Part shown: positions 1 through 64,000 of the stretch, one piece after another | Layout of the letters: every line of letters starts with the position of its first letter | How positions within the stretch are numbered: position 1 is the first letter of the stretch | From: Whitmania pigra | Taxonomy: Eukaryota > Annelida > Clitellata > Hirudinida > Haemopidae | Assembly: GCA_021613335.1 (NCBI GenBank) | Contig: JAJTWR010000269.1 | Span: 957,001 to 1,021,000, forward strand | DNA: 64,000 nt | Direction: 5' to 3' | Made by a program: the position numbers and the translations under genes | Notes under the pieces: model-generated | Databases searched by the model: none | What the model saw: the letters and a program-made list of their open reading frames with translations, nothing else | Told to the model about the DNA's origin: nothing

Positions 1-667
1 GAATTGTTCCGAGCACATACATCTGAAATTAAGACCATAGCATACAGACTCCGTCCAATATATATAGAAAGGGCATGTATTATGCAAAATTATCGAACAT
101 AAAACACATAAATTTATTCAAAGTTTGACATTCATCACTTTATCATATATTAAACACCTTGTTAAATGTGGACTTTCTAGAGAAATTAAAACTTAAAAAT
201 GTGTTTAGCTATGTCGATTAACTGATTTGATGTTTGCTTACTCATTTGGTCTAACACATATGCCCCTTCCCGAGCAATTACTTCTTTCATCACAACTTGC
301 CATAGAACAATCCTGCCCTGACCAACCATTTTTACAAAAACATTTGTCAGGACCGACACAATCACCTCTTCCCAGGCAGTTGTATACTTTTGAACAAGAA
401 TAGTTACTACAACTAGAACCATCCCATCCAGGCGAACATTGACAAACATCTGGAGCAACGCACAATCCGTGCCCTGAACACGAATTGACTCTTTCGCAAG
501 AAAATTCTGATTTATTAAGGAAAGGCTGGTAAATAACTTGTCCAACTGATGGATCTTGATATTTGTCTTTTATTCTGCCTCTGATTTCTGTAATATTAGC
601 TGAACCCCACCAATTCATTGTACAGTTTTGGGACATTTGTGATGGAAAGAGAGCAATGAAATCATAT
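1..667 (-). CDS. Copy L EGF exon and partial laminin-EGF exon
   Basis: Exon 242-667 encodes three EGF-like modules (GHGLCVAPDVCQC, GRGDCVGPDKCFC, GRGICVRPNE) and differs from copy R exon 28 by only a few residues. The next exon starts at 22 and is cut by the window edge. Its visible codons, CMCSEQF, match copy R (27788-27906). Confidence 0.85.
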
Positions 668-3600
668 CTGAAATGTAAACAAAACATTACAAAAATAATT
701 TCGACGCCCAAAAATGATGTTGACTAACATGGTAAGTGGATTAGAAAATATATTGTAACTAAAATTGGCATCAAGTCCCGATGCGATGACAGAATCTGTT
801 GGAAAATTATTAAAAAACGTATTCGATGAGAACTCCAGTTTATAAAACTTGGCTTTAAGAGATTTTGCTTCATCAAAGGAACTCCAAATCTTAACAACAT
901 GCTTCCCTCCGTTACTGAGGAAACTATTTTGAGAAACGGAAACATTTGCTAATGGCCAATCGTAAGATATAAGATTGTATGTGAAAACATATTCAACAGC
1001 TGACATCTGAAAGAAATTGAACCAATTACATAATCAGACGGATTTCAAGATCATGTTAACATTTACCTTATCATTTATATTTCTGTCAACAATATTACTT
1101 GCAAACTTGTTTCTATAAATTTTAACATCTGTACCGTACATATTTTGCATGGTTACAGGAGTTTTCGAAATGTTTCTGAATTGATTTTCTTGCAGAATAA
1201 CGATTTGCTTGTCATACCATCCATTCCACGATTTAGATATCTTTACCGCAGGCTGGACATTTTCTTCAAAAACATTTTCGTTAATTAAAAGTATATTTGC
1301 ACCATTAACGTCCAAATTAATCCCAGTTGCGTCTAGATTTTGTGCTCTGGTTTCTTGCAAATCTTTATAATAACATCTTGAAATTTCAATGTGTCCACTT
1401 TTTGATATCGATCCTTTAATTGCATAGCGATTGTTTATAAAAGAACTATCTTTTATGATAATGGTGAAATTTGGTCGACTATTGTACTCCAGAAGAATAG
1501 CTTCGTTGTTATCCAAAAACATGCTGTTAACAATCCTGGTGTCATTCATGGTAAGTGGCATCCTGATTGCTCTCTCACATCTAAATTGTTTATTTTTAAA
1601 TTTGCAATAATATATTATATTTAATAAAAACATCACTAATCGCAAGTAATTTGAATACTTTTTAAAAGTAGAATTTGTTATTGTGATCATAGCATAATCA
1701 TAGTTTATATCTGGATGCAGTTTATTCCAGGTTAATCCACTGTACACTCCGTTGAAAGAGCAATTATTTATTCCAGCATCGTTGGAATATATCACAACAG
1801 AGGTTTTTACGTTGAAAGTTATGTTTGACAGCTCCAATTTGCTTGAGTTAAATTTGATTTCATCACTTTCCAGAACCGCATTAACCATGGAAATAGTAAC
1901 TGCATGGAGTTAATCACCAACTATTAAAAGAATGGTTTTTTAGTTGAAGTAAATTCAAATATTTGATACTACCGGATTCATTTGTGTAAAAGTCCATCTT
2001 TTTGGTATTGGCTACATTTATAAATTGTCCATCCACTGAGTTTATTTCCATTATACCTAATTAATCGTATCGAATATTCAACTTATTAGCCAAAATAATA
2101 ATAAAGCTGATTAAAGAAATGTTACCATATGCAACTATTCCTCTGCCCGTCGCAAATTCAATATTTGTTCCAGGTTCTATGCTGAGAGTAACATTAGCAC
2201 TGCAAAAATAGTTTTTATCATAGAATGTATTAGTTATTATTGGTCTAATACCCGGAATGTTAATGTGAATTAATTGTCCAAACTCACGGTATGAGTATAG
2301 AATTTTGAAAAATGTATTTGCTTGTTGCGTTTGGAATTGTGAATGAAAATGTCACTTCTCCTCCAGTCGCTTTGAAAAAATATGTGCTTTCTGATGTCGG
2401 CCTCTTAAGGATTGTTTCAGAATTGTTCTGCACATATATTGCTGGCCATATATTTACTGGCAACTTGGAAGCATCGTTATAAAAACAATAGATTCTAAAA
2501 GAAAAATCATTGTAATTTATAACAAAAATACTTTAGAGAAATAGGCTTCAAGATATACTTTGACAAAATTCTGGCATAATCTCCTAAAATCCATTTATTC
2601 ATAGAAAGATCCAGCATTTTGTAAGAGGATGTGTCCCAGTTTGTGTTAACATAAACATCGTACTCTGATTCTGGATTGAAGAAGCTGTTGTTGGTAATAT
2701 TTGCTTTTAAATCATCGTTGTAGTTGCTAATAGTAAGCGTTCTCAGATTTGACCAATAAACTTTGTATGTGATGTTCATGAAGAGATTATTTTTGACAGA
2801 AAAACTGGCAATGTTGTACAGGTTCAGAATTTCCCTGAATCTGCTGTTAGTGATGGTATTATTTTCAAACTGAAAATATTTAATTGAATGATCTGAATTT
2901 TTAATAATGTTCTTAATTAGTGCTAATTTTAATTATTTCACTCACTGAAAATGACATTCCATAGCGATTAATCAGAAGTACATCATATGTTATGTTATCA
3001 AATATATTTTCAATTAATGATGCATTAATATAGTTGAAGTCGAGTAAGTTATAATCATTATTATTAAACTCTCTCGAGTTTATAAATTTATTTCCCAATA
3101 TTTCAACCAAGAAACATCCTCGACAAACTCCATTATTTAAGGTTACGACAGATTCTGCGATCGTTGAAAAAAATGTGTTTGCCACAATCGTAAAGTTAGA
3201 AGATGATGATCCAACATTTAAATTTGCATATAATGCTGATTTTTTGAAATTCCTAAAATTGCATTTCGATATATTTAAGGATCCAGCTCCATTCCACCAT
3301 ACACATCCTTGGTTGCAATTCTCAAATTGACATTCTCCAATCAAAACCTTCAATTGTCTTGTATTCCCAACAAGATCAAGGTTTATGGCATTACCACCAC
3401 TATTTGAAATTGACAATCCACTTAAAATTACAGGTGTTTCCCCATCAAAGAATCCTCTAAAGTGTACTCCATGAGAAGATGTGTCAGTAATTTCAATGTC
3501 TAAGAGTTTAGGAGGAACTCCCTTTATAAAAAGTCCTTTGTCAGCATTTATAATTTTCACATTTTGCAATATTGAAGATTCGGAATCCCCATTAGATAAC

Positions 3601-6600
3601 CCTAAAAAAGAAGTAGGTGTTAAGAACTTTTATTTTGATTTTACGTATTTAAAATGTACCAGTATCTCTTATTTTACGTGTGCTTCGTGGATTTAAGTTT
3701 ATAATTTTGAAGGAATACATTGCATCATCAGTTGTGTTTGTCGGTTCAACAGCAGAAGTGCTGAGTGTGTTATTATTTTCAATTAAGTACAAAGGCTGTG
3801 AGGCCATTCTGATGTAGAAATATTCTGATGATGCTTTGCTAATCCTTACAAATGAAGAATCAGCCACAAAAGTGCTTGGATTTCTGTTGTTAATTGCCAA
3901 ATCCAAAACTATATCACTCTTATATAATCTGTTCAAAAAACGGTTGAATTAAAAAAAATTCATTTAAAATAACATGTAAGACCGAATTTAAATAAGATTA
4001 AGATAATTCAATGTATTACCTTAAATACCATCCCGGACGTTTTAGAGGCTTAATAGAAAAACAATCAGATTCTCCACTGTAACATGGAGAGATTTGTTCA
4101 AACATCCCATCTTCATCATTTAGCAGATCATTCACCAATTGCAAAGTATTATTTATTTCATTAAAAGAAAGCCGTTTCCCTGATTTCGATTGTAATTTCA
4201 CGTAGTTTTCTGAAATTTAAATATTTTATTGTGTTTTGTACATTTTACATCAATGCATGTTAAATTTTTACATTAAAAACTATTTTATTTTCAGTTCTGT
4301 AATATCAGTTCACCTGATTCTGTGACCGCTTGGCGACACGTAATGTTGTAGAACGTGTAAGTCATTTGAGACTCTGTTATGTAGCATTCTTGCAGTGAAA
4401 ACTCATTATTTTGAGTGCATTGAATTTGAACGCTTGGAGTTGAGCTATTATTGCAAGGAAGTATTTTTGCTTTATCATCCGATGACAGAGAGCTAAATAA
4501 ATAAACATTGGGTAAACAAATTTATTACGGTCGTAATTATAGAAAATGTGTGAAACTTTGATTATAAATTTTCTATATACAGACTTGCACTGAAATTTTG
4601 CTTGTGATATGGATTCTTTAAATCCAGCTTGTCTGCAAAGAACATCAGATGTTGCTTTATCATATGAATATTCAAATAATGATATAGTCTTCCAAACTCC
4701 GTTATGCAAAATTTGCCACCATCCAAAATCTAATTTCTTTAATGAATCTGTTTATTTTGATGAACACAATTAATAACTGCTCTATCTCAAAAGGAGCATT
4801 TCATGAAATTGCAATGCAACAGAAAACATACATGAGATTGGTATTTGAAAATTTAGACCTTTCCATCTTTTATTAGCATCTCTTGAGTTAAATGTGATAT
4901 AATTTGTTTCATTGCCTCTTGCAACCAATGTGCCTTTAAAGCAAAAGTATCATCATTTAGAAAACGATTAAATGTTATTTTAATTCGTGTAAACTAACCT
5001 TGTATGTTCATTCCGACAGAAACAAAGTTTAACTGCACTCCCGGTTCTATTGTCATCTTCAAACCGGTAGGTATAGTAATATCTTCAGTGACCAAATAAG
5101 CACTTTCTTTGTTGTGAAGCACCACATCTTGAGTTAGGGTTCCTCCTATTTCACCACTGGGTTTAATAAATCCTTCTGACCTGAATACCATCCTCGTCAT
5201 AGTGGAATCATTGTACCATGGATCAACTCTCACTTTCATGAGTGTTCTATCATTTGTTTCGTCATAAACTCTCACATTTGGATCATTCACATTCTTTCCC
5301 CAAAAATTCCTCGTAAAATACATCAGTTGAGGGACATCATTACTTGTGCTGCCTAGGACTTTCATTTCATATAATGAATTTGGATTGTTTAAAATATTTT
5401 TCTCTGAAGTCAAGCCAATACAGTCAGTAAGGATGGTGTTTGTAACACTGTTATTTCTGAATGTATTGTTTTTCAAATATACAGCTGATAAGTATTTATA
5501 TGTAGTAAAGATAACATAATTAAAACAGCTCAGTTTAACAACTGACGATTGTCCGGATCCAATAACATTTTCATAATCATTATTTGATATCAAAACTTCA
5601 TCATTTGTTGGATAGTGAACTCCTATCAATTTTACGTCAAGAAAACTCTTATCTTGTTTTAAAACGGAGTTAAAATAATTATCTGTTATGGCAAATTTCG
5701 TAAAATACACTATGGAAATTTGTATTTCTCCTCTGAGAAACTTATTGCCTGTTATGATGAGTGAGTTGTTGATAGACTTAAATCCCGCTGTAAACATTAT
5801 TGCATAGTTTTTGCATTCAAAAACGTTGTCCAAAAGTGTTACTTCATTAGGAGCTCCGTTATCTCCAAACCACAAACAACCGGAATCTGAGGTCAAATTG
5901 CTCTCTTTAATGACTATGTGGGAATTGTAGACATTCATCATACTGAAGTCGTTCTTTTCGTCCAAATGTGTCAAGTTGATGTTAGTTGAAGTTATTTGCA
6001 GAGACGAATTGACAAGTTCGAGAACTGGTGATGCTTTCATGATATTAACGCTTGACAAGGAAGAACCTTCAGAAAAATAAATCTTATTAAAATTTTGTTT
6101 TTTCCTTTATATTAAAACAATAATTTAAGCAGAATAATGTCATAATTTAACTCACAGTTGCTATTAATAAATTTGATGCCGTTCCACAAAGCTTTACCAC
6201 TCGTTAAAGTTACTTCGGAAGCTTTTAAGCAGCCTGAACAAATGCAATTATAATTAATATATTTGCATATGTTTATTAATATAACTACAATTAATAATAG
6301 CAGATTCATTCTTAATACCTTCTACTACAATTCCTATTCCAACTAGAAATTCCAAACAGATCGGACCCTTAATTTCTAAGGATGACCCTTTCGGAATAAA
6401 AATGCTCTTTTTTGCTGTTAGATTTGCTGACGTTGACAGCGTGAAGTTTCCATTCAGGCGACCTAGGATTATTATGTTTTCAGTTATTTAATAGGTAATT
6501 AATATAATACTCACCTGCATTAGTAATGAAATAACCCGGGAGTCCGCAAATAAGTAAGTTAACTAATAACTTTATTAGAGCAAATTTTCAGTTAACGGAA

Positions 6601-9600
6601 CTGAATAATAGAAGTTAAGTGTTTAAGGATTGAGGTACTTAAGGATGCAAATGGATATTTGGGCTTCTAAGTTGTCTGATTCTCGCTGTTTGTCAGGTGA
6701 TTATCGAGAATGCTTTTTTGTAGCAGAAATAGATACCACGTGCCCGAAAAAGATGCCAAATATAATTAAATATAAATTTATTAATATTAATTAATATTTA
6801 TTAATATATTAATTAATTATTAATTAATTTCCAAAAATCTATGTTTACAACAGTAACTTGCCTCCGACGGTGCTGTTATTTTGCGACCACAATTGAAAAT
6901 TTTGGCTGTCCACGATTTCATTAAAACGCTCATCTTTAAAATATGTTAACATCTCGATGAATGATTTCGAGGAATCTCTGTAGAAATCAAAGATTCTACT
7001 GCTAATGTTGTCAATGTCATCCACTCCCCAATAGTTATCGCTTGCAAGGATTGAGTAATTGGAACTTCGTATTATGTTGTTCGATATTTCGTATTTCGAT
7101 TGAAAATTCTTGAATATATTCTTTGAAAGAATAATGTTCGAAAAACTCTGGAGATCAAAATTTACGACGTTTCCAACTAAATTATCCAAAAAAGTGTTTG
7201 TTAGCATATTTATGCTCGTGATTTGGTGACCTGAAAAATATATGCATCCATCTCCGGTATTATTTTCAAATTTGGAAGAGTTTATCTGGATAGTGCTATC
7301 GATGATGTCCACATTAATTCTCAGTGAATAACCAGATGTATTTGTAAATGTGCATCCCGATATGATGAGGTTTTTGCATCGAGATTCTATTGATATTCCA
7401 GTCTTTTCACGTAGATCTCTGACAGTTGAATTCAGAATCTGCAGTGAGTAACCGCTTGAGTAGTAGGAGGAGAATCTTATTGAACTACTTGAAAACACAG
7501 ATGACACTACTGAATAGAGTGGTTCTGTTTCGCAATATTGATAAGCGAATATGGCATGCTCTCGATGATTTGAAAAATTGGATCTCAATACTGTAAAGTT
7601 CATTTTGGTATTCATGCAATCCGATGCATGATATATCCCATAGCTATTGTCTCTGAAAAGAGATTCGACGAACATGAAATTTGTAGAAATTGCATTTGGA
7701 ATGGGTAAATATGTAAGGCTGACTCCAACTTCATTCTCGATAAATTGTGATGATTCAACTCTTAAAGATCCTGCTCGCGGAGTTTCTATTCCGTTCTGAA
7801 CAAAATATATAATAAACTTATGTCAAATATTTTCAGAAAATACATCAGAATTAATAAATGATATTGTAATATTTAGAAAATGTTTTGATAACTTATAATA
7901 ATATATTACAAATATAAATTATATATAATTAATTTGAAATCTAATAACCATTTATATTAAAGGGTAACGTACCAAATTTTGGTAAAATACGCAATCTCTG
8001 ATGATATTGTTTTCGTTGATGCTTGTCATTTTAAGACCACTCTTGCTATTTGAAATTTTCAAATTGTTAATGTCAATGTTCTTTAATCCAGTCGTCATAC
8101 CAGCTCCAACGATAGTAATATGTTTTAATGAAGAGATTTTGCATCCTTTAACATAGATATTTTAATTTCATTAATAAGAATTTCTAAATAAAATGTAATC
8201 GACTGAACCTATTGAATCAGAGTTTATAAATATTCCATTCCAGAATGACTCATCATTATTGAAAGGATTCTTCCATAAGCCCATATGGCTAAGAATGTTG
8301 TTTGTTAAGAATTTAACTTCTATTCCTTGCAATCCCTTAAGTTCCAAACATCCTAAAATGTTCACAGATGTGTCTAAAGCTATCACTTGAAATGCATTTC
8401 AAAATTGGCGATGTAATAGCATATATTTAATTAACATATGTAACATATCAGATCTCCACTTTATGTTTCGTTATCATATACTAAATGTGCATGAATAACA
8501 ATGAAGTTAGTGCGTAATTCTATATATTATTTGGCATAAAATGTATGTGGCCTTAAGGTATGGACAAAAACTTCAATTGGTATTACCGTAGACGGTCAAA
8601 GACGAGAGTGGTTGAGTAAAGATGACCTTGACACCTGCTTCAATCGTTAGAAAGACTCCAGAAGGTATTGTTATTGGGGAATTGATTATATACGGACTCC
8701 TATCTAGGCCCCAGTAAGTGTTAAACTAAAATTTTGATTAAATAATATATAAGATATTGATTTAAGCTATTAACGGTTTAATAACATAACATAACATAAC
8801 ATTATTAAGAATGGTTAAGACGAACTAGATCACTGGTAACAACCAGTGTTCTTAATCTGTCCATATATTTAATATTCTAAATTTTAATATATTTTTTAAC
8901 ATAAAAATTTTTAAATGCAATTAATTAAGCGATCAAATGCTTACATTGATTGTTGTTACTTCCGTAACCGGCGGAATGTTTGTAGGGGAAACACATCCGA
9001 ACAATTCAATCCTGAGAGTTGGAACATTTGAGAACGAAACAGGAATTATGGCAATCCTTGATGCCTGTTATAATGAAAACATATTTAATGTCATTACATT
9101 TTACTGGTTCATTGTCATTTAGAGAATGACTTACAATAAAGGGGTATTTTATATAGGCTACAGAAATGTCATAGCCTCCGTGATTTCCATAAAATTCCGT
9201 GGCGCTGTTTGGATCATCTTTGTTTTCCGTGTAGTATTCCCATTGGTATCCCTCCAGTGAATAGAGAATTTTGAATCTTTTAATAAAATAATAATTTGTT
9301 CCCTGGATGTGGATCTTTGTAATGAAATGAGGAGTTAGGAGATTCACAGACAGGTAAGCATATTCAGGGTAACTCGAGGATGCTCTCCAGAAGTCTAAAA
9401 ATCGGAAAATTTTTTTATAAAAACGACTTAATTGTTTGTAAAATTTGAATCGTCAGAATTCAATAAAGAACATGATGGAAGGAGACAATATCGATCTCAA
9501 ATATCTTTGATGGCAGGAAATAACTGATTTTGTTTAAATTTTCAACGTGTCGCCAGGAACAGACAAAAATGCGATTATATTGCAAATTTAAAATCAGTTA

Positions 9601-12600
9601 AAAGTATGACTCACTGGCATTTGTTTGATTCAATCTTGCATATTTTGCTATATTAGATTGATCCATAAACGTTGGTGCAAATATTTGATCATCTGAAATT
9701 CTCCCGTCTCCCATGCCTAATGGTGATGAGCAGTTTGCAGGTGGTTCTGATCCTTAAAACAATAATGGAATACTGAGTGTTAAACGCTTCGAAAATCAAT
9801 GCCTATCTAATTGTGTCATCTAATAAAATAGCCACCACATTTAGGAAGATCGCAAAACTCCCAGTTTCCATTATTCTGATCAGTATAGCACCATGGAATG
9901 TCTTGATGACAATCTGGAGGGTCGACTGGGTTCCGGCAGTAATTGTGAGAAAACGTCGAATTCACATCAGTTATTCCCTGGTGAATATTTATAAAAGTTT
10001 GCTCCTTCAAATTCAAGGATTATTTGACTTGATAATGTAGCTTCGTAACAATGACGTTTAAACACATACAGATTAATATGATGCCATTAGGCGATGACTT
10101 TTCACTGAATTTTAGTTTGAATTATGATACTGTTTAGCTTGATTCAGCATTGCTAATGAGTCAAAAAAACTTCTTTGAAACGTCCAACATTCCAAGCTCA
10201 ATCACCTTAAGTCTTAAAACTATGGCATAACAAAATCATCAACATGGTAAGTTCACTGAGGAGGTTAAATTTTTTCTAAACAATTATTGAATATTCCCAT
10301 AAGAATCGTTAATTAATTTATTTGCCACAAAAATAAAAATAAAATTATTTCATTGTCATTAAAAAGCCCAATAACTCGTAACATAATATTTTGTCGAATA
10401 ATAGGCATTGAATAATAAACGTGGTTTCGGAATAATTAAGTTTATATTGCTAATGTAACTAAATTTATATTTAATTTATGTGCTATAAAACGTATCTCGG
10501 TAATCACCTGACTTGACAATCTATGAGAGTCCAAACAACTTAGAAGCCAAAATATCCATTCGCGTTCTTAAGTACCTCAAATCCTTCCGTTATTTATTTC
10601 AGTTAACTGAATACTTGCTCTAATAAACTTATTAGTTAACTTGCTAATTCGGGGGCTATTATTTCAATATTTATACATATTTAAAGTCACAATAGCATGA
10701 ATAATGCATGAGTGATGTCACTTCATTCATATTTGCTTGGCAACCAGTTTTATAAAAAAATATTTAAATACTTAAGTAAAAATACAAGTAACACCTCTCA
10801 AATTTTTAAAATAGAAGTTTTTTGTTTAAAGATGGACTTAAGTAAAAGTAAAACGTAGCAACATTTAAAAGTTACTTTAAAAGTCAAAAGTAAAAGTACT
10901 GATGTCGGTTTTGATCTTAGATATTTCCATGTTTAAATGTTACTGTACTTGAGCATCAGTTGTTAAAAGTACCAACTGTTAGTAATAACAGTTATTACGT
11001 AATTATGCAATAACATTCGCACTAATGAAAGTTATTATTCTTTATTTTTCTTCATTCAATGTACAATCACAAATTAGTCACCAATGCTTGTTAACTTTCA
11101 ACATAACCAAGTCCTCAAACACTAGGACGGATCTAGAACACTTTGGCGGGGCCACATACTGAGACCAGTGGGCAGATTTAGGTGATTTTAGCTACTAAAC
11201 TTTTTGTCGAAAGTTGTAAATTATTGAAATAATTTTTAAAAAATTAAATTAAAATATATTATTTTTAATTATAATTTTTTTATTAATTTTTATTTAATAA
11301 ATTAAATGGATTTACTTAATTTTTTCTTATATTTTCCGAATGACGGAGAGGGCCGTGGTCTCCCGCCTCCTTTATATCCGCCATGCTCAGGCAGTTTATC
11401 ATCCATTTTAGCTCGACGGCTGCTCACTGTCAGACCGGCACAGCTGAATAAACGTTCGACAGCTGCACAAGCTGATAAAGGAGTGTTCAACTGGATCAAC
11501 TGTCGTTGCCTCTTTTTTTAATTTTTTTTACGTGCATTTCTTGTCAACTTTTCGTATTCCGAAGCATGTGCTGGATGCATGTTCCATGTTTTTATTCAAG
11601 TTAGACGGAGAAATTAAAAATGCTGAACGCTTAGTACTCTTTTGTTTGCACAGCAGGCATTTACAACTTGTAAACTTGCAAGTTTTGGCTTCCCTCGATT
11701 CAAAGCTGAACAACGCGATTAAATATGGCCACAGGTGCTATTCATTGTTGTCCTGCTTATCTTCGATATCGATGTTCCAATTGGATTCTCTAATACTATA
11801 TTCACTAATATATATATATATTAATAATTATAATTTATTATTAAAAATAATTAATTAAAGTTTAAAATAACCATAAGACATTTTAATTAATACCTAGTCT
11901 TATTTACGTTATTTTGTAACGCCTTGCGGCGGACAAGTAACGGAGTAAAAGTATCACATTAAAATCAGAAAATATTACTTTGTTGGAAGTAAAAAGTTCC
12001 GAACATTTTCTGTACGTTGTTACAAGTAAATAAAACTACAGCACTGCTTAAGTACAGTAACGCGTTACATTTACTTCGTTACTGCACAACACTGTAACCA
12101 TGTATTGCCAATCAGTTTATTTATTGATTTATTTATAAGAACTCAAGATTTCTCAGACAATTTATAATTCGAGAGTTTATAAACACTTGAGCAATTGGTT
12201 AGCCAAGCAAAATAAATCAAATGGCATTCAGTGCCGGATGTAAGGTTGTTCAAGACGTGCACTGTGCCCCAAACCAATCAAGTAACTTATTCTTCTTCTT
12301 TCTTTTTTTTTTTTGCAAATAGTTTTAAAAAGTTGAAGAAAAGCAGAAAATTATAATGTTAATACTTTAGAAAATTTTGTATCTAAACATGTATTTTGTA
12401 CCGCGGCTTCTGACCGGTTTTTGTCTTCCAGAATCAAATTGTGAATGAATAAACGACCGAAATTGAAAGCATTGCCGTGACAGCATTTATGACCTGTTTG
12501 CCTAAAGCTGACTTTGAAGACATTGAACAATGAGCTATGCATAAATTCTTAGATTCAATCTCCATTCGAGTGTGGGTCATGACCCGTTTCTTGAAAAATG

Positions 12601-15600
12601 CAGATTAAATTATTAAGTAATAATTTTAATTCCGCACTTACTACCATCTCACCACGTAACGCTTAGCTGGTATTGTGGTAGCTTGTCAAATTTTTTATTT
12701 AATTGTAATATAATATGATAGTTTCAAAAACTAATTTGTTATAATTAAATTATTACTGACATCATCAACGGAATCAACTTTGTTTTAAGCATTATATTAT
12801 TTTCTTTTAACCATATCAATGTAAGCCCTCTTTATGTACGATTTAATAATTTAATTTAATATAAATTTACTTTATATTAAAAAAAATTAATTTATATTAA
12901 ATTAAATTTTTAAATTATATAATTTATATATTTTTTAAATTATTACAGTTATTAAATTGCCGTATTTTCACGAAATTAACACGCGGACGAATATAACACG
13001 CAATTTTTCCAATGTATGTAAAACATCACTTATAAAACACGCAAACGATTATAACACGCACCAATAGACGCAATTTTTTTTTTTGCTAAAGAAATTCAAC
13101 ATTTAAATTAAAATTATATATAATAAAATATTAAATTGAAGCAATTTCTAATATATAAAACAATCAAATTTAAAGTTGTCAAAAAATCTTCAGTTGGCTG
13201 AGCGGCCGGTGCTTGATAGATACATTGACATATAGATAGAAGTGCTCTTGATTGAAATATCGACATCGTTAAGAAAGTGGCTGATAAACGTAACTCGTTG
13301 CCAATAAACTTCAAGTCGTTTCTACGGCAAAACACAAAGGTAACAGAGTTCAACGTTAATAAGATATTGGTTTGCGAATGGAAAAAGAAGGAATGCTTGC
13401 TTGAGAAACTGAACCTGAGAAAACGTGCATGCCTTGGCCAAAATACGAAATGGCCAAAGTTAGAGTCTGATCTAAAGCTATGAGATAGCTTTCGACATTC
13501 CCGCTAGAACAGTGGAAGCATCTGGCGCCAGAACTGTGGCAATAACAACAAGTGCGCAGCCTTAACCTTTAGGCCATGCGGGCGCACCACGAACGGACAT
13601 GTTTCACAGTCATACTTGGATGCTCTGGGGCTGGCACAAGTCAAAACCAATATTGATTTTTAAGAGACAATGCGAAAAATTGTCAGCATGAAGCTATGGA
13701 TTCAGAAATGTTCTCAAACGAGACCGGGGATTTTTTTTGAAAGAGCTCGCGGTTGATCATGGATGCAATGACTGCTCATAAAGAGGAGTCAGTTAAGAAG
13801 ATGCTCAACTTAAGCGGATGTCACATTGCAATCTTCCCGGGTGGTCTATCATCCAAACTGCAACTACAAATCGTTGAGAAATTGACAGATCTGAGAGGCA
13901 GGAATGGATACAGAATGGCACACACACCCACACACCGTCTGGACGAGACAGGAAGGTCTTGTATTCCGAGGTACGCACGAGCATGGGACAAAGTGTAGCA
14001 GGATTTGATTCTGAGGGGCTTTAGAAAGGCTGGAATTAAGTCTACAGGAAAAGAGTAAAGTGACCATCCGGGCTTTGAACTAGCCTGCGATCCGGCAAGA
14101 GTCGAAAATGAATATGAAGGCTTAGTTGATGATGAGGAATAATTATTGGTCTTCTGATTGATTTTTTGAATGTGCATTATGTCTGTTAATAAATTATTTT
14201 AAAACTTCAAAGAACTGGTTAACGATTCATGAGCTCGTTGCAATTGGTCACGAGTCGCTTCGGTATTGCGTTCTCTATCCAATCCTTCCTCGAAACTATT
14301 TTTATTTTAAGATTTGCCTCAACTTCCTACTTTGGAATGCAGACAGTTCACGCATAATAATTTGTAAGGCAAAAGTGAAGCAATATTTCAAAGGGCGGTA
14401 ACGAACTCGTTAACCAATTCCACAACAATAACAATTCGCTTAACGAGTCTCTGTGTCCCATAACTCTCTAAATACGGAAATCACATATTTTGAATGTACA
14501 AATCTTAAGAGACATTTTTAAACATTTTGAGATCAATTCTTGGAGTAGATGATGAAGTTAAGCAAATGTACCATGCTGTGAGACACAGCTTCAATGGAAG
14601 GTATAGCATTGTTGAGGTCCAAACAGCACATCAAGTTATGTATAATAAATTATATATAATAATTTAATATAAATTTAATTTAATATAAATAGTTTTAGAA
14701 TTTAGCTGAATGCCACCCACAGTTTCAGAGCACTCGAGAGGGGATAAAGTTTCCATTTTTCTTAAAATATTATAATCAGTTAGGCAAAGTCTACTACCTA
14801 CGTTTACATAATAATATTACTACCATACCTAGTCACTTGCAAGTGTGTAATGAAATAAAGTACTTCCTGTTATAGCAAAGAAAGGATATAAATATTTTTT
14901 TCATTATAACCGCTTTTTGCAGTAATTTAATAAAAACAATTTTACAATAATATCAAATATAAGCCTACTTTATTTTACTGTCTCTATGACGATTTGCTTT
15001 GTTCATAAATCTTTTTATACAAAATAGTTCAGGGGTCCTAAATTTCTATCGGCGACCCTGCACAGTTTACGTGAATTTGCTGTCAGCGAGTATTGTCGTT
15101 CGAACTCCATTCATAGTTAAAGCACGGGTTCCCATCACCCTTTAGAGAATGTGTGCGATTAATGGCGGATTCGGGCTGGCCCTCACTGCCCGTCCCGCCT
15201 CGTAGAAAATTCATTCGGTATGGTTTTTACTTACTTTATTGTTATATTATTCATTTTCCATTTTATTTAGTTAAATTCTGTAAAATAATTCAAATAATTT
15301 CACAATTTTAAAATTTTAGCCCCCCGTTAAATCTGCCCACTAGTTCCGTTATGTGCTCCCCGCCACTTTAAGCATCTAGTTATGACAGACATCAGACAGC
15401 CTGCTAAATTTGTAGTTTCAACGAGAAATAATTCAACTTGAATGATTTATTTTGAATAAGATTCTGCATTTTAATTTCTCACTTTAAAGCATTTGTTGTC
15501 GGATCTCCAGGGGTAGCAGGCCTTTCCAGTGTTTGTGACGTTTCTCTTTCCGGAATATGTTCCGTCGTCTGTTGAACACTCTCCGTCGAACGTCTGACAT

Positions 15601-15845
15601 ATTCCTGCAATATTGAAATAAATGTATTTATATTATTATTTATAAATAGTTATTGTGCAGTACATATTTTTAATAAAGAAGTTTCGCTTTTGCTCGAGAT
15701 GAAAGTTACGAAAAATGCTTAAAATGAAGCAGAACAAGTTGTGAGGCAATTATATATAATTGACTATTATTAAAAATGTCTTACCAGGTTGTTGCACAAC
15801 TATGCAGGCAACACAAAATGTGATCAGAAACGTTTTAGTCTTCAT
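1..15845 (-). CDS. Giant mosaic cell-surface protein, copy L (5' part; 3' end beyond the window)
   Basis: This is a tandem paralogue of the gene at 16947-42296, in the same orientation and with the same exon order. It is truncated by the window edge inside the laminin-EGF exon (1-22). Exons 1-28 match one to one, except that copy R exons 13 and 14 correspond to a single exon here (4999-6066). The start is fixed by a signal peptide (MKTKTFLITFCVACIVVQQP). The exon-8 donor has changed from GT to TT (8187-8186), which should cause read-through to a stop. The first large intron has grown to 5.5 kb by transposon insertion. Expression status cannot be read from the sequence. Confidence 0.78.
729..3601 (-). 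CDS. Copy L exons: second beta-helix-like block
   Basis: Exons: 2946-3601, 2532-2869, 2288-2494, 2126-2199, 1973-2056, 1632-1899, 1067-1580, 729-1006; all in phase. The exon-21 donor that is broken in copy R is intact here (gtatttt at 2531). The acceptor used by copy R for the next-but-three exon (acatag) has decayed to catgg at about 1887. An AG twelve bases further upstream (1901-1900) restores the frame and adds about four residues. The frame is also open straight through the following short intron (1581-1631). Confidence 0.75.
3660..4933 (-). CDS. Copy L exons: SRCR-like domain and AbfB/beta-trefoil-like segment
   Basis: Exons: 4832-4933, 4585-4747, 4314-4492, 4020-4209, 3660-3928; all phases match. 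Key SRCR strings are DFGWWQILHNGVWKTI, SDVLCRQAGFKES and VQIQCTQNNEFSLQECYI. The third exon is two codons longer at its 3' end than in copy R. The second part contains PLKRPGWYLR and SFVRISKASSEYFYIRM, as in copy R. Confidence 0.7.
4999..8725 (-). CDS. Copy L exons 7-13: first beta-helix-like block
   Basis: Exons: 8587-8725, 8188-8352 (donor lost), 7973-8145, 6862-7795, 6319-6462, 6156-6233, 4999-6066. Exon 10 has exactly the same length as in copy R (934 bp) and ends with the same GC donor. After the exon-8 end the sequence reads TT where copy R has GT; translation continues FRNSY and then stops. The intron here is also only about 40 bp. A copy of the dispersed repeat lies in the intron after exon 10. 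The last exon carries the near-identical tract ending MTIEPGVQLNF. Confidence 0.75.
6528..6851. mobile_element. Short dispersed repeat in a copy L intron
   Basis: This copy lies in the same orientation as 18102-18411, with a somewhat longer AT-rich segment before its 3' end. It is flanked by AGTAA on both sides, a possible 5-bp target duplication. It sits about ten bases from the GC splice donor of exon 10. Copy R lacks it. Confidence 0.65.
8945..15845 (-). CDS. Copy L exons 1-6: signal peptide, kringle, F5/8C domain
   Basis: Exons: 15785-15845, 15483-15604, 9836-9977, 9615-9752, 9135-9394, 8945-9064. The kringle halves (CSTDDGTYSG and HNYCRNPVDPPDCHQDIPWC) are separated by a 5.5-kb intron, against 0.9 kb in copy R. 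The donor after exon 3 is a weak gtggct where copy R has gtgagt. Exon 4 is three codons longer than in copy R. The discoidin domain ends with LRIELFGC, as in copy R. Confidence 0.82.
10430..10685. mobile_element. Diverged inverted copy of the dispersed repeat
   Basis: The reverse complement matches the other two copies, including GTTAACTAATAAGTTTATTA and the GGTACTTAAG segment. The ends are degraded. It lies in the expanded kringle intron of copy L. Confidence 0.55.
10740..12097 (-). mobile_element. Internally deleted hAT-like DNA transposon
   Basis: The plus-strand right end closes with CGTTACTGCACAACACTG, so the reverse complement opens with CAGTGTTGTGCAGTAACG, a terminus typical of hAT elements. 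The left end has TACTTAAGTAAAAGTA-type subterminal repeats. On the minus strand two transposase fragments remain: a BED-finger-like piece (11528-11713, CLLCKQK then SPSNLNKNMEHAS) and a C-terminal dimerisation piece (11302-11499, NTPLSACAAVERLFSCAGL). The catalytic middle is missing. Confidence 0.65.
13260..14150 (+). pseudogene. Degenerate pogo/Tigger-jerky-like transposase
   Basis: Plus-strand fragments in several frames read like a CENP-B/pogo transposase. There is a helix-turn-helix part (FNVNKILVCEWKKKECLLEK, then KWPKLESDLK) at 13277-13483. A C-terminal DDE part (IMDAMTAHKEESVKKML, HIAIFPGGLSSKLQ, then RAWDKV) lies at 13753-13998, followed by GFRKAGIKSTGKE. Stops and frameshifts separate the pieces. 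It is an old relic inside the copy L kringle intron. Confidence 0.6.
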
Positions 15846-15874
15846 AAGTCTCAACTCAAACGAAAAGTCAGAAA

Positions 15875-15932
15875 AATCGGCTGACTTCTCAGCAACTGCT
15901 AACCGAAGTTAATTTATGTCGGACTACCTGTT
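15875..15932 (-). promoter_or_regulatory. Putative core promoter of copy L
   Basis: The minus strand reads TAGTCCGACATAAATTAACT and then CGGTTAGCAGTTGCTGAGAA, 30-90 bases upstream of the copy L start codon. It matches the block before copy R over about 60 bases. Confidence 0.5.
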
Positions 15933-16684
15933 CGTCAATAAACGTTTCTCTGAATTTGATTCACCTTTTCAATCTGCTGTAGCTTATCAACGGAGGTAAT
16001 TGTGAGAAAGTATCGAATTCACATCAATTATTCCCTGTTAAAAGTTTAATTGTTAAAAATTCTCTGAATTCATTTGTTCACTGCGATTAATGAATGCGAT
16101 TTAGTTTAAGCAGCAACTATATTTATCTTAGTTTTTAAAGAAATATTCTCGAGACTGACTACATCTACATTCTTTTGTGCCAATGCCTTTTTTATTTTAA
16201 AATTAATTTAAACTAAATTAATGAGTAATATCTTTTAAAATTAATAACGTTTAAAGTCTTTACATTATATTTCATGTGCCTAAACAACCTTCATAGATAT
16301 GTAGACAAGGCTTACTTTATTGAGCCTTGTTTTTGTTCGTAATTCGTAATTATGCTTCCTCGGGCATTCACAACTTTGATGTTAATAACCATCTATTTCA
16401 ATCAAAGAGTAATGATCATTTCAAAATTTTTACTTATGTCTGCCTAAGTGCAATTTTTCAAAGCCTTGAATAGTGAGATAGTCATCATAAGAATCGATGT
16501 ATTTTCGAATGAAGGTCACGTTTTAATTGTTTGTTTGGTTACCGCTTTGGGAATAAACTATTTTGAAATACGCTAAATAATACTATAGTATAATTTAATA
16601 CTAACCTCATACTATAATTAATAATTAAAAACTAATAACCTTATACTAATTCTCGAGTTTGCTCAACTGACAAAATTAAGTCAA

Positions 16685-16745
16685 AAACGTTGACTAACTT
16701 CGCAACAACTGCTAAGCGAAACTATTTTATATCGGACTATATTTC
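16685..16745 (-). promoter_or_regulatory. Orphan third copy of the promoter block
   Basis: The minus strand reads AGTCCGATATAAAATAGTTT and then CGCTTAGCAGTTGTTGCGAA, a diverged copy of the promoter block. It lies 0.85 kb upstream of copy L and just past the 3' end of copy R. No signal-peptide exon follows it directly. It could be an upstream alternative promoter of copy L or the remnant of a third gene copy. Confidence 0.35.
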
Positions 16746-16946
16746 ATTTAATGAACCAAATTTGTAAAAGCAAGACAAATTATAATAAAATATGTTTTCA
16801 ACAACGATTAACAAATGCAAAGCGAAAATGTTTGCTTAATTATTTGCGAATTATTAATTATATTAAAATTTAATTATATTTTAATTATATTAATTCGATT
16901 AGTTAATTATTTCTAGGAATATGCGCAAACTTTCGGTAAAATTGTT

Positions 16947-19900
16947 TCAAAATAAACTAAACAATGAAATCAAAATAATAGAGACAAATACAAATACAAA
17001 TCTGGCTATTTCAACAAAGTTATGACCCGCAGAAGACTTGGTATTCTTTGAAGTCGTCACAGTAGTTGTTGTGCTGCCTGCTGAATTCGTCCTCAGGGTG
17101 GATGTGGATGTTGTTGTCTGAGTAGGATAATTTGAACTGATAGAAGTAAAAGTAGTTAATGGATTTGTTTCAGTTGGAAGGATGACCACTATGACATCAA
17201 GGTAGGATTCCAACGGTGGAATTCCTAAAAACGAAAATCATTCAAGCTTAGCAGAAATACAATTATGTAGTCAAATAATGAATGTCAACCATCATCTTTT
17301 GCCACAACTTGTATCATAATTTGTGATGATTTGGACTTGTTAAGAGGTTTAATAATACTCAACCATCCAGTTGAAGATTCCAGCATAAAATATGACGAAT
17401 CATCACTTTTTAGAATTGTAAAGCTAATGGAATCGTTGTCTTTATCTCTGGCAATGAACTAGAGCAAGTAATATGGTTCAACATTCAGAAATGGGTTTAT
17501 ATTCGGTTTTAATACAATTTACCTGGTATATTTTATCAAAGAATTGCCCCTCCTCCACTTTGATGTAAACACTACCTGACACATTTATAAACTCTGGTGG
17601 AAATTCATTTACATTCAGAACCTCGATCAATATTTCAGCTGTGCCATTTAAAGCTATGGATTTATCAGAGTCATCGTATGCAATAACGATTAACTTGTAC
17701 GATCTTCTACTTTCAAAATCCAATGACTTGACAAGTGTCAGTAAACCTATATTAAAAATCAAATGGTAAAATATAATACTGTCTAAGAATAATCTCCCGC
17801 TAAATCGGCTCTCTCAAAATAGGCGAGTTTCAAGTCGGATGGACTTACTATGCAAATAAGTTGGGTGCCATTAAAGTTTTTATTAATCGACCTGAATGAC
17901 TATTATTACAATCATATTGTAATTATCAAGTATTCAATTCGTGAAATATTCTCAAAATAATTTTCAAACAATCTTACATATAGCATCTTCATGCATGGAT
18001 AAAGGCAGTTCTACCATCCCTTGCACAACAAAACTGATACAAATCAACTTACCATTTATCATGTCAATTGAAAAGACTCCATTATCATTTCCTTCAAGAA
18101 TATTGAAATAACCCGGGGGTCCGCAAATAAGTAAGTTAACTAATAAGTTTATTAGAGCAGGTATTCAGTTAACGGAACTGAATAATAGAAGTTAAGCGTT
18201 TAAGGAATTGAGGTACTTAAGGATGCAAATGGTTATTTGGGCTTCTAAGTTGTCTTGATTCTCGTTGTTTGTCAGTTGATTATCGAGAATGCCTTTCTGT
18301 AGCAAAAATAGATCCCACGTGCCCGGAAAAGATGCCAAATATAATTAAGTACAAATTTAACTATATTAGCAATATAAACTTAATTAATTTCCAAAAATCT
18401 AAGTTTACAACATAATACAAAGCAGTGCCGTCTTGATCAACTGCAGTCAACGTAGCAATACTATATCCTAATGGAGTTGTTTCATTCAAATAGAATGTTT
18501 GCGATTTGTGCTCAAACTCTGGTGGATACGTTTTATTGTCTGATATTGATATATTAAGTTGGAATGGTTGGGAATTGAATTTTCCATCAAAAGCTTTAAT
18601 CTTTAGCAATACATTGCTAAAGTTACATTCTTTAAGCGATTTGCTCAAACGCAGAATTCCAGAAGCCTCTTGTAAGTTGAAGAAGGTTGATTCATGTGAT
18701 GAAATTGATTCGATGGAGTACCTCAATTCACCTGATTAATAAGTATAATTCATTAAATATAAATAATGTCTCAAAGCAGTAATATGTAACCAAATTAGTA
18801 TATTTAAATATTAGCATTTTCTAACAAAAAATAGACAGACATACTGTTTTCATCACAGTCTGAAGCATTGAAAGTATATACAATTGCGTTAACTGGAGTG
18901 TTCGTAGAAATGGTGATATTTGATGAATTCTGTGGAAACACTGGTATGCAGTCATTTTCATCCTCAACTGAAAGTGTTATATTTGCCGACGAAGTAAGTG
19001 ATGGTGAACCGGAATCAGTTGCCGTAATTTCCAGATGATATTCAGAATATTCTTCTCTGTCCAAAGATGCAATCAAAACAAGTTCAACTCCTCCACGCAA
19101 CTCACGCAATTTAAATATGGAGGAAGGATTTGTAATGTTAGGAAACAATACTGTTAGACCGTATGATTCCACCAAACCATTTTGACCACAGTCTTCGTCT
19201 GTAACATTTAATGTGATCAAAGTAATTTCTCCAACAGAGTTTTCTTTAATCTTCACATTAAACGATTTTTCAGTAAATTTTGGAGAATGATCGTTAACAT
19301 CAAGAACATGGATTGTAACTCTACACGTGCTGGAAAATCTACCAGTTGGAGGAGCTCCATTGTCTGTGACTGATACTTGGAAGGAATAACTTGTGCTATT
19401 TCCAGAACACCTAATTGCTTGAGTATTAACAATGTTTCCTGTCTTTGAGTCTATTCTGAATGGTAACTGAGGTGAAGTGTCAACAATTTCAAAAGTCAAA
19501 AGCTCGTTTGGATCATCTTCGTCATAGGCTTCAACATGCCCTACTATTACCCCTAAAGATTTGGTTTCATTGGTAAAGAATATATAATCGGTTTGGTTGA
19601 ATTTGGGCTTGAACTGATTAATTCTTGTAACTTTCAAAGTAAAATTGAAGGTAGTCTTCATTGATGGATTTCCTTTATCTGTAGCTACCAAGGAAAACTC
19701 ATGATTTCCAATTGAATTAGTAAGAGGGATCTTAACAGAAAGTTCTCCAGAACTAATGTTGTACTTCAGTATGTCTGCATCTCCTTTGAGAAGTACATCC
19801 GTCTCCGCGTTGATTCCTTTATCTGAATCAGTCACTTTCACGATTCCAATTATAAATCCTGGTTGTGCAATACTTTCTATAGCAATTAAAGGTTCTATTC

Positions 19901-20453
19901 CACTAATTTGAGGAGCATTATCATTTTCATCAACAACATTTATCAAAACAAACGCTGTTCCGGTTTTTTGTGGTGAACCACTATCTCTTGCTAAGACAGT
20001 AAGACTGTAAGATTCTATTTCCTCTCTGTCTAGTGACATAGACGTTTTCAAAATTCCAGTCTGGGAATCAGCAGTAAATGGCAAATTGTTTTGCAAAGTT
20101 TCAGAGCTAATGAAATATGTAATATTATCTGAATCTTGGTCAATAGCCTTCAGCTGAAAAACCTCGGTTCCTTTTGTGGTACTTTCGGGAATACTAATGT
20201 TGTAAACCTCATCAGTAAACACAGGCGGATGTAAATTCATCTTGGTAAAAGATATTTCGTAAGAGTAGCTTCCTTCGTTTGGCAAGAGATCGAAGATTTG
20301 TAAATATGATTTCTTGTTGATGGTTTGAATCCAGACGTTATTTTCTGTGTCGATTCTTTTCGTATTATTTCTTCGAGCATCTGAGATTTGCTGGACAGTA
20401 TTTGAAATAACTCTCAAATATATCCAACCGCCAATTGCACAATTGGCTAATAT
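16947..20453 (-). CDS. Copy R exons 52-57: cadherin repeats, Thr/Ser stalk and hydrophobic C-terminus
   Basis: Exons: 18845-20453, about 18412-18731 continuing at about 18053-18101, then 17523-17746, 17290-17458 and 16947-17224. The 1.6-kb exon carries cadherin repeats with LDREEIESYSLTVLARDSGS, DENDNAPQIS, DVNDHSPKF and DENDCIPVF calcium-binding motifs. The last exon is Thr/Ser-rich (TTTTVTTSKNTKSS) and ends FVFVFVSIILISLFSLF-stop with no cytoplasmic tail, which suggests a GPI-anchor signal rather than a signalling receptor. A repeat of about 310 bp splits the penultimate cadherin repeat between LYY and ILEGNDNG. Confidence 0.82.
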
Positions 20454-23400
20454 CTGTAATAAATATGGAATTAATTAAATTCTAGGTAAGCCTGGCGATT
20501 TTACCTATTGAAAAGATGTGTCTTACTCTGGTTTGAGTGCCAGTTTCTGATGCGATGGAAGCATTGCAAGATGAAACATTTAAAGGATTTGTTCCATTCG
20601 AACTGTCATAGACAAGATGTGGCCAAAGATTTAGTTTTGTTTCTGGATCGACAATTAAAAAATCTGTCACCAAATCCGAAGATGGATAATCTATCATGAC
20701 ACTATGCAGCAGTTCGTGGAACTCGACTTTTTCTAGCACCGACAGTCTCGGATCTCCTGAAAATTAATTTTTTGTATTTAACTGAGGATCATGCTGATAA
20801 TGATAAGTTTATTTGTATAGCGCGATAAGCGCAAGCGTCAGGGGCGCTTTGTGGCGGTGCAAGCTGTGTAGTGAACATGATACGTAACGACTATTACTTT
20901 TACCGTTCGCAGGCATGATACCCTCTGGGCCAACTTGCATACCAAATGCTGTTTTTATTATGATTTTGGGAATGTATTTATAAAGTGAAAAGTTTTAACT
21001 AACCAAGTGGATTATTGTTTTGAAATGTTGCAGAAAAGTTGGAAAATGTTCCCGACAGGGAGCATGTCAAGATCCATTTGGCTGACTGAGTTGAATGTGG
21101 TCCAATGTCTCCAAAGTTAATCGTCAGAGATGGAGATATAATTTGGCTTTTTATTTGGGTTCCAATAATTTGGAAATTGACAAGCAATCCCTTTTCGTTA
21201 TCAATTATTTCTGGTTGTGAAGATGTAATCTTAAGCGATGTTGCAGTTCCATATCCTTCATTAGAAATTAGGATTCCAAGAACAGAAGGTACAGCTGGCT
21301 CAATTGCTATATTGTCGTAACAAATAAGAATTTAGTAAGCTTTTAAACTTCAAATGAATAAAATTAAAGATTGTAAATATTCTGTACTTGGAGTGAATGG
21401 ATCGTCACTGTAAACATATTTTTCCATGAAGTAATTGACGACCAATTTTGGATCAGGCTTCACAGTTATCGTGTCAGGGAACAAAGGCACCGTCATATTT
21501 TCGTTTCCGATGCTGTAGTATAGAGTTCCACCAACATTGTATTGGACGTCGTTTATAGGGGCAGCACTAGAAAAGGGAATAATGAGCCACGTAGTTTGTC
21601 CTTTCACGCCAGTTTGCAATTCACCAGATCCTGTAACGTCGGTTATTCCCTCCAGTTTTGGTTTTCCTGGGTTTTATAAAATAAGACACATGTTAATTGT
21701 TGCTGTTTATTTTGAGGATATGTTATTTAAGCTTTGTTAAATTATTATTTACCTATGGCAAATTTATCTGTAGCCTCAGGTGAGTTGATTCCAAACGTTG
21801 TAATCAGAATTTCGACTTTGATATTACTAAGCCGACTTGTTTCTCCATTTTCTAGAATCAGTGTTGCTTCAAATCCTGTTCTGGTAAGGGTCATCTTTTG
21901 TTGAATTTGTATGCGTACTTTGGCACAAATACCCTCTTCTGGTCTCTGATAGTCAATGATTTTATTCTCTAGAATTATGTATAGTTATGTTTGTGATTTA
22001 TAGTTTATAAAATGGTCTACCTCTTCGGCATCCAGGTATACACTATAAGCATCCATATACCAATCTTCTATGTTTTCTTTGTTTGCCTGATAAAATTAAA
22101 AAAACTGCTCAAATGTTTAATATGAATTTATGTATTTTACTGGTATTTGGAGTACTACCTGTTTTGCTTTATTTTCATAGTCGTCAATCTGGTTTTCAAT
22201 TTGTTGCAGTTTTAAAAAATCGATTCTTCCTTCTTTGTTGTTAAAATCACCTTTTTCCCAGCTGTAGAATGAATCATTGTAGCGAAGAACCAGTCTGCTA
22301 ACCATGTCAGCCGTAGCATTGCTTGGTAAAGGATTTTTCAAAACACTATTAAATTCTGCTATTGTCACCATTGTTCCTCCGTCACTCGTCTCTGAAAACA
22401 TTGGCTCAAAAACCTCTGCCCACCATTTAGAAGTTGAGTTTATGAGGTAAAACCTGAAGTACATGTAAAATATTTTTGATTTTACTTATATATTGAGTTA
22501 GTGCGACATAACATCTTCATAAATTGAGTAATTTGAATGATTAAATTGATGTTTAAATTTCTGAGTACCATTCATTATCTCCAACATATTCTTCTGCTAG
22601 TTTATGATACTGATATAAGGCTATCGATCTCTGGGCAAGTATCTGTCCCATTTCTCCTCGACTCAATGCAGCACTTCTTTTTTTTCTTTCCTGTGTAACC
22701 TCAGATTTAAAGCGGCACTCATAAATTAGTTTTATACATCTGAAAAAGATCAACTGAATATTTTACATATTTGCAGTCATGTAATTTAATCAATTGAGAG
22801 ATTTACTCTATAATTGTTTCTAATTCATCCTTTATAGCTTCCACAGCAGTGGCAACAAATTCTACCCTATAAAGTCTTTTCGTTTTGTAGAATTTCCAAA
22901 AAATTCCTTTTAGCAATCTTGCATAGTCGTTGAAAGCATTAAAGCAAGTCCAAGGGTAATTAAATGCACAGTTACAAAAAATTGGAGTTACCACGAGTGT
23001 TACTATTAGTTGTTCTAGAAAAAATTAAACATTCTAATATTATATTAAATTTCACCATACAAAGATACAATAATAATATTATAAAAATTTAAAACAAAGT
23101 GGATGAAAAAATTCACTTATGTCGGCTGAATCGCCTGTTGCATCACGTGTTCCGCCATCCAAACTGCCTGTTCCACCACCTAAACCTCCTGCTCCACCAC
23201 CCCAACCTATTCCACCATTTGAACCACCTGTTCCACCTCCTGAACCTATAAATACCCAATTAAACCAGAGGTTCGAAATACTTCCACCAGTGTCGCACTG
23301 TTTAAATATTGCTGTCGCTATATCGCGAACTCTTTCTTTATCACAAGAATAAGAATAAGCTGCTTTAACTAGAAGACAGAGACACTTCGTTCTAAAAATA

Positions 23401-26400
23401 TTAAATTGTTTAATCACAATGCCATAATATTAATGTTAAAATAATTATAAATGTCATAGTAAACTTCTGTTTACTTTTCAGTTACTCCTCGTTTGCTAAC
23501 AGTATTTGATTCTCTGTCAAAAAAATGTTTTTTAGCAGTTTCATTGGTTGTGACATTCAGTATTGCGTAAAGTGTAGTGTTTGCTGGAATATCTCCAATA
23601 TTTTCATTGTTCTGCAATAAGGAAAGGTACGGTTTATTATAAGCAGACTACAGTAAGTATATTGTTATAATAAATATATTAATGAGTTCTGATAACAATT
23701 TAATGTTAACCAGTTAATAAGATATGAAATTTGGTTGTACATTGCATTTTGGAGCAGTGAAAATGAAGCATTGATGTCAAATTAGATATGGCTGTCACTT
23801 GAAAATGTGCCATTTGTATTATCATTGTGATTATTACAAGTAATCGTTATGTTTTAGGATACAAATCTAATATATTAGGCTATCTGCCGAAACTCGACTG
23901 ATATCAATAATATTCCTACCATTGACATTTGAAGAAATGGATGAGAATTTGCTGCTGGCAAATTAAAGTGGAGGCGTTTTGCAGCAATTAAGCCGTGATT
24001 TGTAATTTTAAGTTGAACTGCGTTGACTGATCCGTTTTCAAGTGTATTAAGATCAATTTGAGTCGGTTCCATAGTTACGACAGGTATGGGAACATTAGTG
24101 GTAAAATCCGCTTCCAATGTTATGTCATATCTATCCTCAAATGGTACTGGTTTCACCACCCAACTGACAAAAAATGATGAGATTCATACTGTAACTATTG
24201 CGACAACGTTGATTAAATTATCATTCCAACCTGTATGTGACCGCGGTCCTCTGCAGAAAAACACTCACGTGGCTGTTTTCTCCAAATGAAGCAAATATTA
24301 CTCTAGAGTCAGGCAAATGTTTATCAGCTGATGTGTAGAGAACGTAGTAACCTTCTGTTATGTTTTTAAAAGTTGCATAACCTGCAATTATTTTATTTTT
24401 ACCTGCATTATTTTAGAATAATGGAGTATACTAAAATGGCAAACCCACTTATAATTATCTTGAATAACATCAATTAATGCAATATTTTATAATTTATAAA
24501 ATAATTCTGACAAATGGGTTGGTAAAAGCAAAACAACCGATTGCATGTTGCGATAAAAGTTAGACCAACCTGTAGAATTTGAAATAATTGTGATCGTCTC
24601 TCCCCCATAATTTGAAATTAAAGAAATTTTTGCATCGGCCAAAAATGGCTTATTTTCGCTAAAATAAGTATATTCGTCTTCCACTCTCACAATTACATCT
24701 ACCTTATTTGTTGCTACTATTGTAAATCTGACATAAAATATTAAAACGTTGTTAGTCACTGTGATCATACTTGCTTGAGAAGTTTTACCTGAAACTGATG
24801 ATAGCCCTTGTTTCTAAAGCATTTACAGAAATGAAACCTTCAACATTATCTAGAGATTCAGTGATGGATGGAATGAATGAGAAAGTGAGAGTAGCTGTTT
24901 CTCCTGAGCCTAATGTCAAACCAGGTTGTAAAGAATTTGTAAGGACAGATCTATTGGTGGCAAAAGACACAAGGGAGATCATTGTGCTGTTTGGAAGAAT
25001 TGGCTTAACATTTGTGGCCGCTTTCAAACCAATGTTTGTAATAAGAACCTGGTAAAACAAAAACTGTTTGAAATGTATATTATGGCTATAAATACCATAT
25101 CAAATTTACTTCTTCGTTATTTATACTTCCTCTTGACACTGAAGCTGATACTTGGGGTCGAGAAACTCTAAAAATTGGAGATTTTTGTTGGAAGGTGAAG
25201 GTGAGTTGAGATGTGGCAATAACATTTTCTTTCGTTTCGCTCACTATGTCAAAGTAACCGGAATATGGTTCTTGAGCTGAAAATTAATTTTAAATTTAAT
25301 TTACAAAATGGAATTATTTTGAACTGATTATATATTTTAAAGTTATTGCTATTAATGCTTAAAGTATTTCGTATGAGAATGTATTTAAATTAACAAATAA
25401 GAGCTTGTCAAACCTTCGATTGTTGCATTTACAGAAATTGTTTGACCAGGTGACAAATTAGCAATTGTGCAGTTCAAAACATTTAAAGAACAATTGGTAA
25501 TTGAAAAAGCTTCGCTGTTGAGTTTTATGTTGAAAGGTGCATCCACTTGCTGTTGAAGAAAATTAATTACTTCAAATGTAGGTGTCATTTTATACTAAAT
25601 CATACTGCTACTTACCAATATTCGTAAATTTGATAATGGATCTACTCCAATATTGCTCATTGTTATGAAATTGGAATATCTGTGAATACCAACATATTCT
25701 TGTATTGAACTGGGATTTAAGTTAATCCTTAATCCGTAAACAGTCCAACTCTGCTGCACTTGAAACTCATCACTTTTTGCGGGATGTTTAGCATCCTAAA
25801 AGTACAAGTTTATCCTTTTTAAGTGTTTAGCGTGCTGAGCATTAAAACGATTACTATTCTGTTAATAATACGAGTGAGAGGATCAGTTATTCAAATGAAA
25901 TTCTTACCAATTCAGTTAATCCGACCTCAGACGAAAACGGTTGAAACCGTGTGTAAAATATTCCTTTCGTATCCAGCGGTTGGGTCATTAATGTTATGTT
26001 TCTTGCCCCATAGTTCGATCTAATTCTTAAAATCATAAGCATTACTGGTTATGCTCGATGCTAAAAATGTTGCAACGATAACGAATATCCAAGTGACTCT
26101 AAGTTACTAAAAGTAACTCGAATGCTCGAGATGAAATATTAAATTGTTTAATTGAATGAAATTTTGACTTATTATTGAATGAACACATTTGAAAAAAATT
26201 GGACGTACTGTAATATTACTGGAATCTGAGAATTCCTGATGTGTGGGTTGTCCACCAGCCAAATTATTTTACCACTGATAAGAACTGATCTGGTTTGAAC
26301 AAATGGTCCTTTTGGTAAATCGTCAAGAATGGCAGTGTAGCTTGGAGGGACAGAGATGTTGAATTTTAAAACATTCTCTCCAAACGTGTTTGAACATTTG

Positions 26401-29400
26401 ACCACGACAGTATAAGGATTTCTACTGGCAAGGGCATTTTTCCAGGTTAACTTGCCAGAGGAATCCATTAGCATTCCAAATGGAAATGTTAACAAAGACC
26501 ACTGCACTGGATTAGTCCCCTTAAATAAAAGACTCAACAAATTATTCTAATGAAATCTTCTACTTTAATTACATACGAGTTACCTCAGAAATATTGAGTT
26601 GTAATTCGAATGTTTGTCCTTCCAATGACGAGATTGTTTTTTGTGTAAAATCAAGTTTAGGCGCAATTCCTAGATGATCACAATCACTTCCTGTCCAAGG
26701 AACAAAGCAATTGCATTCTCCCATGCTACATGATCCTCTTTTTAGATTACTTAAGCTTCCACAAGCACTAAGTGGACATGCTGGACTATAGGTGTAATCA
26801 AACTGTAATTAAAAAATAGTGAATTGACGTTAATGCTCATATTTTACTTAATTAAATTACTTAAGGTAAAAATCAAATGAAAAACAACGTGATTACTTAA
26901 ATATTTTTATTAAACAGTTGTGTTAAATGCATAAAAACCATAAAAAAATATTTAATAGGCGTAGGGGAGGAGGGTCTGAGTGAGGCTCCAAAATTGGATA
27001 CCGAATTATCGCCGTACAATTTCGATACCTGATTTATAACCAGCTTAAATTTTTAAGCTAGGATTCTTATTAGCCTTCATAATTGTTTATGGCTTAGCTT
27101 CATGAAGCCACTTAGCTAGTTTTTAGAAAATGATTGGTTAGCTTCAGTTAGTTTTTCAAACCCCTTGAGACGTTAGAAAACTCAACAGTGGATAAAAATA
27201 TAAAATGATTAATAATATATTTATTTTTTATAACACAATTAAATAATTTACCACATAAATTTTAAAACTTAAAAATTTTTTTTATTATTAATCAACCTTT
27301 GCAACATCAAATTCAAGATCAGGACTTATTGATAATTCGACTTTCACAGTACCAGCATTGTGCTGTGGTGAAATGCAAGAAATTTTGTCATCCGACAACC
27401 AGGTTCCATTTCTCAATGTTGCACCACCAAATCTATAACAACAGCCAGTGATTAAGTAGATGGGGTGTAATATATTTAAATTACAAGACAGTATAATGTA
27501 ACAACGATCAAACCTGCAAATGTAGGTTGAAACATTGGGGAGATTATTGCCAAGAACATATATTACTGTTCCTCCGACATCGGGACCTGATGTTGGAAAT
27601 ATGCTGAAAAAGCGAACCAAAGGCAAACAAAGGGGACCAAAGAACTTCGGTGCACATTCATTGCATAATTCTCCTGTCCAGTTTGGTGACGAACAGTCAC
27701 ATTTTCCTGGTTAAAATTTGATTTTACTATTTATTTTTAAATTATCTTGGATTATATAAATTAGCTCATTATGCCCTCGTCACATACCAGATGCTTTATT
27801 ACAAGTGCCATGTTTGCAAATGGGACATAGAGCACAGTTATCACCCCATCTTCCACTTTTACATTCAGAACAATTTAATCCAGAGAATTGTTCTGAGCAC
27901 ATACATCTGAAATTAAGACCATAGCATACAGACTTCGTCCATTATATGCAGAAAGGGCATGTTTTATGCAAAATTCTCGATCATAAAACAACGGAATTTA
28001 TTCAAATGTTGGCACTACATCACTTTATCATATATTAAACACCTTGTTAAATGTGGACTTTCTAGAGCAGTTAAAACTTAAAAAATGTGTTTAACTAAGT
28101 CGATTAACTTATTTGATGTTTGCTTACTCATTTGGTCTAACACATATGCCCCTTCCCGAGCAATTACTTCTTTCATCACAACTTGCCATGGAACAATCCT
28201 GCCCTGACCAACCATTTTTACAAAAACATTTGTCAGGACCGACACAATCACCTCTTCCCAGGCAGTTGTATACTTTCGAACATGAATAACTACTACAACT
28301 GGAACCATCCCATCCAGGCAAGCATTGACAAACATCTGGAGCAACGCACAATCCGTGGCCTGAACACGAATTGACTCTTTCGCAAGAAAATTCTGATTTA
28401 TTAAGGAAAGGCTGGTAAATAACTTGTCCAACTGATGGATCTTGATATTTGTCTTTTATTCTGCCTCTGATTTCTGTAATATTAGCTGAACCCCACCAAT
28501 TCATTGTACAGTTTTGGGACATTTGTGGTGGAAAGAGAGCAATGAAATCATACCTGAAATGTGAATAAAACATTACAAAAATAATTTCGACGCCCAAAAA
28601 TGTTGTCTAACTTGGTAAGTGAATTAGAAAATATATTATAACTAAAATTGGCATCAAGTCCTGATGCGATGACAGAATCTGTTGGAAAATTATTGAAAAA
28701 CGTATTCGATGAGAACTCAAGTTTGTAAAACTTGGCTTTAAGAGATTCTGCTTCATCAAAGGAACTCCAAGTTTTAACAACATGCTTCCCTCCGTTACTG
28801 AGGAAACTATTTTGAGCAAAGGAAACATTTGCTAATGGCCAATCGTAAAAGATAAGATTGCGTATGAAACCATATTCAACAGCTGACATCTGAAAGAAAT
28901 TGAACCAATTACATAATCAGACCGATTTCGAGATCAGTTAACTTGAACTACCTTATCATTTACATTTTTGTCAACAATATTATTTGCAAACTTGTTTCTA
29001 TACATTTTAACATCTGTACCGTACATATCTTGCATAGTGACAGGAGTTCTCGAAATGTTTCTAAATTGATTTTCTTGCAGAATTACGATTTGTTTGTCAT
29101 TCCATCCATTCCACGCTCTATATATCTTTACCGCAGGCTGGACATTTTCTTCAAAAACATTTTCGTTAATTAAAAGTGAATTTGTAGCACTCATGCCTAA
29201 ATTAATCCCTGTTGCATCTAGATTCTGGGCTCTGGTTTCTTGCAAATCTTTAAAATAACATCTTGAAATTTCAATGTGTCCACTTTCTGATATCGATCCT
29301 TTAATTGCATAGCGATTGTTTATAAAAGAACTATCTTTAATGATAACAGTGAAATTTGGTCGACTGTTGTACTCCAGAAGAATAGCTTCGTTGTTATCCA

Positions 29401-32400
29401 AAAACGTGCTGTTAACAATTCTGGTGTCATTCATGGTAAGTGGTATCCTGATTGCTTTCTCACACCTAAATTGTTTTTCAATAATTGCAATAATATATTA
29501 CATTTAATAAAAACCTCATTAATTGCAAGTAATTTGAATACTTTTTAAAAGTGGAATTATGGATGGTTATTATAGCGTATTCAGATTTTATATCTGGGTA
29601 CTCCAGTTTATTCCAGGTTAGTCCATTATAGACTCCGTTGAAAGTACAATTATTTATTCCAGCATCGTTAGAATGTATCACAATAGAAGTTTTTACGTTG
29701 AAAGTTATGTTTGACAGCTCCAATTTGCTTGAGTTAAATTTGATTTCATCACTTTCCAGAACCGCATTACCTATGTAAATAGTAACTACATGGAATTAAT
29801 CACCAACTATTAAAAGAATGGTTTTTTAGTTGAAGTAAATTCAAATATTTGATACTACCGGATTCATTTGTGTAAAAGTCCATCTTTTTGGTATTGGCTA
29901 CATTTATAAATTGTCCATCCACTGAGTTTATTTCCATTACACCTAATTGATCGTATTGAATATTCAACTTATTAGCCAAAATAATAATAAAGCTGATTAT
30001 AGAAATGTTACCATATGCAACTATTCCTCTGCCCGTCGCAAATTCAATATTTGTTCCAGGTTCTATGCTGAGAGTAACATTAGCACTGCAAAAATATCAT
30101 AGAATGTATCAGTTATTTTTGGTATAACACACGGAATTCTAATGTGTATTAATTGTCCAAACTCACGGTATGAGTATAGAATTTTGGAAAATGTATTTGC
30201 TTGTTGCGTTTGGAATTGTGAATGAAAATGTCACTTCTCCTCCAGTCGCATTGAAAAAATATGTGCTTTCTGATGTCGGCCTTGTAAGGATTGTTTCAGA
30301 ATTGTTCTGCACATATATTGCTGGCCATATATTTACTGGCAACTTAGAAGCATCGTTGTAAAAACAATAGATTCTAAAAGAAAAATCAGTGTAATTTTTA
30401 ACAAAAATATTTTCGAGAAATAGGCTTCAAGATATACTTTGATAAAATTTTTGAATAATCTCCTAAAATCCATTTATTCAGCGAAAGATCCAGCATTTTG
30501 TAAGAGGATGTGTCCCAGTTAGTGTTAACGTAAACATCGTATTCTGATTCTGCATTGAAGAAACTATTGTTGGTAATGTTTGCTCTGAAATCATCATCGT
30601 CATTATTAATGGTAAACGTTCTTAGTTTTGACCAATAAACTTTGTATGTGTTGTTCATGAAGAGATTATTATTGACAGTAAAATTGGCAACGTTGTACAG
30701 GTTCAGAATTTCCCTGAATCTGCTGTTCCTGATGGTATTATTTTCAAACTGCAAAAATTTAAAAGAATGATCTGAAAGTTTAAAAAATAAGGTTCCTAAT
30801 TAGCAAAAATTTTAATTATTTGACTCACCGAAAATGACATTCCATAGCGATTATACAGAAGTATATCAAATGTTATGTTATCAAACACATTTCCAATGAT
30901 TGATGAATTTGTAGAATAAAAGTCAAATATGAAATTATTATTATTATCAGACTCTTGCAAGTTTGTAAAATTATTTCCCAAAATTTCAATCAAAAACCAT
31001 CCTTGATAAATTCCATTATTTAAGTTTACGACAGATTTTGTGATGGTTGAAAAAAATGTGTTTGCTATAATTGCAATGATGACAGGTTCTCTTCCATTAT
31101 TTACAATCGCATTTATTGCTGATTTAAAATTTCTAAAAATCGATTTCGATATATTTAAGGATCCTGCTCCGTACCAAAATATGCATTGCTGGTTACAACT
31201 CTCAAATGCACACTCCTCAATTAGAGCTTCTGTTGAATGACCACTCAGTTCAAAATATATGGCAACTCCGCCGCTATTTGAAATTGATGACCTATTTAAG
31301 ATTATACGTGTTTCACCACCAAAGAATCCTATAAAGTGAATTCCATGAGAAGATGTGTCAGTAATTTCAATGTCTTCGAGTTTCGGAGGAACTCCTCTTA
31401 TAAAAAGTCCTTTTTCAGCATTTATAATTTTCACATTTTGCAATATTGAAGATTTGGAATCTTCGTTAGATAACCCTAAAAAAATAATCAAGCGTTATAA
31501 ATTTGTGTTTTCATGATGATATTTAAAATTTACCTGAGCCTCCTTTTTTACTTGTGATTTGTGGATTTAAATTTATAATTTTGAAAGAGTACATTGCATC
31601 ATCAGTTGCAGTCATTGGATCAAGAGCAGAGGTGCTGAGTGTGTTATTATTTTCAATTAAGTACAATGACTTTGAAGTCAATCTGATGTAGGAGTATTCT
31701 GATGATGCTTTGTTAATCCTTACGAATGAAGAATCAACCAAAAAATTGCTTGGGTTTCTGTTGTTAATTGCCAATTCAAATACAATTTCACTTTGATAAA
31801 ATCTGTTCAAAATTGTTTTAATTATAAAATTTTTTATATAATTTATCATGTAAGACCAAATTCATATAAGTTTGTTATTGAATACAATACCTTAAATACC
31901 ATCCCGGACGTTTTAAAGGCATTATAGAAAAACAATCAGATTCTCTGCTGTTACATGGAGAGATTTGTTCAAATAGCCCATCTTCATCATTTGGCAGATC
32001 ATTCACCAATTGCAAAGTATTATTTATTTCATTAAAAGAAAGCCATTTCCCTGATTTCGATTGTAATTTCACGTAGTTTTCTAAAGTATAATTGATACTT
32101 TAAATATAATATTACATTGTGTTTGCACATTTTTCTTCATAATGCATATAAATTCCTACGGTGACCCGTCAAAATAGCCCAGCGACAAAATGGCCCCGTT
32201 AAATCATCCCCGTCAATGTATCTTTATAAAAAAAATATTTTTATGAGTTGAAGACATTAACCGATATCTGATTTCAAATTTGATTAAATGAAATGAGTTT
32301 TATGTTTTGATGGTGATGTTTTGACGGGGCTATTTTGTCGCCGGGATATTATGACGGGGTGCCAATTTCCTACAGTAAGAATTATTTTGTTTTCATTTTC

Positions 32401-35400
32401 AGTTCTACAGTACAAATATTTCCACCTGTGACATCTTGGAGACACGTAAAATTGACAAAAGTGTAAGCCATTTGAGACTCATATATGTAGCATTCTTGCA
32501 GTGAAAACTGATTACTTTGGATGCATTGAATTTGAACGCTTGGAGTGGAACTATTATTGCAAGGAAGTATTCTGGATTTTTCATCATTTGACAGAGAGCT
32601 ATAAAATAAACAATAAATTAAAAATGTTAGGGTTATAATTATTGAAATGAGTTTGAACTACATTTTTACACTATCTAAATACAGACCTGCACTGAATTAT
32701 TTCTTGTGACAAGGATTCCTTAAATCCAGTTTGTTGACAGAGAATATCAGCTGTTGCTTTTTTATAAGAATTATCAAGAATTAAAACAGTTTTCCAAACT
32801 CCGTTGTGCAAAATTTGCCACCCTCCAAAATCCAATTTCTTAAGTGAGTCTGTTTATTTTGATGAACACAATCAATAATTGGATTATACCAAATATTTCC
32901 AGGATGTGGCAATGCAACAGGGAACGTACTTGAGATTGCTTTTTGAAAATTGAGACCCTTCCATCTTTTATTAGCATCTCTTGAGTTAAATGTGATATAA
33001 TCTGTTTCATTACCTTTTGCAACCAAAGTGCCTTTAATGCAAACATATCAACGTATAAAAACACAATAGAATGCTTTTTCAAATCATCTAAACTAACCTT
33101 GAATGATCATTCCACCAGAAACAAAGTTTAACTGCACTCCCGGTTCTATTGTCATCTTCAAACCGGTAGGTATAGTAATATCTTCAGTGACCAAATAAGC
33201 ACTTTCTTTGTTGTAAAGCACCACATTTTGAGTTAGGGTTCCTCCTATTTCACCACTGGGTTTAATAAATCCTTCTGACCTGAACACCATCCTCGTCATA
33301 GTGGAGTCATTGTACCACGGATCAACTCTCACTTTCATGAGTGTTCTATCATTTGTTTCGTCATAAACTCTCACATTTGGATCATTCACATTCTCTCCCC
33401 AAAAATTCCTCGTAAAATACATGAGTTGAGGGACATCATTACTTGTGCTGCCTAACACTTTCATTTCATATAATGAATTTGGATTGTTTAAAATATTTTT
33501 CTCTGAAGTCAAGCCGATACAGTCAGTAAGGATGGTGTTTGTAACGTTGTTATTTATGAATGTGTTGTTCCTAAAATACACAGCTGATACGTAGCTATTA
33601 TATGCTTCTGAAAAACATCTCATTTTAATCACTGACGATACTCCTGATCCAACCACATTTTCATAAACGTTATTTGCTACCAGGACTTCATCGATTCTGA
33701 ATGTTTTGTCGTAGTCTCTAGTCAGCTGTAGATCAAGAAAGCTTTGATCTTTTCTTAAAACTGAGTTAAAGTAATTATTTACTATTATGATTTTCCAAAA
33801 ATATCTGTTGGAAATTTGCAATTCTCCTCCGATAAATTTGTTGTCGGCGATAATAAGAAAATTATAGATTGAATAATATACTGAACTATGTACTATTGCA
33901 AAGTCTCTGCATTTAAAGACGCTATGCGAAATTGTGACGTTGTTTTGGTTATTTCCAAATTTTTCATCAAACTGTAAACAACTTGAATCTGAACTGAAAT
34001 TGCTTTCTTCGATCATAAATATCTGCATCATTAAACAAAATTAACCTTAATTTGTGACAATCAAATTTGCAAAATAATTGTCTTTTGTCAAAATTATGAC
34101 TCTAACTATTTTAGGAGTCATCCATAAAAGACGTCCGCAAAATGTGCCGCGTCTTATCCGCAAATATCCGGATAATGTTCGAAGTACCCCAACAAAAATT
34201 TTGCCAACAAAATTATTTCTCAAAAATTTATGTTAATGATTAACCAATTTTGTTGTTCTGAGAAACAATCCGATTTGTATTTGTATTTAGCCGATTTTTT
34301 GAGTGCTTTATGTATCCGAACAGGATGCAAAGGCACTTCTTGCAGTGTTTTATTAAAGTCGTTTGCATAGCTAGATGATAAGGACGGTGCTCCCGCAACG
34401 GGGTTCGAATCCGCGCTGCCATCGTGAGAGAATAAGTAAGGAAATATTAAAGTAATGGAAATAAAATCGTTTAAAAAATAAATTTGCAAAATTTAAAAAT
34501 TACTTAATTTTTTTAAAGTGCGGATTCCGCAAAAACGGTAGAACAATGAGAAGCAAGACTCAGAAATCGTAACAGGTCAATTCATGGCAGCTTTCAAAGC
34601 GAAAGGACAAATTTATCTCAAAGCCGACCCTTTGCTTCCGTTCCCAGATGGCCAACATAAATTCCCACAAATGTACTTCATCAGCAAGTCGGTATAGCCG
34701 TGGGATATGCCATTTCTCCATCGCTCTTTCTACCAGCCATGCACAATGTTCTGAATGTAGGAATCGAAACAGCGTTCGTCTTAAATAAAAAATAGATCGT
34801 CCAAAGAGTCCTCGATACTCTCAAAGATCTACTCCATTGGTGCAGCACGGCTTTCAAGCTTCTCCCTAACCAAAGGTAAAGTTTTGCAGGGACATGTACT
34901 TCACACTCGGAAAACAGCGCATGCCGACTGTTTCAGAAGAACCGGTAAAGAGCCTTGGAACTGTTTTTGACGATTTGTTTCATGACAAAAACCATGAGGC
35001 AGCCACATTTAGAAGAATATCGGGTAGACTAAATGCAATTGCCAGAACGTTTCTTCGGGGCAGATCAAAAGTCTGGCTTTTACAATTCGTTCTCTTGTCA
35101 AGGCTGCTTTGGCCTCTTAACCATATACGAAATAGAATTATCGTCGATGAAAGAAATGGAGAAGAAAATCAATCGATGCACAGTTTGTAGATTAACATAT
35201 GAAGTAAGATAACATTTTTGATATTAATGCCACCTCTGCAAATTAATTTAAGAATCTAAAATCTACCTACCATACTTCCTGGTAAAAAGTTGCTGTACCC
35301 CTCAAGTGTAGATTTGAAAATTTGGATGAATCCGCTTTTGATTTTGCTACCTATATTTAGCAAATGGCTGGACCTCGATTTCAACGATGTTTCAGTTAAG

Positions 35401-38400
35401 TTGAACTGTAATCGATCAACGTTATCTATAGAGATGCAGTCGTAAGTAGACGTTACGGATGAACTCGCTATTTTCATTATCATATCAACTGAACTTTCCA
35501 CTTGAATGCAATAATCAGAGCATATTATATCAGAATTGTAGACATCCAACATATTGTAGTTGAATCCCCTTATCAAAGCAAATTTTTCAGTGTCGATATT
35601 TGATTCAGTTACTTGTACAGACGAATTGACTATTTCCAAAGAAAGAGATGTATTTGTGATGCTAATATTTGATAGATACGAACCTAGAAATAAAAACTGA
35701 AATTTTCTTTAAAATTATCTCGAAAAATTAAAGACATTTGTATGGTTATTAAAGAGATAAAGAGTATTTGAATATCAAGTAAATTTATCGGATATATAAG
35801 ATACTTTTGAGATAAACTAAAATTATATTGATTAATAACAAACCGTTGCTATTAATGAAAATTAGGCCATTCCATAAAGATTCGGAACTAGATAAAGTGA
35901 CTTCAGCAGCCTTTAAACAACCTTCTGTTAATTAAAATTAATTGTTTTATTAGATTAACAGAGCTCATCCTAAAGTGACGTAGTGAAAATTCCAGAAACA
36001 TCTTATTCTTCATATATAATAGATACTTCTTAGTTATATGAGGTACTTTTAATTATTGATTATTAAATATTAATTGTGAATCATGGGAACTCACCTTCGA
36101 CAAAAATCAATCTCCCTTCTAAGAAGTCTAATTTAATTGGTCCTTTGATTTCCAAGCACAACCCTTTTGGAATAAAGATGTTTTTTATCACAGTTAAGTT
36201 TTGTGAATGTGACAAAGTGATGTTGCCGTCCAAACGACCTGAGGATAATATATTACCAGGTTATATGTTTTCATTTAGAATTGGAATAATTTAAAAAGTT
36301 CTTATAACTTGCCTCCGACGGTGCCGTTATTTTGCGACCACAATTGAAAGTTTTGGCTGTCCACGATTTCATTAAAACGCTCATCTTTAAAATATGTTAA
36401 CATCTCGACGAATGATTTCGAGGAATCTCTGTAGAAATCAAAGATTCTGCTGCTAATATTTTCAATGTCATCCACTCCCCAATAGTTATCGCTTGCAAGG
36501 ATTGAGTAATTGGAACTTCGTATTATGTTGTTCGATATTTCGTATTTCGATTGGAAATTCTTGAATATGTTCTTTGAAAGAATAATGTTCGAAAAACTCG
36601 GGAGATCAAAATTTATGACGTTTCCAACTAAATTATTCAAAAAAGTGTTTGTTAGCATATTTATGCTCGTGATTTGTTGACCTGAAAAATATATGCATCC
36701 ATCTCCGGTATTATTTTCAAATTTGGAAGAGTTTATCTGGATAGCGCTATCTATGATGTCCACATTAGTTCTCAGTGAATAACCAGATATATTTGTAAAT
36801 GTGCATCCCGATATGATGAGATTTTTGCATCGAGATTCTATTGATATTCCAGTCTTTCCATGCAGATCTCTGACAGTTGAATTCAGAATTTGCAGCGAGT
36901 AATCCCCTGAGTAGTAGGAGGAGAATCTTATTGAACTACTTGAAAACACAGATGACACTACTGAATAGAGTAGTTCTGTTTCGCAATATTGATAAGCGAA
37001 TATGGCATGCTCTCGGTGATTTGAAAAATTGGATCTCAATACAGTAAAGTTCATTTTGGTATTCATGCAATCCGATCCAAGATTTATCCCATAGCTATTG
37101 TATCGGAAAAGAGATTCGACGAACATGAAATTTGTGGAAATTTTATTTGGAATGGATAAATATTTAAGGCTGATTCCAACTTCATTCTCGATAAATTGTG
37201 ATGATTCAACTCTTAAAGATCCTGCTCGCGGAGTCTCTATTCCGTTCTGAACAAAATATATATTAAACTTATGTCAAATATTTTCAGAAAATACATCAGA
37301 ATTAACAAATGATATTGTAATATTTAGAAGATGTTTTGATAACTTACAGTGCTAGAAATATTGTTACGATATGTCCACTTTTCATGGATAATTTCCTTAC
37401 AAATTAACATATCTTGATGAAATTTTCAGCGATTACGTAAAGCACCATTTGTAAGCATCGTGCAAAATTTCCTTTCATATGGGTTAATGGTTCCCGTAAA
37501 TTATGCAAAAGAACCATTTTTGGCCTGGAAATATTATTACGACAGTTTCCGGTTTGGACTCGTTTCATCAATTTCAAAGTCTCATAAGAAGGATCAAACA
37601 TTAAATTGTCATTAAGAAGGCTATGTAAAGGAGTGTGAAATTCAAAACTTCCTTTTACATTCATTTCATCACGGGAAAGAAAGCAGGTTTGACAGAAGGA
37701 GAAAGGGGACAAGTTAAGACCTTGGGGAAGGCAAACTATTCAATAAAAAAGATTGCAAATGAGTTGAATAGGTCAAGAACTGTCATGAAATGTTTTTTGG
37801 ATGATCCAGACTCATATGGGAAGAAGTACAAGGGTGGAAGACCGAAAAAACTCTCGAATCAGATTCAGAGACGCCTCATCAGGGAGGCTTCACAAGGAGA
37901 ATATTCGTATAAACAGCTAAAAGATAAGCTGGATTTGGATGTCCATGTTAGGACAGTATGCAATTATCTTAATTCAAGTGGACAGCAGAGATACGAAATG
38001 CGAAAGCGAGCTCCAGCGTTGAAAGTCCATCACAAGAATAAACGTCTCTTCTGGGCCAAAGAGATGGTCAGCTACAACGAAAGATGGGAACGCGTAATTT
38101 TCACAGAAGAAAAAAAAATTTAACCTTGATGGGCCAGACGGCTATAAATACTACTGGCATGACCTCAGAAAAGAAAGAGAGGTTTGTTATAGCAGAAAAC
38201 ACGGAGGAGGCTCTGTGATGGTCTGGGGAGGAATTTCAGCATTTGGGAGGACTGAACTGGTGATTTTGAAAGGGAGGCAGGACTCTCAGAGGTACATCTA
38301 AATGCTCAAGGATCATCTCCTTCCTTTTTCTGAAGCAAAACAACATGAATTTCAGCAAGATAATGCCCCTAGTCATGTTTCCAAGGCAGCCAGAGCATAT

Positions 38401-41400
38401 TTCCAGGAGTCCAACATGCAAGTGATGGACTGGCCGGCGTGTTCACCCGGCTTGAACCTGATTGAAAATGTCTGGGGCCTTCTTTTAAGATCAGTTTATG
38501 GCAATGGACAGCAATATAACACAGAAAATTATTTGAAAGAAGCGATTTGGAGCGCCTGGAGAAATTTGGATGAAAACATCATCAAAACACTGATTTTCTC
38601 CATGAAAAATAAGTGCATAGATGTTATTTCTAAAAAAGGAGGAATGACATTTTATTGAAACATTATTTCATTTAGTTTTAAATAAACATTTTTGCCAAAA
38701 TACTGAAATTCATGAGTTTATTTGTAACCTGTCGTAACAATATTTCTATGCAAAAAAATGGATTTGTGAGGAATTTGTGCTTAATTCTTGATCAAAGTGA
38801 AAAAAAATATACGAGTTATGTTCTTTAAGTATATTACACAGTTCTTCTAAATTTGAGTTTCGTATGATAATTTAAACTTAAGTTATTACAAAAAATGGGG
38901 GCTGTCGTAACATTTTTTCTAGCACTGTATGTATAGTTTGGAAATATAATTGTCAATATTAATTTTAAATCTAATAACCATTTATATTAAAGCATCACAA
39001 GGTAACATACCAAATTTTGGCGAAATACGCAATCTCTGATGACATTGTTTTCGTTGATGCTTGTCATTTTAAGAGCACTCTTGCTATTTGAAATTTTCAG
39101 ATTTTCAAATTCAATGTTATTAGTTCCAGTCGTTATACCAGCTCCAACGATAATAACATTCTTTAACGAAGAAATTTTGCAACCTTCAAAATATATATTT
39201 GTATTGTTATTATCACAATTTAGATCTATACATTATTTATATACATAACTTATACATTTACATAAAATGTAATCTGTTGAACCTGCTGAATCAGGGTTGA
39301 TAAAAATTCCTTTCCAGAATGATTCATCATTATTGAAAGGATTCTTCCATAAACCCATGTGACTGAGAATGTTGCTGGTTAAGAATTTTACTTCTAATCC
39401 TTTTATTCCTCTAAGTTCCAAACAACCTGAAATAACATTTCCTCATTCACATGTTTAACGATAAAATTTGTTTTGACTTAAAGTGCATTTTAAATTTATT
39501 GATATTATGTTGGGACATAGTTACGTGTACTAAGATTATGATATTCCAGTATTTTGGTTTGGTTTAATTATCATAAACCTCTCGTAACGATATTAGTCTT
39601 CAAAGTTATGTTTCGTCTCCACTTACTTATTTTGAGGACAGGAATTACTTTAAAAATTCGCAAGAAATCGTTGTTACTTTAAAATGTAGAAAAACATTTT
39701 GTGGTACCGTAGACGATTAGAGATGAGGTTGGATGAGTAAAGACGACCTTGACACCAGCTTCAATTGTTAAAAGGACACCTGGCGGTATTGTTGTTGGCG
39801 CGTTGATTATGTATGGACTCCTATCCAGCCCCCAGTAAGTGTTAGACTACAAATTTTGTTTAAAAAAAACTATAATTGATATTGATGGTTAATAATTATT
39901 GGTTTGTTAATTATTGGTTTGTTAGTATAAAATATAAACATTACATAAAAGCTATTAAGAATATCAAGTCGTTGAGCTATAAAATACTTACATCGACTGT
40001 GGTTACTTCCTCAGACAGCGGAATACTCATAGGGGAAACACATCCGAACAATTCAATTCTGAGAGCTGGAACATATGAGAATGACACAGGAATTAGGGCA
40101 ATCTTTGATGCCTTTTAAGATGAAAACATATTTAATGTCATTACAGTCGACTAAGCTGCTTAACTAATTTCGAAAATGACTTACAATAAATGGAAATTTT
40201 ATATAGGCTATCGAAATGTCATAGCCTGCGTGATTTCCTTCAAATTCTCTGGCGCTGTTTGGATCATCTTTTTTTTCTGTGTAGTATTCCCATTGGTATC
40301 CGTCCAGTGAATAGAAAATTTTGAATCTTTTAATGAAATAATAATTTGTTCCCTGGATGTGGATCTTTGTAATGAAATGAGGAGTTCGGAGATTCACAGA
40401 CAGGTAAGCATATTGAGGATAACTCCAGGATGCTCTCCAGAAGTCTAAAAGGCAAAATTTGAGAGCCGAAAATAACCGTTTTTGTAAAAAATTGTACTTA
40501 AAAATTTTTATAAAATAACTTAAATGATTATGTGATTTGAAGAGTCATAATTAAATGACGGTAGCAGAGGACGGGAAATAACTAATTTTATTTTAATTGT
40601 CAAAGTGTTGCCACGTACCGACATAAAGTGCGATTATATTACAAATTTAAACTCAGTTAACAGTAGAACTCACTGGCATTTGTTTGATTCAATCTTGCGT
40701 ATTTGGCTGTATTAGATTGATCTGGTGCAAATATTTGATCATCTGAAATTCTCCCGTCTCCCATGCCTAATGGTGATGAGCAGTTTGCAGGTGGTTCTGA
40801 TCCTGAAATAGACATCAATTCTTGAATATTGAATGTTAAACATTTAACAAACTAATGTCTCATCTAGCAAACAAACTCACCACATTTAGGAAGATCGCAA
40901 TACTCCCAATTGCCATTATTCTGATCAGTATAGCACCATGGAAGATCTTGATGACAATCTGAAGGGTCGACTGGATTCCGGCAATAATTGTGAGAAAACG
41001 TCGAATTTAAATCAGTTATTCCCTGGCAATTATTTATTAAAATTTTTATTGCTTCACGTTCATTTGTTCATTGAAATTAGTGAGTATGATCATGGAGTAA
41101 GAAATAATTTAAGTTTCTGCTACAACAATATATTTGATTTTGGTGAAAACTTCTCGAAACTGATTGCGACCCAAATCAAGATATTAGGCATTACACTTGG
41201 GTGATCATTTGACCTGATATTATTGCTTCGCAACAATAAAATGTAACCACATATTGTTGATTAATATGATGCCATTTGGCGATGACTTCACTGAACTTCG
41301 GGTGTACATTATGTTTAGTTTGATTCGATAATACTAAATTAGGAATGCTAATGTGTGTGTTACTTTTGAAGCTTCTAACCTTATTAGCTCAATCATCTTA

Positions 41401-42296
41401 AGTCTAAAACCTATGGGCGGTTATATGATCAAATCATGTTGATGATTTTTTCAAAACAAATAATTTATTTTTAATATTTTTCCCTTACGGATCGTTAATT
41501 ACAAAGTTATTTATTTATTTACAACCACAAGAATATAAATAAAATTATTTTATTGTCTTAAACATTTCAATAACTCGTAGCATCTCGAGTCTTGTCAAAT
41601 AATATTTTTAAATGTTTACAGTCACAGTAGAATGAATAACTGTAAGTTTATTTAGTGATTGCTTTGTAAGAACTCAAGATTTCTAGAATAATTGTGAATT
41701 CAAGAAGTTTCTAAACACTTAAGCATATGGTTACCTATTGGTGTTGCCTATAATTAGGCACAAAAATAGAATAGTGTTGAAACACCCACACAAAAATTAA
41801 GCGATTTAAACGATGTAATAGCTTTGTCATGACAGATTTCAGAGAGCATATTACAGATTCAATGCAAGGTAGTTCGTAAACGTAAACGATTTATTTTGAA
41901 TGAAATTCTGCATTTTAATTTCTCACTTTGAAGCATTTGTTGTCGGATCTCCAGGGGTAGCAGGCCTTTCCAGTGTTTGTGACGTTTCTCTTTCCGGAAT
42001 ATGTTCCGTCGTCTGTTGAACACTCTCCATCGAACATCTGACATATTCCTGCAATATTTTTGCAAATATTTAAAAACCTGCAAACACAGATACTTTGCAG
42101 TACATATTGTTTTAGTAAGGAAGTTTCGCTGTTGCTCAAGATGAACAAAAGCTATATAAAAAATATGCTTAAAATAAAACAGATTAAGTTGTAAGGAAAT
42201 TACATATAATTGACTTATTATTTAAAATATCTTACCAGGTTGTTGCACAAAGATGCAAATAATACAAAAACTGATCAGCAATGTTTTGGACTTCAT
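16947..42296 (-). CDS. Giant mosaic cell-surface protein, copy R (complete gene span)
   Basis: About 57 exons give roughly 4,900 codons. Exons were placed by splice consensus, phase and comparison with copy L. Order from the N-terminus: signal peptide, kringle, F5/8C domain, beta-helix-like repeats, SRCR-like domain, second beta-helix block, three EGF modules, laminin-type EGF, IPT/TIG, long beta-rich region, cadherin repeats, Thr/Ser stalk, hydrophobic tail. This looks like an extracellular adhesion or recognition protein. Beta-helix plus SRCR recalls the insect septate-junction protein Bark beetle/Anakonda, but kringle, discoidin and cadherin modules differ, so no symbol is given. Two breaks are visible: the exon-21 donor reads AT instead of GT (30410-30409), and a repeat interrupts a cadherin exon (18102-18411). 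It may be a pseudogene, or functional with unusual splicing. Confidence 0.8.
18102..18411. mobile_element. Short dispersed repeat inserted in a cadherin exon of copy R
   Basis: It starts GAAATAACCCGGG on the plus strand and ends AAAATCTAAGTTTACAAC. It is about 85-90% identical to 6530-6850, and a diverged inverted copy lies at about 10430-10685. It encodes no protein and is probably a MITE or other non-autonomous element. Joining the sequence on either side restores the cadherin frame (TALYY then ILEGNDNG). Confidence 0.7.
20527..26519 (-). CDS. Copy R exons 33-51: long extracellular beta-rich region with Gly-rich insert
   Basis: Exons: 26209-26519, 25908-26019, 25616-25795, 25414-25549, 25110-25276, 24789-25048, 24570-24727, 24269-24381, 24231-24250, 23920-24163, 23475-23611, 23117-23391, 22807-23014, 22569-22739, 22159-22453, 22021-22086, 21753-21966, 21388-21666, 21004-21306, 20527-20756. 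All phases agree if the 20-base micro-exon is included. Several stretches such as EVLITNIGLKAATNVKPILP and AVQLKITNHGLIAAKRL resemble CARDB/APHP-type adhesive beta-sandwiches; this is a pattern judgement only. A glycine-rich run (GSGGGTGGSNGG) and a basic ERKKRSA motif, a possible furin-type cleavage site, lie in the middle. The matching part of copy L is outside the window. Confidence 0.68.
26584..28553 (-). CDS. Copy R exons 28-32: EGF modules, laminin-type EGF, IPT/TIG
   Basis: Exons: 28128-28553, 27788-27906, 27514-27706, 27297-27432, 26584-26802; all in phase. Exon 28 has three EGF-like modules with GHGLCVAPDVCQC, GRGDCVGPDKCFC and GRGICVRPNE signatures. Exon 29 is a laminin-EGF-like cysteine cluster (CSECKSGRWGDNCALCPIC). 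Exons 30-31 hold an IPT/TIG immunoglobulin-like fold (FPTSGPDVGGTVIYVLG, then LSDDKISCISP). Exon 32 adds a further EGF-like segment (CSMGECNCFVPWTGSDCD). Exon 28 is almost identical to the same exon in copy L (242-667). Confidence 0.85.
28612..31475 (-). CDS. Copy R exons 20-27: second beta-helix-like block
   Basis: Exons: 30829-31475, 30411-30748, 30167-30373, 30012-30085, 29859-29942, 29515-29770, 28952-29465, 28612-28889. Repeats are again Asn-rich coils (SLNISKSIFRNF, ANITNNSFFNAESEYDVYV, TLSIEPGTNIEF). The exon 21 boundary is abnormal. Copy L reads an AA|gtatttt donor there, whereas copy R reads AA|atatttt, so the exon would read through to a stop a few codons later. If the site were spliced as in copy L, the frame would run cleanly into exon 22. 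All other junctions have usable donors and acceptors. Confidence 0.75.
31534..33031 (-). CDS. Copy R exons 15-19: SRCR-like domain and AbfB/beta-trefoil-like segment
   Basis: Exons: 32930-33031, 32687-32849, 32426-32598, 31891-32080, 31534-31802; all in phase. Exons 15-17 read as a group-A/B-like scavenger receptor cysteine-rich domain: GGWQILHNGVWKTV, then ADILCQQTGF and a C-terminal half with LPCNNSS, QIQCIQSNQFSLQECYI and FTCLQDV. Exons 18-19 contain VKLQSKSGKWLSF, PLKRPGWYLR, DSSFVRINKASSEYSYIRL and SKSLYLIENNNTL. Their spacing resembles ricin/AbfB-like beta-trefoil repeats that hold extended glycans, but this second assignment is weak. An inverted-repeat MITE lies in the exon 17-18 intron and is absent from copy L. 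Confidence 0.7.
32158..32366. mobile_element. Inverted-repeat MITE in a copy R intron
   Basis: A roughly 40-base imperfect terminal inverted repeat flanks an AT-rich centre. The left arm starts GGTGACCCGTCAAAATAGCC; the right arm ends GATATTATGACGGGGTGCC. Both arms contain GCGACAAAAT. It is absent from the equivalent intron of copy L (4210-4313). Confidence 0.7.
33098..39846 (-). CDS. Copy R exons 7-14: first parallel beta-helix-like block
   Basis: Exons: 39708-39846, 39262-39426, 39011-39183, 36313-37246, 36095-36238, 35844-35924, 35271-35683, 33098-34022; all in phase. The protein is rich in Asn, Ser and Ile with recurring turns such as NTFxNN, SKFENNTGDGCIYF and ISGCTFTN, the pattern of right-handed parallel beta-helix (PbH1) repeats. 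Entry motifs recur: SNTYWGLDRSPYI, NTVGG-type and GEIGGTLTQDVVL, each followed by an LTIEAGVKVVF or MTIEPGVQLNF strand. The intron after exon 10 uses a GC donor. A Tc1 element sits in the exon 9-10 intron; non-LTR and SINE-like debris sits in the exon 13-14 intron. Exon 13 carries about 85 residues with no counterpart in copy L. Confidence 0.8.
34330..34430. repeat. Possible tRNA-derived SINE fragment
   Basis: It contains GGGGTTCGAATCC, a good RNA polymerase III B-box, with a TAGCTAGATGATAAGG A-box-like segment 34 bases upstream. The flanks cannot form a tRNA acceptor stem, so a SINE remnant is more likely than a tRNA gene. Confidence 0.3.
34560..35190 (+). pseudogene. Non-LTR reverse transcriptase fragment
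   Basis: A degenerate plus-strand coding remnant. The open part at 34894-35190 reads EEPVKSLGTVFDD, FRRISGRLNAIARTFLRGRS and KVWLLQFVLLSRLLWPLNHI. This resembles the thumb/C-terminal region of invertebrate non-LTR retrotransposon RTs. An upstream piece (YAISPSLFLPAMHNVL) resembles the RT segment after the catalytic motif. Frameshifts separate them. It lies antisense in the exon 13-14 intron of copy R. Confidence 0.6.
37347..38927 (+). mobile_element. Tc1/mariner transposon in a copy R intron
   Basis: It is 1,581 bp with terminal inverted repeats starting CAGTGCTAGAAA and ending TTTCTAGCACTG, flanked by TA on both sides. It lies antisense in the exon 9-10 intron. Copy L lacks it in the otherwise alignable intron (7796-7972), so it inserted after the duplication. 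Confidence 0.92.
37635..38658 (+). pseudogene. Tc1-family transposase, frameshifted
   Basis: The N-terminal part (37635-38123) has a helix-turn-helix (SIKKIANELNRSRTVMKCFL) and the linker GRPKKLS. The frame is lost in an A-run near 38113, just before the first catalytic Asp (NLDGPDGYKYYW). The second Asp is in QDNAPSH and the Glu is in NLIENVWG, 34 residues later: a DD34E triad. A TAA stop interrupts the middle at about 38298. The element is therefore not autonomous. Confidence 0.9.
39992..42296 (-). CDS. Copy R exons 1-6: signal peptide, kringle, F5/8C domain
   Basis: Exons: 42236-42296, 41927-42048, 40881-41022, 40674-40802, 40185-40444, 39992-40111; all phases match. Exon 1 encodes MKSKTLLISFCIICIFVQQP, a clear signal peptide, and fixes the start. 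Exons 2-3 form one kringle split by a 0.9-kb intron: a CSTDDGTYSG start, GKACYPW, then HNYCRNP, DLPWCYTD and WEYCDLPKC. Exons 4-6 form an F5/8-type C (discoidin) domain, with the NFWRASWSYPQYAYLSVNL core, FKIFYSLDGYQWEYY and the terminal LRIELFGC. These modules usually bind lysine-rich proteins, glycans or phospholipids; the ligand here is unknown. Confidence 0.88.
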
Positions 42297-42329
42297 AAAG
42301 ATTCAAGTTGTTTTCAACTCAAATGAAAA

Positions 42330-42395
42330 GTCAGAAAAATCGACTGACTCCTCAGCAAGTGTTACCCGAAGTTAATTTATATGGGACTATCTGCT
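42330..42395 (-). promoter_or_regulatory. Putative core promoter of copy R
   Basis: About 35-100 bases upstream of the copy R start codon, the minus strand has a TATA-like ATATAAATTA followed by CTTCGGGTAACACTTGCTGA. The same block precedes copy L. Conservation next to a signal-peptide exon supports a TATA promoter with the transcription start 25-30 bases downstream; this is inferred, not shown. Confidence 0.5.
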
Positions 42396-42774
42396 CCTAG
42401 GCAAATGCTGTCATAGTATTCTCTGAATTTGATTCACCGCGTGAGTTGTTTCTCGTTAAATCTATGATTTGAATAAGGTCTCATATTTTCCTATGATTGA
42501 ATGACTTAAAATTATTTTTAAAATTTGAGAACATATGCGGATAAGGCTGATAACAGGGTATGGTCCAAGCTCAGAGGGCATAGGGAGATCGGGGTCGAAA
42601 TCCTTAAAGACTCCTCCGAGAATTCACTATGGGTAGTTTCACATATCCCACTTTTCTTGACCTCTATAAATAATTGCTGTTATGTCTTGTTATGCCAATA
42701 CCAACAGGTAGAGTTTTAATAAATACAGAGGATCGTTACTATTTTGAATAACTTGAAATAATAAAAATAAATAA

Positions 42775-43555
<781 letters not shown>

Positions 43556-43980
43556 GTGAAACGTCGACTATTTTTTCGTAATTCATGTGACATGTTTTTT
43601 AGCGTTCTTTTCTGAACAATGAATGTCACAAGAAGCTTCCACGAATTTGATTCGTTAGTGCTTTTCACTTATTACCTTTTTACATTCGAAGAATTTTTAC
43701 ATTTTTGCAAATATAATGTATTGAATAAATTTTAAGCTACGAGTTACGGAACATTCACTTCATTTTAGCAGGACGATTTCATTTCGTTTTATTCACTCCA
43801 TTTTATTAAATAAATGACCAAGTATTTGCTTATTTGGTTTATTTATCTCACAACAGAAGGCGATCCCAATGATGATGATGTTTCCAATAATGATTACGAT
43901 CCTGATGTTACTAGTATATTCTAATACTTTGAGATGAGGAACGGTGTAATAATATTCTCTGCAGTTTTCTACGTTTGCAA

Positions 43981-44128
43981 CTTGCAACTGAATCTATTAC
44001 AGCAGAAACTACAACTGAATCTACAACACCAGCTCCAACAACAACTGAATCTATAACACCAGCTCCAACAACAACTGAATCTACAACACCAGCCCCAACA
44101 TCAACTGAATCTACAACAGCAGAAACTA
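43981..44128 (+). repeat. 30-bp tandem repeat encoding Thr/Ser/Pro (mucin-like)
   Basis: Five units of 27-30 bases based on CAACTGAATCTACAACACCA. On the plus strand they read TTESTTPAP, TTESITPAP, TTESTTPAP and so on within an open frame at 43975-44217. No signal peptide or neighbouring exon is visible. It may be an orphan stalk exon of a missing gene or simple non-coding repeat. Confidence 0.5.
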
Positions 44129-45104
44129 TTCTGAAACTGTTCTACATTCTTAAAACGCATAAAGGTTGCACTTTGACTCAGTGCTTTTCTTTTATCACCC
44201 CACAAGACATCTTGTAAATCCTTTTTGCATGCGGACGGCTCAGCCCGACGATCTGCTGCAAGGGTATCCTAAGTAGGACTTTTCCTCTGTACATAATTCG
44301 AACAACAAGACATACGAAAGCATAGAAAAAATTTAGACGAGGGAGACATGCGCAACTCGAACTATAATTTCAAGTAGCATGCGTCCAAAATACTTCTAAC
44401 AGCTTGGAATTTCAATTTTGATTGTTTAATAATGGAATATTTCTAATTCCAATGAAAAGTTCACCTTGGCTCAACGAAATCGCTACACCTGACAGCCTCG
44501 TGCAGAGAACTCCAGCACATTTGAGCTAAAGACTTGCTTTCGCGCTTTTTTGCGCACAAGAAGTCACCGTGTAAAAATGTGAGCGGAGCATATGAATCGG
44601 TCATTCACATTCGTTCACCGATCATTTAATAGTCGAATACATTCAGGCTTGCCTATCCAATTAGTCAGTGCCTTCCCCAAGTACTGAAATATTTAATCAT
44701 TGCATCTGATGATACTATTTAGTCAACTAACGGTTAAATGAAATCGAGAACTCCCAACAATTCAAACCCACATCACATAAGTTGTATTAAAATATTTCAA
44801 ATACAACAACAGTTATTTACTCAAATATAAAAAAAAAGGTGGAGATATTGTCATGTAAACACAAATGTCTCCTCTGCACTCCATGCACCTGAGCCCAGCT
44901 AAAAGTTCAATCTAAAGTCATCCATTCTGTCTGGCAATGTAAATGTTCAAATCAACATCAAGAGGTAAATTTTGTTTAACTAATTTTAACTAATGACACC
45001 CATTTTATATAACTAATAAGTTTCTTGATAACCATTGCATCCATTATATAACAAATTTTAATCATTTAATGTTGCTTTACTAACCAAAAACAACATCTCG
45101 ACAT

Positions 45105-48100
45105 TCAAGAGTCGACAATCTCGTCATCCTTGTAGATGTGGCTCGACAGGTACTTCATCATGCCAAAGATGCAGACTTTCTTCTTGCCTTCGTAACAGAA
45201 TCACATTCGTGACTTAAACATCCCATAGAAGTTTATACTGATTATGAATATTCATATTGGCAATCAGGCAAAGACACTTATGAATAATACAGCAGCAGTA
45301 GCTGCATGAAACACTCAGCTACCATTAACTGATATCATCATAAGTTAGTCTTTGCATAAACAACCACGTATCACAGCAGAACCTCGTAAATGTGTGAAGT
45401 TACAAAACGCCTCACCGAACACGCTCATCATCTGCTCGTCGCATATCATAAACCTCTTGTTCTTCGGGTACTGTTCAGAAATTTAATTTTCATGTCTCAA
45501 AATAAATGCTTAAAATTGGAACTGAAAGTAATCTCAATATAACAAGAAGCCATATTCAATTCACATCGACTTACGAATGCATTTCTTAATCAGCTTATAA
45601 ACAGGGTAGTATGACCTAGGCACAATAATTAAAAAACAGAATTAATAAAAAACCCACAAAAAGATTTTTCTCCTTGATGATTGCCCACATCTTCTTTACC
45701 ACATCACTTCTCCTCATCTTAATAATTTGAAAGTTACATTTTAAAAAATAATAATACATAATGCTTACCCCCCATAAATGGTTCCATTACAAGTGCAATA
45801 TTGTTCCAATTATTCAGCATTAAGTATGAAAGCTAGCAACATCCAATTATTCAATAATTGAATGCATATATTGAACATCAATAAAGCATTCAAGTATTAT
45901 TTAGTTACATGTAATTCAATTATTTGAATATGTTTGGCTGCTTATAATATAAACAATCGAATATGTTTATTTTCATGTAATTAAGAGGTGAACATAAACA
46001 AAGGAAGATAATGCTTACTTTGTCTTCTCCAACAATGGCTGCCAGCTCAGGTGACAAGTTGCATGTCTCAGTGAAGCCATCTTCAAGAATCAACATATTC
46101 AAATGTCATAAACATCCAAGCAATTGTTTGCTAATTAATTAGCAGGTTAATTAATAAATTATGCAAATTAAGAAAGAAATAATTATACAAATAACTTAAT
46201 AGAGCAAATCTACAAGATCAACCATCTGTTTAAGTGGGAGAACGTCTTAAAAAACAAAAACTTAAATAAATGCCTTAATATTTTTATTCATTTTAAATCT
46301 TGATCTCCTGGTAATCTCAGAGACATTTTAATTTTAATCCTCATCATAGTTTGCTCAATCCAACTTTCAAATCAATCCGACTTTCAAATCAATCCAACTC
46401 TCAAATCAATCCGACTTTCAAATTAATCCAACTTTCAAATCAATCCAACTCTCAAATCAATCCAACTCTCAAATCAATCCAACTCTCAAATCAATCCAAC
46501 TCTCAAATCAATCCAACGTTCAAATCAATCCAACTCTCAAATCAATCCGACTGTCAAATCAATCCAACGTTCAAATCAATCCACCTCTCAAATCAATCCA
46601 ACTTGAAACACTCACTTTCCCTGGGAGTGCCCTTTTTCCTGGGCTTCTTCTCCGTTTTGTTGGGGGCCTTCTTTTTGTGGGCGTGCTGTTGGAACGTTTG
46701 TAGGAATTCAAATGCACACAAACAGAAATCTCAGTTGCACTGACAAAATATCCTTATATTAATCATAAAGCATGTGAAATCCTTGATAACATGGGTGCAA
46801 TTAGGGATATGGCCAACCAACCGTGCAACTAATTATTGAATAACAGTTAAATAAAGCAGTGATGCGTAAATCGCTACATCTCAAGATTAAGAACAAACTA
46901 CATGAACTGAAGCTCCTTAAAATTCCACTCCCTTTAAACGAGTTCTTTCAATCCAGCAACGGGATGCTCAAACAGACAGAACAAGCAAGACATTAAATTA
47001 TGTTAGACAAACGATCAATTAGTTTCAATCACTTAAAATAAATCCAGCTAAATACTACAACCATTTTCCAGCTTAACAATTAATTATGGTAAGTAATTCT
47101 CAATTAGCTATTAACAATGACAATAAATGCAATATAACAATAAATATAATGATCATAATCATAATTAACCTCGTCCAACTAACCCGGGTTCGTCTTACGG
47201 CTCCGCTTTCCTCTTCTTCCTGCAGTTGTCTGGCAATATCTTCGTCTGCTTCAGTCTGCAGTTTCAAGGCAGATGGTAATGTCTGATCTTACTATGTCAT
47301 GTGTTGATAAACAATGATTAAGATGTCAAAACCACTAATGGCATCATTTGTTTAACGTTAACCAATTATCATTTTATCGTCACTTTGTGAAGAACAAACG
47401 GCCATCTATTCTGTAAACTTGCTTGCGTTAACCGAGATGATGACGACGAATACAGATGCTAGGAAGTACGCTTAAATTTACCAAAGTGTGCCTTAAGCAC
47501 TTACATCCAAAGAAACACTAACATTTAGGTTGGGTTTGACATCTTTGTCATCATCGGACGATGATTTTTCTTCTTTCACATTGTCCTCATCATCGTCGTC
47601 GTCGTCATCATCATCATCATCATCGGAATCACTGTGCTTTCTCTTGGATGGTCTTCCATTAGATTTTGGCTGCTTGTCCTTGCTCTTCTTATCGTCTTTC
47701 TTCTTCTCGAGGTTTGCCATTTCTGTCATCACGATTTCATCAATTTCAGTCTTCCTGTAAAATATAAGCAAAATTGTTAGATTTCAAAAGTTAGAAAGTA
47801 TGTATTTTATAGACTAATAAAGACGTTTATTGTCCGCATAAATATTCTAACCTGAAAAACCCATACTTAATGCGTGTCATCAGTGTTCATTTCAGTGTCG
47901 GTTCATTTGTAAAATATTTAAATCTTAAACTGACTAAATCAAGATTTCAACTCAAATTCAACTTTTGCAAAGCTTATGTCACTTTTTATAAAATCTAAGA
48001 TGATTTTCATCATCATTTGTCCAGCAGTCACAAAGGATTAAAAAATGACTTAGCTGGCAACATTGAGTCATCTCGTTTAATCGATTTCTGACACAAAAAA

Positions 48101-48914
48101 CCAACTGATACATTACAATTGTCCAACAAACAATTGAAACAAAATTCATTTGAGATGTCTGAATCGTTTAGAAATTAATTAAACATTCAATCGGCTGCGT
48201 ACCTGCCTGCCAGGTTGGTTTTGTATTTCTCTTCCAACTGGAGACGGATTTTCTTCGTCGACAACTTTGAGAGGTCGGCATCCTTCAAGATTTCTTCAAA
48301 AAATAAAAAAAAACTTCTCACAATGTTATCAACAGAGAATCGAAGTGCCTAACAATATCAGTTTCACTGAGATCATTGTTCTAAATGAACAACCAGATGA
48401 AGAGTAGCCATGAATGATTATATTTAATTAATGAGGAATTATTGCAAAAATTGTGGTCATTATCCACATGTGTAATGTCACGTGCTCCATCAGCTAGTAT
48501 TCTGGTTTAAAAGGTATTTGGCAAAAGATGAAGTGACAGTTTGTACCATTTAACCAATTATTAATGGCTTCCCTAACACCACGTCAATATCCCAGTCGCC
48601 TAACTTAGACATAACTGCCCCAAATTATTTAAATTAGGATCTCTAGGCATTACGCCACTTAAATAAACACCCATACCATTCTAATGACTGGAAAAGTCAA
48701 TATCATTAACGGTAGCATGATTTCTCCGTTTTGGCATAAATGGCTAGATATCGACTAACACAGAACGAGAGTAAACACCAGAAAAGCGAAATTATTTCGC
48801 CTCAATTAATTCACCGCAGGCCAAGAAACCATTCCAAGATTATGGTTTAAATATTCAAATGACACATTAGGCACGCTCACCAATTACATCAGCCCTGAAA
48901 GTCTCTGTGTCCAT
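45105..48914 (-). CDS. DEK_C and SWIB/MDM2 domain protein (UAF30/Tri1-like)
   Basis: Nine exons total 777 bp, encoding 258 residues: 48881-48914, 48203-48293, 47505-47754, 47184-47255, 46616-46685, 46019-46080, 45658-45717, 45416-45470, 45105-45187. All phases agree. Residues ~10-58 form a DEK C-terminal domain (EILKDADLSKLSTKKIRLQL, then KTEIDEIVM). Residues ~60-125 are lysine-rich, then acidic, with a long Asp run. Residues ~174-251 form a SWIB domain (CNLSPELAAIVGEDK, MRRSDVVKKMWAIIKEKNL, YPKNKRFMICDEQMMSVFG, KKKVCIFGMMKYLSSHIY). DEK_C plus SWIB is the layout of yeast UAF30/Tri1-type chromatin and rDNA transcription factors, so a nuclear, DNA-bound role is likely. Confidence 0.93.
46350..46608. 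repeat. 17-bp minisatellite in a SWIB-gene intron
   Basis: About 15 tandem units of roughly CTCAAATCAATCCAACT, with single-base variants, lie between exons 5 and 6. The repetitive open frame seen on the plus strand (QSNSQINPTFKSI) is produced by the repeat and is not a gene. Confidence 0.93.
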
Positions 48915-51900
48915 TTTCAAACGACTGCTATTTGTAAATCATACTATGCCAAAAACACTTGAATTTTTAAACTAATAGCGACGCACAAAACGAGACAATG
49001 CTATTTAATTGAGTTTGTTTTGCAAAAGAATTGCTTAATTTTTTTATCTCGAGCATTATTTTTTCAGCACAATTCATTTCTCCAATAATTTATTTTTTTT
49101 CTTTATAAATTAAAATATTATTGCTGACCAATGTATTTTATTGTGACATTGTGGGTTCATATTCAACAAAATATTGGCTTGTATTTTTAGTCAAACATTC
49201 AACGAAACGCGATTTCTAAAACAAAGAAAAATGTAAGTTTTTTAATTTTAATGATCATTACAAAGACAATTTAAACATAAAAATAAACTTTAACCATTTA
49301 AATTTGTCACCGAGAATTTGCGAGAATGAAATCTCAACAAATAAATAATAAAAGTGTAAAAAACGTTGTTTCGACAGTAAACGCTTTAATTCGTCATTTC
49401 ATGTCTGTCTAAATCGATGGATACATTAAAAAGCCACTTCAATGCTTGTGCGGTTCAAATTTGTACCCGTGCAAACCTGGTTTGGCTAAATGGTGTAAGA
49501 TGGATCGAATAGGAAAATAATGATTCTGTGGCCAGTTCCTTGATCAAGCTTTTGATGTAATGTCTTATTCCGAAGCTCATATTGTTAGAATTAATACATT
49601 TGTCTAAAGAGCTTTGAAAAATTCAAGGCTTCAACTCAGCCACTGTCAAGCTCACTATAAATCTTCCAACTCGTATTAGGCATAAAGTGATGGTCATTAC
49701 AATGATTTAAAAGTAAAAAAAATGCATTTATGAAAATATCATTTCATCAATTACTAATAAGCAATCTTTAATTTAAGTTCTAATTTCTAGAAATTTGGTT
49801 GGTTTGCAAGGTGAATTTTAATAAAGTGATTAGACTTTCTTAGACTCCATAATAATTGCTAAATCGTTTTGTTGTCATAAAGTTGCAAATAATCTTTAAA
49901 TGCCTTGATTGGCATCTCAGACGCACAATTCTAGATCGCCATGCCTTTGCTTTGAAGTGACACCATACTTTCACATTGGAAATACTTTTTCGTTTGGCAG
50001 CTTATGATCACTTCGCCATTAAGATCAGCCGACCTCAATCAGTAAATCATGACTATGAAAATAAATGCTTTATAATTAGACTTAAAAGTTAATTACTGGT
50101 AGTATGTTGTCATTATTACCTTGCAATGATGGTTCAAAATAAGAAATATGATTACAATTACATTTCCAGTCTGTCAGATACATTATGTGCATGCTAGGAA
50201 AAGTAAGCTTAGCAGTCTCAGACTTTAACATTATCAAAATTAAAGCCATAAAATGCGTAAATAAACGGTTGAGACGATTCTATTTACTTTGAGAAAATAT
50301 AACCCTTGCAGGTCACACCTCTCAGTCGCCTTCAGGATTACAATCATCACAACAGCCATGCACGCCGTGAAGAAAGGAAAGTGTGACGGTCACACAACGT
50401 CACTCAAGGTTATTATGACTCCTGTTTTTCTAAGTCGTTGCGTGCATTCCTTGCATTGCTTATAACCAGCGCGGCTAAAGCATAAAGTGACATGGTTTTT
50501 TTTTTAAATACTTCGAAAATCATTACAATCGATGTTACTGTGGCAAGGTTGTTTTAAAATTTAAAATGATGACATTATGATGTTAATGTCAATTAGTGTT
50601 ATTAATATCATCAATTGACTTATTTACAATGAAGTAGTACAGCTGAACAAGTAGGCACAATCAAACATCCAGTGAGCATGTTCAAACTTAAAACTATGAT
50701 TCAAATGAAATTCAGAGTAAAGAACGATTCTAAACAGTCAAAATAGCATCTGTAACAAGCATAGTCATAGTCAAGATTAAGCAAAATAAAATTTAAAAAA
50801 TAAACAACTTTGTAAACTTTGAGACATAAGAACAAGATTATTAAATCGAGATTTTGGAACACAAGCTGCGAATGTGGCGATGTTCGTAATACAACGATCA
50901 ATAATGGATTACCAATTATAACCAATTGGAACTAAGATTCGACTCATCATCTTTCACGACCTTACATCGACATCATATCGTCTGTTTAATGTATGCTGAG
51001 CACATGCATCATTCTCTTTGTGTTTCCAATAGTAATATCTTAATAATTGACTATATTCATTCATTGTTTTTCATTAAATCAAATAAATTGACCCAAAATA
51101 CAGATTTAGTAAAACCAAAACACATAGAACTTAGTTGAGTTTAAAACTTTTGAATCTCGCTTTGTGGGCTGCATTGAAAGAATAATTGGTATCATTATCA
51201 TCTACGTACTACTTCGTTGCTTAATTAGAACGAATAGATTATGAAATGCCGACTTATTTCGTTTCGCCACAAATTCATTACACTGGAAATGTATTATATT
51301 CCAAAAGTCAGAGATCCATAAATAACTTAAGAAATAAAATTTTAAGCTGTGCATCATTTAATATTCTTAACATACCCTGAAACCTAAGGAAAGTAGAACT
51401 ATTGAAAGTCCTTGATTTCACTCCAACTCAGCTCAACATTTTGATAATTACTAATTCTTAAGATGTTCAATGCTAACATTGATGCTGAACAAACCACAAC
51501 ATGAACAGGGTTTTTGATGTTAAGAGGTTTCATAGCGTGAAATTTCAAAGTGGGAAGTCATACACCTCTCAGTTTTTCAGGGACGTAATTTGTGGGTGAG
51601 CAAATAAATGTTTGCGAAGGTTTCAGTGTTGTTCCATACAATCCAGTTATATTATTAGATTCGATGGGCGTGTTCAGTCAGTTCGGATTATTGAATGTTG
51701 ATAATGTTGTTCCATGAAATTGATTAAGAATGATATGATGCTTTGTCACCAAGGTTGATTAGTGGAACATTTTTACTGTGCATTCCCTGTTAGTCTTTGC
51801 TTATTATATAACCATAAGCATGTTAGTTCTACTATTCGTAGAAGACAGTATCGTCAACTAACAAACGCACATTTAATACGTAACTTCAGCTGCATGTATT

Positions 51901-53678
51901 ATCTCTAATAATGAAGGATGAGCTTTTTGACAGTCATTATTGCATCAGAACGTATCGAAGATCACAATTTAGCACAATCCTATTAGGCTAATGATTAATA
52001 TTGATACATTGGCATTTTAATGTGATTAACTGAAGCCTTGCAAATGCTACCAGGCATCTTATGTTAGGCTTTAATGCAGCAGGTCGATGAGGGCTGTGAA
52101 AATATGTTCATCCCTGCTTGGACAGAATGTGTTACGCACAGTATTCTATGCTCAATTTAAATATTTCCATTGAGACTGGTTGATAATGAAATCGTGGCCT
52201 TGATATCATTTATTTCCGCGACTGCAGTGGACTTAAGAGCTTAGTTCATCTCTTGGCTTCACTCAAATTGGTCTAACAGCAAAAATGAAAACTTGCGTTC
52301 TTTGAAGGATGAATGAATGCCTTTCAAGTAAGCACATTACTTTAGCAGGTATTTCAATTAATGTTGAAGAAGTTACTTGTTCAAATAAGATACAGATGGT
52401 GATAGTATCACTCCTAAACCAAATTACAAGCATGACAAAATCCAGGAGAGTTCAACGCTGAACATGTCGCCAAGTCATGAAAGCTCAGGAATATATTGTG
52501 ATAGCAAGTCAAATATGTCTAAAAGATCTCACTACTCAAGATTTCACTAACGTGATCCTTTTGTGGGTCCTGAAGCTTCCCAAGCTTTATCATATACCTG
52601 TGCATCACAACTGAAGTATGTAAGTCTGACACGTAGTGGTTTTGGTCGAGATGTTGTTGTTTAATTGGAGTTAAAATCAACCATAATTGGTCATTTGTAT
52701 CAGGATTTCAGTTACAGACCACTAGAATATGATATTATCTAGATTAAGAGTGCCAATGTGATATATTCCTCCAAATGTACTCTTAAACACGAACGTGCAG
52801 ATTGGGCCTCAATTATGTTTAGTAAGTTTATTAGTTTGATCAAATGACGTGCAAATGAAACGCGTATTGCAATTCTCTTGGCCCAACTCACTAGTCCTGA
52901 CAGAAAAATACTTCAGATATAAAGCTATGCTTTTCATGGGATATCCGATGCTGTGGAGCCTCAAAATAATTTTCCACGATAGCAATAAATTATTAAAGCA
53001 GAAATCGACCTTTTTCTTAAAATTTAATTGATTTTACTCAAGATTTCAACAATTTCAATATTTCATGAACATCAACAAAATGGCTTTCGCTGGTAGCAAT
53101 CTAACCTATTTTCACCAACTTCTATTGGTTGTTATTGACGTTTGACCCATTTTTCGCCCAATGAGGTAGTTAGCCTTTCCCGCTGGGTGCTACTCTTTCT
53201 ATGTTGTGGTTTGCCTGTAATGTATTGTTAGATTTATCCAAGAAATATATTCGATATTTTGATGTTAGTTGAGGGTCGTTTTTGGTATATTTTTGTCAGC
53301 ATTTCACGTGCAAAATCGTGCATGTGATTGGAAATCCAATCGAGGGTGGTTGACTGACTTGACCAGCCAGGTTTATTAATGGCTGACATTGCAACTAATC
53401 GGCATTTTCCTACTGAACTGGCCATCGTTTTTAGACCATTAGCTCGAATTTGCTTAATCTTACTTATTTATTCAAGAAAGTGGTATCAAATTTGAGCTCG
53501 GATCGAAATTGATTGATCAACTACTAAGCACTAATACTGCATGGCATTGTGAATGGTGTTGTGCTCTGTGAGGGTCGATCGTTTGTTGAGTGTGTTCTGC
53601 CGTTTTTTCTTGATGTTTTTATCATCAATATCATAAATGACACGTTAAACGTTTTATTTCCTTTCAAGAAAATCCGAG
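48915..53678. other. Intergenic region between two divergently oriented chromatin genes
   Basis: AT-rich, with no splice-supported coding region on either strand. A 63-codon minus-strand frame at 53234-53425 (starting MASSVGKCRLVAMSAINKPG) begins 254 bases upstream of the NSD start codon. It has no recognised family and is left unassigned. No CpG-rich promoter or RNA gene was recognised. Confidence 0.5.
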
Positions 53679-55986
53679 ATGAACAGTGAAGCAGGTCATG
53701 TTGAAGAAAATAAAGCCAAGGAAAATGATCCAGTGCAAAATGAGGACGAGCAACAAAATGATATAGATTCGACTAATTCAAAGCCCGACGAAACAAACGA
53801 AGGCGATTCCACTCGCATGGTAGAACAAGACCGTCTGCCAAATGAAACGGCGGATCCTGCGCAAACTCCTGCGGCCGACACGTCGCTCGATGTTTCCACA
53901 AAGAGCGAGGGACGGATGGGATTGAGAAGGGCCAAGACGAAAGGAGTTTTGAAGAAGCAATTGGAGTTGAAAAAGGAAAAACTGAGAAACCCGTTGCTCG
54001 AAGCCAATGATTCCGACAGCATTCCGTCCCCTCATTCTGTGGTTAGAAGCAGATCGTCGAAATGTTTCTCGTTATGCCTTGATCTCATGATTTTATTTTA
54101 CTCTTAAAACAGACAGAGCAAAAGCAAATAGAAACGTCAATGGTGAAAGCACCGAAGGAGATTCCAGAAACAATCATCAAGTGGGCAGAGGGGGACATGT
54201 TTTGGGGTCATGTAACCGGCCATCCCTGGTGGCCCTGCATGGTGTTCAAAGACCCCCACCAGGGACTCTTTACAAAGATGATCAGAGGTTCTTTTTATTT
54301 GTTGTCTTTGTAATTTATCTCTGGGACCTGTGGATTGATTGTGGTATTGATTTTTTAATGTTGACGAGCGTTCATGTTTCAAATTAGCATGACGTTTGTA
54401 GGGCATGACTGACTGAGTGATCTAAATTTATTGGATTAGAAGTGGTGCATAGTGAAAAAATGTGTCACCCTGATTTTTGAGCATTGATATCTTTACTACA
54501 TCACTAAGTCTCATAAAACTCATTGTAATTTTTCAGGATTAGTATTAATAATTTCTTCTGACTAATTAATTTCTTATGACTAATTAATCTCCCACAGCCA
54601 ACCTCAGGACGTACCACTTCCATTTCTTTGGCAGCAGTTGCGAGCGGGCTTGGGTGGTCGAGTCGTCGACGATGGTTTACGAAGGACAGGAGAAGTTCGA
54701 AGAAATCAGGAAGGAGAAGATGGCCCAGCTCGGTGGCCTGAGGGCTCGTTCGAAGACCGAAAAGACGCTCAAGGCTTCGCTGATGAGCTTCGACATCAAG
54801 TCGAACAGGATGTCGACTTGGAAGGCGGCCGTCGAGGAAGCGGAAAAGGCGTTCGGGATGGATCGAGAGGCTCGCATGAAGTTCGTCGGCGACATCCTCA
54901 CCTCGAAGAAAAAGTCGGTCAGGAGGGAAAGTGGCGAAGGAACAAAGAGGAAGAGGGAGGAACAGGGTTAGTTGATTTTAATGGAGTCTCAAAATTTGTT
55001 TGCTGTTGATGAGGATGCAGATTTTTGGTTAAAAGCTTGTTTCTTGTAAGGGTCGATGCTTAATGTCAGAGTTCTTTTTGTTAAGAAGTTTTGATTTTGA
55101 CCTTTAGACTTTAGATGCTTCTGCATGCAATTGTAGCTCTGCCGTGTGATTGAAGATGGGATATTATTGAGTATCATAAATATTATCACTTGCCAATAGT
55201 TGATTACTAAATTAATAAGCTCCAATGTTTCAAAAGTGAACTGCTCTTCGACAGGCGACGAACCGTCGAAGAAGAAACCGAGGAAAAGTGAGGGAGTCTC
55301 GAAGTCGAAGACATCCGAAGTGAACGAGTCGAAGGTCGAAGCTGCCGACGAAACCATGGAAACGAACGTCGACGAGTCACTTATGGAAGGTTCGAATGCT
55401 TTGATGTCAAACTGTTGAATGCACCCGCATCTGATTTCTATCGCATTTCTGAAATTTGCTTCGACTGTTGCTTCGAGTGCCATCAGATCTAATTGCTTAG
55501 CAACTTCCCGACACTTTATAGGCAACCAATCAACAGTGGAACAAACCAATGACTCTGGTTCGACCCAGACCATCTCGGCGACCACCCACGGTTCAAAGAC
55601 CGCAAATCACATCGAGGCTACCCCAGAGAGGGCCGTCTCCACCCGATACAAGTTGAGAGCTGTGGTGAGCTTCAAATTATATTGTACTTGTAAGTAGTAA
55701 TAATAGTTATAATGTAATAATAGTAATTGCAATATAATAATAATAATAATAGTAATATTTAAAGCGTGTACAGCGTCTGCAGAAACTAAAGTTATTGTTG
55801 TCTTAGCCTATCAAGTTGCACTTTTAACCTTTCAAAACTTAAACCCGATTCCAGAGGAAGCTGAAAAAACTGACGGATGATGAGGAAGAGGAAGATGGAG
55901 GAGATTCGAAGGCAAACAGGAAGTCGTCCGTTGCTTCGGCGACAGGCGAGGAAAGTGATGCCTCAGAAGATTCAGCAGACGCTGTG
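53679..55986 (+). CDS. NSD exons 1-6: disordered N-terminus, PWWP1 and linker
   Basis: Exons: 53679-54041, 54113-54287, 54598-54966, 55255-55389, 55522-55664, 55855-55986. Exon 1 is Asn/Glu/Asp-rich. Exon 2 opens PWWP1 with the [15 protein letters not shown] strand, where the WGxVxGxPWWP motif is intact. Exon 3 closes it ([15 protein letters not shown]) and continues into a helical basic segment. Exons 4-6 are Lys/Ser/Glu-rich linker. The start is the first ATG of the open frame. Confidence 0.9.
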
Positions 55987-58900
55987 GTCAGTTGGTGTTG
56001 TCGTTTTTATGTTAGGGGATGTTTGGTGTCTTAAACTCCAGGATTTTCTTTATTAATTAAATAACAACAATGTTGTAAATCAATAATAATTGATATAATT
56101 TGCCTAAGCCAGTTTCTCAATTATTAATTTGCACTTATTACCGGTTAGCATTGATTAATATGAATCAACAATTATTACCAATTAAACAGTGCTTGGCCAC
56201 AAAACCGAAGGGCGGTGAAGCCGTGCGAACCCAAGAGGTGTTCAAGTTGTCGCACAACAACAGCAACAACTACAAGAAGGAGGAAGTCTGCATCAGGTGC
56301 GAGTCTTCTCATCCGGGAGTCATCAAGTGCAAGGGGCCGTGCCATGCCCCCATTCACCCGACGTGCGCCGGGGTGAAACTGGAGAAGAAGGGCGAGGGAG
56401 AGGAAACCAAGGAGGCTGAATTCATCTGCGACGAATGCAGAGACGGTAAGACGTTCTGTTATTCTGTTATCATACGATGTAAAAACCGATTTTCGTGAAC
56501 GTCATCAACTGGCTTTTCTAAGTTAATTGGTTCTAAGTTATGTTGGAGGAGTTGTAGATTCTCTAACTGCTATTGTGAATGAATTTAAATCTTTTAATGT
56601 ATCAGTTAACTGATATGATTTTTCTACCAATTAGTAATATTTGTCATCTAAGTAATTCTTGTTTGCCATCCAGGGCAGCACACGTGCTTCATCTGCAAGA
56701 ACAAGGATGCCACCACGGTCAAGTGTGGTGTGACCACGTGTTGCTTCTACTACCACGTTGACTGCATTAAGAAGCTGAAGTACGTGAAGTTCGAGAAAAA
56801 CCAGCCCATCTGTCCGATGCACGTTTGCATATCGTGTGCTGCGGACTCTGAGAAGACTCATCTCTCGAACAGAGGTATGCACGAATATCGATTTAGATGA
56901 AATGATGTGATAGATAATTAATTCATTAATTAGTTATAAATAATTGATGTTGTTTTTTGTGTTGGCAATTGTTTTTTATATGTTTTACATTGAGTTATCC
57001 AATTGTTTACATTGGTTTTTTTATAACCTTATAATGATTAAGAATGTTTAAATTTTATTTGTGATTTTTAATCTTTTTTTTTTCTTACATTCAGGTCGCT
57101 TTTTCAAGTGCATAAGGTGTCCGAACTCCTACCACACCGGCGACTTCTGCATATCTGCCGGCAGTGTGGTACTGTCGAACACCTGGATCATTTGTGGCGA
57201 CCACCACGTATCCGAGTCGAAGAGGAAACACCAGGATCATCTCAACGCAGCCTTCTGCTTCTCGTGCGGACAAGGTGAGCATCGTTGTCGTTGAGACCGT
57301 CTTTTGCTCGTTTAATGTTTACAACCGTTTACATTTACAATGTTTACAAACGTTTACATTTACAATGTTTACAAACGTTTACATTTACAATGTTTACAAA
57401 CTTTTACATTTACAATGTTTACAAACTTTTGCATTTACAATGTTTACAAACTTTTACATTTACAATCTTTACAACCGTTTACATTTATATTTACGACGTT
57501 GTTCAGGCGGTAGTCTGGTGTGTTGCGAGAGCTGTCCTGCCTCTTACCACAACGAATGCTGCGAGGAAAAACCGCCCGCCGAAGGAAAGTGGAACTGCGA
57601 ACTGTGCACGGACGGCAAAAGACCCATGTACGGAGAGATCGTTTGGTGTAAGGGAGGCGTGTACAGGCGAGTAGTAGATTCGTTTACTCAATTGATATCC
57701 ATCTTTGGATTATTTTATTATTATTATTTATTATCCATCGCAGGATTTATGTTTTGATGTTTATCCATTGCTATGGCTGTAACTGCTGTTGACTTCTTGT
57801 TAATTGTTTTCTAAATCTTTAATTAATTAACTATTAAATATTTTAATAAATTTAATCAATGATTAACAGGTGGTGGCCGGGCGAGGTGTGCCATCCGAGA
57901 AACGTTCCTACCAACATTCAGAATCTCACCCATGGAATTGGGGAATTCCCAGTCTACTTTTTTGGCTCCAACGACTATTTATGGTCTCACAGGGGCAGGT
58001 GAGACATAATTTTATGAATTTACTAAGACTGTAAAAAAAAAATCAATTTTCTCTGTACGCATGAATGGTTTCTAAGTCATGCTCGTCTCAATATAGTTCA
58101 GTGTTTAGTATTTATTGTACATAGTATTTATTTGCATGGTGTAAATTTCATGTTAAATGCATTAATGCAGAGTCTTCAGTTTCCAAGAAGGTGACAAAGG
58201 TACCAAACAGGGACACTCAAAGCATCTCGTTGAAATATTCAATAAAGGTGTGCACATCATAAATTCATATTTAAATAACCTTAATTCACCTTGTAATGAT
58301 TACGATAATATATTCTAATTTGAATTTTTAAAAATAATAATAAGCATCTATTGTAATATAATTTAAATTGAATTCATTAAATATTGTCCAATAGCTCTCG
58401 AGGAGGCAGACGATGCAGCTCGAATATATTACGAGGAGAGAAACAAGAAGGAACAGAAGTTCTTGGACAAGAAACCAACCCCCTACAGAAATGTCAAGGT
58501 CAGTGGGTGCATAAGCAATGCCCTGGTTTACTGTATTGCAGACAATAGCAATGCTTATAAGTTAATTAAGTTTCTGACCCAGTTATCTCGTTTCTCATTG
58601 GCAGTCGAACGTTCCCATAGGCAACGTGGAGATTTACAAGGTGCCGCTCTCCGAGGTGCCTCGTTGCCAGTGCAGCCCCACCATGGACAACCCGTGCGGC
58701 CCAGAGTCGGACTGCATCAACAGGCTGATGATGTACGAGTGCGATGCCACGGTATGCTTGGGGGGAGAGAGGTGCATGAACAGGAACATCCAGACGAGGA
58801 ACGATGCAGACACGGAGGTCTTCAGAACCACCGACAACAGGGGGTGGGGTCTCAGGGCCAAGTCCACGGTACCCAAGGGTCGGTTTGTCCACGAGTACGT

Positions 58901-61722
58901 GGGCGATTTGATCGACGAAGAGGAGTGCAGGGCACGACTGAAGAAAGCCAGAGATCAAAACATCAGCAACTTTTACATGCTCACCCTAGACAAGAACAGG
59001 TTAGCTCCCGTTTTCAACAGTTATCACAATTATTATATCACCAGATTAGCATCACCACCATCTTAATCATCATCATCATCTCCACTATCACATTCACCAG
59101 TACTATCATCATCATCACCACTATCCTAGTCATCATCATCATCTGACATTATCCTAACCACTCAGGATCATCGACGCCGGTCCAAAAGGCAACAACTCGA
59201 GGTTCATGAACCACAGCTGCCAGCCGAACTGCGAGACTCAGAAGTGGTATGTCAACGGTGATGTCAGAGTTGCACTCTTTGCACTCAGAGAGGTCAAAGC
59301 AGGTAAGTGTTTTGTTCTGTTGGCTTAATTGCCCTGACTGTGTTGCTTGTGTTGTTATTGAGAGCCCTGTGCCTTTGTGTGTGTGTGTGTGTGTGTGTGA
59401 TAGACTTGTATCCATAACACCTGGTTTCTGATTATTACAGGTGAGGAACTCACTTTCAACTATAACCTGGAGTGTCTTGGGGACAAGAAGACGGTTTGCA
59501 ACTGTGGAACACCTGTGTGCAGTGGGTTCCTTGGAGAGAGACCTAAGGTATGATGATGATGATGATGTTGTTGAGGAAAATAGTGATGAGCAGTTTGGCA
59601 ATATTATAATGCCATTATAATATAATTTTTTTTTAATTTGATAACCTTAATATGCTTTAATTGACTGAATATGACTTGCTGGGAGATCTGGGAGATTCAT
59701 GCATGTTAAAATCATAAACATGAATTTCAAACTTTTTAATCAAAACATTTTATTTTATTTTTTGTTTTCTAATAATCATCATTTCCAGTCTTTTCTCGTG
59801 ACTTATCTCTTCTCTTTTGCTTGCTTTCAGAATAATTTAAATAATAAAAAAATTAACCAGTCCTCGCCGAGCGACGACAAAAACGCGAAGCCGCCGAAGA
59901 AGCAGCGAAAGAAGCAGAAGAACGTCTCGAAACTGGCACTGCTCCACGAGGACATCTGCTACAGGTGCGGAAATCCGGGCGAGCTCGTCCTCTGCGACAA
60001 GGCGAACTGCACCAAGTCTTACCACCTGAAGTGCCTCAAACTGAACCAATTGCCAAAAGGTGGGAAGGGTTTGTTGATGAGCTTCCTACTTGTTTTTGTT
60101 TTGTTTCGTTTTCATTGTTGTTGTTGTTGTTGTTTAGTTGCATCTCTGATGAAGTGCAACTAGTGTAATTTTTTAGTTATTTGGTTAATTTGAATGAGTG
60201 AGTGGCGGTGGTGGTAATTAAATTAACGTCCATTGCATAACTAGATTAGGGAAGAAAATGAGTGAGTCATAAATATGGTTTAATTATATGATGTATTAAT
60301 TATTTGATGTATCTAAGGTGATTAAGGTGCCTAACCTGATTAAAAAAACTTCAAAGCACATTTATTCCTTCCGCAACAAAAAAGATTTCGGCACTCATCG
60401 ATGCTTTCAACCTCTAATTTAGGCTCTCATCGTTTTATAAACAATAGACTATTTTTTAGCTCTTAGTCGATTTGGTTCGTTTTGAGATCATTTTATCGAG
60501 TTAGAACCCCGAAGATTTAAGAGTTAAAAGCATCCACTAATACTTTAGATTCAGAGTGCATCTTGTGAGATTGTTTTGAAGTGGAAGTAGAATTTATGCG
60601 GATCCAATCTGCATCCTTTGTCGGATGTAGCTTGTCTACTTGACGGCAAAAATGCTTGTTTATCATCTGCTAGTCGATGTCTTTTCAATCTCATTCTGTC
60701 TGTCTATAGTTAATCGAGAAGCATTTGTTATGGTTTTAAAATGCATTTTTAAGTCATTACACTGTAATCTTTAATTTTGCTCTTTTCTTTGATACGCAGG
60801 CAAATGGATCTGTCCCTGGCATTTGTGTGACGAGGAAAACTGCGGCAAGTGGGCCGTCAAGCTGTGCAGCATGTGCCCCAACTCGTTCTGCTCGAAGCAC
60901 TCCGAAGGCAACATCTCCGTCCTGTCTACGGGGAGGATAGTCTGCGACGAACACCCACCTACCTGCCCCCAACTCCAGTATCTCCTCGCTCAGGATGAGG
61001 TGGAACTTGACAGGAAGAAAGAAGCAAAGGAAGAGCAGGAAGAAAAGAAGGTGAACGGGGATGTAAAGATGCACGACATAGCCTCGGAGAGCCCTTTCCC
61101 CCTGGTGTCGACACCCTTCCCCAAGAAAGGCAGGGGTCGCCCACCTAAACACCCCAAGTTGGGAGAGTCGCCCATTGTAGGCAGTGCCACCAAGGCAAAG
61201 AGTGCAAAGGCGACCAAAAAGAACCACAAATTGTTGGCCTCACAATTGATATCCACAGAGCCCGAAGACTTGTCAAATCACAACCACGTTTCTATGCTGG
61301 ATACCTCATTGCCAGTTGACCAATCAAACCACATTGAAAAGTTGGACGCTGAAACGGTCAACAGTGAGAATGAAGAAAGCAAGGATCCCTCAGAAGAGGT
61401 TAAGAACAAGTTGCAGGATCAGTCGCACGACGAAACCCCGATGGACACTCGAAGCCCGCCGCATTCCGCTGACGTTCTGAACGAAACTTCGACGGACGTC
61501 AAAAACGAATCCTCGGAAGTCGAGCAGACGCCCGGTGAACCTCGGAACGATGACGAATCTTGCAGCCCGCCGAAGAAACGCAGGCGCACGAGCGCAGAAG
61601 ACGAGGAAGAGTCGGAATCGAACCGGTCGGAAAAACTTTCCAACGGGTTCGTCGAACCTTCCAACGGCCCGAGCCCCCGTCCGAGCATCCACCAAGCGAG
61701 AGAACAGGGTGGCGAGGATTGA
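53679..61722 (+). CDS. NSD-family histone H3K36 methyltransferase
   Basis: Eighteen exons sum to 4,215 bp (1,404 residues) with every phase consistent. Layout: PWWP1 (~145-230), disordered acidic/basic linker (~300-440), PHD1 (~475-525), PHD2/3 region (~527-640), PHD (~645-690), PWWP2 (~700-770), AWS (~829-870), SET (~872-1000), post-SET (~1003-1020), PHD plus C5HCH (~1060-1150), disordered tail. The SET signature is [15 protein letters not shown] and [12 protein letters not shown]; post-SET is [17 protein letters not shown]. The order matches NSD1/2/3, here probably a single invertebrate orthologue (Drosophila counterpart Mes-4). The family mono- and dimethylates H3 lysine 36 on active chromatin. 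I see no HMG box between PWWP1 and PHD1, unlike vertebrate NSD2. Confidence 0.96.
56190..57998 (+). CDS. NSD exons 7-11: PHD fingers and start of PWWP2
   Basis: Exons: 56190-56445, 56674-56874, 57095-57274, 57507-57666, 57870-57998. PHD1: [14 protein letters not shown] then HPTC and CDEC. PHD2: [14 protein letters not shown] then FYYHVDC. The following cysteine cluster includes [17 protein letters not shown]. The next PHD is [20 protein letters not shown] and CELC. PWWP2 starts [11 protein letters not shown], whose first Arg codon is split by an intron with a GC donor (57667-57668). Confidence 0.92.
57310..57490. repeat. 24-bp minisatellite in an NSD intron
   Basis: About seven tandem units of roughly ACAATGTTTACAAACGTTTA lie between exons 9 and 10. 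The variants differ at one or two bases. The repetitive plus-strand frame ([14 protein letters not shown]) is a product of the repeat. Confidence 0.9.
58171..59547 (+). CDS. NSD exons 12-16: end of PWWP2, AWS, SET, post-SET
   Basis: Exons: 58171-58247, 58395-58498, 58605-58999, 59166-59302, 59441-59547. AWS cysteines are in [32 protein letters not shown] and GERCMNR. SET has [43 protein letters not shown] and LTFNYN. Residues of the SAM and lysine-channel motifs look intact, so the enzyme should be active. Confidence 0.95.
59831..61722 (+). CDS. NSD exons 17-18: C-terminal PHD-C5HCH and tail
   Basis: Exons: 59831-60059 and 60800-61722 (stop TGA at 61720). The finger reads [28 protein letters not shown] and [20 protein letters not shown], followed by [12 protein letters not shown], as in the NSD PHD5-C5HCH tandem. 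The remaining ~250 residues are low-complexity, rich in Ser, Glu, Pro and Lys, with a [14 protein letters not shown]-hook-like motif and a [11 protein letters not shown] nuclear localisation signal. Confidence 0.93.
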
Positions 61723-63273
61723 GTGACAGATTGTAATGTGGATGACAGAATTCTACACTATTTATATGCACATTAGTTTTCTGAAAGTTGTAATTCTGAT
61801 AGCTCTTGTCCTTGAAATATATTCTTTGTTAAATTACTTCTCGTTGCTGATTCTTCTCCTCCTACTCCTTGCTTGTGGTGTCATCCAGTGCATCGATGGT
61901 ACAGAAACTTGATTGAAACGTTCCACACTGACCTCTATGGAGTCTCTTTTTTTAATTTTTTTAATTTTTGTGTAAATACGTTTGAACGGTATCGCTATGA
62001 ACTATAAAGGTGAGACGAAGGTGATTGCGTGAATGATGCGTTAATGCACCGTGCATGAGAGTGCTTTAGAGAGAGATAGAAAGAGAGACTATTATTTGTT
62101 TGCATGATCTACAACATTCAACATTTAATAACCAATTGTGAAGTCCACAATTCGACTTGGGTTCAATTTGATCTCAAACTTTTGAATTTTTGAATCTACT
62201 GCAACTGGACAAAGGAGGTTTCAGTGTAAAGGTGGACATTTATTATTCACTTCGCGATGATGAAAACGAGTTTGGCCACTCTGACGATTAATCGATCTCT
62301 GGCAATTAATCGGTCTCTGGCGATTAATCGATCGCGTGATGGGGGTTGGCTCGGCATAGCACACGTAGATCGCATGTTGCAGGTAGTAAACATAATAAGT
62401 CGGTGAACAGATTGCTGACGTCATGCCAAAGATGGCACAGAGGAGAATAAATTATGTTAATTGATCATGTTGGCATCCACCAGACGGTTGCCAGTCAACA
62501 TCGTCCCAATCGTATTTCCGTCCTGTCGTTGTTGCCGGAGTTGAATTTAGCGTCGATCTCATCCAATTTCCAAAGGTGGAGGGGAATGGAAAGACTCCAA
62601 GACTTTCTAAAGAACTCGCATCGATAATGAAATAGGAACGAATGATGAAATAGAAATGAATAATGAAGTAACGGGTGATGAATAAATCATGAGTTCCACA
62701 CAATATATGACGGCCATCGATGAGAACGTGGGTCTGTGAATTTTGGATTGAAAGCTCCAAACGGCCCAGACAATTCGAATGATTAATAAATTATGATAAT
62801 TCACTCAGCAACTAAAAAATCGTTAAGACGACGATGATGATCATTTTTATTATTATTAATATAATAAAATTAATTAATTAATTAAACGTTTCCACCTGAT
62901 TCGAACTGCTCCGACCTCAAACCAAACACAGGAACATAAAAATAAAAACATTGCAACAGAACCACGGACGCCTGTTTATTTTATTTTTATTTTTAGATAA
63001 TGAAAACGAAACAAAAAAATTAAGAACAAAGAAACTGAAACTCATCCCAAGATCTGAGTAAACATCGCTTCCGCTTCATCCTTATTACCATCATCATCAT
63101 CATTGCTTGCCTCATGAATATTAATGTAGATAATGAAGATATTAATTGCGCTAGTTGATTTGGTAAGCTGAAACGTGTGTGCTGATTGTCCACACAGCAG
63201 TGCTTACGACAACGAGCCTTCTATTGATTGCATGAAACCTCATTAACATCGGTTAAGTAATAATGATGATAAT

Positions 63274-63305
<32 letters not shown>

Positions 63306-64000
63306 TATGATAAATTTATTAACAAGGATGTGCTATTGATGATCTCTGCTTGCGGTTGGCCTAGCACATTGAGAAGGTATTTACAACTAAACATCGCCTG
63401 TAAGAACATCCATTATCGCCGGCTTAACATCTTTTCAACGATCTTCAATTAACGAACAACACACGCGCGCACACAGACACACACACACACACAAACGAAT
63501 AAATAAATAAATAAATAGATAAATATAATATTCAACATTTAATTACTTCATTAATATTATTTAACAATAATATTTAATTGTAATAATGGCAATAATTGTT
63601 GATTACATGATTGGCATGCAATGAGAGACCACGACGTATAAACTGATTACAAAGGAAACTGGTTACTAAGAAGATTAACTGATATTCACTTGTGATCATC
63701 ATCATCATTATCATCATGAGGCAACAACAGGACGTCAGTTACAATGACGAGGTCGATGATGACGACGACGACGATGGTGGTGATGATGATGATGAAAAGA
63801 CGCGCCGAAAATGTTTAGCGCCAAATGAATCTTAAGCGCAACGATAATTCAAAATCTTCCATTAGATCATCATCATCATCATCATCATCACGCAAGTATA
63901 ATAACAGGTGACAACCGCATACTAATTCAACAACAACAACAAATCATCATCGTTACTAGTTATGCACACGCTTGTTGATAGAAGTAATTGATGGCAAAAT
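61723..64000. other. 3' flank of NSD with microsatellites
   Basis: No supported gene. An AATAAA hexamer at about 62444 is a candidate polyadenylation signal for NSD or a chance match. Microsatellites: TAA near 63275-63305, AC near 63478-63493, ATC near 63700-63795 and 63865-63891. An 18-base unit of the type TCTCTGGCGATTAATCGA repeats three times near 62282-62335. Confidence 0.6.

What the first reader, a model, noticed from the sequence alone, without database searches (positions are those of the whole stretch)
1..42296. Tandem pair of giant mosaic surface proteins with an unusual domain order
One polypeptide combines kringle, F5/8C, two beta-helix-like blocks, SRCR, EGF, IPT/TIG, cadherin repeats and a probable GPI tail. 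Single parts are common in animals, but I do not recall this order in a named family. Bark beetle/Anakonda shares only the beta-helix and SRCR theme. A duplicated, fast-diverging recognition or adhesion system is plausible.
Basis: partly seen in the sequence, partly recalled or inferred. Interest (0 to 1): 0.75.

Follow-up and report, generated by a model that had tools for sequence, protein, structure and literature searches.

The report
Giant leech surface protein, three copies
The window holds most of a tandem cluster of very large, multi-domain cell-surface genes in what is probably a leech; a closely similar part list occurs, unnamed and apparently unstudied, in other animals including a lamprey, and its stalk contains a block that bacteria also use.

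Summary
Minus-strand exons in 42.1k-16.9k encode one ~4,600-residue protein (copy A): kringle, F5/8C, beta-helix, SRCR-like insert, beta-helix, EGF, IPT/TIG, CARDB/Ig-like block, seven cadherins, Ser/Thr-rich segment, GPI-type tail. It is not a pair: B and C follow in tandem, partly outside the window. A relic and a shorter paralogue lie nearby. The SRCR is degenerate. The cadherin exon of copy A is interrupted by an LTR-like repeat in this assembly.

The order is not unique. Helobdella robusta P0002 is collinear over nearly its whole length. Lamprey P0057 has kringle, an F5/8C-like stretch (by alignment), beta-helix, EGF, the block and a GPI-like tail. Molluscs, a brachiopod, a horseshoe crab and a hemichordate share much of it. 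I found no name or paper for it.

The least expected part is a ~380-residue Ig-like module without a Pfam call, 34-44% identical to 80 loci from bacterial genomes.

Best reading: a long membrane-tethered adhesion/recognition rod. New member of an old, unnamed family; interest moderate.

The parts
40881..42048 (-). Copy A: kringle, exons about 42048-41927 and 41022-40881; first-exon start and signal peptide not found
   Evidence: Pfam Kringle 3.1e-11; matching exons in B and C
39992..40802 (-). Copy A: F5/8C (discoidin) domain, exons 40802-40674, 40444-40185 and one ending at 39992 (start about 40102, uncertain)
   Evidence: Pfam 8.3e-11; last exon
32930..39846 (-). Copy A: first right-handed beta-helix block; exon 37246-36313 has a GC donor
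   Evidence: Pfam Beta_helix 8.2e-11; exons; B and C
32426..32849 (-). Copy A: degenerate SRCR-like insert in the beta-helix
   Evidence: not called by Pfam; local alignment to the Haliotis SRCR region, raw score 71, and to Helobdella, raw score 338 over a longer stretch; same insertion point
31534..32080 (-). Copy A: about 150-residue insert seen in A and Helobdella only, 2 of 9 aligned proteins; fold unassigned
   Evidence: alignment; no Pfam match
28440..31475 (-). Copy A: second beta-helix block, ends near the NWWG motif (end approximate)
   Evidence: Pfam Beta_helix 8.2e-10 when scanned alone; exons, B and C
27297..28440 (-). Copy A: EGF repeats, then IPT/TIG
   Evidence: Pfam EGF_TEN 3.5e-18, TIG 5.7e-10
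23920..26802 (-). Copy A: EGF, Ig-like, CARDB-like and CarboxypepD_reg-like segment
   Evidence: CarboxypepD_reg 6.9e-4, below its cut-off; blastp to P0017, P0019, P0021, of which P0017 and P0021 have CARDB calls
20527..22391 (-). Copy A: region holding the ~380-residue Ig-like module shared with bacteria, no Pfam call
   Evidence: exons between 23920 and 22391 only partly resolved
17290..20453 (-). Copy A: seven cadherin repeats
   Evidence: Pfam Cadherin 9.3e-86, 7 stretches
18104..18412 (.). LTR-like repeat inside the cadherin exon of copy A; brings an in-frame stop
   Evidence: absent at this site in B and C; 39 other near-full-length matches among the scored
16947..17224 (-). Copy A: Ser/Thr-rich segment and hydrophobic C-terminus, probable GPI signal
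1..15614 (-). Copy B: 5' part, kringle to EGF, continues left of the window to about -10342

Best explanation
A leech member of an old, unnamed animal family of giant rod-shaped cell-surface proteins. The N-terminal kringle and F5/8C domains form a binding head. Two beta-helix blocks with an SRCR-like insert form a stiff rod. EGF, TIG, CARDB/Ig-like and cadherin repeats form a long stalk. The hydrophobic C-terminus is replaced by a GPI anchor. The protein would work as an adhesion or recognition receptor reaching out from the cell, with the first beta-helix changing faster than the stalk. Shown here: domain order, copy number, homologues and the pattern of constraint. Inferred: exposure at the surface, GPI processing, calcium-stiffened cadherins, ligand binding.
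For: Domain calls; tail. Collinear Helobdella protein with a signal-like N-terminus. GPI-like tails in P0006, P0008, P0010, P0012 and lamprey P0057, and membrane-spanning tails in P0001, P0007, P0009 (read by eye), so tethering is common but its type varies. dN/dS 0.38-0.39 shows coding constraint. All-beta, Ig-like module fold in the part that is well predicted.
Against: No expression, ligand, localisation or structure of the whole protein. Signal-peptide exon not found. In this assembly the cadherin exon of copy A is interrupted, so A may be truncated and unanchored. The C-terminus of copy C is less hydrophobic (highest 15-residue mean 1.8, against 2.9 in A and 2.6 in B). P0002, P0004 and P0005 as annotated end without a hydrophobic tail. 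Such domain mixes also occur in secreted matrix proteins (general knowledge).
Confidence: 0.6

Rival explanations
1. A secreted or matrix-bound structural protein (mucus, cuticle, barrier) rather than a receptor.
For: Repeat-rich architecture; bacterial relatives of the block look like giant exoproteins; copy A lacks an uninterrupted path to its tail; P0002, P0004 and P0005 as annotated end without a hydrophobic tail.
Against: Hydrophobic C-termini in A and B and several homologues; the tail-less models may be incomplete.
Confidence: 0.25
2. A Bark beetle/Anakonda-type junction protein.
For: Beta-helix plus SRCR theme; amphioxus P0051 lists beta-helix, SRCR, EGF and cadherin.
Against: Bark is a type I transmembrane protein with three SRCR/beta-helix repeats, CUB and C-type lectin (PMC13042304, passages); A has one degenerate SRCR, no CUB or C-type lectin call, and a GPI-type tail. 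Drosophila Bark itself was never compared.
Confidence: 0.07
3. The blocks are separate genes wrongly spliced together here.
For: No RNA; splice sites chosen by script and by hand; a few exons unresolved between 23920 and 22391.
Against: Same order in separately annotated proteins P0002, P0004, P0010 and P0057, which are themselves predictions; exons conserved in three copies.
Confidence: 0.08

Closest known systems
Helobdella robusta HELRODRAFT_176894 (P0002, 4650 aa)
   Same: Collinear: A 18-2773 at 33%, 2774-3232 at 42%, 3285-4517 at 46% identity; kringle-like N-terminus by alignment, degenerate SRCR and the leech-type insert
   Different: No tail in the annotated model; Pfam called no Kringle, Beta_helix or SRCR in it at E <= 0.01 and 3 cadherin stretches
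Lampetra planeri LOC144733868 (P0057, 4317 aa)
   Same: Kringle 167-245, then a discoidin-like stretch (alignment only), beta-helix, EGF and the CARDB/module block, GPI-like tail
   Different: A DDR-type discoidin domain before the kringle; no F5/8C, SRCR, TIG or Cadherin called at E <= 0.01
Lingula P0004, Tachypleus P0005, Haliotis P0010, Mytilus P0012, Saccoglossus P0001
   Same: F5/8C region, beta-helix, EGF, TIG and the CARDB/module block, by precomputed Pfam or alignment
   Different: No PF00051 in their precomputed lists; strong SRCR in Haliotis; Cadherin listed for P0001, P0004, P0005 and P0012, not for P0010
Bark beetle/Anakonda (Drosophila)
   Same: SRCR and beta-helix (PMC8006247, table passage)
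   Different: Triple repeat, CUB, C-type lectin, transmembrane (PMC13042304, passages)
Bacterial CARDB exoproteins (Verrucomicrobiota, Planctomycetota, Cyanobacteria, Desulfobacterales among others)
   Same: ~380-residue module; in P0017 and P0021 also CARDB and CarboxypepD_reg
   Different: No kringle or F5/8C in the Pfam scans of the two unnamed proteins examined, P0017 and P0021

Membership tests
Unnamed kringle/F5/8C-beta-helix-EGF-TIG-block family (P0002, P0057, P0010) | F5/8C followed by beta-helix at the N-terminus | tested here: met
Unnamed kringle/F5/8C-beta-helix-EGF-TIG-block family (P0002, P0057, P0010) | Teneurin-type EGF and TIG followed by the CARDB/module block | tested here: met
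Unnamed kringle/F5/8C-beta-helix-EGF-TIG-block family (P0002, P0057, P0010) | Hydrophobic tethering C-terminus (common, not universal among the annotated members) | tested here: met
   A and B by eye and hydropathy; GPI processing itself not testable; absent from P0002, P0004, P0005 as annotated
Bark beetle/Anakonda | Three SRCR plus beta-helix repeats | tested here: not met
   one SRCR-like stretch, unscored; definition
[quoted passage not shown]
   no Pfam match at E <= 0.1 in A
Bark beetle/Anakonda | Transmembrane helix of a type I membrane protein | tested here: not met
   A and B end in the hydrophobic stretch
Teneurin | NHL, YD-repeat and C-terminal domains (recalled) | tested here: not met
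   of Teneurin models only the EGF ones match
Classical cadherin | Cytoplasmic catenin-binding domain (recalled) | tested here: not met
   Cadherin repeats only; protein ends at the tail
SRCR superfamily | Scorable SRCR domain | tested here: not met
   no Pfam call in A; none of 28 matches of PF00530 in the genome lies in the window

The most novel reading that the evidence does not exclude
An undescribed family of membrane-tethered recognition rods, present in the common ancestor of protostomes and vertebrates and kept in lampreys, whose stalk was taken from bacterial exoproteins (or passed to them) and which leeches, and perhaps abalones, expand into local gene clusters that diversify most in the first beta-helix.
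Probability: 0.3. Interest if true: 0.7.

Novelty: new member of a known kind. Interest (0 to 1): 0.45.

Why it matters
A protein of about 4,600 residues whose domain order is recognisable between leech and lamprey has probably been under selection since early bilaterians, yet I found no name or study for it in the searches named below. A module 34-44% identical between the leech and bacterial genomes raises a testable question about gene transfer. The leech cluster and its shorter paralogue, which lacks the block, give natural material for asking what the head and the stalk each do.

Tried and rejected
Separate genes: rejected on collinear homologues and conserved exons, though no RNA was available.

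Haplotype duplication in the assembly instead of paralogues: rejected because A-B, A-C and B-C differ by dS 0.216, 0.194 and 0.187 overall. One B-C stretch (Ig/CARDB, dS 0.012) looks like gene conversion.

Positive selection: 0 of 30 region-by-pair cells reached dN/dS 1. Left out of that count: two exon pieces with wrong boundaries, one piece without counterpart and the discoidin-end exon; one further piece entered the total only. The tail comparisons with C are unreliable (dS over 1).

Homology to Bark by sequence: the search with the Lingula N-terminal half scored 1203 candidates and gave 3 proteins, one of them the query itself, none Bark; inconclusive.

Direction of transfer of the module. 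(IQ-TREE, 51 rows, midpoint root): 18 animal rows with unnamed P0003 and Symbiodinium P0018 form one clade (100/98). (FastTree, 106 rows, midpoint root): 15 animal-side rows, P0003 and P0018 included, form one clade (0.968) against 91 others. (FastTree, rooted on an arbitrary bacterial row): 23 named animal rows fall in a clade of 112 rows (0.989) with 89 unnamed proteins and 0 of 80 bacterial loci; P0018 and P0060 fall outside. Of 159 proteins 5 had no long enough module match and were dropped there, among them the second Lingula protein P0050, amphioxus P0051 and two molluscan ones (P0056, P0058). The roots are arbitrary, so direction is unresolved.

Species name: an 18S search (RF01960) never got an answer, so 'leech' rests on the Helobdella match.

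Second kringle candidate on C152: no match of the copy A model at E <= 1e-3.

Literature, listings only unless said: 0 papers hold all of kringle, beta-helix, SRCR, cadherin, IPT; one search was for Bark; one search gave 5 papers and one search gave 3, none about this protein by title and abstract start; two searches gave 0. Only open-licence PMC papers are held. Of the two papers opened I saw passages only.
Full report
What the window is. The window is G000:C192:957001-1021000 of a 178 Mb, 381-contig eukaryote genome. The closest named protein found for copy A is Helobdella robusta P0002 (63% identity in the best local segment), so I read it as a leech; the species was not established (18S searches unanswered).

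Gene model. A small gene finder trained on the window's long open frames, then hand curation of splice sites, gives 51 exon pieces for copy A, plus a discoidin-end exon found later, from about 42.05k to 16947 on the minus strand; the working model has 4,604 residues. One intron has a GC donor after 36313. The first exon is incomplete at its 5' end, and exons between 23920 and 22391 are only partly resolved.

Domains. One search gives Kringle, F5/8C, Beta_helix, Teneurin-type EGF, TIG and seven Cadherin stretches; CarboxypepD_reg is below its cut-off. The second beta-helix block was not called within the middle piece scanned, but scanned alone from its first exon it gives Beta_helix 8.2e-10. 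SRCR is not called. The stretch 32849-32426 aligns weakly to the Haliotis SRCR and better to the matching Helobdella stretch. In an alignment of nine proteins an SRCR or its remnant sits at one insertion point in six (copy A, P0002, P0004, P0050, P0010, P0015) and is absent from three (P0005, P0008, P0012); an extra insert of about 150 residues follows it in copy A and P0002 only.

Copies. Self-comparison of 144 kb shows three copies, matching at 76-97% DNA identity piece by piece. In the projection, 50 of 51 exon pieces of A have a match in B and 50 of 51 in C; the missing one is an uncertain Gly-rich piece. Of the 100 projected pieces, 17 are flagged for a changed splice dinucleotide or a stop (two of them the expected terminal stop), several where my boundaries were wrong, and none changes length by other than a multiple of three. 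B differs in part of the first beta-helix. A relic between B and C holds pieces of the kringle exon and of the EGF exon. A fourth gene 0.33 Mb away on the same contig, plus strand (about 1348.2k to 1363.5k), matches A 7-2510 and then 4109-4513, so it lacks everything from TIG to the first cadherins. The module search of the whole genome gave 9 matches, all in the three tandem copies; it scored only 4 candidate stretches.

Insertion in copy A. The cadherin exon that is continuous in B and C is interrupted in A at 18412-18104. A genome search with this DNA had 1,074 first-look candidates, of which 40 were scored; 41 rows are listed, 40 nearly full-length at 99-100% identity including the query itself. 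Among them are eight same-strand pairs 1,560-1,576 bases apart, as for the two ends of a short LTR element; that reading is inferred. A related stretch lies in a B intron at 6852-6524. Without splicing, the A frame would end there; B has no such interruption.

Selection. Nei-Gojobori dN/dS is 0.38 (A-B), 0.39 (A-C) and 0.39 (B-C). The first beta-helix has 0.42, 0.59 and 0.49; Ig/CARDB 0.20 and 0.19 for A-B and A-C, but 0.68 for B-C on only 13 changes; the module region 0.21, 0.33 and 0.24.

Homologues. P0002 is collinear with A; 235 proteins, 120 listed; lamprey P0057 has Kringle at 167-245 (1e-22), a DDR-type discoidin domain before it, beta-helix and EGF. Its kringle, a discoidin-like stretch that Pfam does not call, and its beta-helix start align to about the first 400 residues of leech A at 8e-33. 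Haliotis rufescens has two members on what is, by its length, one contig (P0010, P0011), so local expansion may not be confined to the leech.

Bacterial module. The seven-sequence alignment of bacterial-type and animal modules has 61 invariant columns of 399. Leech A is 33.8-44.5% identical to these 80 loci, median 37.6%; Lingula 37.3-48.2%. Among proteins without an animal name the range is 26-44%. The alignment with P0017 and P0021 continues weakly into the cadherin region (27% of 855 and 29% of 807 columns in all), where those two have no Cadherin call.

Mechanism. Shown: order, copies, constraint, relatives. Inferred: the kringle-F5/8C head and the faster-changing first beta-helix face the outside and bind, the Ig/CARDB and cadherin stalk spaces them from the membrane, and a GPI tail holds the protein. 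A secreted structural role is the main rival; three annotated relatives end without a hydrophobic tail.

Verdict. A real and well-observed feature, larger than described; a new member of an unnamed but widespread family, not a new kind.

Noticed in passing
window 37629-38655 (+): Tc3-like transposase pieces (HTH and DDE_3 Pfam matches) in an intron of copy A
   Followed up: partly
window 57116-61719 (+): Neighbouring open frames with PHD and NSD-type Cys-His (C5HCH) matches, probably an NSD-like histone methyltransferase gene
   Followed up: no
window 42757-43554: About 800 bases of AAT repeat just upstream of copy A
   Followed up: no
window 46355-46603 and 57314-57487: Tandem repeats of 17 bases (14.6 copies) and 25 bases (7 copies)
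   Followed up: no
window 18412-18104: Nearly identical copies of this repeat occur on many contigs, eight listed pairs about 1.56 kb apart
   Followed up: partly
G000:C192, about 1348.2k-1363.5k (L112-L114): Shorter paralogue that jumps from the EGF region to late cadherins
   Followed up: partly
G000:C192: Further F5/8C matches on the same contig, for example near 834-849k and 2069-2080k
   Followed up: no
P0059-P0143: Dozens of proteins without organism name, mostly about 1,700-2,700 residues, carry the module; 89 unnamed proteins group with the animals
   Followed up: partly
P0018 and P0060: A Symbiodinium protein and an unnamed metagenome protein with a membrane-spanning tail share beta-helix, EGF and the block with copy A
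   Followed up: partly
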